Assembly (NCBI RefSeq): GCF_001984155.1 | Contig: NZ_MTQO01000054.1 | Location: forward strand, 372,001 to 436,000 | Length of the DNA: 64,000 bases | Direction: 5' to 3' | From: Actinosynnema sp. ALI-1.44 | GTDB taxonomy: Bacteria; Actinomycetota; Actinomycetes; Mycobacteriales; Pseudonocardiaceae | Shown: positions 1 through 64,000 of the stretch, one piece after another | Numbering within the stretch: the stretch's first letter is position 1 | Layout of the letters: each line of letters opens with the position of its first letter | Position numbers and translations under genes: made by a program | Notes under the pieces: model-generated | The model's database searches: none | Told to the model about the DNA's origin: nothing | What the model saw: the letters and a program-made list of their open reading frames with translations, nothing else

Positions 1-762
1 CTCGTCGTCGCGTCACCGCAGTACAAGCTCCAGGCCGAAGGGGAGGCGGCACCGGACGAGAGCGGGAGGGCGGAGCTCGAAGCGGCGATCCTCCGGGACA
101 ATCTGGCCAAGAACCTCCGCGACGGGACCGAGCGCATCCTGCCGGTGGTCCTGCCGGGGCGATCGGTGCGGGAGATCCCCGCCTTCCTCAACCCCCACTC
201 CGCGACCAGCTTCCGCGTCGACGAGTTCACCGTCGGGGGGATCTCGGACCTGCTGGCGGCGATCACAGGGCAGGGGCAGTATCCGTTGCCCGAGCTCGGG
301 CAGTGGCCAGGCGATGCCGGTGCCGACGAGCGCCCGGTGACGACGCTGCTCGCGGGGATGCGCTGGCTGACCAGCAGTCCGGGTCTCCGGCCGGGCAGCG
401 CGAAGATCAACGGTGTGCGGTACGACAACAGCGTCGTCTCCCGGCACCGGCCGTCCACAGGGGAACCACGGGTTTTCGTCGAGGTGGACCTCGACCGGGC
501 CTACCGGCGGATGACGTCGGTTGCCGGAGTCCTCGACGACGCGAGCGAGCCGTTCCAGGTCGGGCACTTCGTGATCAGCGTCGACGCCCACGTGCGATGG
601 CAGCGGAAGGCCGCGCTGGGCAAACCGGTGGCCGTCGACCTGGACATCGCGGGCGCGCGGACGCTGCGCCTGGAGATGCACCGGGGTGCCGCCAGGAGCT
701 CGGCGGTGCCGACGGCGACAAGACTGTCCGAACTGGCCTGGGGAAACCCATGCCTGTCGTAG
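1..762 (+). CDS. SEFIR protein with C-terminal NPCBM-like domain (5' partial)
   Basis: The frame is open from the first base to a TAG at 760-762, so the start lies outside the window and 253 residues are visible. Residues ~1-95 are the second half of a SEFIR (TIR-like) domain: the strand LVVASPQYK, then ILPVVLPGRSVREIPAFL and the closing helix GISDLLAAIT match the same landmarks in the complete SEFIR protein at 1684-2982. Residues ~105-250 resemble an NPCBM/NEW2 carbohydrate-binding β-sandwich (INGVRYDNSV, VEVDLDRAYRRM, VAVDLDIAGARTLRLEM, ending LAWGNPCL). SEFIR domains mediate homotypic signalling and in bacteria often act as conflict effectors or adaptors; the role here is inferred. It is followed after 219 bases by a Crp-type regulator on the same strand. 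The SEFIR call is firm; the NPCBM call is a motif-level judgement. Confidence 0.75.
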   Translation, partial: LVVASPQYKLQAEGEAAPDESGRAELEAAILRDNLAKNLRDGTERILPVVLPGRSVREIPAFLNPHSATSFRVDEFTVGGISDLLAAITGQGQYPLPELGQWPGDAGADERPVTTLLAGMRWLTSSPGLRPGSAKINGVRYDNSVVSRHRPSTGEPRVFVEVDLDRAYRRMTSVAGVLDDASEPFQVGHFVISVDAHVRWQRKAALGKPVAVDLDIAGARTLRLEMHRGAARSSAVPTATRLSELAWGNPCLS

Positions 763-875
763 CAGGTTGGTACGACATTCGTTGTGGTACAGGGAAGTTC
801 GTTGCCGCTTATCATGCGAGCCGAATTTCGATCTACCACTCGACGGCGGGGAGTGACCTCGTGGCGCAGTACCCG

Positions 876-891
876 CCGGTATCGATACCGG
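876..891. promoter_or_regulatory. 16-bp perfect palindrome upstream of the Crp-type regulator
   Basis: CCGGTATCGATACCGG reads identically on both strands. It lies about 90 bases upstream of the preferred GTG start of the Crp/Fnr-type gene, in a 219-base gap. A dimeric HTH protein could bind it, and autoregulation by the adjacent regulator is the simplest idea. It does not match the classical Crp consensus, so the link is inference. Confidence 0.45.
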
Positions 892-981
892 TCGGCCGTC
901 GCAGCCGGACATACTCCACCGCTGTCACCCGTTCTGGTGACCACCCCCCTTGATGTCGGAAATGAACAGGAGTCGTTTTCC

Positions 982-1668
982 GTGGCCGGGAACAAGTTCA
1001 ACAGCTCGGGCGCAGGATGGCCGCAACTGAGTCCCGCCGGGCAGCGGCGACTCAGCATCGCGGGAACGCACCGCCGGTGGGCGCGCGGTGACGATCTCAT
1101 CCGTGAAGCGGAGCCGGCGTGTGGTGTTCTGCTGATCAAGCGCGGCCGGGTGAAGATAAGCTCCGCCACGCCCTGCGGCAGGCACGTGATCATGGCTATC
1201 CGCGGGCCGGGTGACCTGCTGGGGGAATCCGCCGCGATCGACGGCAGGAGCCGGTCCGCGACTGTCACGGCGCTCACCGACGTGGACGCGATCTCCCTCA
1301 CCGGCAAGGAGTTCACCGAACTGCTGCGGACCGCGCCCGATGTCGTCTTCGAGCTCTTGGTCATGCTGACCGGGCGGCTGCGCGAGTCGACCAAGCGGCG
1401 GCTGGAGTTGAGCGTGTACGATGTGCCCACGCGCACAGCACGATGGTTGCTGGACGCGGCCGCACAGGGCGAACCGATCAACGGCGGCCCTGGCTACGCG
1501 ATCCGGCTGACGCAAACCGAACTGGCGGACGCGGTGGGGGCGTCGCGAGTGTCCGTCGCCAACGCATTGCGCGTGTGGCGCGAGGAAGAAGTCATCGCCA
1601 CGAGTCGCGCTGTGTTCCGTGTACTGAAGCCGGAAGTCCTCCGCGGATGGGCTTACCACGACCATTAA
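982..1668 (+). CDS. Crp/Fnr-family transcriptional regulator
   Basis: 228 residues. The N-terminal ~125 residues form a cyclic-nucleotide-binding-type β-roll (RRWARGDDLIREAEPACG, VLLIKRGRVKISS, IRGPGDLLGESAAIDGRSRS). A dimerisation helix (LLVMLTGRLRESTKRRLEL) and a winged HTH (LTQTELADAVGASRVSVANA) follow. The GTG at 982 is chosen because CAGGAG lies 9 bases upstream and it gives the usual family length; the frame also stays open upstream to 784, where the translation looks non-coding. The effector is unknown: the β-roll has a GE...RS phosphate-cassette-like segment, but cAMP binding cannot be judged. The SEFIR gene starts 15 bases after its stop, so the two are probably cotranscribed and this protein may control the SEFIR effectors. 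Confidence 0.88.
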   Translation: MAGNKFNSSGAGWPQLSPAGQRRLSIAGTHRRWARGDDLIREAEPACGVLLIKRGRVKISSATPCGRHVIMAIRGPGDLLGESAAIDGRSRSATVTALTDVDAISLTGKEFTELLRTAPDVVFELLVMLTGRLRESTKRRLELSVYDVPTRTARWLLDAAAQGEPINGGPGYAIRLTQTELADAVGASRVSVANALRVWREEEVIATSRAVFRVLKPEVLRGWAYHDH

Positions 1669-1683
1669 GGACCAGCGAGAGCC

Positions 1684-2982
1684 ATGTCTCAGCCGACCCG
1701 CGTGTTCGTCACCTACACCCACGATTCCGAGGAACACAAGAACCAGGTGCTCGCACTGGCCGCGTTCCTGCGGAGTCACGGCCTCGATGTCCAACTGGAC
1801 GCGTGGGACAGCTACAAACGCAGGGACTGGTACGAATGGGGTCAACGGCAGATCATGCTCGCCGACTTCATCCTCGTCGTGGTGTCGAAGCAGTACCGGC
1901 GGGTGGGCGACGGTGAGGTCGAGTCGATGGAGAACCGGGGTGCGCAGGCCGAGGTCGCCGCGCTCAGGGAGGTGATGCAGTACGACAGGCCACAGTGGAT
2001 CCAACGGATACTCCCGGTGCTGCTGCCGGGGCACAGTCCCGACGAGATCCCGCTGTTCCTCCAGCCGTTGACCGCCGACCACTTCAAGGTGAAGGAGCTC
2101 ACCCTGGCCGGTGCGGACTCGCTGATCCGCGTGCTGACCGCGCAACCGGCGAACGCCCTGCCACCCATCGGCACCGTGCCCACCCTGGGCCAGAACCCGG
2201 TGCCGGAGTTCGCGTCGAAGTCGACCGGTACCGGGTTGGTCCAAGTCGACGGTGCACAGGGTGAGGCGGTCGTCTTCGCGGTGCAGGATGGTGATCTGCA
2301 CGTGACCAACCCGCCGAACGTTCCGCGAGATCAACTGAACGAAACGCCGTGGTCGCGACTGACCGCACCGCTGAAAGTGGACTGGCACGACGAGCCGGGC
2401 ACGTCAGGTGTGCTCGAACTGCATCTGGTTCCGGTCGGCGAGGTGGACCCGTTGCAGACGCGTCGTCTCCAGTCGATGCCCGACGCGTTGGCCGCATTGG
2501 GCAGGCGGGAAGGACTGTTCACGAACGCCGAGGGACTGTCGTGTGATTCGTCCGCCGACTCGGCGTGGGCGAAGGCCGTCTCCCGGCCCAACGGGGACGC
2601 GGCCGGTCTGGCTGTGACGCGCACCGGATGCCGTACGGCGTGGTCAGCGTTGCCCCGTGACATGGTGGGTTCGATACTGGACCGCCATGACCTCGTACAG
2701 CGGATCGGTCTGCTGCTGCAGACACTTGTGCGGGTCGAAGGGTCACTGCCTGCCCGGGTCGCGCCCGCGGTCGGTATCCGGGCCGCCGCCGCGGTCGCCG
2801 AAGGTTCCGTCGCGCGGATGCCGAGGACATCGGCGGTGTTCCCTTCGCGACTGAGGCAGGAACACATCCGGTTGCCCGCTGCGGAATCGGTCTCGGCGAG
2901 CTTGCTCGTCGACGACTCGGCCGAGGTCGTCGAGGAGTTGGCGGCCAGGCTGCTGGCGGAGTTCCGCGAAGCATCCAGGTAG
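1684..2982 (+). CDS. SEFIR domain protein with uncharacterised C-terminal region
   Basis: 432 residues. Residues ~4-150 form a full SEFIR domain: RVFVTYTHDSEEHKNQV (box 1), GLDVQLDAWD, DWYEWGQRQIMLADFILVVV, then WIQRILPVLLPG. The remaining ~280 residues match no domain I can name; they include a β-rich stretch near 190-260 and a helical C-terminus with an EVVEELAARLLAEF helix. SEFIR domains are TIR relatives first described in eukaryotic IL-17 signalling; bacterial versions cluster with STAND ATPases and are thought to be effectors or adaptors in immunity-like systems. The Crp-type regulator lies 15 bases upstream. The gene is convergent with the SEFIR/STAND operon of the other strand. No signal peptide or membrane segment is seen, so it is probably cytoplasmic. 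Confidence 0.82.
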   Translation: MSQPTRVFVTYTHDSEEHKNQVLALAAFLRSHGLDVQLDAWDSYKRRDWYEWGQRQIMLADFILVVVSKQYRRVGDGEVESMENRGAQAEVAALREVMQYDRPQWIQRILPVLLPGHSPDEIPLFLQPLTADHFKVKELTLAGADSLIRVLTAQPANALPPIGTVPTLGQNPVPEFASKSTGTGLVQVDGAQGEAVVFAVQDGDLHVTNPPNVPRDQLNETPWSRLTAPLKVDWHDEPGTSGVLELHLVPVGEVDPLQTRRLQSMPDALAALGRREGLFTNAEGLSCDSSADSAWAKAVSRPNGDAAGLAVTRTGCRTAWSALPRDMVGSILDRHDLVQRIGLLLQTLVRVEGSLPARVAPAVGIRAAAAVAEGSVARMPRTSAVFPSRLRQEHIRLPAAESVSASLLVDDSAEVVEELAARLLAEFREASR

Positions 2983-3024
2983 TCGGTGGTGGCCTTTGCG
3001 GGGCAGACAGAGGCCACCACCTCA

Positions 3025-3360
3025 TCACTGGTTGGCGAAGACAGCACCACCCTCACCTGGAGTGTTGTGCTGGCTGTGGGTGGCAGCCAGCTTCGCCACC
3101 GTGGTCGTCAGCTCCGGTTTGCGGCTGAGAGCACCGGTCATTCGCAGTTCCCACATCTGGGCCACGTCGTGCTCCGCGCGATCACGGTCGCCTGCCGCGG
3201 CGATCAGCTGGGCGTCCGCGCGCAGCAGCCCCTCGACGGAGGGAAGATCGGCGAACAGGTGGATGAAGTCGTCGAGGTCGTCGGTCCACTTGCCGGATCT
3301 GAGTTTCTCCGCGACAGCTCGACCGGCGGCGGCGACAACAGGATCACGTGAGCTTGACAT
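3025..3360 (-). CDS. Small helical protein encoded after SEFIR gene
   Basis: 111 residues, no family recognised. The composition is helical and rich in Ala, Asp and Leu (AVAEKLRSGKWTDDLDDFIH, SVEGLLRADAQLIAAAGDRD), with no membrane segment. The ATG overlaps the last 17 bases of the upstream SEFIR gene, and GGAGGG lies 8 bases before it, so coupled translation is likely. Its place as last gene of the STAND - SEFIR - small protein operon suggests a partner or accessory subunit of the SEFIR protein, which is inference from position only. Confidence 0.65.
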   Translation of the reverse strand: MSSSRDPVVAAAGRAVAEKLRSGKWTDDLDDFIHLFADLPSVEGLLRADAQLIAAAGDRDRAEHDVAQMWELRMTGALSRKPELTTTVAKLAATHSQHNTPGEGGAVFANQ

Positions 3361-4519
3361 GGTTCGTTCCCTCCACTGCGATCATTCGGCTCGTCACAGA
3401 CGGGCGCTCGTAGCGATCCCGTTTGGTCAGCGCGCGTAGCAAGGCATCGGCACCGCGCGGTGTGCAGGAGTCGACCGGATAGTGCCCGGTGTACTTCGAA
3501 TTCAGGAACAAGGGGAAGTCGTCCGCGGAGCCGTTCGGCAGGACCACCGGCAGTATTCTCCGCAACCACGTCACGCGGTCGTCTGTCAGCCTGTCCCGCA
3601 GGATGGCCAGCTCCTGCCGTACGTCGTGGTCGCCGTGGCCGTCACCGGCTGCTTTGCACTCCGGGGAGGCGACGACGAGGACGAAGTCCGCCTTGGTGAT
3701 GTTGTCGAGTGCCCACATGGTCCGGTCCTGCCGGTCGTCATGATCCCAGCGGTCGATGTGTGTGTCCATTCCGCACTCGCCGAGGAACTCCCCGAACCGC
3801 AACACCGCTTGGGTGTGGCCAGGGTTGTCGTCGGCGTACGTCACCAGGACCCGAGGCGAGCGGGATACCAAGAGTTCCGTGCGCTGAACGAGGTGAACGA
3901 CCGGCTTCACATCGGGCGTACCGCGACAGGCGGTCAGGTCGAGATCGAGTCGTTGTGGCCGCGCCACCGGCTGGAGCCGCAGCGCTGCCACACCTGGGAT
4001 GTCGTACCTCGCGGTGATGGTGACCGTGAGCTTGTCCTGCCCGGCGGGTACGAGCGCCATCATCCAGGCGGTATGGGCACCCGGTCGCACTTCTCCGGTG
4101 TGCCGCCAGCGGATCTCGGACCCGCCCAGCCCGAACACGTCCACCAGCGGCGTCATCGCGGGCATGCGGGCGTCGTCCGGACCGCCGGGGCCGTCGCACG
4201 GAACGAAACACAGCGCGTCGTTGAGCACAGTGGACGTTGCCGGTTGCGGGGCCAGCACTGTCTTCGGCAACAGGTCGACGATCGAGGCGTCCCCGAGCGC
4301 GAAGCCGATCTCCAACCAGGCCGGTGTTCGGCTCCGCGTGTGGATGTCGACGTCGTAATCCGCCCTGATCAGGTATCCGTCACGCGGTTGGCCAGTCGGG
4401 CGCACCGGACGCACCTGCCAGTCGCACAACCGGACAGTCCCGATCCGGACCTCGCCGCACGTCCCTGTCCGCGGATCCACCATGACGAGTTCGACCGCTG
4501 CGCTCCGAGGCTCTGGCAC
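3344..4519 (-). CDS. SEFIR protein with novel N-terminal domain
   Basis: 391 residues. Residues ~1-220 are an unrecognised, mainly β region (TGTCGEVRIGTVRLCDWQV, WLEIGFALGDASIVDLLPK, KLTVTITARYDIPGVAAL). Residues ~222-365 are a SEFIR domain: SPRVLVTYADDNPGHTQAV, CGMDTHIDRWD, MWALDNITKADFVLVVASPE, LRRILPVVLPNGSADDFPLF. This reverses the domain order of the other two SEFIR proteins here, where SEFIR is N-terminal. The assigned start is a GTG at 4519 without a clear Shine-Dalgarno; the Met 12 residues in is an alternative. It begins 72 bases after the HTH-NB-ARC-TPR gene on the same strand and overlaps the following small gene, so the three probably form one operon in which the STAND protein senses or regulates and the SEFIR protein signals. 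Confidence 0.8.
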   Translation of the reverse strand: MPEPRSAAVELVMVDPRTGTCGEVRIGTVRLCDWQVRPVRPTGQPRDGYLIRADYDVDIHTRSRTPAWLEIGFALGDASIVDLLPKTVLAPQPATSTVLNDALCFVPCDGPGGPDDARMPAMTPLVDVFGLGGSEIRWRHTGEVRPGAHTAWMMALVPAGQDKLTVTITARYDIPGVAALRLQPVARPQRLDLDLTACRGTPDVKPVVHLVQRTELLVSRSPRVLVTYADDNPGHTQAVLRFGEFLGECGMDTHIDRWDHDDRQDRTMWALDNITKADFVLVVASPECKAAGDGHGDHDVRQELAILRDRLTDDRVTWLRRILPVVLPNGSADDFPLFLNSKYTGHYPVDSCTPRGADALLRALTKRDRYERPSVTSRMIAVEGTNHVKLT

Positions 4520-4591
4520 AGTGCAACAGTAGGATCATCGACGGGGCAGCCCAAGGCCATCGAGATGTCAGATCCGCGTCACCCGCGTGCT

Positions 4592-6781
4592 TCAGGCGAA
4601 GTCGAGACGGGCCCGTGCTTCGCCCAGCACAAGGGGGTTGAACACCACACCGTGCTCGTCGGCTCGTGCCCACCACTGCTTGGCCAGATCTCGATCACCC
4701 CGCATCGCCGCGATGTTGCCCATGCCGATGATGGCCCGTGTGAGCTCGTAGTCGCTGTCGACGAATTCGGCGAGATCCAGCGCACCCTGGTACTGCCGTT
4801 CGGCCTCGTCCAGTCTTCCGGCGTGGAAATGGACCCACGCGAAGCAGTTGAGAGTCATCAACACGTCGCTGGGCAACTGCGCCAGGTCCCGTGCCTCCTG
4901 CGCGTGGCTGAGTGCTTCGTCGAACTGCTCCAGCTCAGTCAGGACGAAGGCCAGGCCACGCAGTGCGATCACGGTGTTGCGCGTCCGCCCTGTCCTGCGG
5001 TAGATCGCCAACGTCCTGGTCAGATCCCGTTGTGCCGCCGCGTGGTTGCCCATCGAGAGGAACGCCCACGCCCGACTGGACACGGCGTCCGTGGCGCCAC
5101 GCTCGTCCATCACCTGTTCGAAGTGCGCCTCGGCCCGGTTGTGGCAGTCAACGGCTGCTGCCACGTCACCGACCTCAAGGTGGACCATGCCGAGGTTGTT
5201 GAGGATCATCCCGGCTCCAGCGACGTCACCGGCTTGCCGGGCCGAACCCAGCGCCAGTTCGTGGGTTCGGATCCACGGATCCAGGAGACGCTCCCGGAAG
5301 TAGAACGAGCGCAGGATGTAGGTCAACTGCCAGCAGTGCCGGTGCCGTCCATACCTGGCGGCGAGTTCGATGATCTGGGTGAGCGCGGGCCACTGCTCGC
5401 GCAGCCAGGCCAACGCGCCGTGCGCGTCCGTGAACGGGATGTCCTGCTGCGACAGCGTGTCGACAGTGGGACGGAACCGGTGGGGCTCGACGAGTCGATC
5501 CGCGGCGTGGACCGCTGTCAGCGCGTAGTCCACCAGCCGCCCTGCCGCGGCGGCCCGCTCCGCCTCGCCGATCTCCGGCAACGCGTACCTGACGGCGAAG
5601 GTGCGCATCAGATCGTGCAGTTCGACGTGTCCGTGCGGATCCAGGGTCAGCAGGTGGGCGTCGTGCAGACGATCCAGCAGGCGGTCGGTCTCACCCGGCG
5701 GCAGATCGGCCAGCGCGTGCACCGCGGCTGGCTCGGCGGTGGTGGCGGGGTGCAGGGCCAGCAACCCGAACAGCCACCGCTGGTCGTCGGGCAGCGAGTC
5801 GTAGGAGACCTTGAACGCCGCGGCCACGCTGCGTTCACCGTCGTCCAGGGAAGTCAGCCGTGTTCGCTGGTCGGCGAGCCGCTGCATGAGCCTCGCCGCG
5901 CTCCAGCCGCCCGCGACCAGCCGTGCGGCCGCGATGCGGATCGCCAGCGGGAGCGTTCCGCAGTACGCGACGAGATCAGCCACGACGTCATCGTCGACGG
6001 ACACCGAAGGCCCTGCCACCGAACGGAACAGCGCGGTGGAGTCCGCGGGCGACAGCAGGTCCAGGGAGATCGGCCAGGCGTCGTCCAGCGCGGGCAGCCG
6101 CCCTCGGCTCGTGATGACGACGCGGCAGCCCGGCTCGGCGGGCAGCATCAGCCGGACCTGGTCGGCGGTGCGGACGTTGTCGAAGACCAGCAGCATCCGG
6201 CGACCGCGCAGGTGTGCCTGGAACAGGTTCGCCCGGCCGTCGACGTCGGCGGGGATCTTCTCGGCAGGCACGTCCAGCATGCCGAGCACCCTGCGCAGGC
6301 CGTCGGCGGGACTCAGAACCGGTGCTCCGGGCGTGTGCCCGCGCAGGTCGAAGAACAGACAGCCGTCCGGGAAGTCGTCGATTGCCGAACGAGCCGCGGC
6401 AATGGCGATGGCCGTCTTGCCCACGCCTGCCATACCGTGCACAACGCATACCCGGATCGCGTCCTGGTGGACCAGTATCGACGACAACTTGGCCAATTCG
6501 GAAGCGCGCCCGATGAAATGCCGGGTGCCTGCCGGAAGTCCCACCATGCCGGGCGCCGGAAGTCGATCGGACTCCGCCGTGTGGGTGGCCAGCGCGGCCA
6601 GCCTGCCTCCTGCTTTCAGTGCTCTGTCGCACGCGTTGGCGATATCCCGGCTGACGTTGGCCTTACCATTTTCGATCTTGCTGAGGTATCCCTTGGACGC
6701 GGGGACTGCCAGGGCGAATGCCGCCAACGACATCCCGGCGCCCTCGCGGAGGCGTTTGAGCTCCGATCCGAACTCGTCCAT
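4592..6781 (-). CDS. HTH-NB-ARC-TPR STAND ATPase (copy 1)
   Basis: 729 residues. Residues ~1-60 are an XRE-type HTH (SKGYLSKIENGK). A NB-ARC ATPase follows, with Walker A GMAGVGKTA at ~116-124, Walker B RMLLVFDNV at ~195-203, the sensor strand VVITSR and a late MHD-like VELHDLM. Helical TPR-type repeats fill the C-terminal ~300 residues (AGMILNNLGMVHLEVGD, DLTRTLAIYRRTGRTRN, EALSHAQEARDLAQL). This is the AfsR/NLR-like STAND design, in which ligand binding to the repeats would switch the ATPase and the HTH would bind DNA. The ATG at 6781 is chosen because GGAGG precedes it by 8 bases and its N-terminus aligns with the paralogue at 12275; the frame is open 100 codons further upstream. It heads an operon with a SEFIR gene and a small gene and is divergent from the partner gene at 7188. 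Confidence 0.9.
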   Translation of the reverse strand: MDEFGSELKRLREGAGMSLAAFALAVPASKGYLSKIENGKANVSRDIANACDRALKAGGRLAALATHTAESDRLPAPGMVGLPAGTRHFIGRASELAKLSSILVHQDAIRVCVVHGMAGVGKTAIAIAAARSAIDDFPDGCLFFDLRGHTPGAPVLSPADGLRRVLGMLDVPAEKIPADVDGRANLFQAHLRGRRMLLVFDNVRTADQVRLMLPAEPGCRVVITSRGRLPALDDAWPISLDLLSPADSTALFRSVAGPSVSVDDDVVADLVAYCGTLPLAIRIAAARLVAGGWSAARLMQRLADQRTRLTSLDDGERSVAAAFKVSYDSLPDDQRWLFGLLALHPATTAEPAAVHALADLPPGETDRLLDRLHDAHLLTLDPHGHVELHDLMRTFAVRYALPEIGEAERAAAAGRLVDYALTAVHAADRLVEPHRFRPTVDTLSQQDIPFTDAHGALAWLREQWPALTQIIELAARYGRHRHCWQLTYILRSFYFRERLLDPWIRTHELALGSARQAGDVAGAGMILNNLGMVHLEVGDVAAAVDCHNRAEAHFEQVMDERGATDAVSSRAWAFLSMGNHAAAQRDLTRTLAIYRRTGRTRNTVIALRGLAFVLTELEQFDEALSHAQEARDLAQLPSDVLMTLNCFAWVHFHAGRLDEAERQYQGALDLAEFVDSDYELTRAIIGMGNIAAMRGDRDLAKQWWARADEHGVVFNPLVLGEARARLDFA

Positions 6782-6810
6782 CCGCTGATCCTCCCCTCCG
6801 GCACGGTGGA

Positions 6811-6851
6811 AGAAAAGACCTGGCCGGCGGCCCCCTCGGCTGCCGGCCAGG
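6811..6851 (-). terminator. Intrinsic terminator-like hairpin in the leader of STAND gene copy 1
   Basis: On the minus strand a perfect 10-bp stem (CCTGGCCGGC pairs with GCCGGCCAGG; plus positions 6842-6851 and 6819-6828) is followed by TCTTTTCT, about 30 bases before the start codon at 6781. A terminator between the likely promoter (beyond ~6900) and the coding region would act as an attenuator. The other STAND copy also has a GC-rich hairpin ahead of its start, at 12205-12237. Confidence 0.55.
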
Positions 6852-7045
6852 CTGTGTTCCGCTCCAGCGGGGCGGTGACCACCCGCAGTGCGGCACGACT
6901 TCGGGAGCGCGTTCCGCGCACCACCCTCTCGGGAATCATTCACGACAACCCGCTGCGGTACCGTCAAGAAATTGACATTTCCACGCTGCCAGTAGCTCAT
7001 CATTGGTCGGCATTCGAGGAGTCGCAAGCGGTTCCGTGCCGCACG

Positions 7046-7102
7046 TGTTCCGGAAACCTTCACCCTGCGAATATCCTGCACGGTTTCCTGTTCTCGGAAA
7101 CC
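7046..7102. promoter_or_regulatory. GTTTCC/GGAAAC inverted repeats in divergent STAND/partner promoter region
   Basis: GGTTTCC at 7082-7088 and GGAAACC at 7096-7102 form a perfect inverted repeat with a 7-base spacer. A second core, TTCCGGAA, lies at 7048-7055 inside GTTCCGGAAACC. The segment is 86 bases before the partner gene at 7188 and ~270 bases before the STAND start at 6781. The same words are clustered in the other divergent region at 11931-11960, which suggests a shared operator, perhaps for the HTH of the STAND proteins. Confidence 0.5.
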
Positions 7103-7187
7103 CTGTGAAACTGTGACCGCGTCGTGTCTGAAGTGCCGGACCGATCGGTAGACTCACCGACCGATGACTCGGAACGAAGGTGACACC

Positions 7188-8171
7188 ATGCCAGCCAAGA
7201 TCACCGCGCTCGTCGAGGACTTGAAAGCACTGCGCACCGGTTTGGGAGTCGAAGATCCGCATCTGGTGACCCGGGCGGGCGTGACCATCCGGCGCGTCAG
7301 CGGCGTCACCGACGACGACTCGCCGGGAATCGTCCGGGAGAAGATCAAGAGCTGGCTCGGCCGAATGTTGGCCCAGTTGCCCGAGGCGACCGCCCGGATC
7401 GGGCGGGCCGCGTTCGGTATCGACGGACCGGGCGACCTGCCCTACCTGGCGCGACTGGAGAACCTCGGCCGGGTCGTCGACAGGGAGGTCCGCACGATGC
7501 AGCGCAGGGCCGACCACATGGTCGGTCGCATCGCCGAGATGGCCGTCATCCACCGGCAGCCCGACGCCGCGGCCACCACACCGTTCGACCTGCCCGAGCC
7601 CCTGCCCCGCCACCCATGGCACTCCGCGCAGGTGCGCGTGGACCTCATCCTCGACCAGCCCGAGATCGAGGTGTTCGAGAACCGCCGCATCGTCAGCCAC
7701 GTCGACGGTCTCGCGGAGATCACGCACTGGCTCAGCGTTCCGCCGGTCGAGCACCCGCCGAACCCGCTGGACCTGGCCGACCTGGGGATCACCCTGCTCG
7801 GCGGCGGCGACATGCGCACCCAGCCGCGGATGCTGTCGTCCAGCCGGGTCGAACTGGTCCTGCACCCGCCCAGCCCCCTGAACACCGGCGAGCACCACGA
7901 GTTCTTCTTCCGCGTCCGCGTCGCGACCTTGCTGCCGTTCTACGTGTGCACACCGCGGTTCGCCTGCGACGAGTTCCAACTGCGGGTCCGGTTCGGCCGT
8001 GACCACATCCCGGAGCGGATCTGGCTGATCGACGGGGAACTGTCGATGGAGGCCGCCGATCCCGTGCCCGCGCGACCCGCGCTGCGGGCCGACAACGCGG
8101 GCGAGGTCCACGTGAAGTTCGCCGACCTGGCCCCGTCGTCCTCGTACGGTATCGGCTGGCAGCCGAGTTGA
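7188..8171 (+). CDS. Uncharacterised STAND-partner protein (copy 1)
   Basis: 327 residues, no named family recognised. Residues ~1-130 are helical (LKALRTGLGVEDPHLVTRAG, REKIKSWLGRMLAQLPEATA, VVDREVRTMQRRADHMV), a layout I have seen in uncharacterised actinobacterial proteins near NB-ARC genes. Residues ~150-327 are β-rich (AQVRVDLILDQPEIEVFENR, ELVLHPPSPLNTGEHHEFFF, FACDEFQLRVRFGRD) and end in a YGIGW motif. The ATG at 7188 is used because it aligns with the start of the paralogue at 11855; both have a GAAGGTG Shine-Dalgarno. It is divergent from the STAND gene at 6781. It may be a regulator or ligand-binding partner of that STAND protein; function is unknown. Confidence 0.72.
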   Translation: MPAKITALVEDLKALRTGLGVEDPHLVTRAGVTIRRVSGVTDDDSPGIVREKIKSWLGRMLAQLPEATARIGRAAFGIDGPGDLPYLARLENLGRVVDREVRTMQRRADHMVGRIAEMAVIHRQPDAAATTPFDLPEPLPRHPWHSAQVRVDLILDQPEIEVFENRRIVSHVDGLAEITHWLSVPPVEHPPNPLDLADLGITLLGGGDMRTQPRMLSSSRVELVLHPPSPLNTGEHHEFFFRVRVATLLPFYVCTPRFACDEFQLRVRFGRDHIPERIWLIDGELSMEAADPVPARPALRADNAGEVHVKFADLAPSSSYGIGWQPS

Positions 8172-8258
8172 CATGCCGTGCCTCCCGTCTTCGGTGGTGG
8201 GTACGACTTCACTGCGTCCGGCCTGTGCCGGGAACGTCACGGAGGCGTCAGTTGGGTG

Positions 8259-10811
8259 TCAGTTCCTCGATGACGTCGTGGGGATCGTGCCGACCGCCGA
8301 CGTCCGCGCCCACTGCCGCAACGCGCCTTGACGATCCCGCAGTGCGGGCGTCACCTGGTCGAGAAACGGCCGTGCCCGCTTCAGCTTGTGCTGTCTCAGC
8401 AGACAGCGGCTCAGGTGGAACCGGGTGAGCTGGCTCTCCGGATGACCGCTGCCGAGCACCGCGATCTGCCGGGTGAGCACCTGCTCGAACACCTCGGTGG
8501 CGGTCTTCCAGTCCCCGCGACCCATGGTCGCCAGGCCGGTCCACTGGATGGTCCGCAACGTGAAGGGGTGTTCGCCGCCGAGCGCGGCGGCTGCTCGCCG
8601 TTGCGCGTCGGCCAGGGCGTCGAGCGCCTTGCCGTGTTCGCCGCTGCCGATCAACGCTCGGCCGTGCAACACCATCAGCTCGAGTGACAGCGGACTGTCC
8701 GAGCCGTACCACTTGGTCGACCTGTGCAACTCCGCCCTGACCCGGCGGATGACGCGGGTCAGCCGGTCCGGTTGCGGCAACGCCGTGATCAGCTCGCCCT
8801 CCACGAGGACTGCCGTTGCCTCACGTGCCACGTGGTGCCGAGCGATTCCCGCATCGGTGAACGCCGAGAGCACTCGTCGCGCGGTCGCCGACGCGTCGGT
8901 CACCTCGCCTGTCGCCACCTGGATCCTGGCCAGTTCGACCGCGGCGACAGGCCAGACACCGGTGTGGGTGTCGTGGGGATGAGCCTGCCGGATCACGGAG
9001 TGGAGCTCGTCCACGGCGAACTCACCCCGCACCCTGAGCGCTCGTACCCTGGCCAGCCCGGCCCGTTGGCGATCTGCTTCGGACAGCCAAACCGGAGCGG
9101 CACCGTGCAGGCGGATGAAGGCGTGGTGGTGGAAGACCTCGTCGGCTTCGGCGTACTCACCGAGGACGTCGTGGGCGGTGGCCGCGATCAGCCGGGCATG
9201 GAACTCCGATCGGACGTTTCGCTCCTGCTGCGCCCGGCTGATGAGAGTTTCCGTGTGCTGCAACGCATTCCTTGGCTCACCCATGGCCAGTGCCAGCCGT
9301 GCGGCCGCTTCGGCATCGTCGGCCGCCCACGCGATTCCCAGAACTCGTTCGCAGGCAGACCTGGCCGCTGGGATGTCGCCGCGTTCCTCGTGTGCGGCCG
9401 CCGCCGCACGCATCAGGGAACGTCTGACAGGCGAAGGAATCGACATGTTCGATGCGAGAACCGTCGCGTGTGTACAGTCGTCCAGCTGGCCTGTACGCAG
9501 CTCGTCGACGACAGTCCGCGCGGCACTCCTGTTCAGCGAACGCAGCAAGTCCGGGTCGAGATCCTGCTGGACCGCAGCGGCCACGAGGGCGTTCAGCCGC
9601 CACGACTGGCTCGCGGTACCGGCGACCCGGCTGAGCAGACCGTGCTCGTCCAGTTCGGCCAGTGCGTCCACGACGAGGGTGGGCGCGTGTCGGCCGAGCA
9701 GGTCGGCCACTCCACGGACCAACAGCGCGCCACTGACCGGCGCCGTCGACAACACCGACGCGAACCCCAGCACGATCCGGGCATGTCTGCTGCGGGCGCG
9801 GACGAGATCGACCAGGTGACCGGGATTTCCGGGCCAGTACGCGCCGTCGAGCTCCTCTTCTTCCACAGTGGACAGCCCGGCGAGAACCACCCGGCCACCT
9901 GACCACCACGGTGGTGCGGCTCGCATGGTCACGATGGTGTGGACGTTGGCTGACGGGACGATGAGCGCGTTCAACGCCGCCGGGGCCAGACCGTCGGGGA
10001 CGTCGTCGACCACCCAGAGGACGGCGTCGCCGGTCCGCTCGGCGAGCGTTTCTCTCGCCTGCCGGGGCCCCATACCGGACAGGTCCAGTCCGAAACGCTC
10101 GCGAGCCACCGTGTTCACCGCGGCGGCGAAGCGTTCCACCGGCTGATCGACGCCTGCCATGCTCGTCCAGACCACACCTCCCGGGTACGCGTCCCCGAAC
10201 ACCAGGCTGTACTGCTCGGCTAGCGCTGTCTTGCCCGTCCCCGCCGGGGCCTCGACGACGACGACGCGGGCCCGGCTGCGCAGTTCACTGTGGATGGACC
10301 ACATCTCCCGGTACCGGCCGCTGAACCGGCGTGGCCGCGACAGGCGTCCCCGCAACCGGCCGAGCCGGTCGGCCGACTCGGCGCACAGCGGCCCTTGGGC
10401 CCGTTCGACTTTGCCTGCCACCGCGTCCGCGAGCGGTTCGGTGTCGGACTCCCGTCGCCACGAGAAGTGGTGGGCGTCGGCGAGGTCGCCCGGCGCGATG
10501 TGCCGGTCGTCGGGTTCCGGGTTCACGATCAGCACCCGGTCGAGCGGGTCGCCCAGTCGGCGGGCCGCCAGGAACGCCCTCGTCAACGCCCACTGGCAGG
10601 CGAACTTGGCGTGATAACGCCGTGAGTAGAACGCGATCAGGACAGCCGACGAGTCCAGGGCACGCCACGTGCTGTCGGTGACTCCGTCGAACAGATGAAT
10701 GTCCTTGTCGCGGAAGACGGCCAGGCCCCGGTCGCGCAGCGCCCGCTCGATGCCATCCGCGGCCCCCTCGTCTGTCCACCTGCAGCTCAGGAAAACCGCC
10801 GGGTCGTTCAT
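8259..10811 (-). CDS. TIR-STAND ATPase-TPR protein
   Basis: 850 residues. Residues ~1-120 are a TIR domain (AVFLSCRWTDEGAADGIERA, GLAVFRDKDIHLFDG, SSAVLIAFYSRRY). Residues ~160-420 are a P-loop STAND ATPase with Walker A EAPAGTGKTA at ~187-196 and Walker B AVLWVVDDV at ~263-271. The C-terminal ~400 residues are TPR-like helices (TEVFEQVLTRQIAVLGSGHP). In the TIR helix that normally carries the catalytic Glu (WCxxEL), the sequence reads ACQWAL, with Ala75 at the Glu position, so NADase activity is doubtful. The ATG at 10811 follows AGGAGG. It sits between the two STAND/partner modules, 147 bases downstream of the partner gene copy 2 stop on the same strand. It is probably a cytoplasmic sensor or effector of the same island. 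Confidence 0.86.
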   Translation of the reverse strand: MNDPAVFLSCRWTDEGAADGIERALRDRGLAVFRDKDIHLFDGVTDSTWRALDSSAVLIAFYSRRYHAKFACQWALTRAFLAARRLGDPLDRVLIVNPEPDDRHIAPGDLADAHHFSWRRESDTEPLADAVAGKVERAQGPLCAESADRLGRLRGRLSRPRRFSGRYREMWSIHSELRSRARVVVVEAPAGTGKTALAEQYSLVFGDAYPGGVVWTSMAGVDQPVERFAAAVNTVARERFGLDLSGMGPRQARETLAERTGDAVLWVVDDVPDGLAPAALNALIVPSANVHTIVTMRAAPPWWSGGRVVLAGLSTVEEEELDGAYWPGNPGHLVDLVRARSRHARIVLGFASVLSTAPVSGALLVRGVADLLGRHAPTLVVDALAELDEHGLLSRVAGTASQSWRLNALVAAAVQQDLDPDLLRSLNRSAARTVVDELRTGQLDDCTHATVLASNMSIPSPVRRSLMRAAAAAHEERGDIPAARSACERVLGIAWAADDAEAAARLALAMGEPRNALQHTETLISRAQQERNVRSEFHARLIAATAHDVLGEYAEADEVFHHHAFIRLHGAAPVWLSEADRQRAGLARVRALRVRGEFAVDELHSVIRQAHPHDTHTGVWPVAAVELARIQVATGEVTDASATARRVLSAFTDAGIARHHVAREATAVLVEGELITALPQPDRLTRVIRRVRAELHRSTKWYGSDSPLSLELMVLHGRALIGSGEHGKALDALADAQRRAAAALGGEHPFTLRTIQWTGLATMGRGDWKTATEVFEQVLTRQIAVLGSGHPESQLTRFHLSRCLLRQHKLKRARPFLDQVTPALRDRQGALRQWARTSAVGTIPTTSSRN

Positions 10812-10958
10812 CGTCCTCCTCAGTCTCACCGTCCTCCCACGATGCCGCAGGTGGTCGGTGGCTGACAGACGCCAACCCGGACAGATACACGACAATCCGC
10901 CGTCAACGGCAAGGCCATCCGATGCCGTACGAGTTCGCGGCCCGCAGGTCGACGAATC

Positions 10959-11855
10959 TCACCTTGACCTCCCCGGAGCTGTCCGCACGCACGGCCGCGC
11001 GCTCGGGACCGGGTCCGCCGCCTCCATCGAGAGTTCGCCGTCGATCAGCCAGATCCGGTCGGGCACGCGGTCGCGGCCGAACCGGACTCGCAGGTGGAAC
11101 TCGTCGCACCCGAAACGCGGTGTGCAGACGTAGAACGGCGACATCTCCGGCAGCCGGAGGCGGAAGAAGAACTCGTGGTCGTCGCCCGGGGCCAGCGGTT
11201 GCGGTGGGCGGAGGGCGAACTCGAGCCGGTTGGTCGACACCATCCGCGGCGGTGCGGACATGTCGCCGCCCCGGAGCACCGTGATGCCGAGCGCGTCGAG
11301 GTCCACGTGGTCCGTCCGGTCGCGCGCCTGCGGGATGGTCAGCGAGTGCCGGATCTCGGTCAACCCGTTGGTGTGGCTGATGATTCGCCGGTTCTCGAAG
11401 ACCTCGATCTCCGGCTGGTCCAGGACGAGGTCCACCTGGACGAGCGCGGTGTGCCACGGTTCGCCCGCGTGGGGATCGGTCGCGGAGGACTGGGTGAGCG
11501 CCAGTTCGGCGATGCGTGCCACGATCTGGTCCGCGCGGCGCTGCATGGTGCGCACTTCCCGGTCGACTGCCTGGCCGAGTGCGCGCAGCCGCGCGAGGTA
11601 CGGCTGATCACCGGGCCCGTCGAAACCGAACACGGCCCGCCCTGTCCTGGCAGCGGCGTCGGGCAATTGGGCGATCAGCCTTTCCAGCCACATTCTGATC
11701 TTCTCGCGGGCAATCGCGGGTGACTCGCCATCGGCGACACCACTTGCCCGTCTGACGGCCGATCCCGCGCGTGCCACCAAATGCGGATCTTCGACGCCCA
11801 GCCCGCCGCGCAGCGCTTTCAGCTCATGGACGAGCGCCGGGATCTTGGTCGACAT
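10959..11855 (-). CDS. STAND-partner protein (copy 2), frameshifted near the C-terminus
   Basis: 298 residues as read. It is a paralogue of the protein at 7188-8171 along almost its whole length: helical N-terminus (LKALRGGLGVEDPHLVARAG), β-rich C-terminus (LVLDQPEIEVFENRRIISH, WLIDGELSMEAADPVP). After ADPVP the frame runs into PSARPCVRTAPGRSR and stops at 10959. One frame over, the sequence continues AAVRADSSGEVKVRFVDL and ends YGIGWPCR at 10903, which matches the paralogue's C-terminus. One missing base at about 11002-11008 explains this. The 40-50 lost residues include the conserved YGIGW end, so the protein may be damaged, or the base may be a sequence error. The ATG at 11855 follows GAAGGTG. 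It is divergent from STAND gene copy 2. Confidence 0.75.
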   Translation of the reverse strand: MSTKIPALVHELKALRGGLGVEDPHLVARAGSAVRRASGVADGESPAIAREKIRMWLERLIAQLPDAAARTGRAVFGFDGPGDQPYLARLRALGQAVDREVRTMQRRADQIVARIAELALTQSSATDPHAGEPWHTALVQVDLVLDQPEIEVFENRRIISHTNGLTEIRHSLTIPQARDRTDHVDLDALGITVLRGGDMSAPPRMVSTNRLEFALRPPQPLAPGDDHEFFFRLRLPEMSPFYVCTPRFGCDEFHLRVRFGRDRVPDRIWLIDGELSMEAADPVPSARPCVRTAPGRSR

Positions 11856-11930
11856 CGCGCCACCTTCGCTTCACGTCATCGCCGGGCGAAGTCTACCCAC
11901 AGCGCTGTGTGCCGCGACCGCGCCCCGGCG

Positions 11931-11960
11931 GGTTTCCCGGGTTTCCGGAAACAGGGAAAC
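11931..11960. promoter_or_regulatory. Near-palindromic cluster of GTTTCC/GGAAAC words
   Basis: Two GGTTTCC words (11931-11937 and 11940-11946) are followed by two inverted GGAAAC words (11947-11952 and 11955-11960). The central GTTTCCGGAAAC (11941-11952) is a perfect 12-bp palindrome, and the 30 bases together form an almost perfect larger one. It lies 75 bases before the start of partner copy 2 and ~310 bases before STAND copy 2. Another GGGAAAC lies at about 12008. The same words occur at 7046-7102. It is probably an operator shared by both modules. Confidence 0.55.
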
Positions 11961-12140
11961 GCGCAGGAAGAACGGTGTTGCCCCGGTTTCTCCCAACCGC
12001 ACCACGGGAAACACTGCACAATTCGGCAATGCGGTTCCACGATGTGTTTCACCGGCACCACGGTAAATCAATCAGGTGATTCGCGTCGACCGGATCGGTC
12101 GTCGGGATCGCCGCCGCTGAAAGGGGAGGGGTGGATCGCA

Positions 12141-12194
12141 ATGCACACGCACATCGTCGCACTGCTCGACGTGCTGGCCACGCTGCTCGGCTGA
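12141..12194 (+). CDS. Possible 17-residue hydrophobic leader peptide
   Basis: An ATG preceded by a strong GGGGAGGGG ribosome-binding site opens MHTHIVALLDVLATLLG, then TGA. The peptide has a His-containing start followed by a mostly hydrophobic stretch. It ends 10 bases before a perfect 12-bp hairpin and 80 bases before the STAND gene at 12275. It could be a leader peptide for attenuation or a small membrane-active peptide. Only the ribosome-binding site and position support it; a short ORF of this size can occur by chance. Confidence 0.4.
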   Translation: MHTHIVALLDVLATLLG

Positions 12195-12204
12195 GCGCAC
12201 ACGC

Positions 12205-12237
12205 CCCGGCCGTCCGTCGAGGGGGCGGACGGCCGGG
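12205..12237 (+). terminator. GC-rich hairpin in the leader of STAND gene copy 2
   Basis: CCCGGCCGTCCG (12205-12216) pairs perfectly with CGGACGGCCGGG (12226-12237) across a 9-base loop. No U-run follows, so it could be a weak terminator, an attenuator or an RNA-stability element between the 17-codon ORF and the STAND start at 12275. The rest of 11856-12274 holds the operator cluster at 11931-11960, an inverted repeat CGACCG-GAT-CGGTCG at 12087-12101, and no recognisable gene. Confidence 0.5.
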
Positions 12238-12274
12238 CCGTCATTGTCAGCACTGACGACAGGACACTGGAGAC

Positions 12275-14449
12275 ATGACCGAATTCGGGCCTGAATTGCG
12301 GCGACTTCGTGAAGCCGCCGGGCTGTCACTGACCAAGCTCGCATCGATCATCCCCACTTCCAAAGGCTATCTCAGCAAAATCGAGAACGGCCGAGTGCGC
12401 GTCAACCCCGGCATCGCCGAAGCATGCGACAAAGCGCTGGGCGCCGGTGGTGAATTACTCGCACTGGTTCCCAGGGCGTCCCGGAGTGCCACCCGGGGAC
12501 TGATCGGGCTGCCGTACGGGACCCGGCATTTCGTCGGGCGAAAGACCGAGCTGGAAACACTGTCGTCGATGGTGGTGCGGCAGAACGCGGCCCGGATATG
12601 CGTGGTGCACGGGATGGCGGGCGTCGGCAAGACAGCGGTCGCGGTCGCCGCGGCCCGCGCGGTGACCAGCGAGTTCCCGGACGGTTGCCTGTTCCTGGAT
12701 TTCCAGGGGCACACCCCCGGTGCGCCGGTGACGACACCTGCCGAAGGCCTGCGCCGCGTGCTGGCGTTGCTGGAGGTGCCTGGCGACAGGATCCCCTCGG
12801 ACGTCGACGGCCGCGCCAACCTGCTGCAGGCGATGCTGCGGGACCGCCGGATGGTGCTCGTGTTCGACAACGTCCGGACAGCCGGTCAGGTCCGTCCCAT
12901 CCTGCCCGCGGAACCAGGCTGCCGCGTGATCATCACCAGCCGTAACCGGCTCCAGGCGTTGGACGACGCCTGGTCGCTCTCCCTGGACGGCCTGCGTCCC
13001 GTGGATGCCGTCGAGTTGTTCCGCGCTGTCGCCGGGCCCGTGGTGGCCGACGACGTCGTGGAGGACATCGTTGCCCACTGCGGCGCGCTCCCGCTGGCGC
13101 TGCGCATCGCGGCCGCGCGGTTCGTCGCCGGTGGCTGGTCCGCGGCGGGTTTCGCCGACCGCCTCGCCGATCAGCACACACGGCTGCTGCCTTTGGACGA
13201 CGGCGAACGAAGTGTCAGTGCCGCGTTCAAGGTTTCCTACGATGCGCTGCCCGACGACCAGCGGCGGATCTTCGGTCTGCTTGCCCTGCACCCGTCCTCG
13301 GCGGTCGAAGTGTCCGCTGTGGACGCGATGGCTGATCTCGCCCCAGGCGAAGTGGACCGTTTGCTCGACCGCCTGCATGACGCGCACCTGTTGACCCGCA
13401 CCACCGACGACCACGTCGAGGTACACGACCTCATAGGCGCGTTCGCGCTCAGGTACGCACTGCCCGACATCAGTTCCGAGGACCAGGCAGCAGCCGCGCG
13501 GCGGTTGACGCGGTACGCGCTTGCCCATGTCCAAGCGGCGGACCAGCTGATCGAGCCGCACCGGTACCGGCACGGCACCGCTCCCGACGCACCGCCGAAC
13601 CGGCGGTTCGACGACGCAAGCACGGCGATGGCCTGGCTGCGTGCCCAGTGGCCCGCACTCGAGCGGATCATCGAGCGCGCACCCGAGTTCGGCCAGCATT
13701 CCGAGTGCTGGCAACTGGTCCACGCACTGCGCTCGTTCTTCTTCCGCGAGCGACTGCTGACGCCGTGGATCACCACGCACCGGATCGCCGTGGAGTCGGC
13801 GCTGCGGTCCGGTGACATGGCAGCCGCTGGGATGATCTCGAACAGCCGGGGGATGGCCCACCTGGAACTCGGCCAACTGCCCGAGGCGATCGAATGCCAT
13901 GACCGCGCCTGGACGTACTTCAAGCAAGCAGGGGACGAACGCGGCGCCAACGACGCGATGTCGAGCCGTGCCTGGGCTTTGCTCTCCGCCGGTGATCTCG
14001 ACGGCGCGTACCGCGATCTCACACAGGCGCTGGCCGCCTACCGTGACACCGATCGGCCGCGCAACGTCGCGATCGCCTTACGCGGCATAGCGTTCACGCT
14101 CACCGCGATGGGCAGGTTCGACGAGGCCGCGAGCCACGTCCGCGAGGCGCGGCAGCTGGCGCGGATCCCGCACGACGTCCTGATGACGATCAACTGCGGC
14201 GCGTGGATCCATTACCGGACCGGCAGGTTCGCCGACGCCGGACGCGAGTACCGGGCAGCTCTGGACATCGCCGAGAACATCGCGAGCGACTACGAGACGG
14301 CGCGGTCGATGACCGGGTTGGGGAACGCGGTCGCGCGGCTGGGTGACCGCGAGGCAGCGGAGCGCTGGTGGGCCCAGGCTGACGGGCTGGACGTGCCGCT
14401 CAACCCGTTGGTGGCCGCGGAGGCATGGGCACGCGCCAACAGCGCCTGA
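12275..14449 (+). CDS. HTH-NB-ARC-TPR STAND ATPase (copy 2)
   Basis: 724 residues, a full-length paralogue of the protein at 4592-6781. HTH at ~1-60 (SKGYLSKIENGR), Walker A GMAGVGKTA at ~113-121, Walker B RMVLVFDNV, sensor VIITSR, MHD-like VEVHDLI, then TPR-like helices (AGMISNSRGMAHLELGQ, DLTQALAAYRDTDRPRN, EAASHVREARQLARI). The ATG at 12275 follows GGAGAC. Unlike copy 1 there is no SEFIR gene after it: the next gene is a small membrane protein on the other strand, so any effector partner would be elsewhere, for instance the TIR-STAND protein. It is divergent from partner copy 2. The two copies appear to come from one ancestral divergent module duplicated in inverse orientation. Confidence 0.9.
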   Translation: MTEFGPELRRLREAAGLSLTKLASIIPTSKGYLSKIENGRVRVNPGIAEACDKALGAGGELLALVPRASRSATRGLIGLPYGTRHFVGRKTELETLSSMVVRQNAARICVVHGMAGVGKTAVAVAAARAVTSEFPDGCLFLDFQGHTPGAPVTTPAEGLRRVLALLEVPGDRIPSDVDGRANLLQAMLRDRRMVLVFDNVRTAGQVRPILPAEPGCRVIITSRNRLQALDDAWSLSLDGLRPVDAVELFRAVAGPVVADDVVEDIVAHCGALPLALRIAAARFVAGGWSAAGFADRLADQHTRLLPLDDGERSVSAAFKVSYDALPDDQRRIFGLLALHPSSAVEVSAVDAMADLAPGEVDRLLDRLHDAHLLTRTTDDHVEVHDLIGAFALRYALPDISSEDQAAAARRLTRYALAHVQAADQLIEPHRYRHGTAPDAPPNRRFDDASTAMAWLRAQWPALERIIERAPEFGQHSECWQLVHALRSFFFRERLLTPWITTHRIAVESALRSGDMAAAGMISNSRGMAHLELGQLPEAIECHDRAWTYFKQAGDERGANDAMSSRAWALLSAGDLDGAYRDLTQALAAYRDTDRPRNVAIALRGIAFTLTAMGRFDEAASHVREARQLARIPHDVLMTINCGAWIHYRTGRFADAGREYRAALDIAENIASDYETARSMTGLGNAVARLGDREAAERWWAQADGLDVPLNPLVAAEAWARANSA

Positions 14450-14456
14450 CCCGGTT

Positions 14457-14499
14457 TCGCCGCGGCCCCTCCTGGGCGATGTGGCCGCGGCGATCTTCT
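14457..14499 (+). terminator. Intrinsic terminator of STAND gene copy 2
   Basis: An 11-bp perfect stem (TCGCCGCGGCC at 14457-14467 with GGCCGCGGCGA at 14483-14493) is followed by TCTTCT. It starts 8 bases after the STAND stop codon and lies before the convergent small gene, which it could also serve. Confidence 0.65.
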
Positions 14500-14509
14500 C
14501 CCAGGGGAG

Positions 14510-14701
14510 TCAGAGCGTCGTGAACCGCTGTGGCGCAACGGTATCGACGTGCGAGGACGACGCGCGCGGGTCGTCCGGCTGCCGGGTGAGGACGGAGGAT
14601 TCACCGGCCCGGTAGCCGACAGCGGTACCGAGGACGAACCCGAGGACCAGTGCCGCCAGAACCGTGCGGGCCGCCAACGAGAGTGACAGGATGATTTTCA
14701 C
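14510..14701 (-). CDS. Small single-pass membrane protein
   Basis: 63 residues, family not recognised. One hydrophobic segment (ARTVLAALVLGFVLGTAVGY, residues ~10-29) is preceded by a short start and followed by a polar tail rich in Ser, Asp and Arg. The GTG at 14701 is chosen because AAGGAG lies 5 bases upstream; the frame also runs to 14761, which would add 20 acidic residues. It may be an N-anchored or secreted small protein. It is convergent with STAND copy 2. Confidence 0.6.
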   Translation of the reverse strand: MKIILSLSLAARTVLAALVLGFVLGTAVGYRAGESSVLTRQPDDPRASSSHVDTVAPQRFTTL

Positions 14702-14768
14702 TGCTGCTCCTTGTGCCGGAGAACTGGGGTCCTCTTCATCCTCCGTCGACATCGCGCACATATCAGGA

Positions 14769-14848
14769 GTTTCCCGTGGTCAGGCGGTTTCGCGATGCCG
14801 GAAACGACCCCGAGGGTGACCAGCGGCCGACGGCGACCAGGGGTTTCC
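14769..14848. promoter_or_regulatory. Dispersed GTTTCC/GGAAAC words
   Basis: GTTTCCC (14769-14775), GGAAAC (14800-14805) and GGTTTCC (14842-14848) occur within 80 bases of the gap between the small membrane protein and the secreted protein at 15013. They are the words that make up the inverted repeats at 7046-7102 and 11931-11960, but the spacing is irregular. It is a weak hint that the regulon extends here. Confidence 0.25.
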
Positions 14849-15012
14849 TGCGAGCGGATGCCGGGGCAGTGGCCGGGTACCGGCGATATGGGGAAAATCT
14901 GGTGAATTAACACAGTGTGATTTCCGACGATCGGCCCATCCGGTTCGTGGGTTGGCGATCTACCGTCATATCGCCCAACGCGTCCCTGCCACTGCGCGGA
15001 TGGAGTCCTGTT

Positions 15013-16305
15013 ATGCGGTTCCCGGAACGGCTGACCGGCTTGGCCTTGCTGGCCGCCGGTGTCGTCGCGATCATGTCGAGCCCTGCTTCGGCGCACGATC
15101 CCAACTCACCTGAAGGCCGTGCGGCACATGCCAAGTTCGCGGCCGACCTGCAGCCGCCGGACCGCTCGCCCGCTGTGACGGGTGCCGCGGCCGTCCCGTG
15201 CACGAACGGGATGGCCGGGCAGTACCCGTGCAAGAACGTCGACCTGCTTTCGGTGATGCCGCTGTCGACCATCGGTGGTGGTCAGGGCAACAGCCTGTGG
15301 GGTTGGACGGACCCGCAGACGAACAAGGAATACGCGATCATGGCCAGGTCCAACGGGGCCTCCTTCGTCGACATCTCCACGCCGACGAGCCCGAAGTACC
15401 TGGGTAACCTGCCGTCGCACAACGGGACCAGCAGCTCATGGCGTGACATCAAGGTGCACGCCAACCACGCGTTCATCGGCGCGGACGCCATCAGCGGACA
15501 CGGTATGCAGGTGTTCGACCTGACCAGGCTGCGTACGGTGACAACCCCGCAGACCTTCACGGCCGACGCGAGGTACACGGGCTTCGGTCCGTCGCACACG
15601 TTGGCCGTCAACAACGAGACCGGCTACATCTACGCCGTCGGGTCGAACACGTGCAACGGCGGCGTGCACATGGTTGACGTGCGCAACCCGAAGAGCCCGG
15701 TCAACGCGGGCTGTATCAGCAACGACGGGTACGTCCACGAGAACCAGTGCGTGGTCTACCGCGGCCCGGACACGACATACCAAGGTCGCGAGATCTGCTT
15801 CAACTACAACGTCGACACGCTGACCCTGGTCGACGTGACTGTGAAGTCCGCCCCGCGCCAAATCGCCCGCAAGGGCTACTCGGGCGTGCGCTACAGCCAC
15901 CAGGGCTGGTTGACGGGTGACCACCAGCGCCTGCTGCTGGACGACGAGCTCGACTCGGACCTGCCCGGCACCAAGACGTTCATCTGGGACGTGCGTGACC
16001 TGGACAACCCGATCAACACCGGCGTGTACACCTCGCCGACGATCCAGGCGACCGACCACAACCAGTACATCATCGGCAAGTACAGCTACCAGGCGAACTA
16101 CCGCGCCGGGCTGCGGATCCTCGACATCACCGGCATCGCGCAGAACCGGCTGAGCGAGGTCGCGTACTTCGACATCTACCCCGCCAACAACGGCAGCGGG
16201 TTCAACGGCGCGTGGAACGTGCATCCGTTCTACGCGAGCGGAACTGTGGCCATCAGTGGGATCGAACAAGGACTCGTGCTGGTGAAACCCACTCTCACCA
16301 GCTGA
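15013..16305 (+). CDS. Secreted choice-of-anchor B family (LVIVD-repeat) protein
   Basis: 430 residues. A Sec signal peptide (positive start, hydrophobic LTGLALLAAGVVAIM, SPASA cleavage motif near residue 27) precedes a β-propeller-like region typical of choice-of-anchor B proteins: GNSLWGWTDPQTNKEYAIM, GASFVDISTPTSPKYLGNLP, WRDIKVHANHAFIGADA, GVRYSHQGWLTGDHQRLLLD, and a late AGLRILDI repeat. The ATG at 15013 follows GGAG by 7 bases. The protein is extracellular; ligand or enzymatic role unknown. The next gene follows after a strong hairpin, so the two may be only partly cotranscribed. Confidence 0.88.
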   Translation: MRFPERLTGLALLAAGVVAIMSSPASAHDPNSPEGRAAHAKFAADLQPPDRSPAVTGAAAVPCTNGMAGQYPCKNVDLLSVMPLSTIGGGQGNSLWGWTDPQTNKEYAIMARSNGASFVDISTPTSPKYLGNLPSHNGTSSSWRDIKVHANHAFIGADAISGHGMQVFDLTRLRTVTTPQTFTADARYTGFGPSHTLAVNNETGYIYAVGSNTCNGGVHMVDVRNPKSPVNAGCISNDGYVHENQCVVYRGPDTTYQGREICFNYNVDTLTLVDVTVKSAPRQIARKGYSGVRYSHQGWLTGDHQRLLLDDELDSDLPGTKTFIWDVRDLDNPINTGVYTSPTIQATDHNQYIIGKYSYQANYRAGLRILDITGIAQNRLSEVAYFDIYPANNGSGFNGAWNVHPFYASGTVAISGIEQGLVLVKPTLTS

Positions 16306-16311
16306 CCGGCG

Positions 16312-16371
16312 CCGGTCTGGCGGAGGGGGTCACCCTGCCGGTTCCCTCCGTCAGACCGGCGTTCCCTTTTC
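16312..16371 (+). terminator. Strong hairpin after the secreted protein gene
   Basis: A 17-bp stem with one G-U pair (16312-16328 with 16345-16361, loop 16 bases) is followed by GTTCCCTTTTC. It lies 7 bases after the stop at 16305 and just upstream of the Shine-Dalgarno of the next gene, so it may terminate or attenuate transcription between the two. Confidence 0.75.
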
Positions 16372-16382
16372 GGAGGTGTTCG

Positions 16383-17228
16383 TTGCGCGAGATCCACTGG
16401 ATGACCAGGACAGGGCTGATTGTTCTGGTACTGCTGGTGTTCGGCGCGGTCGGCTACGTGGTGACCCGTCCTTCGCCCGCCGCGCACCACGTGCCGCCGC
16501 CGGTGGTGCCGCACAGCGACGGCCTGTCCGACAACCAGGACGGCTTCCGGTTCAATCCCCTTGTGGTGCCGCAGGAGCGGGGCGTGGCCATGCCGATCGC
16601 GTTTCAGATCATCGGCCCGTCGGGCAAGCCGGAGACGACGTTCCCGGAGAACCAGACCAAGCAACTGCACTTCTTTGTGGTCCGCGACGACATGCAGGCC
16701 TACCAGCACGTCCACCCGGAGCTGCGCGGAGATACCTGGCACACGACAGCTTCAGTGCCCGATGGCGGGGCGTACCGGATGTACGCGGAGTTCATCGGCC
16801 GTGATCCGTTGCACCCCATCGTGCTCGGCACGGGGTTCATCATCCCGGGCGACACGACGTTCGTGCCCCTGCCGGAGCCTGCGGCTCGCGCGGTTGTCGA
16901 CGGTTTCGTGGTGACACGCCCGGAAGGCGCGGCTCAGCCGCCGGTCGGCAAGCCGTCCACGGTCCGCCTCCGGATCACCGACGCGTCAGGTGCGCCGGTG
17001 ACCGCGCCCGAGGAACACCTTGGCGCCTATGGGCACCTGACCGGGTTCAACGCGATCCTGCACTCGGTGACGCACCTGCACCCGCTGCAACGCCTCGGGA
17101 CGGCACTGCCCGACGGCGAGCTGACCTTCCAGGCCAACTTCGCCGAACGCGGCGAGCACAGGTTGTTCCTGGAGTTCCGCGTCGGCGGGACGGTGCGAAC
17201 CGCCGCCTTCACGGTCTTTGTGACCTAG
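16383..17228 (+). CDS. Membrane-anchored periplasmic-type protein with His-rich motifs
   Basis: 281 residues from a TTG at 16383 (GGAGG 6 bases upstream); an ATG six codons later is the alternative. Residues ~7-29 are a membrane anchor (MTRTGLIVLVLLVFGAVGYV). The exported part contains β-strands and repeated His-X-His patterns (LHFFVVRDD, AYQHVHPEL, VTHLHPLQRL), which suggests metal binding, for example copper, but no named family is certain. Its stop overlaps the stop of the convergent DUF397 gene by 4 bases (CTAG). It may work with the secreted protein upstream. Confidence 0.65.
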   Translation: MREIHWMTRTGLIVLVLLVFGAVGYVVTRPSPAAHHVPPPVVPHSDGLSDNQDGFRFNPLVVPQERGVAMPIAFQIIGPSGKPETTFPENQTKQLHFFVVRDDMQAYQHVHPELRGDTWHTTASVPDGGAYRMYAEFIGRDPLHPIVLGTGFIIPGDTTFVPLPEPAARAVVDGFVVTRPEGAAQPPVGKPSTVRLRITDASGAPVTAPEEHLGAYGHLTGFNAILHSVTHLHPLQRLGTALPDGELTFQANFAERGEHRLFLEFRVGGTVRTAAFTVFVT

Positions 17229-17401
17229 CTTTTGAGCACTGCCAGAAAGGTGGCGAAACACTCGCGGTCGAACACCAGCGTGCCTGCGTCGGGGGTTTTG
17301 CTGTCACGGACGCGGGTTAAGGCGCGGTCAACGGCCAATTGAACGCAGTCGTTGTTGGCTACACTGAAGGTGCTGGTGCGCCATTCGATTCGCCTGTTCA
17401 T
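17225..17401 (-). CDS. DUF397 domain protein
   Basis: 58 residues with the DUF397 signature: IEWRTSTFSVANNDCVQLAV, a middle VRDSKTPDAGTLVF, then FATFLAVLKS. The ATG overlaps the TGA of the upstream XRE gene as ATGA. DUF397 proteins are encoded next to XRE-DUF5753 regulators throughout actinomycetes, and some pairs (Streptomyces scr1/scr2) have been described as toxin-antitoxin-like. It is probably cytoplasmic and coupled in translation to its partner. Confidence 0.88.
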   Translation of the reverse strand: MNRRIEWRTSTFSVANNDCVQLAVDRALTRVRDSKTPDAGTLVFDRECFATFLAVLKS

Positions 17402-18261
17402 CGTCCCCGCTCCAGCGCCTCGGCTTGTTCCTGGATGAGCGTCGCCGACTTCCTCATCGGCAGTGCCAAGGACATGGCGGCATCGATCGATGCCGCGAAG
17501 TTGGCAACATCCTTCGGCTTCTCGATCCATTCTCCTCCGCCTGGGTACTCCAGGTACACAGCATCGGGGTAGTCAATCTGGGCGAAACCAAGCCATGTCA
17601 TCGCACCGGTCATGATCTCGTACTCACCCGCCGCGAACGGGATCACTCTGAGATCGAGGTTGGGTTGTCGCCCGAGCTTCACCAAGTGGCGAAGTTGTTC
17701 CATCATGACCGCGGGCCCACCTATGGTCCTGCGGATGACAGCCTCGTCGAGCACGATGGTGAGATTCAAGGCGTTGGGCCCGTGTAGCCGTTTCTTTCGC
17801 TTCTCGATCGAGGCCGCGTCCCGCTCGATGTCAATCGGTGATGCGATGTAGCGACTGGCGGCTTTGTTCATGCTGGCGCGGTATGCGGGTGTCTGGAGTG
17901 GACCTGGGACCACCGTCTGCCTGAGCATCCGGGCGGTGCTCGCCTCATCCCACGCCTTGACGAAGGCCCGGTACTTCGGCGGCATGGCTGTCGAGTGCTC
18001 TACGAGCGCCGCATCCTGGTGCGCTTCCTCCCACAGTTCTTCCGCCTGTCGCCGCTCGGTATCCGTGGCGCCGTAGAACCCGAGCATCGCGGTCAGCCGG
18101 GAGTAGTCGCACATCGTGTGCCCGGTCTCGATCCGTGAGACCACCGATGCGCTCTTGCGCAGCAGCTTGGCTACGTCATCCGGCTTCAGTCCGGCGTGTT
18201 CCCGCAGCTGAACCAGGAACATCCCCAGTGCCCGCTTCCGGCGAGTCTGCACACTGGCCAT
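17398..18261 (-). CDS. XRE-family regulator with DUF5753 (Scr1-type antitoxin-like)
   Basis: 287 residues. An N-terminal HTH (MFLVQLREHAGLKPDDVAKL, SASVVSRIETGH) is followed by a DUF5753 domain (YRAFVKAWDEASTARM, VVPGPLQTPAYRASM, LDEAVIRRTIGGPAVM, LRVIPFAAGEY, AVYLEYPGGGEWIE). The ATG at 18261 follows GGGAGG. It forms an operon with the DUF397 gene through an ATGA overlap and is divergent from two small genes at 18382 and 18654. The promoter region between them carries a palindrome it could bind. Confidence 0.9.
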   Translation of the reverse strand: MASVQTRRKRALGMFLVQLREHAGLKPDDVAKLLRKSASVVSRIETGHTMCDYSRLTAMLGFYGATDTERRQAEELWEEAHQDAALVEHSTAMPPKYRAFVKAWDEASTARMLRQTVVPGPLQTPAYRASMNKAASRYIASPIDIERDAASIEKRKKRLHGPNALNLTIVLDEAVIRRTIGGPAVMMEQLRHLVKLGRQPNLDLRVIPFAAGEYEIMTGAMTWLGFAQIDYPDAVYLEYPGGGEWIEKPKDVANFAASIDAAMSLALPMRKSATLIQEQAEALERGR

Positions 18262-18293
18262 CGGTCCTCCCTTCGCGCACGTCACCCCATCGA

Positions 18294-18361
18294 GCGCATT
18301 GCGTTGGCGCATTGCTCAGGCTTATGGTTGGCAAGTGGCCATGATCGCACATGAGCGCTCA
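18294..18361. promoter_or_regulatory. Repeats in the XRE divergent promoter region
   Basis: The word GCGCATTGC occurs twice (18294-18302 and 18307-18315), and a 10-bp palindrome TGAGCGCTCA lies at 18352-18361, between the divergent starts at 18261 and 18382. Such elements suit binding by the XRE regulator. No consensus is known to me. Confidence 0.4.
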
Positions 18362-18381
18362 ACCAATCGCCGGAGGTCCCC

Positions 18382-18657
18382 ATGACGCACGTGCTCGCCG
18401 CAGTGCTGAGGGACGCGATGGTCGTGCGCCTGCAATGGCTGGACACGTTGGCCAGCGACGTCGACGTGCCTGTGATCGAGCTACGCAGCCTCACCGCGGC
18501 GATGCGCGAAATCCTCGAACTGCACCAACCCGACGGCAACGGCCGTTGCCGCGGCTGCTCGACCGGGATGCGGCGCGGCCGCAAGTTCCCTTGCCGTGTC
18601 TGGCTTATCGCCCATCGCCACCTGCTCACACCAACAGATCAGGAGTCCTACCGATGA
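18382..18657 (+). CDS. Small Cys-rich actinobacterial protein
   Basis: 91 residues. The C-terminal half has a C-R-G-C pair and a later PCRVWLIAHRHL, a possible zinc site; the N-terminus is helical (AMREILELHQPDGNGRC). Proteins with this CRGC...PC.VW pattern are common beside XRE/DUF397 genes in actinomycetes, function unknown. The ATG follows GGAGG by 5 bases, and the stop overlaps the next start as ATGA. Confidence 0.75.
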   Translation: MTHVLAAVLRDAMVVRLQWLDTLASDVDVPVIELRSLTAAMREILELHQPDGNGRCRGCSTGMRRGRKFPCRVWLIAHRHLLTPTDQESYR

Positions 18658-18938
18658 ACACCCAGGATCGCGTGCGCCGGATCGTCGACGAGACCGACAT
18701 GAGTGAACAGACCGCCGCTTTGGTCGTCTCCCAGATGCCTCGCCTGTTCGCCGTCGTCATCGAACACGAGGACGACGTGGCCCCCGAAGTCATCGGCTGG
18801 GGCATGGCCCGTGAGGCCGACGCGCACATGGTGTCCGCGGACGGCCGCAACTACTACGCCCTCGCCGAAGCCAAGAACGCCCTGAACTACGTCCGCAGCG
18901 CGCCCGACGCCACACCGCACTTCGTGTGGGTCGCCTAG
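18654..18938 (+). CDS. Small uncharacterised protein
   Basis: 94 residues, no family recognised. It is acidic and mainly helical (RVRRIVDETDMSEQTAALVV, AEAKNALNYVRSAPDATPHF). AGGAG lies 8 bases before the ATG, which overlaps the stop of the preceding gene, so both are translated together. It converges on argA, and the two stop regions overlap by 4 bases. Confidence 0.65.
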   Translation: MNTQDRVRRIVDETDMSEQTAALVVSQMPRLFAVVIEHEDDVAPEVIGWGMAREADAHMVSADGRNYYALAEAKNALNYVRSAPDATPHFVWVA

Positions 18939-19441
18939 AGCTCCAGCACCATGCGGCTGTTGCCGAGCGTGTTCGGCTTGACGTACGGCAGGTCGAGGAA
19001 CTCCGCCACACCCTGGTCGAGCGAGCGCCGCATCTCCTCGTAGACCTCGGGGCTCACCGGTGTTCCGTCGATCTGGTGAAATCCGTGCCGCTCGAAGAAG
19101 CGGACCTCGAACGTCAAAGCGAACAACCGGGACACGCCCAGCTCCTTCGCCGTCGCGATCAGCCGATCCAGCAGAGCGTGCCCGATCCCGGTCCCCAGCG
19201 TCTGCGGCAGCACCGCGATCGTGCGGATCTCGGCGATGTCCTCCCACAGCACGTGCAACGCACCGCAGCCGACCAGTTCACCGCCCTGCTCGGCCACCCA
19301 GAACTCCTGGATGTCCTCGTACAGCGTGACCAGCTGTTTCGTCAGCAGGACCTTGCCCGCGTACCGGTCGATGACCGTCTTCATCGCCCGCACATCCGTG
19401 GTGCGGGCGCGCCGCACAACCGTGTCGTCCACGTACCCCAA
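18935..19441 (-). CDS. argA: Amino-acid N-acetyltransferase (GNAT)
   Basis: 168 residues, a GNAT fold like the M. tuberculosis ArgA protein Rv2747, which acetylates glutamate in the first step of arginine synthesis. Landmarks are VRRARTTDVRAMKTVIDRYA, LVTLYEDIQEFWVAEQ, GCGALHVLWEDIAEIRTIAV, the acetyl-CoA loop LPQTLGTGIGHALLDRLI, and AEFLDLPYVKPNTLGNSRM. The gene lies near pgsA and clgR, as in mycobacteria, which supports the call. Here it is separated from rimO by an RloA/RloB defence pair. ATG start at 19441 without a strong Shine-Dalgarno. Confidence 0.88.
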   Translation of the reverse strand: MGYVDDTVVRRARTTDVRAMKTVIDRYAGKVLLTKQLVTLYEDIQEFWVAEQGGELVGCGALHVLWEDIAEIRTIAVLPQTLGTGIGHALLDRLIATAKELGVSRLFALTFEVRFFERHGFHQIDGTPVSPEVYEEMRRSLDQGVAEFLDLPYVKPNTLGNSRMVLEL

Positions 19442-19631
19442 CCATGTTGTCAGTCAACCGTTCCCGATTTTATCCCGCGCTCGCCAGCCGGGCCTCTGTG
19501 TCGTGGCGTGGTGGGCGTCACCTGCGTGCCATCCCACATCGAGGTGAAACCGGTGCTGTCTGCAAGACAGAAGCGGTTTTGTGCGGTTTACTTGCACGGG
19601 CAGACATGAAGCTGATGAACAGGAGTCGTCG

Positions 19632-20864
19632 GTGCTTCGGAGTTTTCGGGTTGGGAACCACCGCTCGATCAAGGACGAGGTCGAGCTTCTCCTGCTCCCG
19701 GTGTACGACAAGGACCGGCTGGCGCTGAACGTCGCGGCGATCTACGGCGCCAACGCGGCGGGCAAGTCGAACCTGTTGGACGCCGTGTGGTTCATGCGGG
19801 AAGCGGTCCTTCGTTCGCACTCGCATTGGGGGCCTGATGCGGGTGTTCCCCGCCGACCGTTCTCCCTCGACCCGACCGTCGCCGCACGTGAATCGATCTT
19901 CGTCGCCGAATTCGTCATCGATTCAGTTCGATATACATACGGTTTTACCGTTGACAACGAGGTCGTTCGTGAGGAGTGGTTGTACACCTACCCGGAAAAG
20001 CGGCGACGTGTCATGTTCGAACGTGAACTCAACCATGTGCGTTTTGGTTCCACAGTGGCTGATCGCCGAAAGAACGAGCTACTCGCGCGAATGATGCGGC
20101 CTAACTCGCTTTTTCTCAGCGTTGCGGCGGCTTCGAACGTCGACACGGCCGTTCCCATCTACCGCTGGTTCTCACGTGACCTGATCCTGCACAACTGGCA
20201 CGGTTTTTTCGGGCGGCAAGTCGGCGCGGGGAGGGCGTTCGTCAATCACGAGGAGGTCGGGAAACTGTTCGTGGAGGGGTCGACTGCGGTGAGAAGCGCG
20301 CTCATCGACCTCGTACGAGCCGCCGACCTGGGCATCACCGACGTTGTAGTCGAGGCGAACAAGGACAAGTACACACTGTCGAAACTCACCGTGAAGCTGA
20401 TCCACGATGACGGAGTGGCGCTGGATCCGGAGGATGAATCGGCAGGCACGAGAGGATGGCTGGGGCTGCTGCCAGAGCTGATCTCCTGCCTCAGTTCGGG
20501 CGGAGTGTTGGTCATCGACGAGATCGACGCGAGTTTCCACCCCCTCCTCACGGCACGCCTGATCGCCCTCTTCCGTGATACCGAGACCAATCCACGCGGC
20601 GCCCAGCTCCTCTTTTCGACCCACGATGCGAGTCTGCTCAGTCCGGTACTCGGTGAAGAAGTCCTTCGGCGCGAAGAAGTGTGGTTCGTGCAAAAGGGAA
20701 CGGACGGTGCTACTGAGCTTTACCCGTTGAGTGATTTCCGGCCTCGTAAGGGTGAGAATACTGAGCGTCGCTATCTCGGGGGCAGTTACGGGGCGGCGCC
20801 GTCCTTGTTCGCCGAACGTTTCGCTGACGCTGTGAGAGCAGGTTTGCTTGATGAGTCGGCGTGA
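19632..20864 (+). CDS. RloA-type AAA ATPase of an AbiL-like defence pair
   Basis: 410 residues. It starts MLRSFRVGNHRSIKDEVELL, typical of AAA_21/OLD-like ATPases, with Walker A YGANAAGKS at ~38-46, Walker B GGVLVIDEIDASFHPLL near 292-307, and a later STHDASLL switch motif. In RloA/RloB (AbiLi/AbiLii) phage-defence pairs this ATPase partners a TOPRIM-like protein, here the overlapping downstream gene. The GTG at 19632 is chosen because AGGAG precedes it by 6 bases and the N-terminus then fits the family. A hairpin CTGTCT-GCA-AGACAG lies about 60 bases upstream. Confidence 0.87.
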   Translation: MLRSFRVGNHRSIKDEVELLLLPVYDKDRLALNVAAIYGANAAGKSNLLDAVWFMREAVLRSHSHWGPDAGVPRRPFSLDPTVAARESIFVAEFVIDSVRYTYGFTVDNEVVREEWLYTYPEKRRRVMFERELNHVRFGSTVADRRKNELLARMMRPNSLFLSVAAASNVDTAVPIYRWFSRDLILHNWHGFFGRQVGAGRAFVNHEEVGKLFVEGSTAVRSALIDLVRAADLGITDVVVEANKDKYTLSKLTVKLIHDDGVALDPEDESAGTRGWLGLLPELISCLSSGGVLVIDEIDASFHPLLTARLIALFRDTETNPRGAQLLFSTHDASLLSPVLGEEVLRREEVWFVQKGTDGATELYPLSDFRPRKGENTERRYLGGSYGAAPSLFAERFADAVRAGLLDESA

Positions 20865-21429
20865 GAACGCGCACAGGCGATCGAGCAAGCCACGGTTGGA
20901 TGCCAAGCCGAGAATTCTCGTCATCTGCTGCGGTGAGCGTACCGAGAAACAATACCTGGAAGGCTTCCGCCGCCAGTTCACAGTCTCCACCGTGCGAGTC
21001 CGGCCGAAGGTCGGTTCGCCCGCGCAACTCGTCGGCTACGCGCGGAAGGTGCGTGACAATGACCCAGGCGGGTTCGACGAGGTCTGGTGTGTCGTCGACG
21101 TGGACGAGTTCCAAGTCGACGAAGCCGTCGCGGCCGCGCGGAAGGCAGGTATCTCACTCGCCATCTCCAATCCCTGTTTCGAGGTCTGGCTCTTGCTTCA
21201 CCTTGCGGACTGGAGGCAGTGGTTCGACGGCCCTGCGGCTGTGATCGCCGCCTTGCGCAGGCATCTTGACTGCTACGACAAGGTCAAACTGGATTTCGCT
21301 GCTTTCGCCGATCACGTGACCACCGCCGTGCAGAGGGCGCGCAAGCTCGATCCGACCGGTGAGGACCACACCTGCAATCCCTCGACAGGGGTATGGCGGC
21401 TGGTAGCCAGAGTTCTCGGCGAGTGCTGA
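20851..21429 (+). CDS. rloB: RloB family protein (TOPRIM-like effector)
   Basis: 192 residues. RloB hallmarks are the first strand and acidic motif [18 protein letters not shown], the DxD-like VVDVDEF, and [17 protein letters not shown]. The family is related to TOPRIM nucleases and provides the presumed nucleic-acid-cleaving activity of RloAB/AbiL abortive infection. The ATG at 20851 overlaps the end of the ATPase gene by 14 bases, so the subunits should be made together. The pair sits between argA and rimO, a core location, which points to horizontal insertion. Confidence 0.88.
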
Positions 21430-21455
21430 CGTCGGAGACACCACACGTGGGCGGT

Positions 21456-21461
21456 TACCCT
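21456..21461 (+). promoter_or_regulatory. Probable -10 of a leaderless rimO transcript
   Basis: TACCCT lies 6 bases before the GTG start of rimO, and no Shine-Dalgarno precedes that GTG. The TANNNT box 6-7 bases before a start codon is the actinobacterial leaderless pattern; the same pattern is seen here at 32481, 33894 and 47867. Confidence 0.5.
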
Positions 21462-21467
21462 GATTCG

Positions 21468-22862
21468 GTGTCTTCCCCCACCGCGAAGCGTCGCGTCGCC
21501 ATGTTCACCCTCGGATGCGCCCGTAATGAGGTCGACTCCGAGGAGCTCGCCGGGCGCCTGACCGGCAGTGGCTGGGAGCTGGCCGAGACCGACGCGGCCG
21601 ACGTGATCGTCGTGAACACCTGCGGCTTCGTCGAACAGGCCAAGAAGGACTCGGTGGACACGCTGCTGGCCGCCGCCGACACCGGCGCCAAGGTCGTCGC
21701 GGTCGGGTGCATGGCCGAGCGCTACGGCAAGGAGCTCGCCGAGAGCATGCCGGAGGCCTCCGCCGTCCTCGGCTTCGACGAGTACCCGGAGCTGGCCGAG
21801 CGGCTCGACGAGGTCCTGCACGGCAAACAGGTCGAATCGCACGTCCCGGTCGACCGGCGCACGCTGCTGCCGATCACGCCCGTGCAGCGCCAGGAGACTG
21901 AAGTGTCCGTCCCCGGCCACGGCTGGGGTCCGCGCGTGATGCGCACCCGCCTCGACGACTCGCCGGTGGCCGCGCTGAAGATCGCGTCCGGGTGCGACCG
22001 CCGGTGCACGTTCTGCGCCATCCCGTCCTTCCGGGGCGCGTTCGTGTCCCGCACGCCGGACGAGATCGTCGCCGAGGCGCGGTGGCTGGCCGAGAACGGC
22101 GCCCGCGAGCTGTTCCTGGTGAGCGAGAACTCCACGTCCTACGGCAAGGACCTCGGCCGCGGCATGGACCACCTCGACCGGCTGCTGACCAGGCTCGCCG
22201 GGGTCGACGGGATCAAGCGCGTCCGCGTGTCCTACCTGCAGCCCGCCGAGACGCGGCCGGGCCTGGTGCGGACCATCGCGACCACACCGGGCGTCGCCGA
22301 CTACTTCGACCTGTCCTTCCAGCACGGCAGCGGCAAAGTGCTGCGCCGGATGCGGCGCTTCGGCGACTGCGACAGCTTCCTCGGCCTGACCGAGCAGATC
22401 CGGGGGTTCTCGCCGAACGCGGGGATCCGCACCAACGTCATCGTCGGCTTCCCCGGCGAGACCGAGGAGGACCTCAAGGAGCTCGAGCGGTTCCTCATCG
22501 GCGCGCGGATGGACGCCGTCGGCGTGTTCGGCTACTCCGACGAGGAGGGCACCGAGGCCGCGGGCTTCGACGACAAACACGACGAGGACACCGTCGCCGA
22601 GCGCGTCTCGCGGATCTCCGCGCTGGTCGAGCAGCTGACCATGGAACGCGCCGAGGACCGCGTCGGCGACGAGGTGGTCGTGCTGGTCGAACAGGCCGAC
22701 GACGAAGTGGTCGGTCGTGCCGCCCATCAGGCGCCTGAGGTTGACGGCGAATGCGTGATCGAGGGCGGCGACGGCCTTGCCGTTGGTGACTTCGTGCGCT
22801 GCCGAGTCGAGAACGCCGAAGGCGTCGATCTTGTCGTCCGTGCCATCGAGGTCGTCACATGA
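21468..22862 (+). CDS. rimO: Ribosomal protein S12 methylthiotransferase RimO
   Basis: 464 residues. RimO adds a methylthio group to an aspartate of ribosomal protein S12 using radical SAM chemistry. The N-terminal MTTase domain has three conserved Cys ([35 protein letters not shown]) for one 4Fe-4S cluster. The radical SAM motif CDRRCTFC binds the second, and a C-terminal TRAM domain ends the protein. GTG at 21468 gives the usual start ...[11 protein letters not shown]; a GTG at 21447 with a distant GGAG is possible. The stop overlaps the pgsA start as ATGA. Confidence 0.95.
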
Positions 22863-23542
22863 GCACCGCGCCCGCCGATCCCGCACAGGAGCCGATGTCG
22901 CCGGAGCCGCTCGCCCCGGAGGTCGCCGCAGTTCCGGAGGTGACAGCAGTTCCGGAGGTGGCGCCTGTGCGGCAGGTACCGTTGCTCAACATCGCGAACA
23001 TCCTCACGGTCAGCAGGCTGGTCCTCGTCCCGGTCTTCCTGTTCGCCCTGTTCGCCGGTGAGGGCCACTCGTTCGGCTGGCGGCTGACCGCCACGGTCGT
23101 GTTCGCGGTCGCCTCGGTGACCGACCAGCTCGACGGCTGGCTGGCCCGCCGCCACGGCCTGGTCACCGACTTCGGCAAGGTCGCTGACCCGATCGCGGAC
23201 AAGGCGCTGACCGGGGCGGCCCTGTTCGGGCTGAGCATCCTCGGCGAGCTGCCCTGGTGGGTGACGATCGTGGTCGCCGCCCGTGAGATCGGCGTGACCC
23301 TGCTCCGCTTCTGGGTGATCCGCTACGGCGTCATCCCGGCCAGCCGGGGCGGAAAGCTCAAGACGCTCACCCAGATCGTCGCGATCGGCTTCTACCTGGC
23401 GCCGCTGCCTGCCGCGTTCGACACGGTCCAGTGGATCATCATGCTCGCGGCCGTCGCCCTTACCGCGGTGACCGGGCTGGACTACGTCGTGCGCGCGCTG
23501 CGGCTGCGTGCCCAGGGCATCCGGGTGCGGCGAGCGGCGTGA
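22859..23542 (+). CDS. pgsA: CDP-diacylglycerol-glycerol-3-phosphate 3-phosphatidyltransferase
   Basis: 227 residues, an integral membrane enzyme of phosphatidylglycerol synthesis. The CDP-alcohol phosphotransferase signature is complete: [12 protein letters not shown]...[12 protein letters not shown]. Several hydrophobic helices follow ([32 protein letters not shown]). The first ~40 residues are a Pro/Glu/Val-rich extension with a repeated VPEV unit, which may be poorly conserved; a later start cannot be excluded. The start and stop overlap rimO and cinA by 4 bases each, so rimO-pgsA-cinA form one operon. Confidence 0.94.
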
Positions 23543-24042
23543 ACCCGCTTGTCGAGGCGGTCGGCCTGGCGCCGGACAAGCTCGTGGCGCTGATCGCCGA
23601 CATGCGTGCCAACGACGAGACGGTCGCCACGGCCGAATCGCTCACCGCCGGCCTGGTCGCGGCCGTGCTCACGACCGTGCCGGGTGCCAGTGCCGTGGTC
23701 CGGGGCGGGCTCGTGGTCTACGCGACGGACCTCAAGTGGGGCCTGGCCGGAGTCGACCCCGGCCTGCTCGCCGCTCGCGGCGCGGTCGACCCGGACGTCG
23801 CCGTCCAACTGGCGACCGGCGCACGCGACCGGTGCGCCGCCACCTGGGGCATCGGGCTGACCGGAGTGGCCGGGCCCGACCCGCAGGACGGCGTCGCGCC
23901 GGGTACCGTGCACGTCGGCATCGCCGGTCCGACAGGCGTGAACGTGTCAACGATCACGGTCGGCGGTGATCGGCACGAAGTGCGTGCGGCGAGCGTGCGG
24001 GCGGCCGTTGATCTGCTGGCTGGCCGGGGCACAGCACCCTGA
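23539..24042 (+). CDS. cinA: CinA-family protein (NMN amidohydrolase-type, PncC)
   Basis: 167 residues, corresponding to the stand-alone C-terminal CinA domain that deamidates nicotinamide mononucleotide in NAD recycling. Motifs include [55 protein letters not shown]. The GTG overlaps the pgsA stop as GTGA. The N-terminal competence/damage domain of longer CinA proteins is absent, as usual in this pgsA-cinA-clgR context. Confidence 0.9.
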
Positions 24043-24069
24043 CGGGGGAACATTCGGCCACGCTCAGTC

Positions 24070-24086
24070 GTTCGCCCTTGGCGTAC
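24070..24086 (+). promoter_or_regulatory. Candidate ClgR operator
   Basis: GTTCGCCCTTGGCGTAC has the TTCGC-N5-GCG layout of actinobacterial ClgR sites and lies ~80 bases before the clgR start. ClgR is known to activate its own gene in related bacteria. The right half-site deviates from the ideal. Confidence 0.5.
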
Positions 24087-24164
24087 GACGGGTCAAGTCG
24101 GTGCGTGATGTCGGCCAAGCTCGGTAACGTTGTCGGCACGGGCCCGCCGGTGAAGGGAGGCGCG

Positions 24165-24683
24165 ATGACTGTGCTGTTGCGTGAGGCGATCGGTGATCGG
24201 CTCCGCCATGCCCGCACGATCCAGCGCCGCACGCTGCGCGAGGTCTCGCGGACCGCGCGGGTGAGCCTCGGTTATCTCTCCGAGGTGGAGCGTGGGCAGA
24301 AGGAGGCGTCCAGCGAGCTGCTGGCCGCGATCTGTGACGCGCTCGAGCTGCCGATGCCGGAGCTGCTCTACAACGTCGCGAACGACATGAGCGGCATCGA
24401 CCCGGAGAAGTTGCTCGAATCGGCACAGCAGCAGGCCGAACAGCCCGCCAAGCAGAGTGCCCCGGTGCCGTCCGGTGGCAACGGCGACGCCAGCATGTCG
24501 GCGAGCATGTCGGCTGCGGGGCTCGACGGTGGACCGTTGGGCGTGCCGGACGAGCTGCTCGGCGCGGGTGACATCGGGTTGGACACTGTGGTCGGCGACA
24601 CGTTGCAGGATCTCCGGATCCAGCCGGCGCTGTCCCACCGAATCGGTCCTGACATCGCCAGGGCGAGCGTTTTCGCAGCTTGA
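24165..24683 (+). CDS. clgR: Transcriptional activator ClgR
   Basis: 172 residues. An XRE-type HTH near the N-terminus ([40 protein letters not shown]) matches ClgR, which activates clp protease and envelope-stress genes. The C-terminal half is Ala/Gly-rich and ends SVFAA, a hydrophobic tail like those that mark ClgR for Clp proteolysis. ATG follows GGGAGG. The position between cinA and pspA is the conserved one in actinobacteria. A terminator separates it from pspA. Confidence 0.93.
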
Positions 24684-24700
24684 GCAGCCACTCAGCCACT

Positions 24701-24731
24701 CCGGCCGGGCTCGTTCGTCGAGCCCGGCCGG
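24701..24731 (+). terminator. Terminator between clgR and pspA
   Basis: A perfect 13-bp stem CCGGCCGGGCTCG / CGAGCCCGGCCGG with a 5-base loop lies 18 bases after the clgR stop. No U-run follows, as is common in high-GC actinobacteria. It implies that pspA can be transcribed separately. Confidence 0.7.
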
Positions 24732-24860
24732 TGCTGTGTGTGTAGAAAGGTCTCAAGCAGGTCAACTCGGTGTCCGGGGGCCGACCCGTGGTGAATGATC
24801 GGGGCGATCCCTGATTTACCCCTGGGCCCGGTGGAACGACAATCGCGCACCTGACACGAT

Positions 24861-24887
24861 GGAACCTGGACAGGTACCCGGGTCGTT
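24861..24887 (+). promoter_or_regulatory. Possible SigE-type promoter of pspA
   Basis: GGAAC at 24861-24865 and CGTT at 24884-24887 are 18 bases apart, a layout like that of actinobacterial SigE promoters, 43 bases before the pspA start. SigE control of the clgR-pspA stress system is known in mycobacteria. Both elements are short, so this is suggestive only. Confidence 0.4.
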
Positions 24888-24929
24888 GCCTGTGGGCAGC
24901 CGAAGTACGCAAGAAGGCAGGCGGAGGAG

Positions 24930-25772
24930 ATGGCCAACCCTTTTGTGAAGTTCTGGAAGTATCTCATGGCGTCGTTCTCGTCCAAGATCGACGAGCACGC
25001 CGACCCGAAGGTACAGATCCAGCAGGCCATCGAGGAGGCGCAGCGGCAGCACCAGGCCCTGTCGCAGCAGGCCGCCGCTGTGATCGGAAACCAGCGGCAG
25101 CTGGAGATGAAGCTCAACCGCCAGCTGGGTGAGGTGGAGAAGCTGCAGGCTTCGGCCCGCCAGGCGCTCGTGCTCGCCGACGAAGCGCGCGGCAAGGGCG
25201 ACGAGGCCAAAGCGACGCAGTTCGAGAACGCCGCGCAGTCCTTCGCCACCCAGCTCGTCACCGCCGAGCAGGGCATCGAGGACCTCAAGACGCTGCACGA
25301 CCAGTCGCTGCAGGCCGCGGCGCAGGCCAAGCAGGCGGTCGAGCGCAACGCGATGGTCCTGCAGCAGAAGCTCGCCGAGCGCACCAAGCTGCTCAGCCAG
25401 CTCGAGCAGGCCAAGATGCAGGAGCAGGTCTCGAAGTCGCTCAACCAGATGAGCGAGCTGGCCGCGCCCGGCAACACGCCGTCGCTGGAGGAGGTCCGCG
25501 ACAAGATCGAGAAGCGGTACACCACCGCGCTCGGGTCGGCGGAGCTGGCGCAGAACTCGGTGCAGGGCCGGATGATGGAGGTCCAGGCCTCCACGACGGA
25601 GATGGCCGGTCAGTCGCGCCTCGAGCAGATCCGCGCGTCGATGGCCGGTGGCGGCGCCAAGCAGGTGACCAGCGGTGGTGGGGCGACCGCCGCGAGCCCG
25701 GCGGCCAACATCCAGGCCGAGATCCAGCAGCGCGTGGCGCAGGAGCAGCGCGCGAACCCGCAGGGCAACTGA
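24930..25772 (+). CDS. pspA: Phage-shock protein A (PspA/IM30)
   Basis: 280 residues, mostly one long coiled coil. The N-terminus [19 protein letters not shown] and the [19 protein letters not shown] segment are diagnostic for PspA/IM30, followed by Ala/Gln/Glu-rich heptads to ~residue 225 and a Gly/Ala-rich tail. PspA binds the inner face of the membrane and protects it under stress. GGAGGAG immediately precedes the ATG. It follows clgR and precedes pspM, the order known from M. tuberculosis clgR-pspA-rv2743c. Confidence 0.96.
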
Positions 25773-25794
25773 ACAGCGCCGAAGGAAGTGACCG

Positions 25795-26580
25795 GTGGAC
25801 AGGCCGCGTAGAGGCGATTTCCTCGAACTTCGCCAGCTGGTGGAGAAGCAACTACGCGGCCCGGTCGCCGATCAGGTGAAGGCTCAGCTGAGCCGCTGGT
25901 CCGACCCGGCGGCCAAGTTGGAGCGCCGCAAGAAACGCGCGTCGGCCGCGATGTGGTTCTTCATCTTCTTGGGGCTGCTGCTCGCGGTCGTAGGTGCGGT
26001 GATAGCCACTGGCTCGGCGGAAACAGCGGTTCTGTCCGGCGCGGTGGCCGGGGTGTTCGCGCTCGGCTCGTTCGCGCTGGGAGTCCGGTCCGGCGGCCGT
26101 CTCCGCCGTCTCAACAAGACACCGGTGCCCACTCTGGCACCGAGGCTGCCTTCGTCCAGGTCGGCGGCTCGTGAACCGATGGAGCGCCTGGCAGACGCCG
26201 AGCGTGTGCTGGCCGACCTGCTGCGCCAGCTCAGCTCGCCCCGCAGCGCCGTCCCCGCCGATTCCGTCGATGAGGCCCGCCGTACGGGGGAAGAAGCCGC
26301 CAGTGCGTTGCGTGAGGTCGCCCAGGAGCTCCAAGCCGTCGAGCGGGCCCGTGACCTGGCCCCTGCCGCGGACCGCGCCGCGCTGACCGACGGCGTTCAG
26401 CGGCTGCGTGAGCAACTCGACGAAGGCCTGGACGGCTACGGCACGCTCATCGCCGCGGCGGGGCGTCTTGTCGCTGCCAGCTCGTCCGGTGGACCGGACA
26501 ACAACGCCCTCACCGACGCCACGGACCGTCTGCACGGGCTCGCGGTCGCGTTGCGGGAGATCTTCCCCGACCGCCGCTGA
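25795..26580 (+). CDS. pspM: Phage-shock envelope stress protein PspM
   Basis: 261 residues. An N-terminal cytoplasmic region is followed by two adjacent membrane helices (WFFIFLGLLLAVVGAVIAT, AVLSGAVAGVFALGSFAL, residues ~53-98) and a long helical C-terminus. Topology and place directly after pspA match Rv2743c/PspM, the membrane partner of PspA. GTG start with GAAGGAAG upstream, 22 bases after the pspA stop. No clear pspN homologue follows. Confidence 0.82.
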   Translation: MDRPRRGDFLELRQLVEKQLRGPVADQVKAQLSRWSDPAAKLERRKKRASAAMWFFIFLGLLLAVVGAVIATGSAETAVLSGAVAGVFALGSFALGVRSGGRLRRLNKTPVPTLAPRLPSSRSAAREPMERLADAERVLADLLRQLSSPRSAVPADSVDEARRTGEEAASALREVAQELQAVERARDLAPAADRAALTDGVQRLREQLDEGLDGYGTLIAAAGRLVAASSSGGPDNNALTDATDRLHGLAVALREIFPDRR

Positions 26581-26798
26581 CGCGCTCCTCACGAGTTGGT
26601 CGCGGCCTCAAACCTGGATGATCACGACCAGTTGCCGTAGCGCCGATTGGGTCACTCTTCGTAGTCCTCGTACTCCCCGGTGGCGTTCTTCTGCCATGCC
26701 CTTAGGACAAACGTGTGATAACGGGAGGGTCACGTAGCATCATCGGCTACCTGACGTGGCAGTATTCCCGCAAGGTTCAGCGGGGAAGGGACTCGACA

Positions 26799-28073
26799 GT
26801 GATGCTGTGGTCCGTACACGGCGATGGCCGCCGGGTACGCGACGGTGAGCTGGTCGGTGCCCGTGAGCGACTCAGCTGGCCGGTGATGGCGGGATTTGGC
26901 GCGCAACACGTCGCCGCCATGATCAGCGCGACGATCTTCGTCCCGGTCGCCGTCGGCCTGCCGCCGACGACCACGCTGCTGTTCTCCGGTGTCGGCACGA
27001 TCGTCTTCCTGGTCGTCACCCGCAACCGGGTGCCGGGCTATCTCGGGTCGTCCTTCGCTTTCATGGCGCCTCTGGCCGCGGCCAAGCAGCACGGGATCGC
27101 CGCCCAACTCGGGGCGGTTCTCGTCGCGGGCGGCATCTTGATCGTGTTCGGCATCGCGGTGAAGGCGCTGGGTGTGCGTCTGCTCGAGTCCGTTCTGCCG
27201 CCGGTGGTGACGGGCGGGCTCGTGCTGCTGATCGGGCTGAGCATGGCTCCGTACGCCGCGCGCCCGTTTCAGGCGCAGCCCGGCATCGGCGCGGTGACGG
27301 TCGGCGCCATCCTGTTGTGCATCGTGCTGTCACGCGGGCTGCTCGCCCGGTTGTCTGTGCTGGTCGGCGTGGGTGCCGGCTGGCTCGTCGCGATCGCGAC
27401 CGGGCGGATCGAGTCGACGAAGATCGACGCGCTGATCGACGCGCCGTGGTTGGGCGTGCCCGAGTTCCACGCGCCTGAACTGTTGCCGTCGGTCATGGTG
27501 CTGTCGGTGCCCGTTGTGCTCGTGCTCGTGGCCGAGGTTGTCGCGCATGTGAAGGCGGTTTCCACCAGCAGCGGTCAGGACCTGGATCCCAGCATCGGTG
27601 ACGCCTTGATCGCCAACGGCATCTCCACCGCGCTCGCGGGCGCGTCCGGTGCTACGGGAACGACGGCGTACCCGGCGAACACGGGCCTGATGATCGGCAC
27701 CAGGGTGCTTTCGACCGCGGCGTGTGCGCTGGCCGCGGTGACCGCCGTGGTGCTCGCGTTTGTGCCGAAGGTGACCGCGTTGATCGACACCATGCCGCCC
27801 GGCGTGGTCGGCGGGTTGGGGATCGGGCTGTTCGGCCTGCTCGGCATGGTCGGGGTGCGGATCTGGGCGCAGAGCAAGGTCGACCTGACCAACCCGGTCA
27901 CGCTCATGATCGCGGGCGCCGCCGTGGTCGCCGGGGTGGCCGACCTGACCATTTCGATCTGGGGTCTGGAGCTGCACGGTGTGGCGTGGGGCTCGCTCGT
28001 GATCGTGGTGGTCTATCCGGTAGTACGGCGGCTGCGGGCCCGCCGGGACAACCGAGGGTCCAAGTTCACCTGA
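26799..28073 (+). CDS. Nucleobase:cation symporter (uracil-xanthine permease family)
   Basis: 424 residues with 12-14 hydrophobic helices. NCS2-type landmarks are GFGAQHVAAMISATIFVPVA, GYLGSSFAFMAPLAAAK, the PPVVTGGLVLLIGLSMAP loop, and the ANGISTALAGASGATGTTAY stretch. It imports uracil, xanthine or a related base; the substrate cannot be told. GTG at 26799 and ATG at 26802 both fit the GAAGGGA upstream. The 218 bases before it contain no gene. The neighbour pyrD, convergent, also serves pyrimidine metabolism. Confidence 0.9.
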   Translation: MMLWSVHGDGRRVRDGELVGARERLSWPVMAGFGAQHVAAMISATIFVPVAVGLPPTTTLLFSGVGTIVFLVVTRNRVPGYLGSSFAFMAPLAAAKQHGIAAQLGAVLVAGGILIVFGIAVKALGVRLLESVLPPVVTGGLVLLIGLSMAPYAARPFQAQPGIGAVTVGAILLCIVLSRGLLARLSVLVGVGAGWLVAIATGRIESTKIDALIDAPWLGVPEFHAPELLPSVMVLSVPVVLVLVAEVVAHVKAVSTSSGQDLDPSIGDALIANGISTALAGASGATGTTAYPANTGLMIGTRVLSTAACALAAVTAVVLAFVPKVTALIDTMPPGVVGGLGIGLFGLLGMVGVRIWAQSKVDLTNPVTLMIAGAAVVAGVADLTISIWGLELHGVAWGSLVIVVVYPVVRRLRARRDNRGSKFT

Positions 28074-28118
28074 TCGGATGATCGTCGGACGAACGGGTGG
28101 AATCGCTCCTACGGACGG

Positions 28119-29147
28119 TCACCTGCGGGTCTTGCTGATCCGGCGGACCAGCCCAGGGCCGCGGAAGATGAATCCGGTGTAGAGCTGGACCAGGCTCGCG
28201 CCCGCGTCGAACATCCGCGTGGCGTCGTCGGCGTCGAGAATCCCCCCGACCCCGATGATCGGCAGCCGACCACCGGTCTGCTTGTGCACGAACGCCACGA
28301 CGTCACGGGCTCGCCCCGTCAGCGGGCGCCCGCTGAGCCCACCGGCCTGGTCGGCCAGGTGGAGGTCGGCGTGCGCCACCCCGTCCCGGCTCAGTGTGGT
28401 GTTCGTCGCGATCACGCCGCTCACACCGTGCTCGTCACAGACCTCGAGGACCTCCGCGATCGCGTCGTCGGTCAGGTCCGGCGCGATCTTCACGAGCAAC
28501 GGCCTCGGTGACGTCCGGTCCCGCTCCGCCAGTGCCCGGCACTCCAGCGTCAACTCGGCGAGCAACTCGCTGAGCGCGGAGCGGTCCTGCAGCCCACGCA
28601 GGCCAGGAGTATTGGGGGAGCTGACGTTCACGGCGAAGTAGTCGCCGTGCGAGTAGAGGGCGCGCAGGGACTGCCGGTAGTCCTCAACGGCCTGGTCGAC
28701 GGGGACGACCTTCGACTTGCCGATGCTGATCCCCAACGGCACCTTGGGTTTGCGGCCGGTCAGCAACCGGTCGGCGAGGGCCTCCGCACCCGCGTTGTTG
28801 AACCCCATCCGGTTGATGATGGCCTCGCTGTTCACGAGCCGGTACAGCCTCGGCTTGGGATTGCCGGGTTGCGGGATCGCGGTCACCGTACCGACCTCGA
28901 CGAACCCGAACCCCAACGCGGGCCAGGCATGCAGGGCGGTGCCGTCCTTGTCCATGCCTGCGGCCAACCCGACAGGATTCGGGAACCGGACACCGAAAAC
29001 CGTGACAGGAGCAGCGACGTTCGTCACACGCCCGAGCGGCCCGAGAAGCGGCGCGGTCCTGGCGAGGATGGCGGTAGTCCTGTGGTGCGCGACCTCGGCG
29101 TCCCCACCGCCGAACCGGAAAAGAGCCCGTCGAATCAGCTTGTACAC
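28119..29147 (-). CDS. pyrD: Dihydroorotate dehydrogenase (class 2)
   Basis: 342 residues from GTG at 29147; an ATG at 29168 would add 7. It oxidises dihydroorotate to orotate in de novo pyrimidine synthesis, with membrane quinone as acceptor. Seen: [39 protein letters not shown], the active-site region [17 protein letters not shown], and phosphate-binding [20 protein letters not shown] with [13 protein letters not shown]. The N-terminal helix extension marks class 2. The reading frame continues open upstream because the tail of a broken kinase gene lies in the same frame, so automatic annotation may overextend this gene. Confidence 0.93.
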
Positions 29148-29164
29148 GCCTACATGCTGCCTTG

Positions 29165-29539
29165 TCATGAGTTGTTCGACGGCGCGGGGGTTTCGCAGTA
29201 CGTGGAGTTCCGCGTGGCCGGCGTGATCAGCGACGGCGGCGAAGACAGCCGGGAGGCACAGCGCCAAAGAGGAAAGTCCAGGACGATCACAGCATCGGAA
29301 GCCCGCAGCCGTACATCGAGGACGTCGTGGGGACCGAGATCGCCGTCGAGGACCCAGCGCGGCGCGCTGGTGAGCCGCTCCTGGATCCCAGCCCACTGGC
29401 TCTTGGGCGTGGGAGAGAGATCGGGCGACCAGAAGTGTTTGTCCAACTCGATGACCGGCAGCCCAAGAACGGCACCGAGACGGAACGCGAAGGTCGACTT
29501 ACCCGCACCACCGCGACCGAGGACGACGACCCGTTCCAT
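29165..29539 (-). pseudogene. Truncated P-loop kinase (adenylate-kinase-like)
   Basis: 124 residues as read. The N-terminus is intact: [19 protein letters not shown] with Walker [57 protein letters not shown]. Family members are ~170 residues. After PLWRCA the frame becomes meaningless, while the family's C-terminus ([17 protein letters not shown]) is read in another frame, the one used by pyrD. An internal deletion with a frame change explains both. GGGAGG precedes the ATG, so a fragment may still be made, but a functional kinase is unlikely. Confidence 0.75.
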
Positions 29540-29720
29540 GCCTAGCTACCTCCCACAGGTCACCAGACCCGAGCCCAAGACTGCATAAAGGCAAGTACCA
29601 CCCAAGCGCAGCCAGCCCTGGTCCGCGAACGGGCGAACGTGCAGGGGAGGGCAGGGCAGGCGGCTCGCGTGCAAGCGCAGAGCAACCCGCAACGGTTCGC
29701 GAGCATGCGCTATGCAGGCG

Positions 29721-30449
29721 GCGTGCGCGCAAGCGCAGAGTGGGGCTTCGGGGGTGTCTCCTGCCCGTCGGCCTGGGCGAAGCCAACCACGGGCTGTCAA
29801 GAGGTCGGCCTACCCGAAGAGCCCCAGCGACAGCCATACCGATCCTCTTGATAGACCGCGGTTCCCTGGGGCAGGTCGACGGGCAGGAGGCGCCCGCGCC
29901 TCACAACCCCGGGTCATGAAGGTATGCGCCGGGAGAAACACGACGCGAAGAACCTCCTGCCTAGAGGTCTGCTCCCGGCGAGGGGCTATCTTTCCCCCAC
30001 AGGATCCCGCGCCTTGACCAGGAGTAAGGCGTGGTCACCAGACCCGCAATGGAGATCCCGGGTCTGAAAGACGAAAGACGAAAAGACAAAGAAGGTCCCT
30101 CGCCGGGAGGCAGACCTCTGAGCAGGAGGTCTTCGCGCCGTGTTGCTCCCGGCGCATGCTTTTCGTGTCCCGGGGTTTCAGGGCGCGGGTGTCCCCTGCC
30201 CGTCGACCTGCCCCAGGGAACCACGGACTGTCAAGAGGTCCGTAGGGCTGTCGCTGGGCCCGCCTGTTGGGGAGGCGGACCTCTGGACAGCCCGTGGTTG
30301 GCTTCGCCCAGGCCGACGGGCAGGAGACACCCCCGAAGCCCACCCCTGCGCTAGCGCGCGGCCATTGCGCTTGTGCGTGGCCATTGCGTTGGCGCGCGGC
30401 TGTCTGTGCTGGCGCGCGGCCGCGAATCCTGCGCTTGCGCGCACGCTAG
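29721..30449. repeat. Nested inverted-repeat element, four copies of one unit
   Basis: About 265 bases at 29733-29997 match the reverse complement of 30090-30352 with scattered differences, around an ~90-base centre. Each arm is itself palindromic: a ~55-base unit containing TCCTGCCCGTCG...CCACGG...CTGTCAAGAGG occurs at ~29753-29806 (+), 29843-29900 (-), 30182-30241 (+) and 30274-30333 (-). Outer words GCGTGCGCGCAAGCGCAG (29721-29738) and its reverse complement (30432-30449) extend the symmetry. No transposase or credible gene lies inside. It resembles a MITE-like element or a large structured non-coding unit. The flanks 29540-29720 and 30450-30782 show no gene. Confidence 0.75.
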
Positions 30450-30500
30450 TTGGGGCTGTCTTGTGGTCGCGGTCACGCTGACTGTGGCTTTTGCGGGCAT

Positions 30501-30541
30501 AAAAAAACTCCCGGGGTGACTCCTCGTGCTGGTGCACGAGG
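30501..30541 (-). terminator. Possible terminator downstream of nei
   Basis: On the minus strand an 8-bp stem (CCTCGTGC-ACCA-GCACGAGG) is followed after 14 bases by seven T residues. The gap makes it atypical. It lies ~240 bases after the nei stop. Confidence 0.35.
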
Positions 30542-30782
30542 CCTGAGATTGGACGAACTTCTCAGGAACCCCGAGAGCCGGTGGCTGCTTTGGATTCGCC
30601 GACCTACGCCCGCGTCAACGGCGCTGGAGGACCAGCGTCTGCCGTGTTCGGCGGCCGGCTTGAGCCAGATGGTGGTCCTTAGCGGACAGCCACCTCACGT
30701 GTCCCGTTGGTATACAACTTTGGACCACCTCCTCTCTCGTGTACATCCAACCTATGCCGAGTCGGGGGTGGGCGCCACGTAT

Positions 30783-31574
30783 TTATTTTCGCGGTTGGCA
30801 GACAGGGCAGTACCAGGTTTGGCGCACGTCGAGGCCCGCGCCCTGGTCGGCTACCTTGATCCGGCCGCCGCATTTCAGACATTCCCGGCGGGCCTGCCCG
30901 TACACCCACAGCTCTCGTCCGCGCACCGGGGAGCCCGTCGTGTTCCTGCGGGGATTCATCGCGTTGCGCCGCAGCAGGTCTCTGCTCACCTCGACCGCCC
31001 TTGCGGTATCCACTTCGGACACCGGGGCCCACGGCGACACGCCGAGCACGAAGCAGACCTCTGCCTTGTAGACGTTCCCCACTCCCGCCATCACCCGCTG
31101 GTCCAGCAGTGCCAGGCCGATTTCCCTGGCCGGGTCGGCCATCAGCGCCCGTCGCGCGCGTTCGGCGTGTTCGTCTGTCCACGATGGATCCAGCAGGTCC
31201 GGTCCGAGGTGGCCGACGAGCCGGTCCTCCCTCTCCGTGGCCACCAGTTCCATGTCGTGCAGGCGCACGCCGATCGCTTCCGCCGCCTTGTGCGCCAGGA
31301 TCACGCGGACCTGGTGGCCGGGCGCCCGCCAGCGTGTCCCCGGCCGGTGGACGTGCCACGAGCCGTCCATCCGCAGGTGGTTGTGCAGGCTCACGTCCCC
31401 GCTGAACTGGACGAAGATGTGCTTGCCGACCGTTCGCACGCCCAGCACGGTCCGGCCGGCCAGATCCACCGTCGACAGTCGAGGGTGACGTAGCTCACCG
31501 CGCGTCAGCGGGTGGCCTGCCAGTGCCTGCCGCAGCTTGTGGCCAGCGTGGAAAACCGTGTCGCCCTCAGGCAT
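30783..31574 (-). CDS. nei: Endonuclease VIII-type DNA glycosylase (Nei)
   Basis: 263 residues. It removes oxidised bases and cleaves the abasic strand. The start MPEGDTVFHAGHKL supplies the catalytic Pro2 and Glu3; VGKHIFVQFSGDVSLHNHLR holds the conserved Lys and His region; DQRVMAGVGNVYKAE is the H2TH segment; and the zinc finger CLKCGGRIKV...YCPVC ends the protein. Its ATG at 31574 overlaps the end of the ParA-type gene by 8 bases, so the two are cotranscribed. Confidence 0.94.
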   Translation of the reverse strand: MPEGDTVFHAGHKLRQALAGHPLTRGELRHPRLSTVDLAGRTVLGVRTVGKHIFVQFSGDVSLHNHLRMDGSWHVHRPGTRWRAPGHQVRVILAHKAAEAIGVRLHDMELVATEREDRLVGHLGPDLLDPSWTDEHAERARRALMADPAREIGLALLDQRVMAGVGNVYKAEVCFVLGVSPWAPVSEVDTARAVEVSRDLLRRNAMNPRRNTTGSPVRGRELWVYGQARRECLKCGGRIKVADQGAGLDVRQTWYCPVCQPRK

Positions 31575-32412
31575 CAGCTGCGTCGTCGTCGCTCTCGGGC
31601 CACGCGAACTGGTTGTGCCGCCCGCGCCGACCTGAGCGCAGCACCCGCGCCAGCACGAGGTTGAACGCCAGCGCGACCTCACGCGCACCCGGCGTGCCCC
31701 ATTGGTGGATGGGCATACAAGCGCCCTGTGCCTGCTGTACGGCCAGGCGGTCCGGCAACGCAACGGGCAGCACAAGCGAGCCGAAGTGCTCCCTCAGTTC
31801 CTGGATGCGGAACTGGTGCTCATACGAGCGTGGCCGCACGCGGTTGACGACGACACCTAGTGTCTTCAACTCCGGGTTGTACTGCTCACGTGTCTCGGCT
31901 ATGGCGTCGAACGCGCGTTGTGCACCGGAGACCGCGTACAACGTCGGTTCGGTGACGAGCAGCGCGCCGCCTGCGGCCACAAGCGCCGAGCGGGTGAGCC
32001 GTCCCAGCGATGGTGGACAGTCCAGCAGCACCAGTTCGTAGGGCAGTTCACCGTCCTCGATGAACTTGTTGACCTCCTGCAGCGCACGGCCGAGGTTGCC
32101 GAGCCGCCGTGCTCCCGGGTTGGGGTGGTTGAGCTCCTCGGTTTCCTCCGAACCCACCAGCACGTCGACGCCGTCACCCCAGGCACTGGCCGCGATGGCG
32201 TCCCTGACCACCGGCAGCCGGGGGCTCTCCAGCACGTTCGCGAGGGTCGTCCCGGTCTCCTCGGGGTCGAGCGTCGCGGTTGCGTTGCACTGCGGATCGA
32301 GGTCGACCACCAGTGTCCGCGCGCCACGCCGCAAGGCGGCCGACGCCAGGCCGAGCACTACCGTCGTTTTGCCGACACCGCCCTTGAGGCTCAGTACTGC
32401 GACCGTCTGCAC
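31567..32412 (-). CDS. Orphan ParA/Soj-type ATPase
   Basis: 281 residues. Deviant Walker A KGGVGKTT near residues 10-17, then TLVVDLDPQCNATATL, Walker B-type YELVLLDCPPSLGRLTRSAL, and VVNRVRPRSYEHQFRIQELR. The acidic C-terminus (WPESDDDAADA) is unusual. No ParB gene or parS-like site is beside it, so it is probably a positioning ATPase rather than the chromosome partition protein. The GTG at 32412 has no clear Shine-Dalgarno; the frame is open further upstream, with a GTG in VVSSRRLPR as an alternative. It is followed by nei in overlap. Confidence 0.85.
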   Translation of the reverse strand: MQTVAVLSLKGGVGKTTVVLGLASAALRRGARTLVVDLDPQCNATATLDPEETGTTLANVLESPRLPVVRDAIAASAWGDGVDVLVGSEETEELNHPNPGARRLGNLGRALQEVNKFIEDGELPYELVLLDCPPSLGRLTRSALVAAGGALLVTEPTLYAVSGAQRAFDAIAETREQYNPELKTLGVVVNRVRPRSYEHQFRIQELREHFGSLVLPVALPDRLAVQQAQGACMPIHQWGTPGAREVALAFNLVLARVLRSGRRGRHNQFAWPESDDDAADA

Positions 32413-32480
32413 TCGTGGAAGCCTACGGCTTGAGACCACCGCCGTCTCGGGTCCCGTCCAGCAAGCCCGTGACCACCGTT

Positions 32481-32486
32481 TAGGGT
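32481..32486 (+). promoter_or_regulatory. Probable -10 of a leaderless methyltransferase transcript
   Basis: TAGGGT lies 7 bases before the ATG at 32494, where no Shine-Dalgarno is present. Confidence 0.4.
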
Positions 32487-32493
32487 TTCGGGC

Positions 32494-33213
32494 ATGCGAC
32501 CAGATGCCGTCCGCCGCGTGCTGTACGCCGAGTTGGCCGCTGTGCGTGAGCGCCGTGCGGGTGAGTCGCCGCGCGTGCTCGACGTCGGCGGCGGCAGCGG
32601 CGTGTGGGCTGTCCCGCTCGCCGCTGCGGGCTGTGCCGTGACCGTGGTCGACCCGAGCCCGAACGCCCTCGCCACGCTGCACCGGCGGGCACAGGAAGCG
32701 GGCGTGGTCGAGTCCATCACCGCCGTGCAGGGCGACAGCGACGCGCTCGCTCAACTCGTCCCGGCCGAGTCGGTGGACCTGGTGCTCGGGCACGGCGTGC
32801 TGGAGGTCGTCGACGACCCCAAGACCACGATCGCGGCGATGGCCGAGGCCACGGTGCCCGGTGGGCTGGTGTCGGTGCTCGTGGCCAACCAGTACGCGGC
32901 TGTCCTGCACCGGGCGATCACCGGCCGCCTGGTCGACGCCCGCAGGCTGCTGGACGACCCTGCCGGGCAACTGGCCGAGGAAAGCCTGTCCCGCCGCTAC
33001 GACATCGCCAGGCTGACCCAGTTGCTGGTCGACGGCGGACTCACGGTCGAACTGGTCCAGGGCCACGGCGTGGTCTCCGAACTGGTGCCGGGCGCGGTCC
33101 TGGAAGGCAACCCCGGCGCGGCCGAGGCCCTGGCCCAACTGGAGCTCGCCGCCGCGACCACGCCGCCGTTGCGTGACGTCGCCGCACGGCTGCACGCCAT
33201 CGGCCGCCGTTAA
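32494..33213 (+). CDS. Class I SAM-dependent methyltransferase
   Basis: 239 residues. SAM-binding motif I VLDVGGGSGVWAVPLA, an acidic end to β2 (VTVVDPSPNAL), motif DLVLGHGVLEVVDD, and TVPGGLVSVLVAN are typical of a small Rossmann methyltransferase. The substrate is unknown; UbiE/SmtA-like proteins are the nearest type. It is divergent from the ParA-type gene and its stop overlaps that of the convergent DUF202 gene by 4 bases. Confidence 0.86.
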   Translation: MRPDAVRRVLYAELAAVRERRAGESPRVLDVGGGSGVWAVPLAAAGCAVTVVDPSPNALATLHRRAQEAGVVESITAVQGDSDALAQLVPAESVDLVLGHGVLEVVDDPKTTIAAMAEATVPGGLVSVLVANQYAAVLHRAITGRLVDARRLLDDPAGQLAEESLSRRYDIARLTQLLVDGGLTVELVQGHGVVSELVPGAVLEGNPGAAEALAQLELAAATTPPLRDVAARLHAIGRR

Positions 33214-33536
33214 CGGTCGACCAGCACGTAGACGAGGCCAAGCGCGCCCGTGAGCGCGGTGACGACGGTCATGGTGAGCGGCAGCAGACCGTCTGGCAAA
33301 CGTTTGCCATTCGCCAGGTTCTCATCGCTGGTGCGATAACGCCGCCACGCCATCCAGAGCGCGGCGAGCGCCATCGGAAGGACGACAGCGGCCAGCGCGA
33401 GCGCCGCGGCCAGGCTCGTGTGCGCGGCGAACCGGAACGCGACCAACGCGACCACGACCAACGCCAGACAGGTCCGCATCCACGCCAGCGCGGTGCGTTC
33501 GACCTGTAGCCCCGGATCCCACGGCTGTCGCCTCAT
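33210..33536 (-). CDS. DUF202 membrane protein (second of pair)
   Basis: 108 residues. It opens with the DUF202 motif VERTALAWMRTCLALVVVAL and has three hydrophobic helices (AAALALAAVVLPMALAALWM, LTMTVVTALTGALGLVYVLV). The ATG overlaps the stop of the preceding DUF202 gene as ATGA, so the two likely form one membrane complex. Function unknown. Confidence 0.85.
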   Translation of the reverse strand: MRRQPWDPGLQVERTALAWMRTCLALVVVALVAFRFAAHTSLAAALALAAVVLPMALAALWMAWRRYRTSDENLANGKRLPDGLLPLTMTVVTALTGALGLVYVLVDR

Positions 33537-33886
33537 CGGGTGATCACCAGAACCGCGGCGAGCACACCGGTGACCGCCAGCCCGACGCCCAGCACCGCGG
33601 CCATCCACGGCGAGGGCAGCGGTTGCCCGAGGCGCATGGCCCGCTCACATGCGATCCAGTGCTGAAGCGCACTCAGACTGCAGGCGACGCCCGTGACCAG
33701 CAACGCGACGGCAACCGCCAGGTCCAGCGCGTTGCCCACAGGCCCGAGCGCGGCGAAACCCACGCCCGCGGCCATCAGCGCGAGCGACGTGCGCAGCCAG
33801 GCGAGGAAGGTGCGCTCGTTGGCCATCGAGAACCGGGGATCCGGCTCGTTGCCGACCCCGTACACACTCCTCGGCCACCTGGACAT
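33533..33886 (-). CDS. DUF202/YidH family membrane protein
   Basis: 117 residues. DUF202 signature FSMANERTFLAWLRTSLALM followed by three membrane helices (LDLAVAVALLVTGVACSLSA, WMAAVLGVGLAVTGVLAAVL). It is the first gene of a two-gene operon with another DUF202 protein. On its strand TACGGT lies 7 bases before the ATG without a Shine-Dalgarno, so the transcript may be leaderless. Function unknown. It is divergent from dinB. Confidence 0.88.
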   Translation of the reverse strand: MSRWPRSVYGVGNEPDPRFSMANERTFLAWLRTSLALMAAGVGFAALGPVGNALDLAVAVALLVTGVACSLSALQHWIACERAMRLGQPLPSPWMAAVLGVGLAVTGVLAAVLVITR

Positions 33887-33893
33887 GGATCAC

Positions 33894-33899
33894 ACCGTA
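33894..33899 (-). promoter_or_regulatory. Probable -10 of leaderless DUF202 transcript
   Basis: TACGGT (minus strand) is 7 bases before the ATG at 33886. On the other strand TAGCGT at 33933-33938 is a possible -10 for dinB. Confidence 0.4.
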
Positions 33900-33976
33900 A
33901 CCACTGGTCCCGGAACTGTCGGTGGGTGGGGATAGCGTGTCCCCAGCGGGCTTGAACAGGTGAAAGGAGGTGATCC

Positions 33977-35263
33977 ATGGGACGCAGCGGTGATTTACCA
34001 CGCGGGCTGGTCGACCGGTTCGTGGTCAAGGACGGCGTGTGGCCGGACGACGCGGGGTGCTCGATCCTGCACGTCGACATGGACGCCTTCTACGCGTCGG
34101 TCGAGATCCGGGAGCGGCCGGAGTTGAAGGACAAACCGGTCGTCGTCGGCGGGGTCGGCAACCGGGGCGTCGTGTCGTCGGCCAACTACATCGCGCGCAA
34201 GTACGGCGTGCGCTCGGCGATGCCCACGAGCCGGGCGCGGCGGTTGTGCCCGCACGCGGTGTATGTGTCGCCGACGTTCGGGCTGTACCAGGAGGTGTCG
34301 CGGGGTGTCCTCGGGATCTTCCGGGACGTCACGCCGCTGGTCGAGCCGTTGAGCCTGGACGAGGCGTTCCTCGATGTGGCCGGTGCGCTGCGGCGGATGG
34401 GGATGTCCGCCGGTCGGGTCGGCCAGGTGATCAGGGAGCGGGTCGAGGCCGAGCACGGGATCACGTGTTCGGTCGGGGTCGCGCCGACCAAGTTCGTGGC
34501 CAAGCTGGCGTCCGGGCTCTGCAAGCCGGACGGGATGCTCGTCGTGCCCAAGGTGTCGGTGCTGGAGTTCCTGCACCCGTTGCCGGTGTCGGCGCTGTGG
34601 GGTGTCGGCAAGAAGACCGCGGAGCGCCTGGCCGACGTCGGGCTGGAGCGCGTCGCGGACGTGGCCGCCGCGCCGCTCCCCAGGCTGCGCCGGATCATCG
34701 GCAACGCACTCGCCGACCACCTGCACCCGCTGGCCAACGGGTTCGACGACCGCGCTGTCGAACCCGAGTCGGCCGAGAAGTCCGTCGGCGCCGAGGAGAC
34801 GTTCGAGGTCGACCACTGGGACCGTGAGCTGCTCAAACGGGAGTTGCTGCGGTTGTCGGAGAAGACGGCGTCGGCGTTGCGCGGGCGTGGGCTGCGTGGC
34901 CGGACGGTGTCGATCAAGGTGCGGTTCTCGGACTTCACCACGATCTCCCGGTCGCGGACGCTGCTGGTGCCGACCGACGTGACCCAGGAGATCTTCAAGG
35001 TCGCGTGTCAACTTCTCGTCGAGCAGACGCCGCCGGGCGCGGTCCGGCTGATCGGCGTGCGCATGGAGCAGTTGGTCCAGGAAGACGGCGGTGAGCAGTT
35101 GCTGCTCGACGCTCCGGAGAACGGCTGGCGTGAGGCCGACCAGGCCGCCGACCGGGCGCGCGCGAAGTTCGGCAACGCGGCGATCCGCCCGGCTTCCCTG
35201 CTCACCCAGGCGCCCGACCGATCGGGTGAGACCGAGCCGCGTCCCGATCGGACGTCGATATGA
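33977..35263 (+). CDS. dinB: DNA polymerase IV (DinB, Y-family)
   Basis: 428 residues. A translesion polymerase with catalytic motifs ILHVDMDAFYASVEIRERPE (first Asp) and PLSLDEAFLDVAG (Asp-Glu pair), fingers VSSANYIARKYGVRSAMP, an HhH-type WGVGKKTAERLADVG thumb and a little-finger domain ending near residue 370. The ~40-residue tail is unstructured; no obvious QLxLF clamp motif, although EQLLLDAP is a possible weak version. The ribosome-binding site AAAGGAGGTGATCC is complementary to 14 bases of the 16S rRNA 3' end and touches the ATG, an unusually strong site. Confidence 0.95.
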   Translation: MGRSGDLPRGLVDRFVVKDGVWPDDAGCSILHVDMDAFYASVEIRERPELKDKPVVVGGVGNRGVVSSANYIARKYGVRSAMPTSRARRLCPHAVYVSPTFGLYQEVSRGVLGIFRDVTPLVEPLSLDEAFLDVAGALRRMGMSAGRVGQVIRERVEAEHGITCSVGVAPTKFVAKLASGLCKPDGMLVVPKVSVLEFLHPLPVSALWGVGKKTAERLADVGLERVADVAAAPLPRLRRIIGNALADHLHPLANGFDDRAVEPESAEKSVGAEETFEVDHWDRELLKRELLRLSEKTASALRGRGLRGRTVSIKVRFSDFTTISRSRTLLVPTDVTQEIFKVACQLLVEQTPPGAVRLIGVRMEQLVQEDGGEQLLLDAPENGWREADQAADRARAKFGNAAIRPASLLTQAPDRSGETEPRPDRTSI

Positions 35264-35453
35264 GCAGCGTGTAATTCGTCGCTTTCCGTCTGTGGCGAGT
35301 TTGGTGCATCATCATATTTATCACCCGGATGGCCCACGGTGCGATTTCAGTTACTGGGATAAAACGAGGTCGAAACGACGGCGTTACCTTGTGCGTCCAC
35401 TTTGTGGCTAACGTTTTGGCCTCCTCTTCAGATGGACTATTCGGGAATCCGGC

Positions 35454-36098
35454 ATGGGGGACGTGACACACGTGGCTGGATCTGATCGGCGAAGCAAGTC
35501 CGAGGTCGGGCGCACGGGTGCGCGGTTCGGCCATGTGCCCGCCAGTTCGGGGCACGCTGAGGAGAAGGTGGGTGAGTCCGCCGTGGTCACGGCGAAGCCA
35601 GGGACTGGCCGGACAGGAGCCCGGTTCGGCCCGACGGCATCTCAGTCACCAGCACCGCCGCCATCGCACTCCGTGGACATCCCACGTCAGGTCGCCGAGT
35701 CCGGTGTCCGCCGCGTCGAGCCGGAACCGGAGCCGGAGTGGACCGAGGTGGACCGCACCCGCTCCATCGTCCGGCCGTACGCGTGGACCGGAGGGCGGAC
35801 CGAGACCGCTTACGATCTGCCGATCGAGGCGCTGATCTCCACCAATCGCGCGACCCTCGCCCGAATTGGTACGAGAATGACCCATGACCACCGTTCGATT
35901 GCCGAGCTTTGTCGGTCGACGCGGTCTGTTGCCGAGGTCGCGGCGTTGTTGTCGTTGCCGCTTGGAGTCGCCCGTGTCGTGCTCGGAGATATGGCGTCGG
36001 CGGGCATGGTGACCGTGCACAGAGCGAAGTCCACGGCCGGTGAGCAGCCTGATCTCAGCATGATGGAAAGGGTCCTGATAGGACTCCGCAATCTCTGA
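35454..36098 (+). CDS. Orphan DUF742 protein
   Basis: 214 residues. Residues ~105-200 are a DUF742 winged-helix-like domain (SIVRPYAWTGGRTETAYDLP, AEVAALLSLPLGVARVVLGD, MASAGMVTVHR). The N-terminal half is disordered and carries the octapeptide GRTGARFG twice. DUF742 proteins normally sit in conservons with a roadblock protein, a small GTPase and a sensor kinase; none is here. The ATG at 35454 has no good Shine-Dalgarno; GTGs at 35463 and 35472 are alternatives. The 190 bases before it are notably AT-rich for this window. Confidence 0.8.
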   Translation: MGDVTHVAGSDRRSKSEVGRTGARFGHVPASSGHAEEKVGESAVVTAKPGTGRTGARFGPTASQSPAPPPSHSVDIPRQVAESGVRRVEPEPEPEWTEVDRTRSIVRPYAWTGGRTETAYDLPIEALISTNRATLARIGTRMTHDHRSIAELCRSTRSVAEVAALLSLPLGVARVVLGDMASAGMVTVHRAKSTAGEQPDLSMMERVLIGLRNL

Positions 36099-36508
36099 GC
36101 GGACAATTCCGGCGGCGTCACACCGGCGGTCGGCCGTGCCCAAGTGCGCCGGACGGCGGCCCAACCGCGTGCCGCGAGTCACTTGAGTAAATCGACAGGT
36201 TCACCCGTCGGTCGGCCGGTGGCCACCGGCCGGACACGCATGGTGACTGAATGTCATCACTGCAGGACATGGCGCATAAGGCGTCCTCAAACGCCGTGCC
36301 GACTCCGCCGATTGCGTGTGCTTGCCCGGCGGGCATCCTCGCTTGAGTCGCGATGTGTTGGCAAGAGCCTGGGTGAGAGTGCAGGATCGGGTAGTCGAGC
36401 AGGCGCGGGGCTCGTATCCTTGAGATGACGCCCCAGGGATGGGGCGCCCGCCGGGTACGGCGGCCGCAATCGCCCGGCGCCCGTGATAGCTGTGCCGGAG
36501 GAGGAAAG
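36099..36508. other. 410-base gap with a 20-bp palindrome
   Basis: No gene is seen. CGGCCGGTGGCCACCGGCCG at 36213-36232 is a perfect 20-bp palindrome that could terminate transcription from the DUF742 gene. TATCCT at 36416-36421 may be the -10 of the DUF3040 gene. The rest shows nothing recognisable. Confidence 0.5.
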
Positions 36509-36901
36509 ATGCCACTCTCCGAGCACGAGCAGCGACTGCTCGACCAGATTGAGCGCGCGCTCTATGCCGAAGACCCCAAGTTCGCTTCCACTGTGCGCGG
36601 TGCGCGCCTGAGGCGGCCATCGCGTAGGCGGCGGCTTCAGGGTGCAGCGTTGTTCGTGGTTGGTGTCGCCCTGCTGGTGCTGGGTGTCGTCGTGCAAGAT
36701 TTCTGGTTCGGGGGCTTCCCCGCCGTCAGTCTGCTCGGCTTCCTAGTCATGTTCTTCGGCGCGCTCATCACGCTGACCGCCATCAAGCGCGGCAACGAGA
36801 GCGCTGCTCAGGCCGAGGGCGACAGCAAGAGTCGCCCCGCGGGCCGGAACTCCCTCTCCCAACGAATGGAGGAGCGCTTCCGCAAGCGCTTCGAGGACTG
36901 A
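36509..36901 (+). CDS. DUF3040 membrane protein
   Basis: 130 residues. It begins with the DUF3040 signature MPLSEHEQRLLDQIERALYA and EDPKFAS, then has two membrane helices (LQGAALFVVGVALLVLGVVV, AVSLLGFLVMFFGALITLTA) and a basic tail (MEERFRKRFED). Similar proteins lie near mraZ or dinB in many actinobacteria (for example Rv2169c). The ATG follows GGAGG by 4 bases. Function unknown. Confidence 0.9.
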   Translation: MPLSEHEQRLLDQIERALYAEDPKFASTVRGARLRRPSRRRRLQGAALFVVGVALLVLGVVVQDFWFGGFPAVSLLGFLVMFFGALITLTAIKRGNESAAQAEGDSKSRPAGRNSLSQRMEERFRKRFED

Positions 36902-36913
36902 ACCCCCGACCTT

Positions 36914-36940
36914 GATGGCCACCGCCCAGCGGTGGCCATC
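36914..36940. terminator. Bidirectional terminator
   Basis: A 12-bp perfect stem GATGGCCACCGC / GCGGTGGCCATC with a CCA loop sits between the convergent DUF3040 and metallo-hydrolase genes, 13 and 30 bases from their stops. Confidence 0.8.
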
Positions 36941-36969
36941 ACGCATGCCCTGGGCACATGAGTCCCGGA

Positions 36970-37713
36970 TCACACCTGTCGACGCGCATGGGCCACGGCG
37001 TCGGACAGGTCGCCACGCCACGGGTCGCCGTGACCAGGCACGAGGACGTCGGCGGGGAGGTCGACGAGCACGTCCAGCGCGGCCGATGCCCCCTGCGGTG
37101 AGTGGGAGAAGAAGGCCGGTAACAGCTGCGGCCCGGTGATCCGTGAGGTGGGGTGCGCGGTCACCAGGGCGTCACCGGTCGCGACCACGCCGCTGTCCGG
37201 TAGGTGGTACACGCTGTGCCCGGAGCTGTGGCCGTGGCAGGCGACCGGCACGGGACGGCCCGGCAGGTCCAGCGCTCCCTCATGGGGGAACGGCTGCGCG
37301 TGCGCGACCTTCAGGTGCTTCAGCGCCCCGGCACGCAGGATCCGGCAGCTCCACGCCAGAACGCCTGGCCGCCACGCGCGCACGAACACGTCCACGGGGC
37401 TCGCCTGCTCCAGATCGCCGTCGCGGGCGTGCGGGACCTCGACGGGATCCATGTAGACAGGTGTCCCATAACGGTCGTGCATGTGGTTGAGCGCGCCCAT
37501 GTGGTCCAGGTGGGCGTGGGTCAGCAGGATCGCCCGGACGTCCTGCGGCCGGTGCCCGATCGCGCGGATCGACTCCTCGACCGCCGCACGGTCGCCCAGC
37601 CACCCGCTGTCGATCAGGGTGAGGTCGCTGCCGTCCCGCACCAGCACCCAGTTGACGTCGGTCCCGCCGACGCAGAAGACGTTCTCGGCGACCTCGCGCA
37701 CCAGGGTGGCCAT
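36970..37713 (-). CDS. MBL-fold metallo-hydrolase
   Basis: 247 residues. The zinc motif THAHLDHMGAL, a further metal-binding His in PVPVACHGHSSGHSVYHL, Asp in SGVVATGDALV and the last His in LVPGHGDPW define a metallo-β-lactamase fold hydrolase. Substrate unknown. The ATG directly follows the stop of the transglutaminase gene, so it is the last gene of the MoxR - DUF58 - transglutaminase - MBL operon. Confidence 0.9.
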   Translation of the reverse strand: MATLVREVAENVFCVGGTDVNWVLVRDGSDLTLIDSGWLGDRAAVEESIRAIGHRPQDVRAILLTHAHLDHMGALNHMHDRYGTPVYMDPVEVPHARDGDLEQASPVDVFVRAWRPGVLAWSCRILRAGALKHLKVAHAQPFPHEGALDLPGRPVPVACHGHSSGHSVYHLPDSGVVATGDALVTAHPTSRITGPQLLPAFFSHSPQGASAALDVLVDLPADVLVPGHGDPWRGDLSDAVAHARRQV

Positions 37714-40269
37714 TCAGGCCGTCGGCGGTTCGGCGGCGAGCGCTCCGCTCTGCTGAGGACCGGCGGCGGGCTTGCCCGGTTTCCTCGGCTTCAACACCGA
37801 CCGCGGCAAAAGCTTGGCGCGCAAGGACAACGGTGCGTTCCGCCGCATGCTGCCGCGGACCTTGTCCAGTGCCTGCCGCAGTTCCGGGCCTGAACCGGCG
37901 CTGGGGCCGTACCAGAGCCGTTCGAGGATCGAGACCAACGAGCGCAGCCCGTCTTTGCCTTCGTCGTCCAACGAGTGCTCGCGGACGAGCCTCCGGGCCG
38001 TCATCCGGATGGTGTCGGACTCCGGTGCGCTCGCGCCCCGGTCCCACGACTCCGCCATCAGCTCGTCCCACGCCGCCATCGGCGCTTCCGGGCTGTCGCC
38101 CGCCACCATCTGCAGACGGTCGCGGCGACGCCAGTACCGCGTCAGCGCCGGGAAGAGGCTCAGCCCGACCAAGCCCAGCGGGACGGCGAGCCACCAGCTC
38201 ACGAGCGCCGCCGCGAACACCGCCGCCAACAACCACAACACCGTCGCGATCGTCACCACGATCGTTCGTTGCCGTCGTTTCCGCAGCGTGAGCGCTGCCC
38301 CGGTGAGGCTCAGACCCGCGACACCGAGACCGGCCAGCAGCAGCACGGACAACACCGTCGCACCACCGGCCAGTGCGCTGGTCGCGTACACCTCCCACGA
38401 GCCCCCGTCCGTGGACTCCGGAGCCGCCTCAGTGGGTTTCGCCGACTGGGGGACGGGAGCCGCGGCGGCCGAACTGCTCTGCGACGACTCCGACGGCCTG
38501 CGATCGGCGGACTCGCCGTCCGGTGCACGACCGGGCTGCGACGACTGCGAGTTCATGTACGGCGGGTTGTAGCCGCGGCCGTCGAGCAACGGCGTCGGGT
38601 CGACGCTGACCCAGCCGTACTGCGGGAAGAACACCTCGACCCACGCGTGTGCGTCCTGCGTGGTGATCGACCGGTAGTCCGAGACCTGGTAGCCGGAGGT
38701 GAAGCCGATCGCCACCCGTGCCGGGATTCCCGCGGCGCGGACGAGAACGGCCATCGCGGACGCGTACTGCTCGCAGTACCCGGCCTTGCCGGTGAACAGG
38801 AAGTCCGCCAGCGCGTCCTCGGAGCGCTTCTCCGCTGTCTGGGTCTTGTAGGAGAACCCGTTGTCCGGTGCGAAGTACGCCTTGAGCGCGAGCACCTTGT
38901 CCCACTGGTTGGCCTTGCCCGCCGTGAGCTCCCGCGCGAGGTTGGTGATCCGCGAGTTCATCGGGGGGAGTTCGGTGTACTGGGCCCCGACCTCGCTGCC
39001 GGCCGAGGGAGTCTGGCGCAGCTGCTCGAACGTCGGCTGGCTCATGTCCGCGTGCTCGGTGTACGGGCCGAACTTGCGCTGCTTGCGGGTGTAGACCGCG
39101 CCGCTGAGCTCGTCGAACCTGGCGTCCCCCGGCAGACCTTCGACCTGCCGCGGCGCGCCGTAGACCGGCGCCCAGTTGTCGCTGGAGTTGATCGGCTCGA
39201 TGTCCACCTTGGTGGTCGCGCCGTTCGGGGCGCGCCCCGGTTCCAGCGGGAGGTCGCCCGCGAGACTCGAGCCGGTCGGCATCCCGGCACCGAGGACCCA
39301 GCCGTCGTTGTTGTTGAACTGCTTCAACGTGAACGCGCGCAGGTAACGCCTGTCGTCGGCCGAGGACAGCCCCCGGACGCGGAACAGCTCGTGGTTGCCC
39401 TTCTGGTCCAGCATCCCGCGCAGGTTGGTGAACGGCTTCAACGAGTACCCACCCGCGGCGGGCCCACCGGCGCCGACGTTGCCGGGCAGCTGGCCGATGG
39501 TGCCGATCGGGGTGAAGATCGCCCCGAAGACCAGTGCGAGCACCATGGCCACCGACACGAGCGCGATCGGCGCGCCTGCGTTGATCCCGCCGCTGGTACG
39601 GCCGGAGCGGCCACGCCATTGCTGGTGCTTGTGGGTGCCGTCCACGGCAAGCAGCACGGCGTACGACGCGGCGCCGAGCACGAACGACCACCACGGCAGC
39701 ATCTCGTCGGCGAGCGAGGCGGGCACCGCGTAGACGCACAGCAGCACAAGTCCGCTGGCGGCTGGCGTGCCCGCGGCCACCGCGAGCGAGTCGACGAGCA
39801 CCGCGACCAGCCCGATCGCGATCACCACGAGACAGAGGATCGGGGGAAGCGGTTCCACCGGGGGAACCCCGGTCTGCACCACCGCGACCGCGTCCCGCAG
39901 CACGTCACCTATTTGTTCGACGGCCGCGGGGCCGGGCAGGAACCCGAGCACTCCCTCGGTGGTGAACAGGGCGACGACAAGGCACATCAGCGCGAACAGC
40001 TGCGCGATGCCGACGAGCAGGATCGGGAAACGCATGGCGCGCAACGCCATCCCGGACCCGGCGACGACGATGATCGCGATCGCGGCGTGACCCACCCAGA
40101 CGCCGCCGTCGATCACGCCGGACAGCGCGGTCGACGCGCACAGCGTCGTGAGGGCGGCGAAGACAGGGGTGACGTTGTTCGCCGCGGATTCGCCGCCACG
40201 GACCGGGCGCGGCGCGGGCGGGGGCCGCAACTGGGCCGGTGGCGCCTGCCGCTGGGGCGTAGAAACCAT
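37714..40269 (-). CDS. Membrane transglutaminase-like protein (DUF3488-TgpA type)
   Basis: 851 residues. About six N-terminal membrane helices (DUF3488), an extracytoplasmic transglutaminase domain with Cys499 (AGYCEQYASAM), His541 (DAHAWVEVFF) and Asp557 (SVDPTP), a Pro/Ser-rich linker, two more membrane helices (~residues 640-720) and a cytoplasmic DUF4129-like tail. All three catalytic residues are present. The ATG at 40269 shares one base with the DUF58 stop (TGATG). TgpA-type proteins with MoxR and DUF58 partners are common; they are thought to modify or assemble envelope proteins. The substrate is unknown. Confidence 0.9.
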   Translation of the reverse strand: MVSTPQRQAPPAQLRPPPAPRPVRGGESAANNVTPVFAALTTLCASTALSGVIDGGVWVGHAAIAIIVVAGSGMALRAMRFPILLVGIAQLFALMCLVVALFTTEGVLGFLPGPAAVEQIGDVLRDAVAVVQTGVPPVEPLPPILCLVVIAIGLVAVLVDSLAVAAGTPAASGLVLLCVYAVPASLADEMLPWWSFVLGAASYAVLLAVDGTHKHQQWRGRSGRTSGGINAGAPIALVSVAMVLALVFGAIFTPIGTIGQLPGNVGAGGPAAGGYSLKPFTNLRGMLDQKGNHELFRVRGLSSADDRRYLRAFTLKQFNNNDGWVLGAGMPTGSSLAGDLPLEPGRAPNGATTKVDIEPINSSDNWAPVYGAPRQVEGLPGDARFDELSGAVYTRKQRKFGPYTEHADMSQPTFEQLRQTPSAGSEVGAQYTELPPMNSRITNLARELTAGKANQWDKVLALKAYFAPDNGFSYKTQTAEKRSEDALADFLFTGKAGYCEQYASAMAVLVRAAGIPARVAIGFTSGYQVSDYRSITTQDAHAWVEVFFPQYGWVSVDPTPLLDGRGYNPPYMNSQSSQPGRAPDGESADRRPSESSQSSSAAAAPVPQSAKPTEAAPESTDGGSWEVYATSALAGGATVLSVLLLAGLGVAGLSLTGAALTLRKRRQRTIVVTIATVLWLLAAVFAAALVSWWLAVPLGLVGLSLFPALTRYWRRRDRLQMVAGDSPEAPMAAWDELMAESWDRGASAPESDTIRMTARRLVREHSLDDEGKDGLRSLVSILERLWYGPSAGSGPELRQALDKVRGSMRRNAPLSLRAKLLPRSVLKPRKPGKPAAGPQQSGALAAEPPTA

Positions 40270-41534
40270 CAGGACCATCCACTGGCGTGCATCGCGCCGC
40301 GGTTCTGGCTCGCGCGGCAGAGGTTGTTCCAGACCTGGTGCATCGGCACGTCGGGCCGGGCGATCACGGTGCTCCAGCCCGCGGCGTTGAGCAGCGTGGC
40401 GGCGGCGTCCGGATCGGCGGCGGTCGTGTCGCCCTGCGCCGCCCACGCCCGGGTGTCCATCAGGACCGCGAGGCTGCGGCTGGCTCGGGGGCGGTAGCGG
40501 ATCAGCTGGTCGACCGACTCGGGGTCGACCGAGCCGAGGACCGCGACCAGCTCCTGGCCTTGGGCCGGGTCGCCGGCGATCGCGATCTCCTTCTGGTGCG
40601 ACCCGCGCAACGCGGCGAGCGCGTCGAGCACGAGGAAGTCGCTGTGGATGCCATCCGCGCTCTCCGGGCCGATCGTCTTGCCGGTCTCCGACACGAGCCG
40701 CACGCGGTGCCCGTTGCGCAACAGGTGCAGGCTGACGCTGGCGGCCATCGAGACCGCCCACTCCATGCTGGCCGTCGGACCGCTGCCCTTGTGCGCGTGT
40801 TCGCGGTGGTCGAGCAGGACGGTGGTGCCGCCACGCCAGGGGCGCTCCTCGACCCTGACCATCATCTCGTCGCGGTGGGCGGTGGACCGCCAGTGCACTT
40901 TGCGCAGGTCGTCGCCTTGCCGGTACGGCCGCACGACCGCGTCGTTCTCGCCCTGCCCGGCCGACAGCCGGACCGAGCCGTCCTCGCCCGCCCCCATCCC
41001 CGACCCGCCGGGCATACCGATCAACGGGACCACGCGCGGCACGACGATGAGCCGGGTGACTCCGGCGAGCTCACGGTCGAACTCGGACAAACCGAACGGG
41101 TCCGTCACCTTGGCCCGTAACGGACCCAGCAGCTGCACGCCTCGCATCGTCGGCTCGACGGTGTAGCGCAGTTGGACGCCGTTGTTGCGGGGCAGGTGCT
41201 CGATGACGAACCGCGGCCTGCCGCCGAGCGTGTACGGCACGCCGTCCTGCAGCAACAGCCCGCCGGTGGGCAGACGGCCGGTGCTCCAGACGTTCAGCGA
41301 CACCTCGGCTCTGCCGCCGACAGGGGCCCGCATCGGGTTGACGTGCCGTTCGGTGTGCAGGCCGACCCGGGACCGGCCCGCGAGGAAGCACACGAGCAAC
41401 GGCATGGCGATCACGAACACCGAGACACGCAGCAGGTCGCGTTCGTTGAGCACCACCGAGCACAGCGCCGCCGCCAGACCGGCTGCCAGCAGGCACCTGC
41501 CACGTGTGGTCATGCCCGCCAGCGGACTGGCCAT
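40269..41534 (-). CDS. DUF58 protein
   Basis: 421 residues. Two N-terminal membrane helices (GRCLLAAGLAAALCSVVLNE, RVSVFVIAMPLLVCFLAG), a β-rich middle, and the DUF58 hallmark VRPYRQGDDLRKVHWRSTAH followed by a vWA-like region (TTVLLDHREHA). The ATG at 41534 is 2 bases after the moxR stop. It is thought to be an adaptor for the MoxR chaperone and acts with the transglutaminase protein downstream. Confidence 0.9.
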   Translation of the reverse strand: MASPLAGMTTRGRCLLAAGLAAALCSVVLNERDLLRVSVFVIAMPLLVCFLAGRSRVGLHTERHVNPMRAPVGGRAEVSLNVWSTGRLPTGGLLLQDGVPYTLGGRPRFVIEHLPRNNGVQLRYTVEPTMRGVQLLGPLRAKVTDPFGLSEFDRELAGVTRLIVVPRVVPLIGMPGGSGMGAGEDGSVRLSAGQGENDAVVRPYRQGDDLRKVHWRSTAHRDEMMVRVEERPWRGGTTVLLDHREHAHKGSGPTASMEWAVSMAASVSLHLLRNGHRVRLVSETGKTIGPESADGIHSDFLVLDALAALRGSHQKEIAIAGDPAQGQELVAVLGSVDPESVDQLIRYRPRASRSLAVLMDTRAWAAQGDTTAADPDAAATLLNAAGWSTVIARPDVPMHQVWNNLCRASQNRGAMHASGWS

Positions 41535-41536
41535 GG

Positions 41537-42661
41537 CTACTGCCTGTTCCCGCGCGCGTCGGATACCCACTGCGCCGCCGGGTCCGCGCCCTGCGGGACC
41601 GGCACACGCTGCAACAAGCCGCGGATCATGTCCGCGGGGGAGCGGCGTGCGGCCTGTGCTTCCGCAGTGAGAACCAGACGGTGTGCCAGCACGGGCACGG
41701 CGATCGCGTGCATGTCGTCGGGCACGACGAAGTCACGACCGGACAGCGCGGCCTGCGCGCGAGCGGCGCGTACGAGGTGCAGGGTGGATCGTGGGGAAGC
41801 GCCGAGGCGGATCTCCGGCAACCGCCGCGTCGCCGAGACCAGTTCGACCGCGTACCGCCGGACCTCCGGGGCCATGTGCACGCCTCGGACTGCTTCGACG
41901 AGGCCGCGTACCTGCGCGGCGTCGGACACCGGCTGCAACGTGGCCAGCGGGTCGTGGCCCGCGTGCTCGTCGACCATCGCCAGTTCGGCGTTCGGGTCCG
42001 GGTAGCCGATCGACACGCGCGCGGTGAAGCGGTCGCGCTGCGCCTCGGGCAACGCGTACGTGCCCTCCATCTCGATCGGGTTCTGCGTGGCGATCACCAT
42101 GAACGGCGATTCCAGCCGGTAGGTGTTGCCGTCGACCGTGACCTGGTGTTCCTCCATGCACTCCAGCAGTGCGGACTGGGTCTTGGGCGAGGCGCGGTTG
42201 ATCTCGTCGCCGACGACGATGTTGGCGAACACCGGGCCGGGGCGGAACTCGAAGTTGGTGGTCTGCCGGTTGAAGATCGACACCCCGGTCACGTCGCTCG
42301 GCAACAGGTCGGGGGTGAACTGCAGGCGGGAGACCGAGCAGTCGATGGACTTGGCCAGCGCCTTGGCCAGCGACGTCTTGCCGACCCCCGGCACGTCCTC
42401 GACCAGCAGGTGGCCCTCGGCCAACAGGGTGACCAGCGCGATCCGGACCACGTCCGGCTTGCCGACCAGCACGCGCTCGACGTTCGCGGCGATGCGCTGC
42501 GCGGCGCCGTGCACCTCGTCCAACGCCTTACCCGTCGTCGCGCGCGGGGTCGGGCTCGGACTCGTCCCGTTGGGCGGCTGCGGCGCATAGGGGTCGGGGC
42601 CTGCGCCGTTGCCGCCGTACGGGTGTCCCGGCAGCGCGGCAGGCGGGGTAGAAGACGTCAC
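41537..42661 (-). CDS. MoxR-family AAA ATPase
   Basis: 374 residues. After a ~45-residue Pro/Gly-rich start, the AAA core has Walker A EDVPGVGKTSLAKAL, the MoxR signature RLQFTPDLLPSDVTG, Walker B VFANIVVGDEINRAS and sensor 1 ATQNPIEMEGTYALPEAQ, then the lid domain. MoxR proteins act as chaperones for metal or partner-protein insertion. The GTG at 42661 has AGGAGG a few bases upstream. It leads the four-gene operon to 36970. Confidence 0.92.
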   Translation of the reverse strand: MTSSTPPAALPGHPYGGNGAGPDPYAPQPPNGTSPSPTPRATTGKALDEVHGAAQRIAANVERVLVGKPDVVRIALVTLLAEGHLLVEDVPGVGKTSLAKALAKSIDCSVSRLQFTPDLLPSDVTGVSIFNRQTTNFEFRPGPVFANIVVGDEINRASPKTQSALLECMEEHQVTVDGNTYRLESPFMVIATQNPIEMEGTYALPEAQRDRFTARVSIGYPDPNAELAMVDEHAGHDPLATLQPVSDAAQVRGLVEAVRGVHMAPEVRRYAVELVSATRRLPEIRLGASPRSTLHLVRAARAQAALSGRDFVVPDDMHAIAVPVLAHRLVLTAEAQAARRSPADMIRGLLQRVPVPQGADPAAQWVSDARGNRQ

Positions 42662-43279
42662 TCGACCTCCTGATGCTCCTCGGTGGTGTCCTCCCGGTTC
42701 CCACCGATGCGATGCCGAAGTCCGGGTCGCCCGATCGGGCGAACAGGGACGGCACAGCTTGACACGCTGGGTGTCAAACCGGGGCGAAGTCGCCCGGGGT
42801 TGCGGTTCTCGGTATCAGTATCCGGCAAGACGCCGGCGTCCTGCAGGGCACTTGGCGACAAACGCACTACTTCCTTCTACTGGCGCACCTCGGTTGGACG
42901 TTCCACCGCCGCCGGGGTTGTTCCCATTCTGGGTGTTCGCACCGCCGGGTGGTGCGCGGACAGCGGATCGACAGCGTTCGGACAGGTCAGCCCGGCATAC
43001 GCCCGGAGCATCTCACGCCAGGTGACCAAAAGCCGACGATCACCGTCAGTCATCACCCGAACCGGGCGGGCGGAGCGGTCTGGACCAGGCGTCCCCACTT
43101 TCACCCACCTGGCCCGCTCGCGGGTCCCGCAATGCCCACTGTGGACATCTGAACACCTTCTGAACAGCGGATAAGCATCCCCGGGGCGAGGGAGGACCGC
43201 CCCGGCGCCCCACCTGGCCCCCACCTGCGTCACCTGCGAAAACGCGTCAATCGACCGGGCGAACACCACCGGATCCGCG
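42662..43279. other. Gap between moxR and the mraZ promoter
   Basis: No convincing gene. Seen: an inverted repeat TTGACAC-GCTGG-GTGTCAA at 42759-42777, which could be an operator or hold a -35 for moxR; a hairpin GGGCGA-AG-TCGCCC at 42782-42795; and otherwise ordinary sequence. A long minus-strand frame covering 42877-44028 runs through mraZ and lacks domain or codon support. Confidence 0.5.
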
Positions 43280-43320
43280 TTGACTGTGGAGAAAAGTGGG
43301 GTACTGTGGCCGCAAGTGGG
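43280..43320 (+). promoter_or_regulatory. mraZ promoter with four MraZ boxes
   Basis: GTGGA, GTGGG, GTGGC and GTGGG start at 43286, 43296, 43306 and 43316, exactly 10 bases apart, the direct-repeat layout bound by MraZ. A -35 TTGACT (43280-43285) and a -10 TACTGT (43302-43307), 16 bases apart, overlap the boxes. MraZ binding here would block polymerase, as in other bacteria where MraZ represses the dcw operon. Confidence 0.8.
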
Positions 43321-43374
43321 GCAGAAGGGTGTTCCATGGCCGGTCCGCAGGATCGGTGGGGAGGTGGTGGACCG

Positions 43375-43806
43375 GTGTTCCTCGGTACCCACACCCCGAA
43401 ACTGGACGACAAGGGGAGGCTGACGCTGCCGGCTAAGTTCCGCGACGCCCTCGCGGGGGGCCTGATGGTCACGAAGGGTCAGGATCACTGCCTCTACGTC
43501 TTCCCCCGTGCGGAGTTCGAGGAAATGGCCCGGAAGGTCGCCGCCGCCCCGCTGACGAACGAGGCGGTACGTGCCTACCAGCGGTACCTGTTCGCCGGAA
43601 CCGACGAACAGCGGCCCGATGGCCAGGGACGCATCGCGATCGCGCCTGAGCTGCGGCGTTACGCCAAGCTGACGAAGGAATGCGTGGTGATCGGCGCGAT
43701 CACCCGGCTGGAGATCTGGGACGCCCAGGCCTGGCAGGCATATCTGGACGAGCACGAGGACAGCTACGCGCAGGCGCGGGAGGAGGTACTGCCCGGATTC
43801 TTCTAG
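43375..43806 (+). CDS. mraZ: Transcriptional regulator MraZ
   Basis: 143 residues, two AbrB/SpoVT-like swapped-hairpin repeats ([20 protein letters not shown] and [16 protein letters not shown]). MraZ represses or modulates the dcw cluster by binding direct repeats before its own gene, and such repeats are present at 43286-43320. GTG at 43375 gives the usual start [15 protein letters not shown] lies ~10 bases upstream. An ATG at 43336 would add 13 residues. First gene of the mraZ-rsmH-ftsL-ftsI run. Confidence 0.95.
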
Positions 43807-43958
43807 AGGGATCGCGGGATGCCGTGAGGCCTCGGCCCGGTGGCGATCGACCCTGGCGCACCTTCCCCGGCGCCAGGTTCGCTTCTCCGGGCTGGGACCT
43901 GACGGCATCTGTCTTCTCTGGAGACGAGTTCGAGCGGTACCGATAGAGGGGTCGGGAG

Positions 43959-44918
43959 ATGACGCGCGAGAACCCGCGGCACGTGCCGGTGCTGCTGGAG
44001 CGGGTCCTCGGCCTCCTCGATCCGGCATTGGCCGACAAGGACGCGGTGGCGGTCGACGCCACCCTCGGCCTCGGCGGTCATTCCGAAGCGCTGCTCGCCG
44101 CGTACCCCAGGCTGACGCTCGTCGGCCTGGACCGTGACCCGAACGCGCTGGCGTTGTCCCGCGAGCGGCTCGCGCCGTACGCCGACCGGATCCACTTCGT
44201 GCACGCGGTGTACGACGAGCTGCCGGACGTGCTCGAAGAGCTCGGCATCCCGGCCGTCGACGGCGTGCTGATGGACCTGGGGGTGTCGTCGATGCAGCTC
44301 GACGAGGCCGACCGGGGGTTCGCCTACGCCAAGGACGCGCCGCTGGACATGCGGATGGACCCGACGACGGGCATCACCGCGGCGGACGTGCTCAACACGT
44401 ACGAGTTCCCGGACCTCGCCAGGATCCTGCGTGACTACGGCGAGGAGCGGTTCGCCGGCAAGATCGCCAAAGCCGTTGTGGCGCAGCGGCAACGTGCGCC
44501 CTTCGACACCAGCGGCCGACTGGTCCAGCTGTTGTACGACACCGTGCCCGCGGCCAGCCGCCGGACCGGCGGACACCCGGCCAAGCGCACGTTCCAGGCG
44601 TTGCGCATCGAGGTCAACGGGGAGCTGGAGATCCTGCGCCGGGCGCTGCCCGCGGCGCTCGGCGCGCTGAAAGTCGGTGGCCGGATCGTCGTCGAGTCCT
44701 ACCAGTCACTGGAGGACCGGCTGGTCAAACGGGCCTTCGCGGAGCTGGCGAAGTCCACCACACCGGAGGGGCTGCCGGTGGAGTTGCCGGGCCACGGTCC
44801 GCAGATGCGGCTGCTCACCAGGGGAGCCGAGCAGGCGGACGAAGCCGAGATGGAGCACAACCCACGCGCGACGCCAGTACGGCTGCGAGCGGCGGAACGG
44901 ATCAGGAAGGCGTCATGA
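43959..44918 (+). CDS. rsmH: 16S rRNA (cytosine1402-N4)-methyltransferase RsmH
   Basis: 319 residues. It methylates C1402 in the ribosomal decoding centre with SAM. Seen: [10 protein letters not shown] near the start, SAM site [28 protein letters not shown], the family motif [20 protein letters not shown], and the C-terminal [22 protein letters not shown] precedes the ATG closely. The 152 bases after mraZ hold a hairpin near 43852 but no gene. Confidence 0.96.
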
Positions 44919-45073
44919 CACCCCTTGTGTCAACCCAAGGCCCAACACAGGCCACGTGGCACCCAACCGCACCTCAGGGGAACGTGGCGCAAACCAGCCA
45001 CCGGTACGCACTGAACTGAACGGTGCCGGCCCAAGGTGACCAAGCGTCGAAATTTCGGGGAGGCGGAACTGTC

Positions 45074-45673
45074 GTGACCGCACCGGCAAGGGTAGGCGGG
45101 TCATCTTCGCGTGGCCGCTCGTCGCAGTCCCGCCGTAAGGGCAAGGCCGAAGCAAAGGCGACAGCCGCGACCGAGGAGACGACCGAGACGCGGACGCAAC
45201 GTCGTCCGCGAACCGCTGCGGCCGAGCGCGCGTACGCACGACGCGCACAGCGTGAGGGCCGCGCGGGTGGTGAGCCGGTCCAGCGAAGGCCGCGGCCGTC
45301 CAAGCAGAAGCACGAGCGCGGCCCGGCTTCCCGGGCGTCGTTCGTGATGCTGGTGATGGGATTGCTGGCGACGGGCGTGGTCACCACGCTGTGGCTGTCC
45401 ACGCAGGCCATCGCCGACTCGTACCGGCTCGACCAGGCCAAGAAGGCGGCGACCGAACTCGCCGAGGAGGTCGAGCTGCTGCAACGCGAGGTCACCAACC
45501 TCGAGTCCCCGGCGACGCTGGACGAGATGGCGCGCAAGCTGGGCGCGATCCGGTCGAGCGATCCGGCCCGCATCGTGGTCGCACCCGACGGCAAGGTGAC
45601 CGTGGTTGGCGAGCCCAAGCCCGCCGCCCCGCCTGCCGCTTCGCCGTCGGGAACGCCGGGAGGTAACGGCTGA
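45074..45673 (+). CDS. ftsL: Cell division protein FtsL (actinobacterial type)
   Basis: 199 residues. A long basic cytoplasmic N-terminus (~88 residues, many Arg/Lys) is followed by one membrane helix at ~89-109 (FVMLVMGLLATGVVTTLWLS), a leucine-zipper-like coiled coil (AKKAATELAEEVELLQREVT) and a Pro-rich tail. Size and topology suit FtsL of the FtsQLB divisome complex, and its place between rsmH and ftsI settles the call. GTG at 45074 has GGGGAGG ~10 bases upstream. It overlaps ftsI by one base (TGATG). Confidence 0.88.
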   Translation: MTAPARVGGSSSRGRSSQSRRKGKAEAKATAATEETTETRTQRRPRTAAAERAYARRAQREGRAGGEPVQRRPRPSKQKHERGPASRASFVMLVMGLLATGVVTTLWLSTQAIADSYRLDQAKKAATELAEEVELLQREVTNLESPATLDEMARKLGAIRSSDPARIVVAPDGKVTVVGEPKPAAPPAASPSGTPGGNG

Positions 45674-47643
45674 TGGCGGGGGACTGGACGCCGCCTCGCC
45701 GCAAGCCTGCGCCGGCACGCAGAGCGGCACAGGCGCACCGCCCGACCGGCAAGCCCACCGGCAAGCCGACGCGGCAGCCCGCCCGCAAGCCGCCGCCGCG
45801 CCGCCCGGCGGCCCGGCGCAAGCGTTTGCCGGTCAACACCCGGCTGCGGATCGTGTCCGTGCGGTTCGTGCTGATCGCGGCGCTGATCGCCGCCGGTGTG
45901 CGGCTGATCCAGGTGCAGGGCGTCGAGGCGCAAGGCTTGTCGGACCGCGCGAACAAGCAGCGCGTGAAGACCATCCCGATCGCGGCCAAGCGCGGCGACA
46001 TCCTCGACCGCAACGGCGTGAAGCTGGCGTTCAGCGTGGAGACCCGCACGCTGTCGTGGGCGCCGAAGGTCGTGAAGAAGGAGTACGAGAGGACCAAGAT
46101 CGACTACGAGACCCGGATCAAGGACGTCGCCGCCAAGATCAAGTCGGTGCTCGGCGACAAGGTCGACGAGAACGACCTGTTGACCAAGATGCGCGGCGAC
46201 GGCTACTCCGTCCTGGTGCGTGACGTGCTTCCGGCGCAGGAACGGGACATCCGCAGGAAGTACGCGGAGGTCATCTCCGAGGCGCAGTCACGCCGCGAGT
46301 ACCCCGGCGGCACGCTGGCGTCCAACATCATCGGCTACGCGAACTGGCGCAGCGACGACCCGGACCGTGCCAAGCACAACGTGCACGGCCTGTTCGGGAT
46401 GGAGAACGACCGGGACGCCGAACTGGCCGGTGAGGCGGGCAGCCAGACCGTCGACACGGCGGAAGGCGCGGACGGTGTCGTCATCCCCGGCTCGGAACGC
46501 AATGTGCGGCAAGCCAAGGACGGCTCGGACATCCAGTTGACGATCGACGCGGACGTGCAGTACGACGTGCAGCAGAAGCTGATCGCGTACGTCGCGCAGA
46601 ACCGCGCGCAGGGCGGCACGGTCGTGGTGATGGACGCGAAGACCAGCGAGGTGTACGCGCTGGCCAACGACAAGAGCTTCGACCCGAAGGACCCGCAGGG
46701 CCCCAACGGGTACGGCAATCCGCAGGTGACCGGCAACCCGGCGGTCTCGAACCCGTACGAGCCGGGCTCGGTGAACAAGATCGTGACCGCGTCGGCGGCG
46801 ATCGAGGACGGCGTCACCAAACCGGAGGACACGCACAAGGTCCCCGGCTCGCACAAGGTCGCCGACCGCACAGTCGAGGACGCGTGGTCGCACGGCACGC
46901 TGACCATGACCACGACGGGGATCTTCGCCAAGTCGTCGAACGTGGGCACGCTGCTGCTGGCGGAGCAGATCGGCCAGAACCGGTACGCCGAGATGCTGAA
47001 GAAGTTCGGACTGGGGCAGAAGACCGGTGTCGGCCTGCCGGGTGAGACCGCGGGCCAGGTGCCGGACGTGAAGCAGTGGTCGGGTTCGACCTTCGGCAAC
47101 CTGCCGATCGGCCAGGGCCTGTCGATGACCGTGCTGCAGATGGCTGGGATGTACCAGACCATCGCGAACAACGGCGTCCGCGTGCCGCCGCGGATCATCA
47201 GAACCTCGATCGACCGCGACGGAACGCACCACGACGAACCGCGCCCGGAAGGCGTCCGGGTGGTGAACGACCAGACCGCGGCGACTGTCAAGAACATGCT
47301 GCGCGCGGTGGTGCAGAAGGCGCCGAACCAGCAGAGCGGAACGGGCGTGGCCGCGGCGCTCGCCGGTTACCAGATCTCCGGCAAGACGGGAACGGCGCAG
47401 CAGATCGACCCGAAGACGAAGATCTACAGCGACAACCTGTACTCGATCACCTTCGCGGGCATCCTGCCCGCCGACAACCCGCGCTTCGTCGTCGGCATCA
47501 TGATCGACAGGCCGGACTACTACGGCGCCGCGAACGGGAAAACCGCGGCGCCCCTGTTCCACGACATCGCCTCGTACCTGGCGCAGCGCTACAACCTCCC
47601 GCTGTCACCGGAAGCGGCACCGATCGTGCCGCTGACCCAGTAA
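45673..47643 (+). CDS. ftsI: Penicillin-binding protein FtsI (PBP3, class B)
   Basis: 656 residues. The septal transpeptidase that cross-links peptidoglycan. A basic N-terminus (to ~55), a membrane helix (~60-77, VRFVLIAALIAAGVRLIQV), the class B dimerisation region (RGDILDRNGVKLAFSV), and the transpeptidase domain with SxxK at Ser366 (EPGSVNKI), SxN at 421-423 (KSSNVG) and KTG at 571-573 (SGKTGTAQ). All catalytic motifs are present. Cotranscribed with ftsL. No PASTA domain is seen. Confidence 0.95.
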   Translation: MAGDWTPPRRKPAPARRAAQAHRPTGKPTGKPTRQPARKPPPRRPAARRKRLPVNTRLRIVSVRFVLIAALIAAGVRLIQVQGVEAQGLSDRANKQRVKTIPIAAKRGDILDRNGVKLAFSVETRTLSWAPKVVKKEYERTKIDYETRIKDVAAKIKSVLGDKVDENDLLTKMRGDGYSVLVRDVLPAQERDIRRKYAEVISEAQSRREYPGGTLASNIIGYANWRSDDPDRAKHNVHGLFGMENDRDAELAGEAGSQTVDTAEGADGVVIPGSERNVRQAKDGSDIQLTIDADVQYDVQQKLIAYVAQNRAQGGTVVVMDAKTSEVYALANDKSFDPKDPQGPNGYGNPQVTGNPAVSNPYEPGSVNKIVTASAAIEDGVTKPEDTHKVPGSHKVADRTVEDAWSHGTLTMTTTGIFAKSSNVGTLLLAEQIGQNRYAEMLKKFGLGQKTGVGLPGETAGQVPDVKQWSGSTFGNLPIGQGLSMTVLQMAGMYQTIANNGVRVPPRIIRTSIDRDGTHHDEPRPEGVRVVNDQTAATVKNMLRAVVQKAPNQQSGTGVAAALAGYQISGKTGTAQQIDPKTKIYSDNLYSITFAGILPADNPRFVVGIMIDRPDYYGAANGKTAAPLFHDIASYLAQRYNLPLSPEAAPIVPLTQ

Positions 47644-47690
47644 GACAACTGAGCGAACCGGAACCCGCCACGCCACAGCGGCGGTCGGAT

Positions 47691-47743
47691 GCAACGAAGG
47701 CCACATTGGTTGCGTTTTTCGCAACGAAGGCCACATTGGTTGC
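47691..47743. repeat. Tandem pair of a 23-bp inverted-repeat sequence
   Basis: The same 23-bp sequence, beginning GCAACGAAGGCCACATTGG and ending GTTGC, occurs at 47691-47713 and 47721-47743, a 30-base period. Each copy can pair GCAAC with GTTGC. It lies between ftsI and murE and may be a dispersed REP-like intergenic element of this group, seen here only twice. Confidence 0.7.
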
Positions 47744-47866
47744 ACGGTCACCTGACTGGCGACGGACCGTGAGGCCCCCTGGTCGCCCAATCGGTCGCTG
47801 TCGCCTACCACGCGTTGGGTCACCGCAAGATCGAGCACCGCTGGGGAGCCGCCGAACAGGCGAAGG

Positions 47867-47872
47867 TAGCCT
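47867..47872 (+). promoter_or_regulatory. Probable -10 of a leaderless murE transcript
   Basis: TAGCCT lies 7 bases before the GTG at 47880, which has no Shine-Dalgarno. With the 236-base gap after ftsI, this suggests that murE-murF-mraY-murD and following genes have their own promoter. Confidence 0.5.
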
Positions 47873-47879
47873 CTCGCGC

Positions 47880-49403
47880 GTGCCCGCGAAGCTCGAGGGC
47901 AAGGCTGTGAACGCGCCGCCCCGCCCTGCCAAAACAGAACCCGTCCCACTGACCACGCTGGTGGCCCGTGCGGACGCGCACCCCGCCCACGGTGATCTCG
48001 ATGGGATGGTCACCGGTGCCACCTTGCGTGCCCAGCACGTGCAGCGAGGCGATCTGTTCGCCGCGCTGCCCGGTGCCCGGGTGCACGGTGCCGAATTCGC
48101 CGCTGAGGCGGTGTCGGCCGGTGCGGTGGCGATCCTCACCGACCGCGCGGGTGCGGCTCTGCTGGCGGACGTCGACGTTCCGGTACTTGTCCACAAGGAC
48201 CCGCGTGGCGTGCTCGGGTCGATTGCCGCGTGGATCTACGGCGAGCCGTCGCTGCGCCTGTCCGTTCTCGGCGTCACCGGCACGTCCGGGAAGACCACGA
48301 CCACTTACATGCTCGACGCGGGCCTCCGGGCCGCCGGGCAGACGACCGGCCTGGTCGGCACCGTGGAGACGCGGATCGCCGGGGAGCGCCTCGCCAGCGC
48401 GTTCACCACGCCGGAGGCGCCCGACCTGCAGGCGCTGTTCGCCGTGATGGTCGAACGAGGCGTCACCCACGTTCCGATGGAGGTCTCCAGCCACGCGCTG
48501 TCGCTCGGCCGGGTCGGCGGGACACGCTTCTCGGTCGGTGCCTTCACGAACCTCTCGCAGGACCACCTGGACTTCCACCACGACATGGAGGACTACTTCC
48601 AGGCCAAGGCCCTGCTGTTCGACGGCCGCTCGACCAGCGAAGTCGTCAACACCGACGGCGAGTGGGGATCGCGCCTGGTCAAGGCCGACACGATCACCGT
48701 GGCCACCGGGCACGGCGCCGACTGGACCGCCGAGGGCGTCACGTCGTCCGTCGACGGCGAGCAGACGTTCACCATCGTCGGCCCCGACGTGCGCATCCCC
48801 GTCCGGCTGCCGATGCCCGGCACCTTCAACGTCGCGAACGCGCTGCTGGCCGCCGCGTGCCTGACCGTCGCCGGTGTCGAGCCGGCGGCGATCACCGAGG
48901 GACTCGCCGAGGTCCAGGTCCCCGGCCGGATGGAGCGGGTCGCACTGGGCCAGCGGTTCACCGCGGTCGTCGACTACTCCCACAAGCCCGCCGCCGTCGC
49001 ACTCGCGCTGGACGCGATCAGGGCGCGCACGACCGGTCGTGTGATCGTCGTGCTCGGCTGCGGCGGTGACCGCGACGCGGCCAAGCGCCCGTTGATGGGC
49101 AAGGAAGCCGCCATCCGCAGCGACCTGTTGATCATCACCGACGACAACCCGCGCAGCGAGGACCCGGCCGCGATCCGCAAGGCGATGGCCGACGGCGCTC
49201 GGGCGGCAGCCGGGCGTGGCGACGTGCGTGAGATCGGCGACCGGCGCGCGGCGATCCTCGCGGCGGTCGCCGAGGCCAGGCCCGGCGACGCCGTCGTCGT
49301 CGCGGGCAAGGGCCACGAGACGGGCCAGGAGATCGCCGGTGTCGTGCACCCGTTCTCCGACAGGGACGAACTTTCCGCCGCGATCCGCGAGGTGACACTG
49401 TGA
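47880..49403 (+). CDS. murE: UDP-MurNAc-tripeptide synthetase MurE (meso-DAP adding)
   Basis: 507 residues. It adds the third stem-peptide residue. ATP-binding loop GVTGTSGKTTTTYML, QDHLDFHHDMEDYF, the central VDYSHKPAAVALALDAI, and DNPRSEDP at ~422-429, the motif that selects meso-diaminopimelate over lysine. GTG at 47880 is used with a leaderless promoter; GTG at 47907 is possible. The stop overlaps the murF start (GTGA). Confidence 0.95.
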   Translation: MPAKLEGKAVNAPPRPAKTEPVPLTTLVARADAHPAHGDLDGMVTGATLRAQHVQRGDLFAALPGARVHGAEFAAEAVSAGAVAILTDRAGAALLADVDVPVLVHKDPRGVLGSIAAWIYGEPSLRLSVLGVTGTSGKTTTTYMLDAGLRAAGQTTGLVGTVETRIAGERLASAFTTPEAPDLQALFAVMVERGVTHVPMEVSSHALSLGRVGGTRFSVGAFTNLSQDHLDFHHDMEDYFQAKALLFDGRSTSEVVNTDGEWGSRLVKADTITVATGHGADWTAEGVTSSVDGEQTFTIVGPDVRIPVRLPMPGTFNVANALLAAACLTVAGVEPAAITEGLAEVQVPGRMERVALGQRFTAVVDYSHKPAAVALALDAIRARTTGRVIVVLGCGGDRDAAKRPLMGKEAAIRSDLLIITDDNPRSEDPAAIRKAMADGARAAAGRGDVREIGDRRAAILAAVAEARPGDAVVVAGKGHETGQEIAGVVHPFSDRDELSAAIREVTL

Positions 49404-50845
49404 TCCCCTTGACCGCTGCGCAGATCGCCGAAGCGGTCGGTGGCAGGCTGCACAACGTGTCCGGCGATGTCACCGTCACCGGCACGGTCGAGTTCGACTC
49501 CCGCGAGGTCACACCGGACGGCCTGTTCGTGGCGATCCCGGGCGCGAAGGTCGACGGCCACGACTTCGCCAAGTCTTCCGGCGCCCGGCTGACGCTGGCG
49601 GCGCGCGAGATCGACGCGCCCGCGGTGATCGTGCCGCCGGTGGCCGACATGAAACGCGGCGCGTTCGCGTTGGCCGGGGACAAGGACGGATCCGGTGCCG
49701 CTGTCCTCGCCGCGTTGGCGGCCCTTGCCCGCTATGTCGCCGCCCGGTTGCCGGATCTGACGATCGTCGGCGTCACCGGATCGTCCGGCAAGACCTCGAC
49801 CAAGGACCTGATCGCCCAGGTGCTCGAACCGATGGGGCCGATCGTGGCGCCACCCGGCTCGTTCAACAACGAAATCGGTCACCCGTGGACCGTGCTGCGC
49901 GCTGACGAGAACACCCGCAACCTGGTGCTCGAACTGTCGGCCCGCGGGAAAGGGCACATCCGGGCGCTGGCGGAGCTCGCGCCGCCGAAGATCGGCGCCG
50001 TGCTCAACGTCGGCACCGCGCACATCGGCGAGTTCGGCTCGCGGGAAGGCATCGCCGAGGCCAAGGGCGAGCTCGTCGAAGCACTGCCCGAGGACGGCGT
50101 GGCCATCCTCAACGCGGACGATCCGCTGGTCAAGGCGATGGCCTCGCGGACGAAGGCCCGCGTGGTGTTCGTCGGCGAAAGCCCCGACGCGCACATCCGC
50201 GCCGAGAACATCGTGCTCGACAGCGAAGCACGTGCGTCGTTCCGGCTCGTGACGCCGCAGGGCGACGCCGACGTCACGCTCGCGCTGCACGGACCACACC
50301 ACGTGGGCAACGCGCTCTCCGCAGCCGCTGTCGCGCTGGAACTCGGCGCCACACCCGCAGAGGTCGCCGAGCGACTGTCCCAAGCAAAGCGCGTGTCCGC
50401 GCGCCGCATGGATGTCACGACCCGGCCCGACGGCGTGACGGTCGTGAACGACTCGTACAACGCCAACCCGGACTCGGTGAAGGCGGCGTTGAAGAGCGTT
50501 GCCGAGATAGCCAGGCGGGAAAACCGCCGCACCTGGGCGGTGCTGGGCACGATGGCCGACCTCGGCGCGGAGCACGTCGCCGCGCACGACGAGATCGGCC
50601 GGTTCGTGGTCCGGCTGGACATCAATCGGCTCGTTGTGGTGGGTGACCAGGCGCGGGCCATGCACCAGGGCGCCCACCTCGAAGGCTCATGGGGAGAGGA
50701 ATCCGTGCTCGTGCCGGATGTCGACGCGGCGGTCGCGCTGCTGCGGACCGAACTGCGACCCGGTGACGTCGTGCTCGTCAAGGCCTCGAAGTCCGAGGCG
50801 CTGTGGCGGGTGGCCGACGCGCTGCTGGAGGATGACGCCCGGTGA
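49400..50845 (+). CDS. murF: UDP-MurNAc-tripeptide-D-Ala-D-Ala ligase MurF
   Basis: 481 residues. It adds D-Ala-D-Ala to the tripeptide. ATP loop [29 protein letters not shown], the Mur ligase signature [20 protein letters not shown], and [17 protein letters not shown] are typical. Overlaps murE and mraY by 4 bases each. Confidence 0.95.
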
Positions 50846-51930
50846 TCGGTATCGGCATCGCCGGTGCGATCGCACTGGTCATCTCCATCCTGTTCACGCC
50901 CTACCTGATCAAGATCTTCTCCCGGCAGGGCTTCGGGCAGGAGATCCGCGAGGAAGGGCCGCAGGGCCACAAGTCCAAGCGCGGTACCCCGACGATGGGC
51001 GGCGTGGCGATCATGGTCGCCATGTGGGTCGGGTACCTCGGCTCGTACGGCGTGAACATGCTGCTGCTCGGCCGCGACGAGGGCCCGACAGCGTCCGGCT
51101 GGCTGGTGATGATGCTGACGACGGGCCTCGGCCTCGTCGGATTCCTCGACGACTTCATCAAGATCCGCAAACAGCGCAACCTCGGCCTGAACAAGACGGC
51201 GAAACTGGTCGGCCAACTGGTCGTCGGCATCTCGTTCGCGGTGTTGGCCCTGCAGTTCATCGACGAGAACGGCCTCAGCCCGGCGTCGCCGAACCTGTCC
51301 TTCATCAGGGACATCTCGTTCATCTCGTTCGGCACGGTCGGCTTCGTGGTGTTCTGCTACGGGATCATCGGCGCGTGGTCGAACGCGGTGAACTTCACCG
51401 ACGGACTCGACGGCCTCGCGGGCGGCTCGGCGGCGATGGTCTTCGGCACGTACGTGGTGATCTGCTTCTGGCAGCTGCGAAACGACTGCAGCACAACGCT
51501 CGGCTCGGCCTGCTACGACGTGCGGGACCCGTTCGACCTCGCGATCGTCGCGGCGGCGGCGATGGGCGCGTGCATCGGCTTCCTCTGGTGGAACGCGGCC
51601 CCGGCGAAGATCTTCATGGGCGACACCGGCTCGTTGGCGCTGGGTGGCCTGGTCGCCGGGCTGTCGATGATGACCCGCACCGAGCTGCTGATGATCGTGA
51701 TCGGTGGCATCTTCGCGGTGGAGATGCTGTCGGTGATCCTGCAGATCGCGGTCTTCAGGGCGACGGGCAGACGAATCTTCCGGATGGCGCCGTTCCACCA
51801 CCACTTCGAGCTGGCCGGGTGGGCGGAAACCACGGTGATCATCCGGTTCTGGCTGCTGGGTGGCGTCTGCGCGATGTTCGGCCTCGGCCTGTTCTACAGC
51901 GAATGGCTGGCGGCAAGTGGCGCGAACTGA
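50842..51930 (+). CDS. mraY: Phospho-N-acetylmuramoyl-pentapeptide transferase MraY
   Basis: 362 residues, ten predicted membrane helices. It makes lipid I by moving phospho-MurNAc-pentapeptide to undecaprenyl phosphate. Motifs seen: [33 protein letters not shown] (catalytic Asp pair), [12 protein letters not shown], and [11 protein letters not shown], with the late [22 protein letters not shown] start in overlap with the murF stop. Confidence 0.96.
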
Positions 51931-53599
51931 GTCGCTGCGCGGTCGCAACGTCCTGGTCGCGGGCGCGGGCGTGACCGGCAGGTCGACCGTTGCCGCGCTG
52001 CGGGAGTTGGGCGCGCACGTGACGATCACCGACGGCCACCCGGAGGCGTTGGCCGAATTCGGTGACCTCGCCCGGCCTGGACTGTCCGACGACACGGACC
52101 TGGTGGTGACCAGCCCGGGCTGGAAGCCCACCAGCCCACTGCTCCTGGCGGCGGCGGAGCGGGGCATCGAAGTGATCGGCGAGGTCGAACTGGCCTGGCG
52201 GATGACCACCGACCAGGTCTGGCTCGCGGTGACGGGAACGGACGGCAAGACCACGACCGTCGGCATGCTGGAGTCGATCCTGCTCGCGTCCGGTGCGAAG
52301 GCCGTGGCTTGTGGCAACGTCGGCCTGCCCGTGGTCGACGCTGTCCGCGCGGGGTACGAAGTGCTGGCGGTCGAACTGTCCAGCTACCAGCTGCACTGGC
52401 AGGAATCCTTGGCCGTGGACGCGGCCGTGCTGCTCAACCTCGCCGAAGACCACCTGGAGTGGCACGGCACGATGGAGGAGTACGCGACCGCCAAGGCCAA
52501 GATCTACCGCGGCGCCAAAACCCGGGTCTTCAACGCCGACGACCCGTGGTCGACCCGGCTCTCCGGCGGCGGCACCGGCTTCACCGTGCACGAACCAGGC
52601 GGCGAGAACCGCTACGGCATCCACGACGGCTGGCTGGTCGAGACGACCGAACGCATCGGCGGCCAGGACCCGTCCGACGCCTCGCAAGCACGTGGCCCGG
52701 TCGCCGAAACCGCGGCACAAGCCCCAGAGACAACAGCGCGAGCCGCAGAGGGAGCGGCGAGAGCCGCGGAGATCACTGCGCAAGCCCCCGGAATCATCGC
52801 GCGAGTCCCGGAAATCATTGCGCAAGCGCCCGAAACCACTGCTCAAGACCCCAAAACCACTGCCGAGCAACCCCCCGAAACCCCACCAGAACAGCCCCCA
52901 CCCGACCCGGGGGGCGTCCCTGCTCCAGTCTATCGAGGTGAGCAGCGGGGGCAAGATCAAGAAGGCGGCCTGGGGACAACCGAAGAGCCTGTGGACAACC
53001 CGGCCCTGATCCGCCTGTGCCGGGTTGACGAAGTCCGCCCATCCGGTATGCACAACGTCAGCAACGCCCTTGCCGCCGCGGCGCTGGCGAGGGCGTACGG
53101 CGTCAGCCCGGGAGCGGTCCGCGAAGGCCTGAAGAGCTACCAGCCCCAACCGCACCGCGTCCAACTCGTGGGCGAGGTCGACGGCGTCAAGTTCGTCAAC
53201 GACTCCAAAGCCACGAACACCCACGCCGCGCACGGATCGCTTACCGCGTACGAGCACGTCGTCTGGATCGCCGGGGGCCTGTTGCACGGCGCCGAGGTCG
53301 ATGATCTTGTCGCGAGTGTGTCCGGGCGGCTACGCGGTGTCGTGTTGCTGGGCGCTGATCAGGATGTTTTCGCGCAAGCCGTCGGGCGACACGCGCCTGA
53401 GGTCCCCGTCATGCGGCTCGGTTCGGGAGACGATGAGCCCATGACTGCCGCCGTGCGCGCGGCTCGGGAACTCGCGCGTCCTGGTGATGTCGTGCTGCTG
53501 GCGCCCGCTGCCAAGTCGCACGACATGTTCGCCAGCTACGTCCACCGGGGCGAGGCGTTCACCGCGGCGGTCGCGAAGGCAGTCCAGGCATCGGCGTGA
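51917..53599 (+). CDS. murD: UDP-MurNAc-L-Ala-D-Glu ligase MurD with repeat insertion
   Basis: 560 residues, ~100 more than usual. It adds D-glutamate. The Rossmann start [23 protein letters not shown] loop [82 protein letters not shown] and [20 protein letters not shown] are all intact. Between ~residues 245 and 358 lies a low-complexity insertion built of heptads such as [28 protein letters not shown] and AQDPKTT, then a Pro/Gln-rich stretch. GTG at 51917 overlaps the end of mraY by 14 bases. Confidence 0.93.
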
Positions 53600-53615
53600 C
53601 CGGGGAGGCACCTCT

Positions 53616-55085
53616 GTGACAGCCACCCTCCAACCGACCGAGAACCGCAAGCGGCCGCGGCGCAAACGTGCCGGCTTCTTCTCCGTCCTGACCGCGTGGC
53701 TCGGCCGTCCGCTAGCCAGTTTCCACCTCGTCCTCGCGGTGTTCGGCCTGCTCACCGTCCTCGGTCTGGTGATGGTGCTGTCCGCCAGCTCCGTCGTCTC
53801 GCTGGACACCGGCCCGTCGGTGTACACCGTCTTCAAGAAGCAGTTGCTGTTCGTCGCCATCGGCTCGATCGCGTTCTGGATCGCGCTGCGGATGCCGTTG
53901 CGGGTGATGCGCCAGTTCTCCGCCCCCGCGCTCGCCGTCTGCTTCGGCATGCTCGTGCTCGTCCTCATCATCGGCAAGGAGTTCTACGGCGCGCGTAGCT
54001 GGTTCGTGGTCGGCCCGATCTCGTTCCAGCCGATCGAGGTGGCCAAGCTCGCCCTCGTGCTGTGGGGCGCGCACGTCCTCGTGCAGAAGAAGGCCCTGCT
54101 GCACCAGTACCGGCACCTGCTTGTCCCGCTTGTGCCCGTCGCGCTGCTGATGTTCGCGCTGGTCATGATGCAGCCGGACCTGGGCGGCACGGTCACGCTC
54201 ATCGTCGTGCTGTTCGCCCTGCTGTGGTTCGCGGGTGCGCCCATGCGGCTGTTCGGCGCCGCCGCCATCGGTGGCCTCGGCGGCATCGTCACGCTGTCGC
54301 TCACCGAGGGGTACCGGGTCGCGCGTGTCCTGTCCTTCCTCGACCCGGAGGCCGACCCCAGCGGCAAGGGCCTGCAGGGCCTCCAGGCGAAGTACGCGCT
54401 GGCAGACGGCGGTCTGTTCGGCAAGGGCCTCGGCCAGGGCCAGTCCAAGTTCGAGTACCTGCCCAACGTTCACAACGACTTCATCTTCGCCCTGATCGGC
54501 GAGGAGCTCGGTTTCCTCGGGTGCGCGCTGGTGCTCGGCCTGTTCGCCATGCTCGCCATCACCGGCCTGCGGATCGCCGCCCGCAACATCGACCCGTGGA
54601 TCCGGATGGTCGCCGCCACCGTCACCGTCTGGCTGGTCGCCCAGGCCGCCATCAACATCGCCTACGTCGTGGGCCTGCTGCCGGTCACCGGCATCACGCT
54701 GCCGATGATTTCCGCCGGTGGCAGCTCCATCGTCGTCACCATGTTCGTGTTCGGCATCCTCGCTAACTGTGCTCGCCATGAACCCGAATCCGTGGCCGCA
54801 CTACGCTCGCAGGGACCAGGTCGGTTCGGCCGGCTCATGAAGCTGCCCGCCCCCGACGTGTACAACCCGCCGCAGAAGCGCAAGCCGGTGCGACCGTCCA
54901 CGCCGCCACGAGCGACCGGACGCCGCGAACCGGCGACGAAGCGGGCAGGCACGTCGGAGCGCCAGCTGCACGAGCGCCGCAGGACTCGTCGTAGCGTTCC
55001 GGTTCCGGAACACCGTCGGGAACACAGGCGTTCGGCACGCGGCCGCACCGGCCAACCTCGTGCGGACGAAGGAGGACGTCATTAA
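53616..55085 (+). CDS. ftsW: Septal peptidoglycan polymerase FtsW (SEDS)
   Basis: 489 residues, ten membrane helices. The glycosyltransferase partner of FtsI. Seen: [81 protein letters not shown], and [19 protein letters not shown]. The ~95-residue C-terminal tail is Arg/Pro-rich and cytoplasmic, as in actinobacteria where it may bind FtsZ or FtsI. GTG follows GGGGAGG by 7 bases. Confidence 0.95.
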
Positions 55086-56169
55086 CCAGGGACCGTGTGT
55101 CGTGGTGGCCGGTGGGGGCACGGCCGGACACATCGAACCGGCACTCGCGTTGGCCGACGCGGTGATGCGTGCCCGGCCCGACGCCCGGGTCGTCGCCCTC
55201 GGCACGCAGCGCGGCCTCGAGGGCAAGATCGTGCCGTCGCGTGGCTACCCGCTGGAGTTCATCCCGCCGGTGCCGATGCCCCGCAAGCCGACGATGGACC
55301 TGCTCAAGCTGCCGCTCAACGTGCGCCGCGCGATCAAGCACACCCGTGCCGTGCTGGACCGGGTCGGTGCGGACGTGGTGGTCGGCTTCGGCGGTTACGT
55401 GGCGCTGCCCGCGTACCTGGCCGCGCGTGGCCGTACGCCGATCGTGGTGCACGAGGCCAACGCCCGCGCCGGGCTGGCCAACAAGGTCGGCGCGCGGTAC
55501 GCGAAACGCGTCGCCGCGGCCGTGCCGGACTCGGGTCTGTCGGACGCCGAGATCATCGGCATCCCGCTGCGGGCGTCGATCACGGACCTGGACCGCCAGG
55601 CGCTCAGGGACGAGGCGCGCCGCTTCTTCCGGCTGCACCCGCACGCGCCGACGCTGCTGGTGTTCGGCGGCTCGCAGGGCGCGCAGACGATCAACAACGC
55701 GGTGGCGCCGCTGGCGAGCGAGTTCGCCAAGGCCGGGATCGGTGTGCTGCACGCGCACGGCCCGAAGAACTCCGTGGCCGTCCAGCAGATCCCCGGTGCG
55801 CCGCCGTACATTCCGGTGCCGTACCTGGAGCGGATGGACCTCGCGTACGCCGCCGCGGACGCGGTGCTGTGCCGTTCCGGTGCCATGACCGTCGCCGAGG
55901 TGTCCGCTGTCGGGCTGCCCGCGATGTTCGTGCCGTTGCCGATCGGTAACGGCGAACAGGCCTTCAACTGTCGTCCCGTGGTCACGGCAGGCGGTGCGCT
56001 CATGGTGAACGACGACGAACTCACGCCGGAGAAGGTCAAGGAGCTCCTGATCCCGCTGCTGAGCAACCCGCGCAGGCTGAGCGCGATGGGCGCCGCCGCG
56101 CAGAGCACGGGGCACCGTGCCGCGGCGGACGTGCTGGCCAAGATGGTCCTGGACGTGGTGGGCAAGTGA
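55060..56169 (+). CDS. murG: UDP-GlcNAc:lipid I N-acetylglucosaminyltransferase MurG
   Basis: 369 residues from GTG at 55060. It makes lipid II on the inner membrane face. Gly-rich donor loops [20 protein letters not shown] and [17 protein letters not shown], acceptor motif [16 protein letters not shown] with [13 protein letters not shown], and [17 protein letters not shown] are present. The start is uncertain: GTG 55060 has no Shine-Dalgarno, while AAGGAGG stands 5 bases before an ATT at 55081, a rare but possible initiator that would give a 362-residue protein. Overlaps ftsW and murC. Confidence 0.92.
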
Positions 56170-57608
56170 CGATCGGATCCATCAACACGCCCGCGGTGCT
56201 CGACCGGGCGCACCTCGTCGGGATCGGCGGCGCCGGCATGAGCGGCATCGCCAGGATCCTGCTCGCCCGTGGCCTGCGGGTGTCCGGTTCGGACGCCAAG
56301 GAGTCGCGCACTTCGCTCGCGCTGCGGGCGCAGGGCGCGCTCATCGCGGTCGGCCAGGCCGCGGGGAACCTGGACCTGTTGCCGGACGGGCCGACCGCGG
56401 TCGTGGTGTCCACCGCGATCAAGGAGGACAACCCGGAACTGGTCGAGGCGCGGCGGCGCGGCATCACCGTGCTGCACCGCTCGGAGGCGTTGGCCGGGCT
56501 CATGGTCGGTCACCGGGTCGCGTGCATCGCCGGTACCCACGGCAAGACGTCGACGACGTCGATGCTGACTGTCGCGTTGCAGCACTGCAGGCTCGACCCG
56601 TCCTTCGCGATCGGCGGGGACCTCAACGAGTCCGGCGCGAACGCGCACCAGGGCTCGGTGACCGAGGGCGCCGACGGGCACGTGGGCATCTTCGTCGCCG
56701 AGGCGGACGAGAGCGACGGGTCGTTCCTGGTGTTCACGCCGTCGGTCGCGGTCGTGACCAACGTCGAGGCCGACCACCTCGACCACCACGGCACGCCGGA
56801 GGCGTACGCGGCCGTCTTCGAGTCCTTTGTGGATCGCCTGAACCCGGACGGCGTGCTGATCGTCTGCGCGGACGACCCCGGCGCGGCGGCGCTCGCGGTA
56901 CGGGCCGAGGCCCGTGGCGTGCGGGTACGCCGCTACGGTCGCAACGCCGATGGTGCGGACGCCGCCAAACTGCTGTCCTACGACCCGGTCGACGGCGCCG
57001 GTCGCGCGGTGATCTCGTTGGACGGCAAGGAGATCGAGGTCGGCATCGCGGTGCCGGGCGAGCACATGGCCGCCAACGGCCTGGCCGCGCTGCTCGCCGG
57101 GCTGGAACTCGGTGCGCCGCTGGAGGGCTTGCTGGACGGCATCGCCGCCTTCGGTGGCGTCCGCAGGCGGTTCGAGTTCAAGGGCCGTTCCCGTGGCGTA
57201 CGCGTGTACGACGACTACGCGCACCACCCGACGGAGGTCGCCGCGCAGCTGCGTGCTGTGCGCCCAGCGGCCAACGGCGGGAAGGTGCTTGTGGTGTTCC
57301 AGCCGCATCTCTACTCGCGGACCCGTACGTTCGCCAAGGAGTTCGCCGACGCGCTGGCACTGGCCGACGAGGTCGTGGTGCTGGACGTGTTCGGCGCGCG
57401 GGAAGCGCCTGAGCCGGGGGTGAGCGGTGCGTTGATCGCCGACGCCGTTCCGCTGCCCAAGGCCCAGGTGCACTACGAGCCCGCGTTCGACAAGGTGCCT
57501 GGTCTGGTCGCGTCGCTGGCCAAGGACGGTGACCTGGTGCTGACCATGGGCGCGGGTGACGTGACCTCGCTCGGCCCGGAACTGATTGCCGCACTGGACA
57601 GGCAATGA
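56166..57608 (+). CDS. murC: UDP-MurNAc-L-alanine ligase MurC
   Basis: 480 residues. It adds the first stem-peptide residue. [23 protein letters not shown] loop [48 protein letters not shown], and [16 protein letters not shown] are diagnostic. The GTG overlaps the murG stop, and the stop overlaps the ftsQ ATG. Confidence 0.96.
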
Positions 57609-58375
57609 CGAGCCCCACGCGTCCCGAGAGCCGCCGCCCCGTCAGCAGCGCGGGCGCGGCGGCTCGCGAGCGCAGGGCGAGGCGGGAGCTGCTGCGGCCG
57701 ACCCGTCGCCGGGCGCTGATGCGCCGGTGGATGGTCCTGCTGATCTTCGTCGGTGTGCTCGCGGTGCTGTACGTCGTGTTCTTCACGCCGGTGCTCGGCG
57801 TGCGGTCCGTCGACGTGCAGGGCACCCAGGGCCTGACGCCCGACGAGGTGCGCAAGGTGGCCGCGGTGGAGATGGGCAAGCCGTTGGTCCGCCTCGACAC
57901 CGACGAGATCGCGGGCCGGGTCCGCACGCTGCCGCGGGTCGCGAAGGTCAGCGTCGAGCGGTCGTGGCCGGGTACCGTGGAGATCACCGTCAACGAACGG
58001 GAACCGGTCGGGTACGCCAAGCTCGCCGACGGCGCGCACATGGTGGACGCGTCCGGAGTCGTCTACGCGGTCGTGCCGCAGGCGCCACCTGGCCTGCCTT
58101 CGATCGAGGTGCCGACCCTGGGAACGGGGGACGCGGCGACCTACGCGGTCGTCGACGTGCTCGGCAAGATCCCGCCACAGTTGAAGCAGCAGGTGGTGGC
58201 GTTGTCCGCGAAGTCGGTGGGTGACGTGCAGCTCACGCTCACCGGTGGGCAGCTGGTGAAGTGGGGCAATTCGGTGGACTCCGAACGCAAGGCGATGGTC
58301 CTCGCGGCCCTGCTGACCCGTCCCGGCAAGGTCTACGATGTCGCCGCGCCGGAACTGCCCACGGTCTCGGGCTGA
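57605..58375 (+). CDS. ftsQ: Cell division protein FtsQ
   Basis: 256 residues. A basic cytoplasmic start, one membrane helix (~43-62, [20 protein letters not shown]) and an extracytoplasmic POTRA domain ([40 protein letters not shown]) followed by the FtsQ domain. FtsQ recruits FtsL/FtsB to the septum. ATGA overlap with murC. It ends the long overlapping run that starts at murE. Confidence 0.94.
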
Positions 58376-58522
58376 GTCCTATGAAGTGGGAACCGGCGAC
58401 ACGAATCGCCCGCGGACCCCGATACTTTTGATACTCACGGGTGATCAGGTGCGTCACACACGGCGTGGCTACTGGACCCGCGTACGTTCCGTCTTTACCG
58501 TCCACGGTTGAGGACGTACGGG

Positions 58523-58552
58523 GTTGACATGACTCTGAATCTCTGGTTGAGG
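58523..58552 (+). promoter_or_regulatory. Possible ftsZ promoter
   Basis: In the 254-base gap before ftsZ, TTGACA at 58523-58528 is followed 18 bases later by TGAGGT as a weak -10. ftsZ in actinomycetes usually has several promoters in this gap. The assignment is tentative. Confidence 0.3.
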
Positions 58553-58629
58553 TTGAGGGTTTGCGTGGCCGCCGGACGCAAAACGGCGAGATCCACGTGT
58601 GAACCTATGACTGGAGGAAGGCGGAACCG

Positions 58630-59952
58630 ATGACGCCCCCGCACAACTACTTGGCGGTGATCAAGGTCGTCGGTATCGGCGGCGGCGGGGTCAACGCTGT
58701 CAACCGAATGATCGAGGTCGGCCTGAAAGGCGTCGAGTTCATCGCGGTGAACACCGACGCGCAGGCCCTGCTGATGTCGGATGCCGACGTCAAACTCGAC
58801 ATCGGCCGCGAACTGACCCGCGGCCTCGGTGCCGGTGCCAACCCCGAAGTCGGCCACAAGGCCGCGGAGGACCACCGCGAGGAGATCGAGGAAGTCCTCA
58901 AGGGCGCGGACATGGTGTTCGTGACCGCGGGCGAGGGAGGCGGCACCGGAACCGGTGGCGCGCCTGTCGTCGCGTCGGTCGCCCGCAAGCTCGGCGCGCT
59001 CACCATCGGCGTCGTCACGCGGCCGTTCTCGTTCGAGGGCAAGCGCCGCGCGCGGCAGGCCGAAGAGGGCATCACCGATCTGCGCAACGAGTGCGACACG
59101 TTGATCGTGATCCCGAACGACCGGCTGCTGCAGCTCGGTGACGTCGGCGTGAGCCTGATGGACGCGTTCCGCTCGGCGGACGAGGTGCTGCTGTCCGGTG
59201 TCCAGGGCATCACCGACCTGATCACCACACCCGGTCTGATCAACCTGGACTTCGCCGACGTGAAGAGCGTCATGTCCGGCGCGGGTTCCGCGCTGATGGG
59301 CATCGGCTCGGCCCGCGGCGAGGGCCGTGCGGTCCAGGCGGCGCAGAAGGCGATCAACTCGCCGCTGCTGGAAGCCTCGATGGACGGCGCGCACGGCGTG
59401 CTGCTGGCCATCGCGGGCGGCTCGGACCTCGGCCTGTTCGAGATCAACGAGTCGGCGTCGCTCGTGCAGGAGTCGGCCCACCCGGAAGCCAACATCATCT
59501 TCGGTACGGTGATCGACGACTCACTGGGCGACGAGGTCCGGGTGACGGTGATCGCGGCGGGCTTCGACAGCGGGACACCGACCCACAAGAAGCTGGACCC
59601 CCAACTGGTCGCGTCCCGCACACCGGCGAACCCGCCGACGGCGACGGCCGAGGCCGGACAGGTCGCGAAGCCGGAGCCGCAACCGGCTCCGGAACCGAAG
59701 CCGCAGCCCGCGCCGACGATCCAGCCTGCGCCTCCGGTGCCGCAGCCGACGACGAGCTACACCCCGCCTCCCACGCCGCCCCAGCCGACGCAGTACGCGG
59801 CGCCCCGCACCCCGGAGCGCCCGACGAGCCTGCCCGGCCCCCGGGCCACGGGTCTGGAAGGCGTCGGGCGGGGGCACCTGCCCAGCCGCCCGGTCCCGGT
59901 GACCGACGACCCGGACGACGAGGTCGACGTGCCGCCGTTCATGCGTCGCTGA
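58630..59952 (+). CDS. ftsZ: Cell division protein FtsZ
   Basis: 440 residues. The tubulin-like GTPase that builds the Z-ring. GTP-binding motifs: [31 protein letters not shown], the tubulin signature [14 protein letters not shown] at ~100-113, and the T7 loop [20 protein letters not shown] ~120-residue Pro-rich linker (longer than typical) leads to the conserved C-terminal peptide [12 protein letters not shown], which binds SepF and FtsW. The ATG follows GGAGG/AAGGCGG. Confidence 0.98.
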
Positions 59953-59962
59953 CCTGAATATC

Positions 59963-60014
59963 CTCGTGAGTGGTTAGGCCGGTCAGAACCGGACTAACCA
60001 CTCACGAGTCTTTT
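59963..60014 (+). terminator. Strong terminator after ftsZ
   Basis: CTCGTGAGTGGTTAG (59963-59977) pairs with CTAACCACTCACGAG (59994-60008), and CCGGT/ACCGG pair inside, making a ~20-bp stem with one mismatch, then TCTTTT. It lies 10 bases after the ftsZ stop, 20 before the pgeF start, so transcription of pgeF onward must read through or start again. Confidence 0.9.
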
Positions 60015-60027
60015 ATGGGGTGGACTT

Positions 60028-60735
60028 TTGCGGATTCGACGGGTGGTCACGACACGGGCTGGCGGGGTTTCCGCCAAGCCGTACGACTCCTTCAACCTCG
60101 GCGACCACGTCGGTGACGATCCCGAGGCGGTCGCGGCCAACCGGCGGCGGCTGGCGCGTGATCTCAAGCTTCCCGACGACCACGTGGTCTGGATGGAACA
60201 GGTGCACGGCCGGACCGTCACGGTCGTCGACGGCCCGCGCAGCGCGGCGGCCGAGGCGACCGACGCGCTCGTGACGGCGGAGCCGGGCATCGCGGTCGCG
60301 GTCCTCGTGGCCGACTGCGTTCCGGTGTTGCTCGCCGACGCGGAGGCGGGTGTCGTCGGCGCGGTCCACGCGGGCCGGGTCGGCGCGAGGGTCGGTGTCC
60401 TGCCGACGGCGCTGCAGGCGATGAAGGACGCGGGAGCGCGGATGAACCGGATCGAGGTTCTGCTCGGCCCGTCCGTCTGCGGCCAGTGCTACGAAGTTCC
60501 GCCGGACATGCAAGCTGATGTAGAAAAACACCTGCCGGGCAGCGCGAGCCGGACCCGCTCCGGCACGACCGGTCTCGATCTCCGGGCGGGTCTGTGGGAG
60601 CAACTGGCCGCCATCGGGGTCGGCAAGATCGGCATCGATCCGCGGTGCACGGTCGAGGACCGTTCGCTGTTCAGTCACCGCAGAGAAGGGACCACTGGGC
60701 GATTGGCGGCACTGACTTGGGTCGATCCGGCATGA
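60028..60735 (+). CDS. pgeF: Peptidoglycan editing factor / YfiH (LACC1) family protein
   Basis: 235 residues from a TTG at 60028 with GGGGTGG just upstream. YfiH family: RVVTTRAGGVSAKPYDSFNL, MEQVHGRTVTVVD, VLVADCVPVLLAD, GAVHAGRVGARVGV, GPSVCGQCYEVP and DLRAGLWEQL. The His-Cys-His zinc site is present. Family members have oxidase or adenosine-related activity, and in E. coli the protein removes wrong stem-peptide residues. ATGA overlap with yggS. Confidence 0.9.
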   Translation: MRIRRVVTTRAGGVSAKPYDSFNLGDHVGDDPEAVAANRRRLARDLKLPDDHVVWMEQVHGRTVTVVDGPRSAAAEATDALVTAEPGIAVAVLVADCVPVLLADAEAGVVGAVHAGRVGARVGVLPTALQAMKDAGARMNRIEVLLGPSVCGQCYEVPPDMQADVEKHLPGSASRTRSGTTGLDLRAGLWEQLAAIGVGKIGIDPRCTVEDRSLFSHRREGTTGRLAALTWVDPA

Positions 60736-61460
60736 GCGACCGGCGTGATCAGCTCGCGGCGGCGCTCCGCGGTGTCCAAGATCGCATCGCTGCGGCGTGT
60801 GCCCAGGTCAACCGGTCCGCCGACGAAGTGATGTTGCTCCCGGTGACCAAGCGGTTCCCCGCTTCGGACGCCGCGCTGCTGGCCGAGCTCGGACTGACCC
60901 AGCTCGCCGAGAACAAGGACCAGGAAGCCGGGCCGAAGTCCCGGGCTGTCGGTGAAATGCTGCCTGGCGTCGACGTGCGGTGGCACATGGTCGGGCAGCT
61001 CCAGCGCAACAAGGCCCGTTCGGTGGCCCGCTGGGCCTCGGTCGTCCAGTCGGTCGACTCGCCACGGTTGGCCGACGCCCTCGCTCGTGCGGTGGACGCG
61101 GCGCTGACAGCGGGTGACCGAAGTTCGCCGTTGGACGTACTCATCCAGGTGTCGCTGGACGGCGACGCGCAGCGTGGCGGGTGCCCGGTCGACGAGGTCG
61201 CGGCGCTGGCCGAAGGGGTAGCCCGCAAGAGTGAATTGAATCTCAGTGGACTGATGGCCGTCGCGCCGTTGGGCTGGCCGCCCGATCATGCCTTTGACCT
61301 GCTGGCGAAGGTGTTCGAACGGACCCGTAACGATCACCCCGCGGCGACCGAGATGTCGGCGGGGATGAGCTCCGATCTGGAGTCCGCCATCGCGCACGGG
61401 TCCACCTGCGTGCGTGTCGGAACCGCTCTGCTAGGGGACCGGCCGTTAACCTCACCGTGA
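60732..61460 (+). CDS. yggS: YggS-family PLP-binding protein
   Basis: 242 residues. PLP homeostasis protein with a TIM-barrel fold. The PLP Lys is in LLPVTKRFPASDAALLAELG; AENKDQEAGPKS, VRWHMVGQLQRNKARS, SVDSPRLADALARAVD, GLMAVAPLGW and MSSDLESAIAHGSTCVRVGT are conserved landmarks. It lies between pgeF and sepF as in most actinobacteria. Confidence 0.94.
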   Translation: MSDRRDQLAAALRGVQDRIAAACAQVNRSADEVMLLPVTKRFPASDAALLAELGLTQLAENKDQEAGPKSRAVGEMLPGVDVRWHMVGQLQRNKARSVARWASVVQSVDSPRLADALARAVDAALTAGDRSSPLDVLIQVSLDGDAQRGGCPVDEVAALAEGVARKSELNLSGLMAVAPLGWPPDHAFDLLAKVFERTRNDHPAATEMSAGMSSDLESAIAHGSTCVRVGTALLGDRPLTSP

Positions 61461-61554
61461 GTGCGATTCACGGCCTGGTCCCCGTCGGTTTTGGGTATGA
61501 GTGGATCGGGTAGCTGTTCCGCACGTCGGGGAGTCGCGGAGGGAAGGCAACGGC

Positions 61555-62184
61555 ATGAGTGCTTTGCAGAAGCTGAAGGCCTACTTCGGGATGGTCCCGG
61601 CGGAAGACGAGGACTACGAGGGCGAGGACGAGCGCTATTCGTCCTACCGCTCGGACGGGTACCGCTCGGAATACGTCGAGGACGACTACTCCGCGTATCC
61701 AGAGCGCACCTCCGGCCGCAGGCGCCGTTCCGGCTTCCGCGAAGAGGCCGACGACCAGGACTACCAGCCGGCGGACCGGGGCAGGGGCCGTCCGCCGTGG
61801 GCTGGGGACACGCCGCCGACGCGCGGCGCTCTCGCGGTGGAGCCGCACCGCGAGCCGGCCGGGCGGCTGCGCCCGGTGCCGGAGTCCAGCCCGGCCGCCA
61901 CCCCGCAAGGGCGGATCGTGACACTGCATCCGACCAGCTACCTCGAGGCCAGGACCATCGGCGAGCACTACCGCGAGGGCACGCCGGTGATCATGAACCT
62001 GACCGAGTTGGAGGACTCCGACGCGCGCCGTCTGGTGGACTTCGCGGCGGGTCTGGTTTTCGCCCTTCGAGGCGATATGGACAAGGTCACCAACAAAGTG
62101 TTCTTGATCTCACCACCCAACGTCGACGTCAGCGCCGAGGAGCGGCGCAGGCTCGCCGAGGGTGGGTTCGCCAGCAGGGGCTGA
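61555..62184 (+). CDS. sepF: Cell division protein SepF
   Basis: 209 residues. N-terminal amphipathic start MSALQKLKAYFGM for membrane binding, an acidic, Tyr/Arg-rich linker to ~115, and the SepF core (RIVTLHPTSYLEARTIGEHY, VIMNLTELEDSDARRLVDFA, ALRGDMDKVTNKVFLISPPN). SepF tethers FtsZ to the membrane in actinobacteria, which lack FtsA. GGAGGGAAGG precedes the ATG. Confidence 0.96.
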   Translation: MSALQKLKAYFGMVPAEDEDYEGEDERYSSYRSDGYRSEYVEDDYSAYPERTSGRRRRSGFREEADDQDYQPADRGRGRPPWAGDTPPTRGALAVEPHREPAGRLRPVPESSPAATPQGRIVTLHPTSYLEARTIGEHYREGTPVIMNLTELEDSDARRLVDFAAGLVFALRGDMDKVTNKVFLISPPNVDVSAEERRRLAEGGFASRG

Positions 62185-62203
62185 CCAATGGCAGAGTTGT
62201 AAC

Positions 62204-62488
62204 GTGGAACCAGTGCTTCTAGCCGTTTGGTACGTGTTGTTCGCCTTCTGGCTACTGCTCACCGCTCGTGTCATCGTGGAGCTCGTCCGGGCGTTCGCCC
62301 GGGAGTGGCATCCGGCAGGCGGGGTTGCGGTCGCGCTGGAGACCATCTACACAGTGACGGACCCTCCGGTCCGGCTGTTCCGTCGGTTGATCCCGATGGT
62401 TCGGATCGGAGGCGTAGGACTGGACTTATCGATTATGGTGCTGCTGCTGGTCGTGTTCATCGGAATGCGACTGGTGTATCCAGGGTGA
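62204..62488 (+). CDS. yggT: YggT family membrane protein
   Basis: 94 residues, two hydrophobic helices (LLAVWYVLFAFWLLLTARVI and IMVLLLVVFIGMRLVYPG) around the YggT loop ETIYTVTDPPVRLFRRLIP. The GTG at 62204 gives the usual start. Function unknown; probably envelope-related, always near sepF and divIVA in this group. Confidence 0.9.
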   Translation: MEPVLLAVWYVLFAFWLLLTARVIVELVRAFAREWHPAGGVAVALETIYTVTDPPVRLFRRLIPMVRIGGVGLDLSIMVLLLVVFIGMRLVYPG

Positions 62489-62534
62489 CGGGGAACCCTG
62501 GTGCCCGCAGGCCGTGAGTGCGTGAGGTGATCTG

Positions 62535-63374
62535 ATGTCGTTGACCCCCGCTGACGTGCATAACGTCGCGTTCAGCAAGCCTCCTATCGGGAAGCGGGGC
62601 TACAACGAGGACGAGGTGGACGCGTTCCTCGACCTGGTCGAGGGAGAGCTTGCCCGGCTGATCGAGGAGAACAACGACCTGCGTGCGCAGGTCGAGCAGC
62701 TGGACGCGCAGCTCGAGGCGTCGCGCGCGGATCTGGACGACGCCAGGGCCAACCTCTCCTCCGGCCCGCCGACCCGCGTCGTGGACGAGCCGCCACCCTC
62801 GCGGCGCCTGACGCCTGTGCCACCGCCGAGTGCGATGGAGCAGACCAACCCGGGCGCAGGTGGGGGGGACCACCACGTCCAGGCAGCCAAGGTGCTCGGT
62901 CTCGCCCAGGAGATGGCCGACCGGCTCACCGGCGAGGCCAAGGCCGAGTCGGACGGCATGCTCGCGGAGGCCCGCACCAAGGCCGAGCAGCTGCTCTCCG
63001 AGGCGCGCGCCAAGTCGGACACCATGATCAACGAGTCCCGTACCCGGGCCGAGACCATGCTGAACGACGCGCGGACCCGTGCCGAGACGCTGACCAGGGA
63101 AGCCCGTGACAAGGCGACCACGCTGGAGCGCGAGGCGCAGCGCAAGCACACCGAGCTGATCGGCTCGGCGCAGCAGGAGCGGATGACCCTCGAGAAGAAG
63201 CTGGACACGCTGCGGACCTTCGAGCGCGAGTACCGCACTCGCCTGAAGACGCTGCTGCAGTCGTCCTTGCGCGAACTGGAGGACCGGGCACCGGCGGCAC
63301 CGTCGTCGGAGGGGAGCCGGTCGTCCAGCCAGCAGGGTTACTCGTTCGGTCCGCGCGCGGCCGAAGCCGGCTGA
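62535..63374 (+). CDS. divIVA: Polar growth protein DivIVA (Wag31)
   Basis: 279 residues. N-terminal DivIVA membrane-binding domain ([40 protein letters not shown]), a Pro-rich linker (~75-105), then a long coiled coil ([40 protein letters not shown]) to ~245. In actinomycetes it localises to cell poles and organises tip growth. TGAGGTGATCTG upstream of the ATG holds the Shine-Dalgarno. Confidence 0.96.
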
Positions 63375-63393
63375 GCCCGGTCTGACCTGAAAG

Positions 63394-64000
63394 ATGCTCT
63401 ATCTGGTCCTGTTGCTCGTGGTGGTGTCGCTCGGTCTGCTGATCGCGGCGCTGACCACGGCCAACACGCTGTGGGCATGGATCTCCGTGCTGATCAGCGT
63501 GGTCGCGGCCGTGCTGCTCGTGCTCGACTGGGTCAAGAACAGGCGTCGTCGGTCGCAGGAGGATCCTGCGGCCGACCACGCGCCTGGACCCGACGACCCC
63601 GAGCGGGACGAGTCTCCGGCGGCGCAGCTCGATCCCCGGACGGATTCACGGACCGATTCCCGACCGGTCACCGCACCCGCGGGACCGTCCGCCGATCGGA
63701 TCCCGGACAGCGAGTTCGACGAGTCGTTCGAGGCGTTCGAACAGCAGATGCGGGACTCCGGTCCGAAGGAACCCGCGTTCGACCCGCCTGTCTTCGGGGA
63801 GCCGCCCTTCGGCACGAACCAGCCGGAGCCGGTGACGGCGATCCAGGACGCCGTGCCGAGCGACGTCCCACCGCCGGACCCGGTCACACCGCCCGAGCCG
63901 GTCACGGCCGTCCAGCAGCCGGTGCTCGACGAGAACGTCGAGCCGCTGGAGGAGAACACGGACGCCACCGACCTGCTGGTGGTCAGCGAGCTGCAGGACG
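63394..64000 (+). CDS. Membrane protein with long acidic tail (3' partial)
   Basis: Open from ATG 63394 to the window end, so 202 residues are visible. Two adjacent N-terminal hydrophobic helices (YLVLLLVVVSLGLLIAALTT, WISVLISVVAAVLLVLDWVK) are followed by a Pro/Asp/Glu-rich disordered tail. It starts 19 bases after the divIVA stop. No named family recognised; proteins of this type often follow divIVA in actinomycetes and may be envelope-linked. Confidence 0.7.
   Translation, partial: MLYLVLLLVVVSLGLLIAALTTANTLWAWISVLISVVAAVLLVLDWVKNRRRRSQEDPAADHAPGPDDPERDESPAAQLDPRTDSRTDSRPVTAPAGPSADRIPDSEFDESFEAFEQQMRDSGPKEPAFDPPVFGEPPFGTNQPEPVTAIQDAVPSDVPPPDPVTPPEPVTAVQQPVLDENVEPLEENTDATDLLVVSELQD

Follow-up and report, generated by a model that had tools for sequence, protein, structure and literature searches.

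A conserved micropeptide gene beside a conserved operator suggests a role for a tiny peptide in running an immune-like switch in actinomycetes

SEFIR and TIR genes of an accessory island

The window analysed here is a 64,000-nt stretch of DNA from Actinosynnema sp. ALI-1.44, a soil actinomycete. Its positions 1–14,831 form the right half of a 28-kb island that reaches ~13 kb further left than the window start. The island is accessory in distribution, and the syntenic site lacked it in all six congeners read. Genes were called with our own GC-frame script. An earlier note, made from the sequence alone, had listed three SEFIR proteins, a Crp-type regulator and a TIR-STAND-TPR protein in this region, with no integrase or transposase. 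Pfam and PADLOC bore out the three SEFIR genes, with SEFIR domains of island proteins reaching the family cut-off, and neither an integrase nor a transposase was seen among the island genes scanned, which are a subset of the ORFs.

The first SEFIR gene (1–762, + strand) is cut by the window start. In the genome it starts 198 nt before the window, at C51:371803, and encodes a 319-aa SEFIR-NPCBM protein with a complete SEFIR domain (C51:371824–372195); the ORF at 1–762 matched bSEFIR in PADLOC (E 4.7e-05) and NPCBM in Pfam (E 5.4e-06). The second (1684–2982, + strand) encodes a 432-aa protein (SEFIR E 2.5e-14, Pfam/PADLOC), and the third (3344–4519, − strand) joins an unassigned N-terminal region to a C-terminal SEFIR domain (E 1.4e-12, Pfam/PADLOC). 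The 11.7-Mb genome yielded four SEFIR genes, all of them within C51:364966–375853, a clustering greater than chance. The third gene is overlapped by one for a 111-aa protein of unassigned family (3025–3360, − strand; Pfam scan and coding score). Pfam also confirmed the Crp/Fnr-type regulator, with cNMP-binding and HTH domains, at 982–1668 (+ strand; the ORF is open from 784, and the start was chosen by coding score).

The TIR-STAND-TPR protein (8259–10811, − strand) carries TIR_2 (PF13676, E 2.4e-11), weak AAA matches and TPRs in Pfam, as the note had proposed. A glutamate in the CQWELT stretch is catalytic in TIR NADase effectors. The window protein has alanine at this position, and glutamate was present in 14 of 14 other rows matching CQW.[LF]T, the comparison being confined to rows with that motif. 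The last island gene (14510–14701, − strand) encodes a small single-TM-like protein of 63 aa (MK..LSLSLAAR..GF.LG.AVGYR), relatives of which adjoin a micropeptide in other loci. The earlier note had overlooked this protein, along with the micropeptide and the shared operator described below.

Anatomy of the divergent module

Between and beside these genes lie two divergent gene pairs. Each contains an HTH-NB-ARC-TPR gene, STAND1 at 4592–6781 (− strand) and STAND2 at 12275–14449 (+ strand), and Pfam upheld the architecture claimed for both: an XRE-type HTH, an NB-ARC domain (PF00931, E 2.5e-13 and 5.3e-12) with the P-loop motifs GMAGVGKT (Walker A) and LLVFDN/VLVFDN (Walker B; LLVFDN in STAND1), and superstructure repeats behind the NTPase that matched TPR_12 and other TPR models. 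The most likely start of STAND1 is 6781 and not 7081; with it, the divergent genes are about 0.4 kb apart in each copy. Opposite each STAND gene is a partner gene. Partner 1 (7188–8171, + strand) encodes 327 aa and lies tail-to-tail with the TIR-STAND gene; partner 2 (10959–11855, − strand) is a 298-aa ORF whose C-terminal homology runs on in another frame to 10906.

These pairs had been described as paralogous in both genes, which is correct: the STAND proteins are 62.6% identical and the partners, noted before as two ~320-residue paralogues of no assigned family, are 65% identical. The limit of 10903 given for the second pair mixes two frames. Their supposed mirror-image duplication fits the layout but is wrong as history. 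Because a STAND tree of 18 rows joins copy 1 to K. persicum and Actinocrispum and leaves copy 2 outside that group (99/96), a recent local duplication was ruled out, and on the evidence of this tree the two modules are old paralogues. The partner tree does not resolve the grouping of copies 1 and 2.

At the thresholds applied, neither partner had a match among the Pfam, PADLOC or NCBIfam models. Pfam scanning of 36 members turned up nothing beyond stray hits in one or two of them, and a 36-sequence profile matched nothing convincingly in the PDB (best E 0.037). AlphaFold2 with four-sequence alignments returned low-confidence models (pLDDT 49.8 for the whole protein, 60.1 for the C-terminal domain) with a helical N-terminal part and a beta C-terminal part, for which Foldseek found nothing at E ≤ 0.001. 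The partner was present in at least 123 of 297 family genomes and at least 1 of 395 other genomes of the phylum sample, these counts and those for the TIR-STAND gene being lower bounds as the searches scored few candidates per genome.

The STAND/partner divergent pair recurs across many genomes, and the gene behind the partner is usually tail-to-tail with it. After dropping L182, which repeats L014, this held in 39 of 43 loci, and in 35 of these the gap is below 200 nt; the neighbour was not convergent in the other 4, and several convergent neighbours have no assigned function. Neighbours that were scanned include TIR, SEFIR, kinase and caspase-helicase proteins (effector domains in ten neighbouring proteins), so that an effector-type protein stands there in many loci. 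The earlier note had proposed co-occurrence in relatives as a check, and it proved strong. A search of the 297 family genomes at E ≤ 1e-60 gave 30 rows of TIR-STAND homologues, which we merged by hand into 24 genes; 22 of the 24 had a listed partner no more than 10 kb away. Among the 150 partner and 150 SEFIR matches listed, 52 SEFIR domains had a listed partner at a distance of 20 kb or less, where random placement in 9-Mb genomes would give about one. In the reverse direction only 39 of the 150 listed partners had a listed SEFIR within 20 kb, which makes SEFIR one option rather than a constant part.

Both intergenic regions hold a putative operator (unstranded, found by motif search): GTTTCC-N7-GGAAAC at 7083–7101 in copy 1 and a nested GTTTCC..GTTTCC/GGAAAC..GGAAAC at 11932–11960 in copy 2. 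We counted operators, defined as at least two half-sites in 450 nt, upstream in 76 partner rows that include both window copies and the duplicate loci L013/L016, L014/L015 and L018/L078. All 45 rows with peptide and STAND had one, against a background of 5.7%, as did 4 of 4 with peptide and no STAND and 2 of 2 with STAND and no peptide. A further 19 rows lacked both the STAND and a full peptide, and 6 of them had the operator; these rows imply wider uses of the partner. GTTTCCN{5,20}GGAAAC occurred at 17 sites in the strain's own genome versus 2 for the control. Three are in the module and 14 outside, of which 13 were read: 8 lie inside genes and 5 are intergenic or at gene edges (L206, L208, L209, L212 and L213). 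At least three half-sites cluster at both module intergenics, at L206 and at L209, the last directly behind the partner on C43. These sites leave room for a wider GTTTCC/GGAAAC regulon.

Between operator and STAND2 lies a micropeptide gene with a ribosome-binding site (12141–12194, + strand), encoding the 17 residues MHTHIVALLDVLATLLG. Of 44 distinct loci with the divergent arrangement, 42 have a micropeptide of 15–19 residues, with an M[H/Q]TH head and a hydrophobic tail, upstream of the HTH-STAND gene; they include L033/L160, where the STAND gene is a 70-aa HTH stub. The two loci without one are window copy 1 and L060, which has the stub VHTHFFLLF. In L035/L162 the peptide begins MHTD rather than MHTH. 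The module can be written as HTH-STAND, micropeptide, nested GTTTCC/GGAAAC operator and partner, the STAND and partner genes pointing away from each other. Locus L169 has STAND, peptide and operator with no adjacent partner, and none of six SARP-STAND rows has a full-length micropeptide.

Evidence on the micropeptide

The micropeptide was rejected as a chance ORF, its specific trait being a short hydrophobic ORF with a well-placed ribosome-binding site. The start motif alone was not enriched: RTGCANACNCAY occurred at 42 sites in the strain's own genome versus 39 for the reversed control, and GGAGGN{3,9}RTGCANACNCAY gave 32 rows in 150 family genomes versus 27 control sites by our count. When 30 of the own-genome motif loci were read (11 sites were left unread), GGAGG with a short ORF appeared only at the C41 partner locus, as a stub; the window site is the other own-genome short ORF behind GGAGG. 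Reading 30 loci from the 150 genomes (two rows had none) gave full hydrophobic short ORFs at L119, L121, L122 and L136, which, with a stub at L144, are all at partner loci. ORFs at L116, L132 and L143, below 25 aa and less hydrophobic, lie away from partner loci. Codon-position GC was 67/30/92% (659 codons, 40 distinct ORFs). Across 113 close pairs there were 229 silent versus 702 amino-acid-changing codon differences, and the silent-change excess expected of a strictly conserved sequence is absent. Being so short, the 17-codon gene would likely be missed by ordinary gene callers. No micropeptide at STAND, TIR or SEFIR loci was found in titles and abstracts of the PMC literature searched, which cannot prove absence.

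We then compared peptide distances with those of the two larger proteins in the 36 loci having all parts (L182 again dropped). Peptide and partner distances were correlated with STAND distances removed (partial r 0.44; 0 of 2000 permutations as high), and peptide and STAND TPR distances were not once the partner was accounted for (partial r −0.105, p 0.86). An initial run on simple identity distances, made without a permutation test, gave 0.23 for the partner and 0.03 for the TPRs; that scan used 44 sources chosen partly after the peptides had been seen, with 43 peptide rows, as L166 has no peptide. On these sequence distances the micropeptide co-varies with the partner rather than the STAND TPRs, in a test that does not explicitly model phylogeny and in which linkage could contribute to the partner signal.

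A proposed switch and its rivals

It is plausible, with some reservation, that each divergent pair is one copy of a control module that regulates itself and serves exchangeable immune-like effectors. The operator would control both divergent promoters and would most likely be bound by the XRE-type HTH of the STAND protein, which would act in the manner of the STAND activators MalT and AfsR once its NB-ARC/TPR part is triggered. The micropeptide would be a real, translated, membrane-seeking peptide working with the partner as ligand or brake, and not solely a cis leader of the STAND gene. Partner and peptide would decide the release of the neighbouring effector, here the TIR-STAND and SEFIR proteins and elsewhere a TIR, SEFIR, kinase or caspase-helicase protein, leading to cell suicide or growth arrest, probably in response to phage. 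More tentatively, we propose a peptide-gated switch of innate immunity, in which a ligand-regulator pair of micropeptide and lineage-specific partner, together with the NLR-like HTH-STAND transcription activator, arms or disarms swappable death effectors from one conserved nested operator. Copy 2 has the only full micropeptide found in this strain and copy 1 has the partner with a complete C-terminus, so the copies may work together.

A rather unlikely alternative is that the peptide is a leader acting in cis only, whose translation governs a terminator hairpin, so that disturbed translation (e.g., by phage) switches STAND expression. Its place upstream of the STAND gene in 42 of the 44 loci would suit this role, and a GC-rich hairpin often lies between peptide stop and STAND start, as at 12205–12237 (+ strand; whole stretch z −2.9). 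A GC-rich inverted repeat read by eye upstream of STAND1 (6819–6851, − strand) sits in the same place with no micropeptide. Among the 42 distinct stretches left after dropping the duplicate loci named above, 22 had z ≤ −2 (one −2.0 after rounding), but 20 were not clearly stabler than shuffles; the stems are unrelated in sequence between loci, and the U-runs are imperfect. A leader should be lost with its downstream gene, yet four loci retain peptide, partner and operator without a STAND gene nearby. Hydrophobic residues also swap freely among the peptides, unlike a fixed run of regulatory codons. Moreover, a −10-like element read by eye (CATACT, CATAAT or GATAAT) precedes the STAND gene in the MQTH group and in L040, L041 and L043, where it therefore seems to have its own promoter.

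The hydrophobic tail and M[HQ]TH head would also suit a weapon, a membrane-active toxin released when the STAND protein activates the operator promoter, perhaps with the related small membrane protein. One subgroup has a ~60-aa single-TM-like protein just upstream of the micropeptide, many loci have the peptide's own hairpin, and we presume a likeness to Ibs-type toxins. We nevertheless think this unlikely: the hydrophobic stretch spans only ~13 residues, less than a usual TM helix, and protein effectors already adjoin in many loci. The peptide might instead be a pheromone read by the STAND TPRs, an actinobacterial analogue of RRNPP systems tuning defence to cell density. An HTH-TPR receptor does adjoin a short hydrophobic peptide gene with a shared operator, and several peptides end in [D/E]-hydrophobic-LLG/LFG, which we take to be reminiscent of SHP pheromones. 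This is improbable given the missing peptide-TPR co-variation, the persistence of the peptide without a nearby STAND gene and the lack of any export signal visible by eye; RRNPP papers whose abstracts were consulted refer, when they specify a group, to Firmicutes/Bacillota or streptococci. It is just as doubtful that the STAND gene is an ordinary AfsR-like regulator of metabolism or development, without immune role, lying by chance in a gene-rich accessory island. In NCBIfam it comes closest to HaaT and AfsR, with scores well under the cut-off, and a partner paralogue on C41 of the same genome is paired with a SARP-STAND, but the co-location with TIR-STAND and SEFIR genes, the tail-to-tail effector neighbours of the loci scanned and the island's accessory distribution all argue otherwise.

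The immune-island interpretation of the earlier note is partly supported, and a conserved peptide gene beside a conserved control site suggests that the switch is run with the help of a tiny peptide. STAND, TIR, SEFIR and caspase genes connect bacterial and animal immunity. A 17-codon gene and a 29-bp operator conserved across one actinomycete family offer a concrete and cheap handle on how their bacterial counterparts are turned off and on. If the peptide gates effectors, dozens of natural peptide-partner pairs would be available for specificity tests, and we know of no smaller dedicated component in a bacterial NLR-like system.

Comparison with known systems

The module resembles several known systems in part. 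As in leader-peptide attenuators, a short ORF stands ahead of a regulated gene, and a hairpin with z ≤ −2 follows it in 22 of the 42 stretches; here the peptide is kept without the downstream STAND gene in four loci, and hydrophobicity rather than codons is conserved. RRNPP quorum sensing (Rgg/SHP, ComRS) likewise sets an HTH plus TPR protein beside a short hydrophobic peptide gene. Its receptor has no NTPase, whereas an NB-ARC NTPase lies here between HTH and TPR, no export signal is visible, and the peptide tracks the partner instead of the TPRs. AfsR/SARP and HTH-STAND-TPR regulators of Streptomyces share the NB-ARC-TPR core (273 and 242 bits to AfsR, cut-off 1430), but here an XRE-type HTH replaces SARP, and a divergent partner, a micropeptide and a tail-to-tail neighbour are present. 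The anti-phage protein bSEFIR is known as a lone gene. The 432-aa protein shares its SEFIR domain (PADLOC PDLC03957, E 1.2e-24), but this best match covers only the first half of the model (positions 35–208 of 412), and here four SEFIR genes share an island with STAND, partner and peptide genes.

Closest in composition are actinobacterial NPCBM/AP-ATPase-TPR counter-invader systems, in which, from the parts consulted, fusions of NPCBM with TIR or kinase-type effectors occur close to caspases and AP-ATPase-TPR genes (Burroughs and Aravind, PMC8195603). PMC7159879 and PMC8195603 were searched by term, and the main text of the latter had 0 matches for SEFIR, short peptide, small peptide or micropeptide. 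The island has its own NPCBM-effector fusion in the vicinity of an NB-ARC-TPR gene, the SEFIR-NPCBM protein, and SEFIR-NPCBM and kinase-NPCBM proteins occur beside NB-ARC-TPR STANDs in our loci. Compared with the systems as described in those parts of PMC8195603, the partner family, the operator and the micropeptide are additional here.

Gene content, extent and setting of the island

Domain scans bore out the gene list of an earlier note, which had described the first 14,449 nt of the window as a STAND/SEFIR/TIR island with a mirror-image duplicated module. A complete module comprises an HTH-STAND gene preceded by a micropeptide gene, a putative operator and a divergent partner gene. Copy 1 contains STAND1 (4592-6781, minus strand) and partner 1 (7188-8171, plus), and copy 2 contains STAND2 (12275-14449, plus) and partner 2 (minus). 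While the gene set stands, two of the note's coordinates shift slightly. The most likely start of STAND1 is 6781, where its HTH, which matches STAND2, begins. Partner 2 (10906-11855) ends at 10959, with the rest of its C-terminal homology in another frame, the break being either a sequencing error or real decay. The first SEFIR gene is truncated by the window start and encodes a SEFIR-NPCBM protein in the genome, and a small gene for a ~60-aa single-TM-like protein (14510-14701) lies at the island's end. The TIR of the TIR-STAND-TPR protein (8259-10811, minus, tail-to-tail with partner 1) reads CQWALT, as compared with CQWE[LF]T in 14/14 other motif-bearing rows of related loci. With Ala for Glu, this TIR enzyme may be inactive.

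On its contig, C51 (the window being G000:C51:372001-436000), the island spans 358868-386831, or 28.0 kb (window about -13,132 to 14,831). All four SEFIR genes found in the 11.7-Mb genome lie within C51:364966-375853. We compared the syntenic place in six of the seven other genomes of the genus, and the island was missing in all six. In its place they have a stretch of different DNA, about 0.4 to 2.5 kb long, with flanks aligning on both sides. In one genome, G065, the left alignment stops earlier, at 354009, and a related island is present on another contig. Left of the window, the island encodes an SF1 helicase, a SEFIR-kinase-like protein, a HerA-like ATPase and a TIR protein, the last adjoining the gene for a ParA-like KGGVGR protein that matches CATASP (CATRA-associated) and also has a TIR-like stretch (L010:17397-19025). 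This ParA-like gene has the same neighbours in two other stretches read, L013 and L014.

The partner was detected in at least 123/297 family genomes versus at least 1/395 others of the phylum sample, and its close relatives in one named-genome scan were from Kibdelosporangium persicum and Actinocrispum wychmicini. K. persicum repeats the order ATPase, 210-aa protein, KGGVGR, TIR, SEFIR-NPCBM, then STAND/partner/TIR-STAND, of which the right part recurs in Actinocrispum. STAND1 and STAND2 are 62.6% identical, and the two partners 65%. In an 18-row STAND tree, copy 1 grouped with K. persicum and Actinocrispum, leaving copy 2 outside (99/96), which implies that copies 1 and 2 either are old paralogues or were acquired separately. 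The 18-row partner tree did not resolve this point.

Around the island, a NACHT-LRR gene to its left (L010:79-1023, C51:352079-353023) encodes 314 aa, with counterparts of 1018 and 1051 aa in genomes G027 and G147. To its right, window 47880-59952 holds ordinary conserved cell-wall/division (dcw) genes, placing the island near core genes. As in the window, a Crp/Fnr-like regulator, judged by sequence, occurs near the partner loci of L013, L011 and L063.

A micropeptide gene and a putative operator

In the divergent intergenic regions, the STAND strand carried a short ORF with a ribosome-binding site, an M/V-H/Q-T-H head and a hydrophobic tail whose last residue is usually Gly (LLG, LFG, VFG). 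In copy 2 it encodes MHTHIVALLDVLATLLG (12141-12194). After removal of repeats, 42 loci combined the micropeptide with a divergent HTH-STAND. The STAND of one, L033/L160, is a 70-aa HTH stub (L160:6104-6634), with the peptide, small membrane protein and partner retained. A full micropeptide was not found in two further divergent HTH-STAND loci, window copy 1 and L060 (stub VHTHFFLLF), and SARP-STAND loci had peptide stubs at most (2/6; VQTHYLGEC on own-genome contig C41 and MQTHYLR in L063). In the MQTH group, a gene for a ~60-aa single-TM-like protein lies directly upstream of the micropeptide.

Codon-position GC of the micropeptide was 67/30/92% (659 codons, 40 distinct ORFs), a pattern we would expect of translated DNA in GC-rich genomes. 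An excess of silent changes was absent among 113 close pairs, with 229 silent versus 702 amino-acid-changing codon differences. The M[HQ]TH head is constant and other residues swap, mostly hydrophobic for hydrophobic.

The commonest 6-mer between partner and peptide was GGAAAC/GTTTCC, present in 42/42 loci against a maximum of 27 in 20 shuffles. These half-sites form nested inverted repeats, in which 7 and 17 nt are the most frequent spacer lengths. Counting at least two half-sites within 450 nt upstream of the partner (background 5.7%), we found the putative operator in 45/45 rows with peptide and STAND, 4/4 with peptide but no STAND, and 2/2 with STAND but no peptide (including window copy 1), as well as in 1/6 SARP-STAND and 6/19 partner-only rows. 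Within the 64-kb window, the only exact pairs with a spacer of at most 22 are those at 7083 and 11932. The whole genome holds 14 further operator-like pairs; 13 were read, of which 8 lie inside genes. Three or four half-sites cluster in two own-genome stretches, L206 (G000:C29:73006) and L209 (G000:C43:101485), the latter directly behind the C43 partner gene. Four STAND-less partner genes (L061, L067, L068, L075) have one to three half-sites and adjoin another small membrane-like protein (...SPRMWRLLISGSLRLFLIS...).

In many loci, a GC-rich stem separates the peptide stop from the STAND start, and these stems are unrelated in sequence. Folding against mononucleotide shuffles gave z <= -2 for 22/42 of these stretches and not for the other 20. 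By eye, CATACT precedes STAND in the MQTH group (CATAAT in L076), as does CATAAT in L040 and L041 and GATAAT in L043, suggesting separate promoters for peptide and STAND in these loci. A -10-like element for the partner, TA[GC]ACT, lay within 130 nt of its start in 22/42 loci (2.4% in shuffles).

Peptide-partner co-variation and neighbouring candidate effectors

Four stretches (L162, L165, L180, L181) show operator, peptide and partner without an HTH-STAND, and in one (L169) the operator, peptide and STAND are present while the partner lies at a greater distance. Across 36 complete loci, peptide and partner distances co-varied once HTH, NB-ARC and TPR distances were removed (partial r 0.44; 0/2000 permutations as high). 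In the same loci, co-variation of the peptide was weak with the HTH (0.19, p 0.025) and not found with the TPR (partial r -0.11, p 0.86), and was greater with the N-terminal part of the partner (0.29) than with its C-terminal part (0.17). Plain identity distances in 37 loci gave 0.23 for the partner and 0.03 for the TPR. That peptide and partner are the working pair is only suggested by these values, because phylogeny was handled solely through STAND distances.

The gene behind the partner was tail-to-tail in 39/43 loci, with a gap below 200 nt in 35/39. We scanned the domains of ten neighbouring proteins and judged the others by sequence only. Immediate convergent neighbours included TIR (L166, L167), SEFIR-NPCBM (L171), Ser/Thr kinase-NPCBM (L145) and caspase-DEAD-helicase fusions (L169:4563-7682, L179:3182-6322). 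A PP2C/kinase/vWA set adjoins L180, and TerD, one of the four non-convergent neighbours, adjoins L152. The co-occurrence of STAND, partner, SEFIR and TIR genes in relatives, by which the earlier note proposed to check the island, was evident: 22/24 TIR-STAND homologues (E <= 1e-60) lay within 10 kb of a listed partner. Among the matches listed, 52/150 SEFIR lay within 20 kb of a listed partner versus about 1 expected, and 39/150 partners had a SEFIR within 20 kb.

A candidate self-regulated switch

For a module whose anatomy the analysis shows, we favour a self-regulated switch, and we infer its binding, gating and role in defence. The HTH-STAND, or possibly the partner, would act at the nested operator; the peptide would pair with the partner as ligand or brake, and execution would fall to the effector encoded next to them. 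Rival explanations are that the peptide is a leader peptide, a toxic peptide or a pheromone, or that the locus reflects plain regulation. Counting against the switch are the lack of a peptide in copy 1, the Ala in the window's TIR and the frame break in partner 2; together, these features may mean that the module has undergone partial decay in this window.

In the titles and abstract openings we searched, no description of the peptide, partner family or operator was found. The main text of PMC8195603 lacks the terms SEFIR, short peptide, small peptide and micropeptide. The setting itself has precedent, as that paper already describes islands of NPCBM-effector, AP-ATPase-TPR and caspase genes for actinobacteria (PMC8195603).
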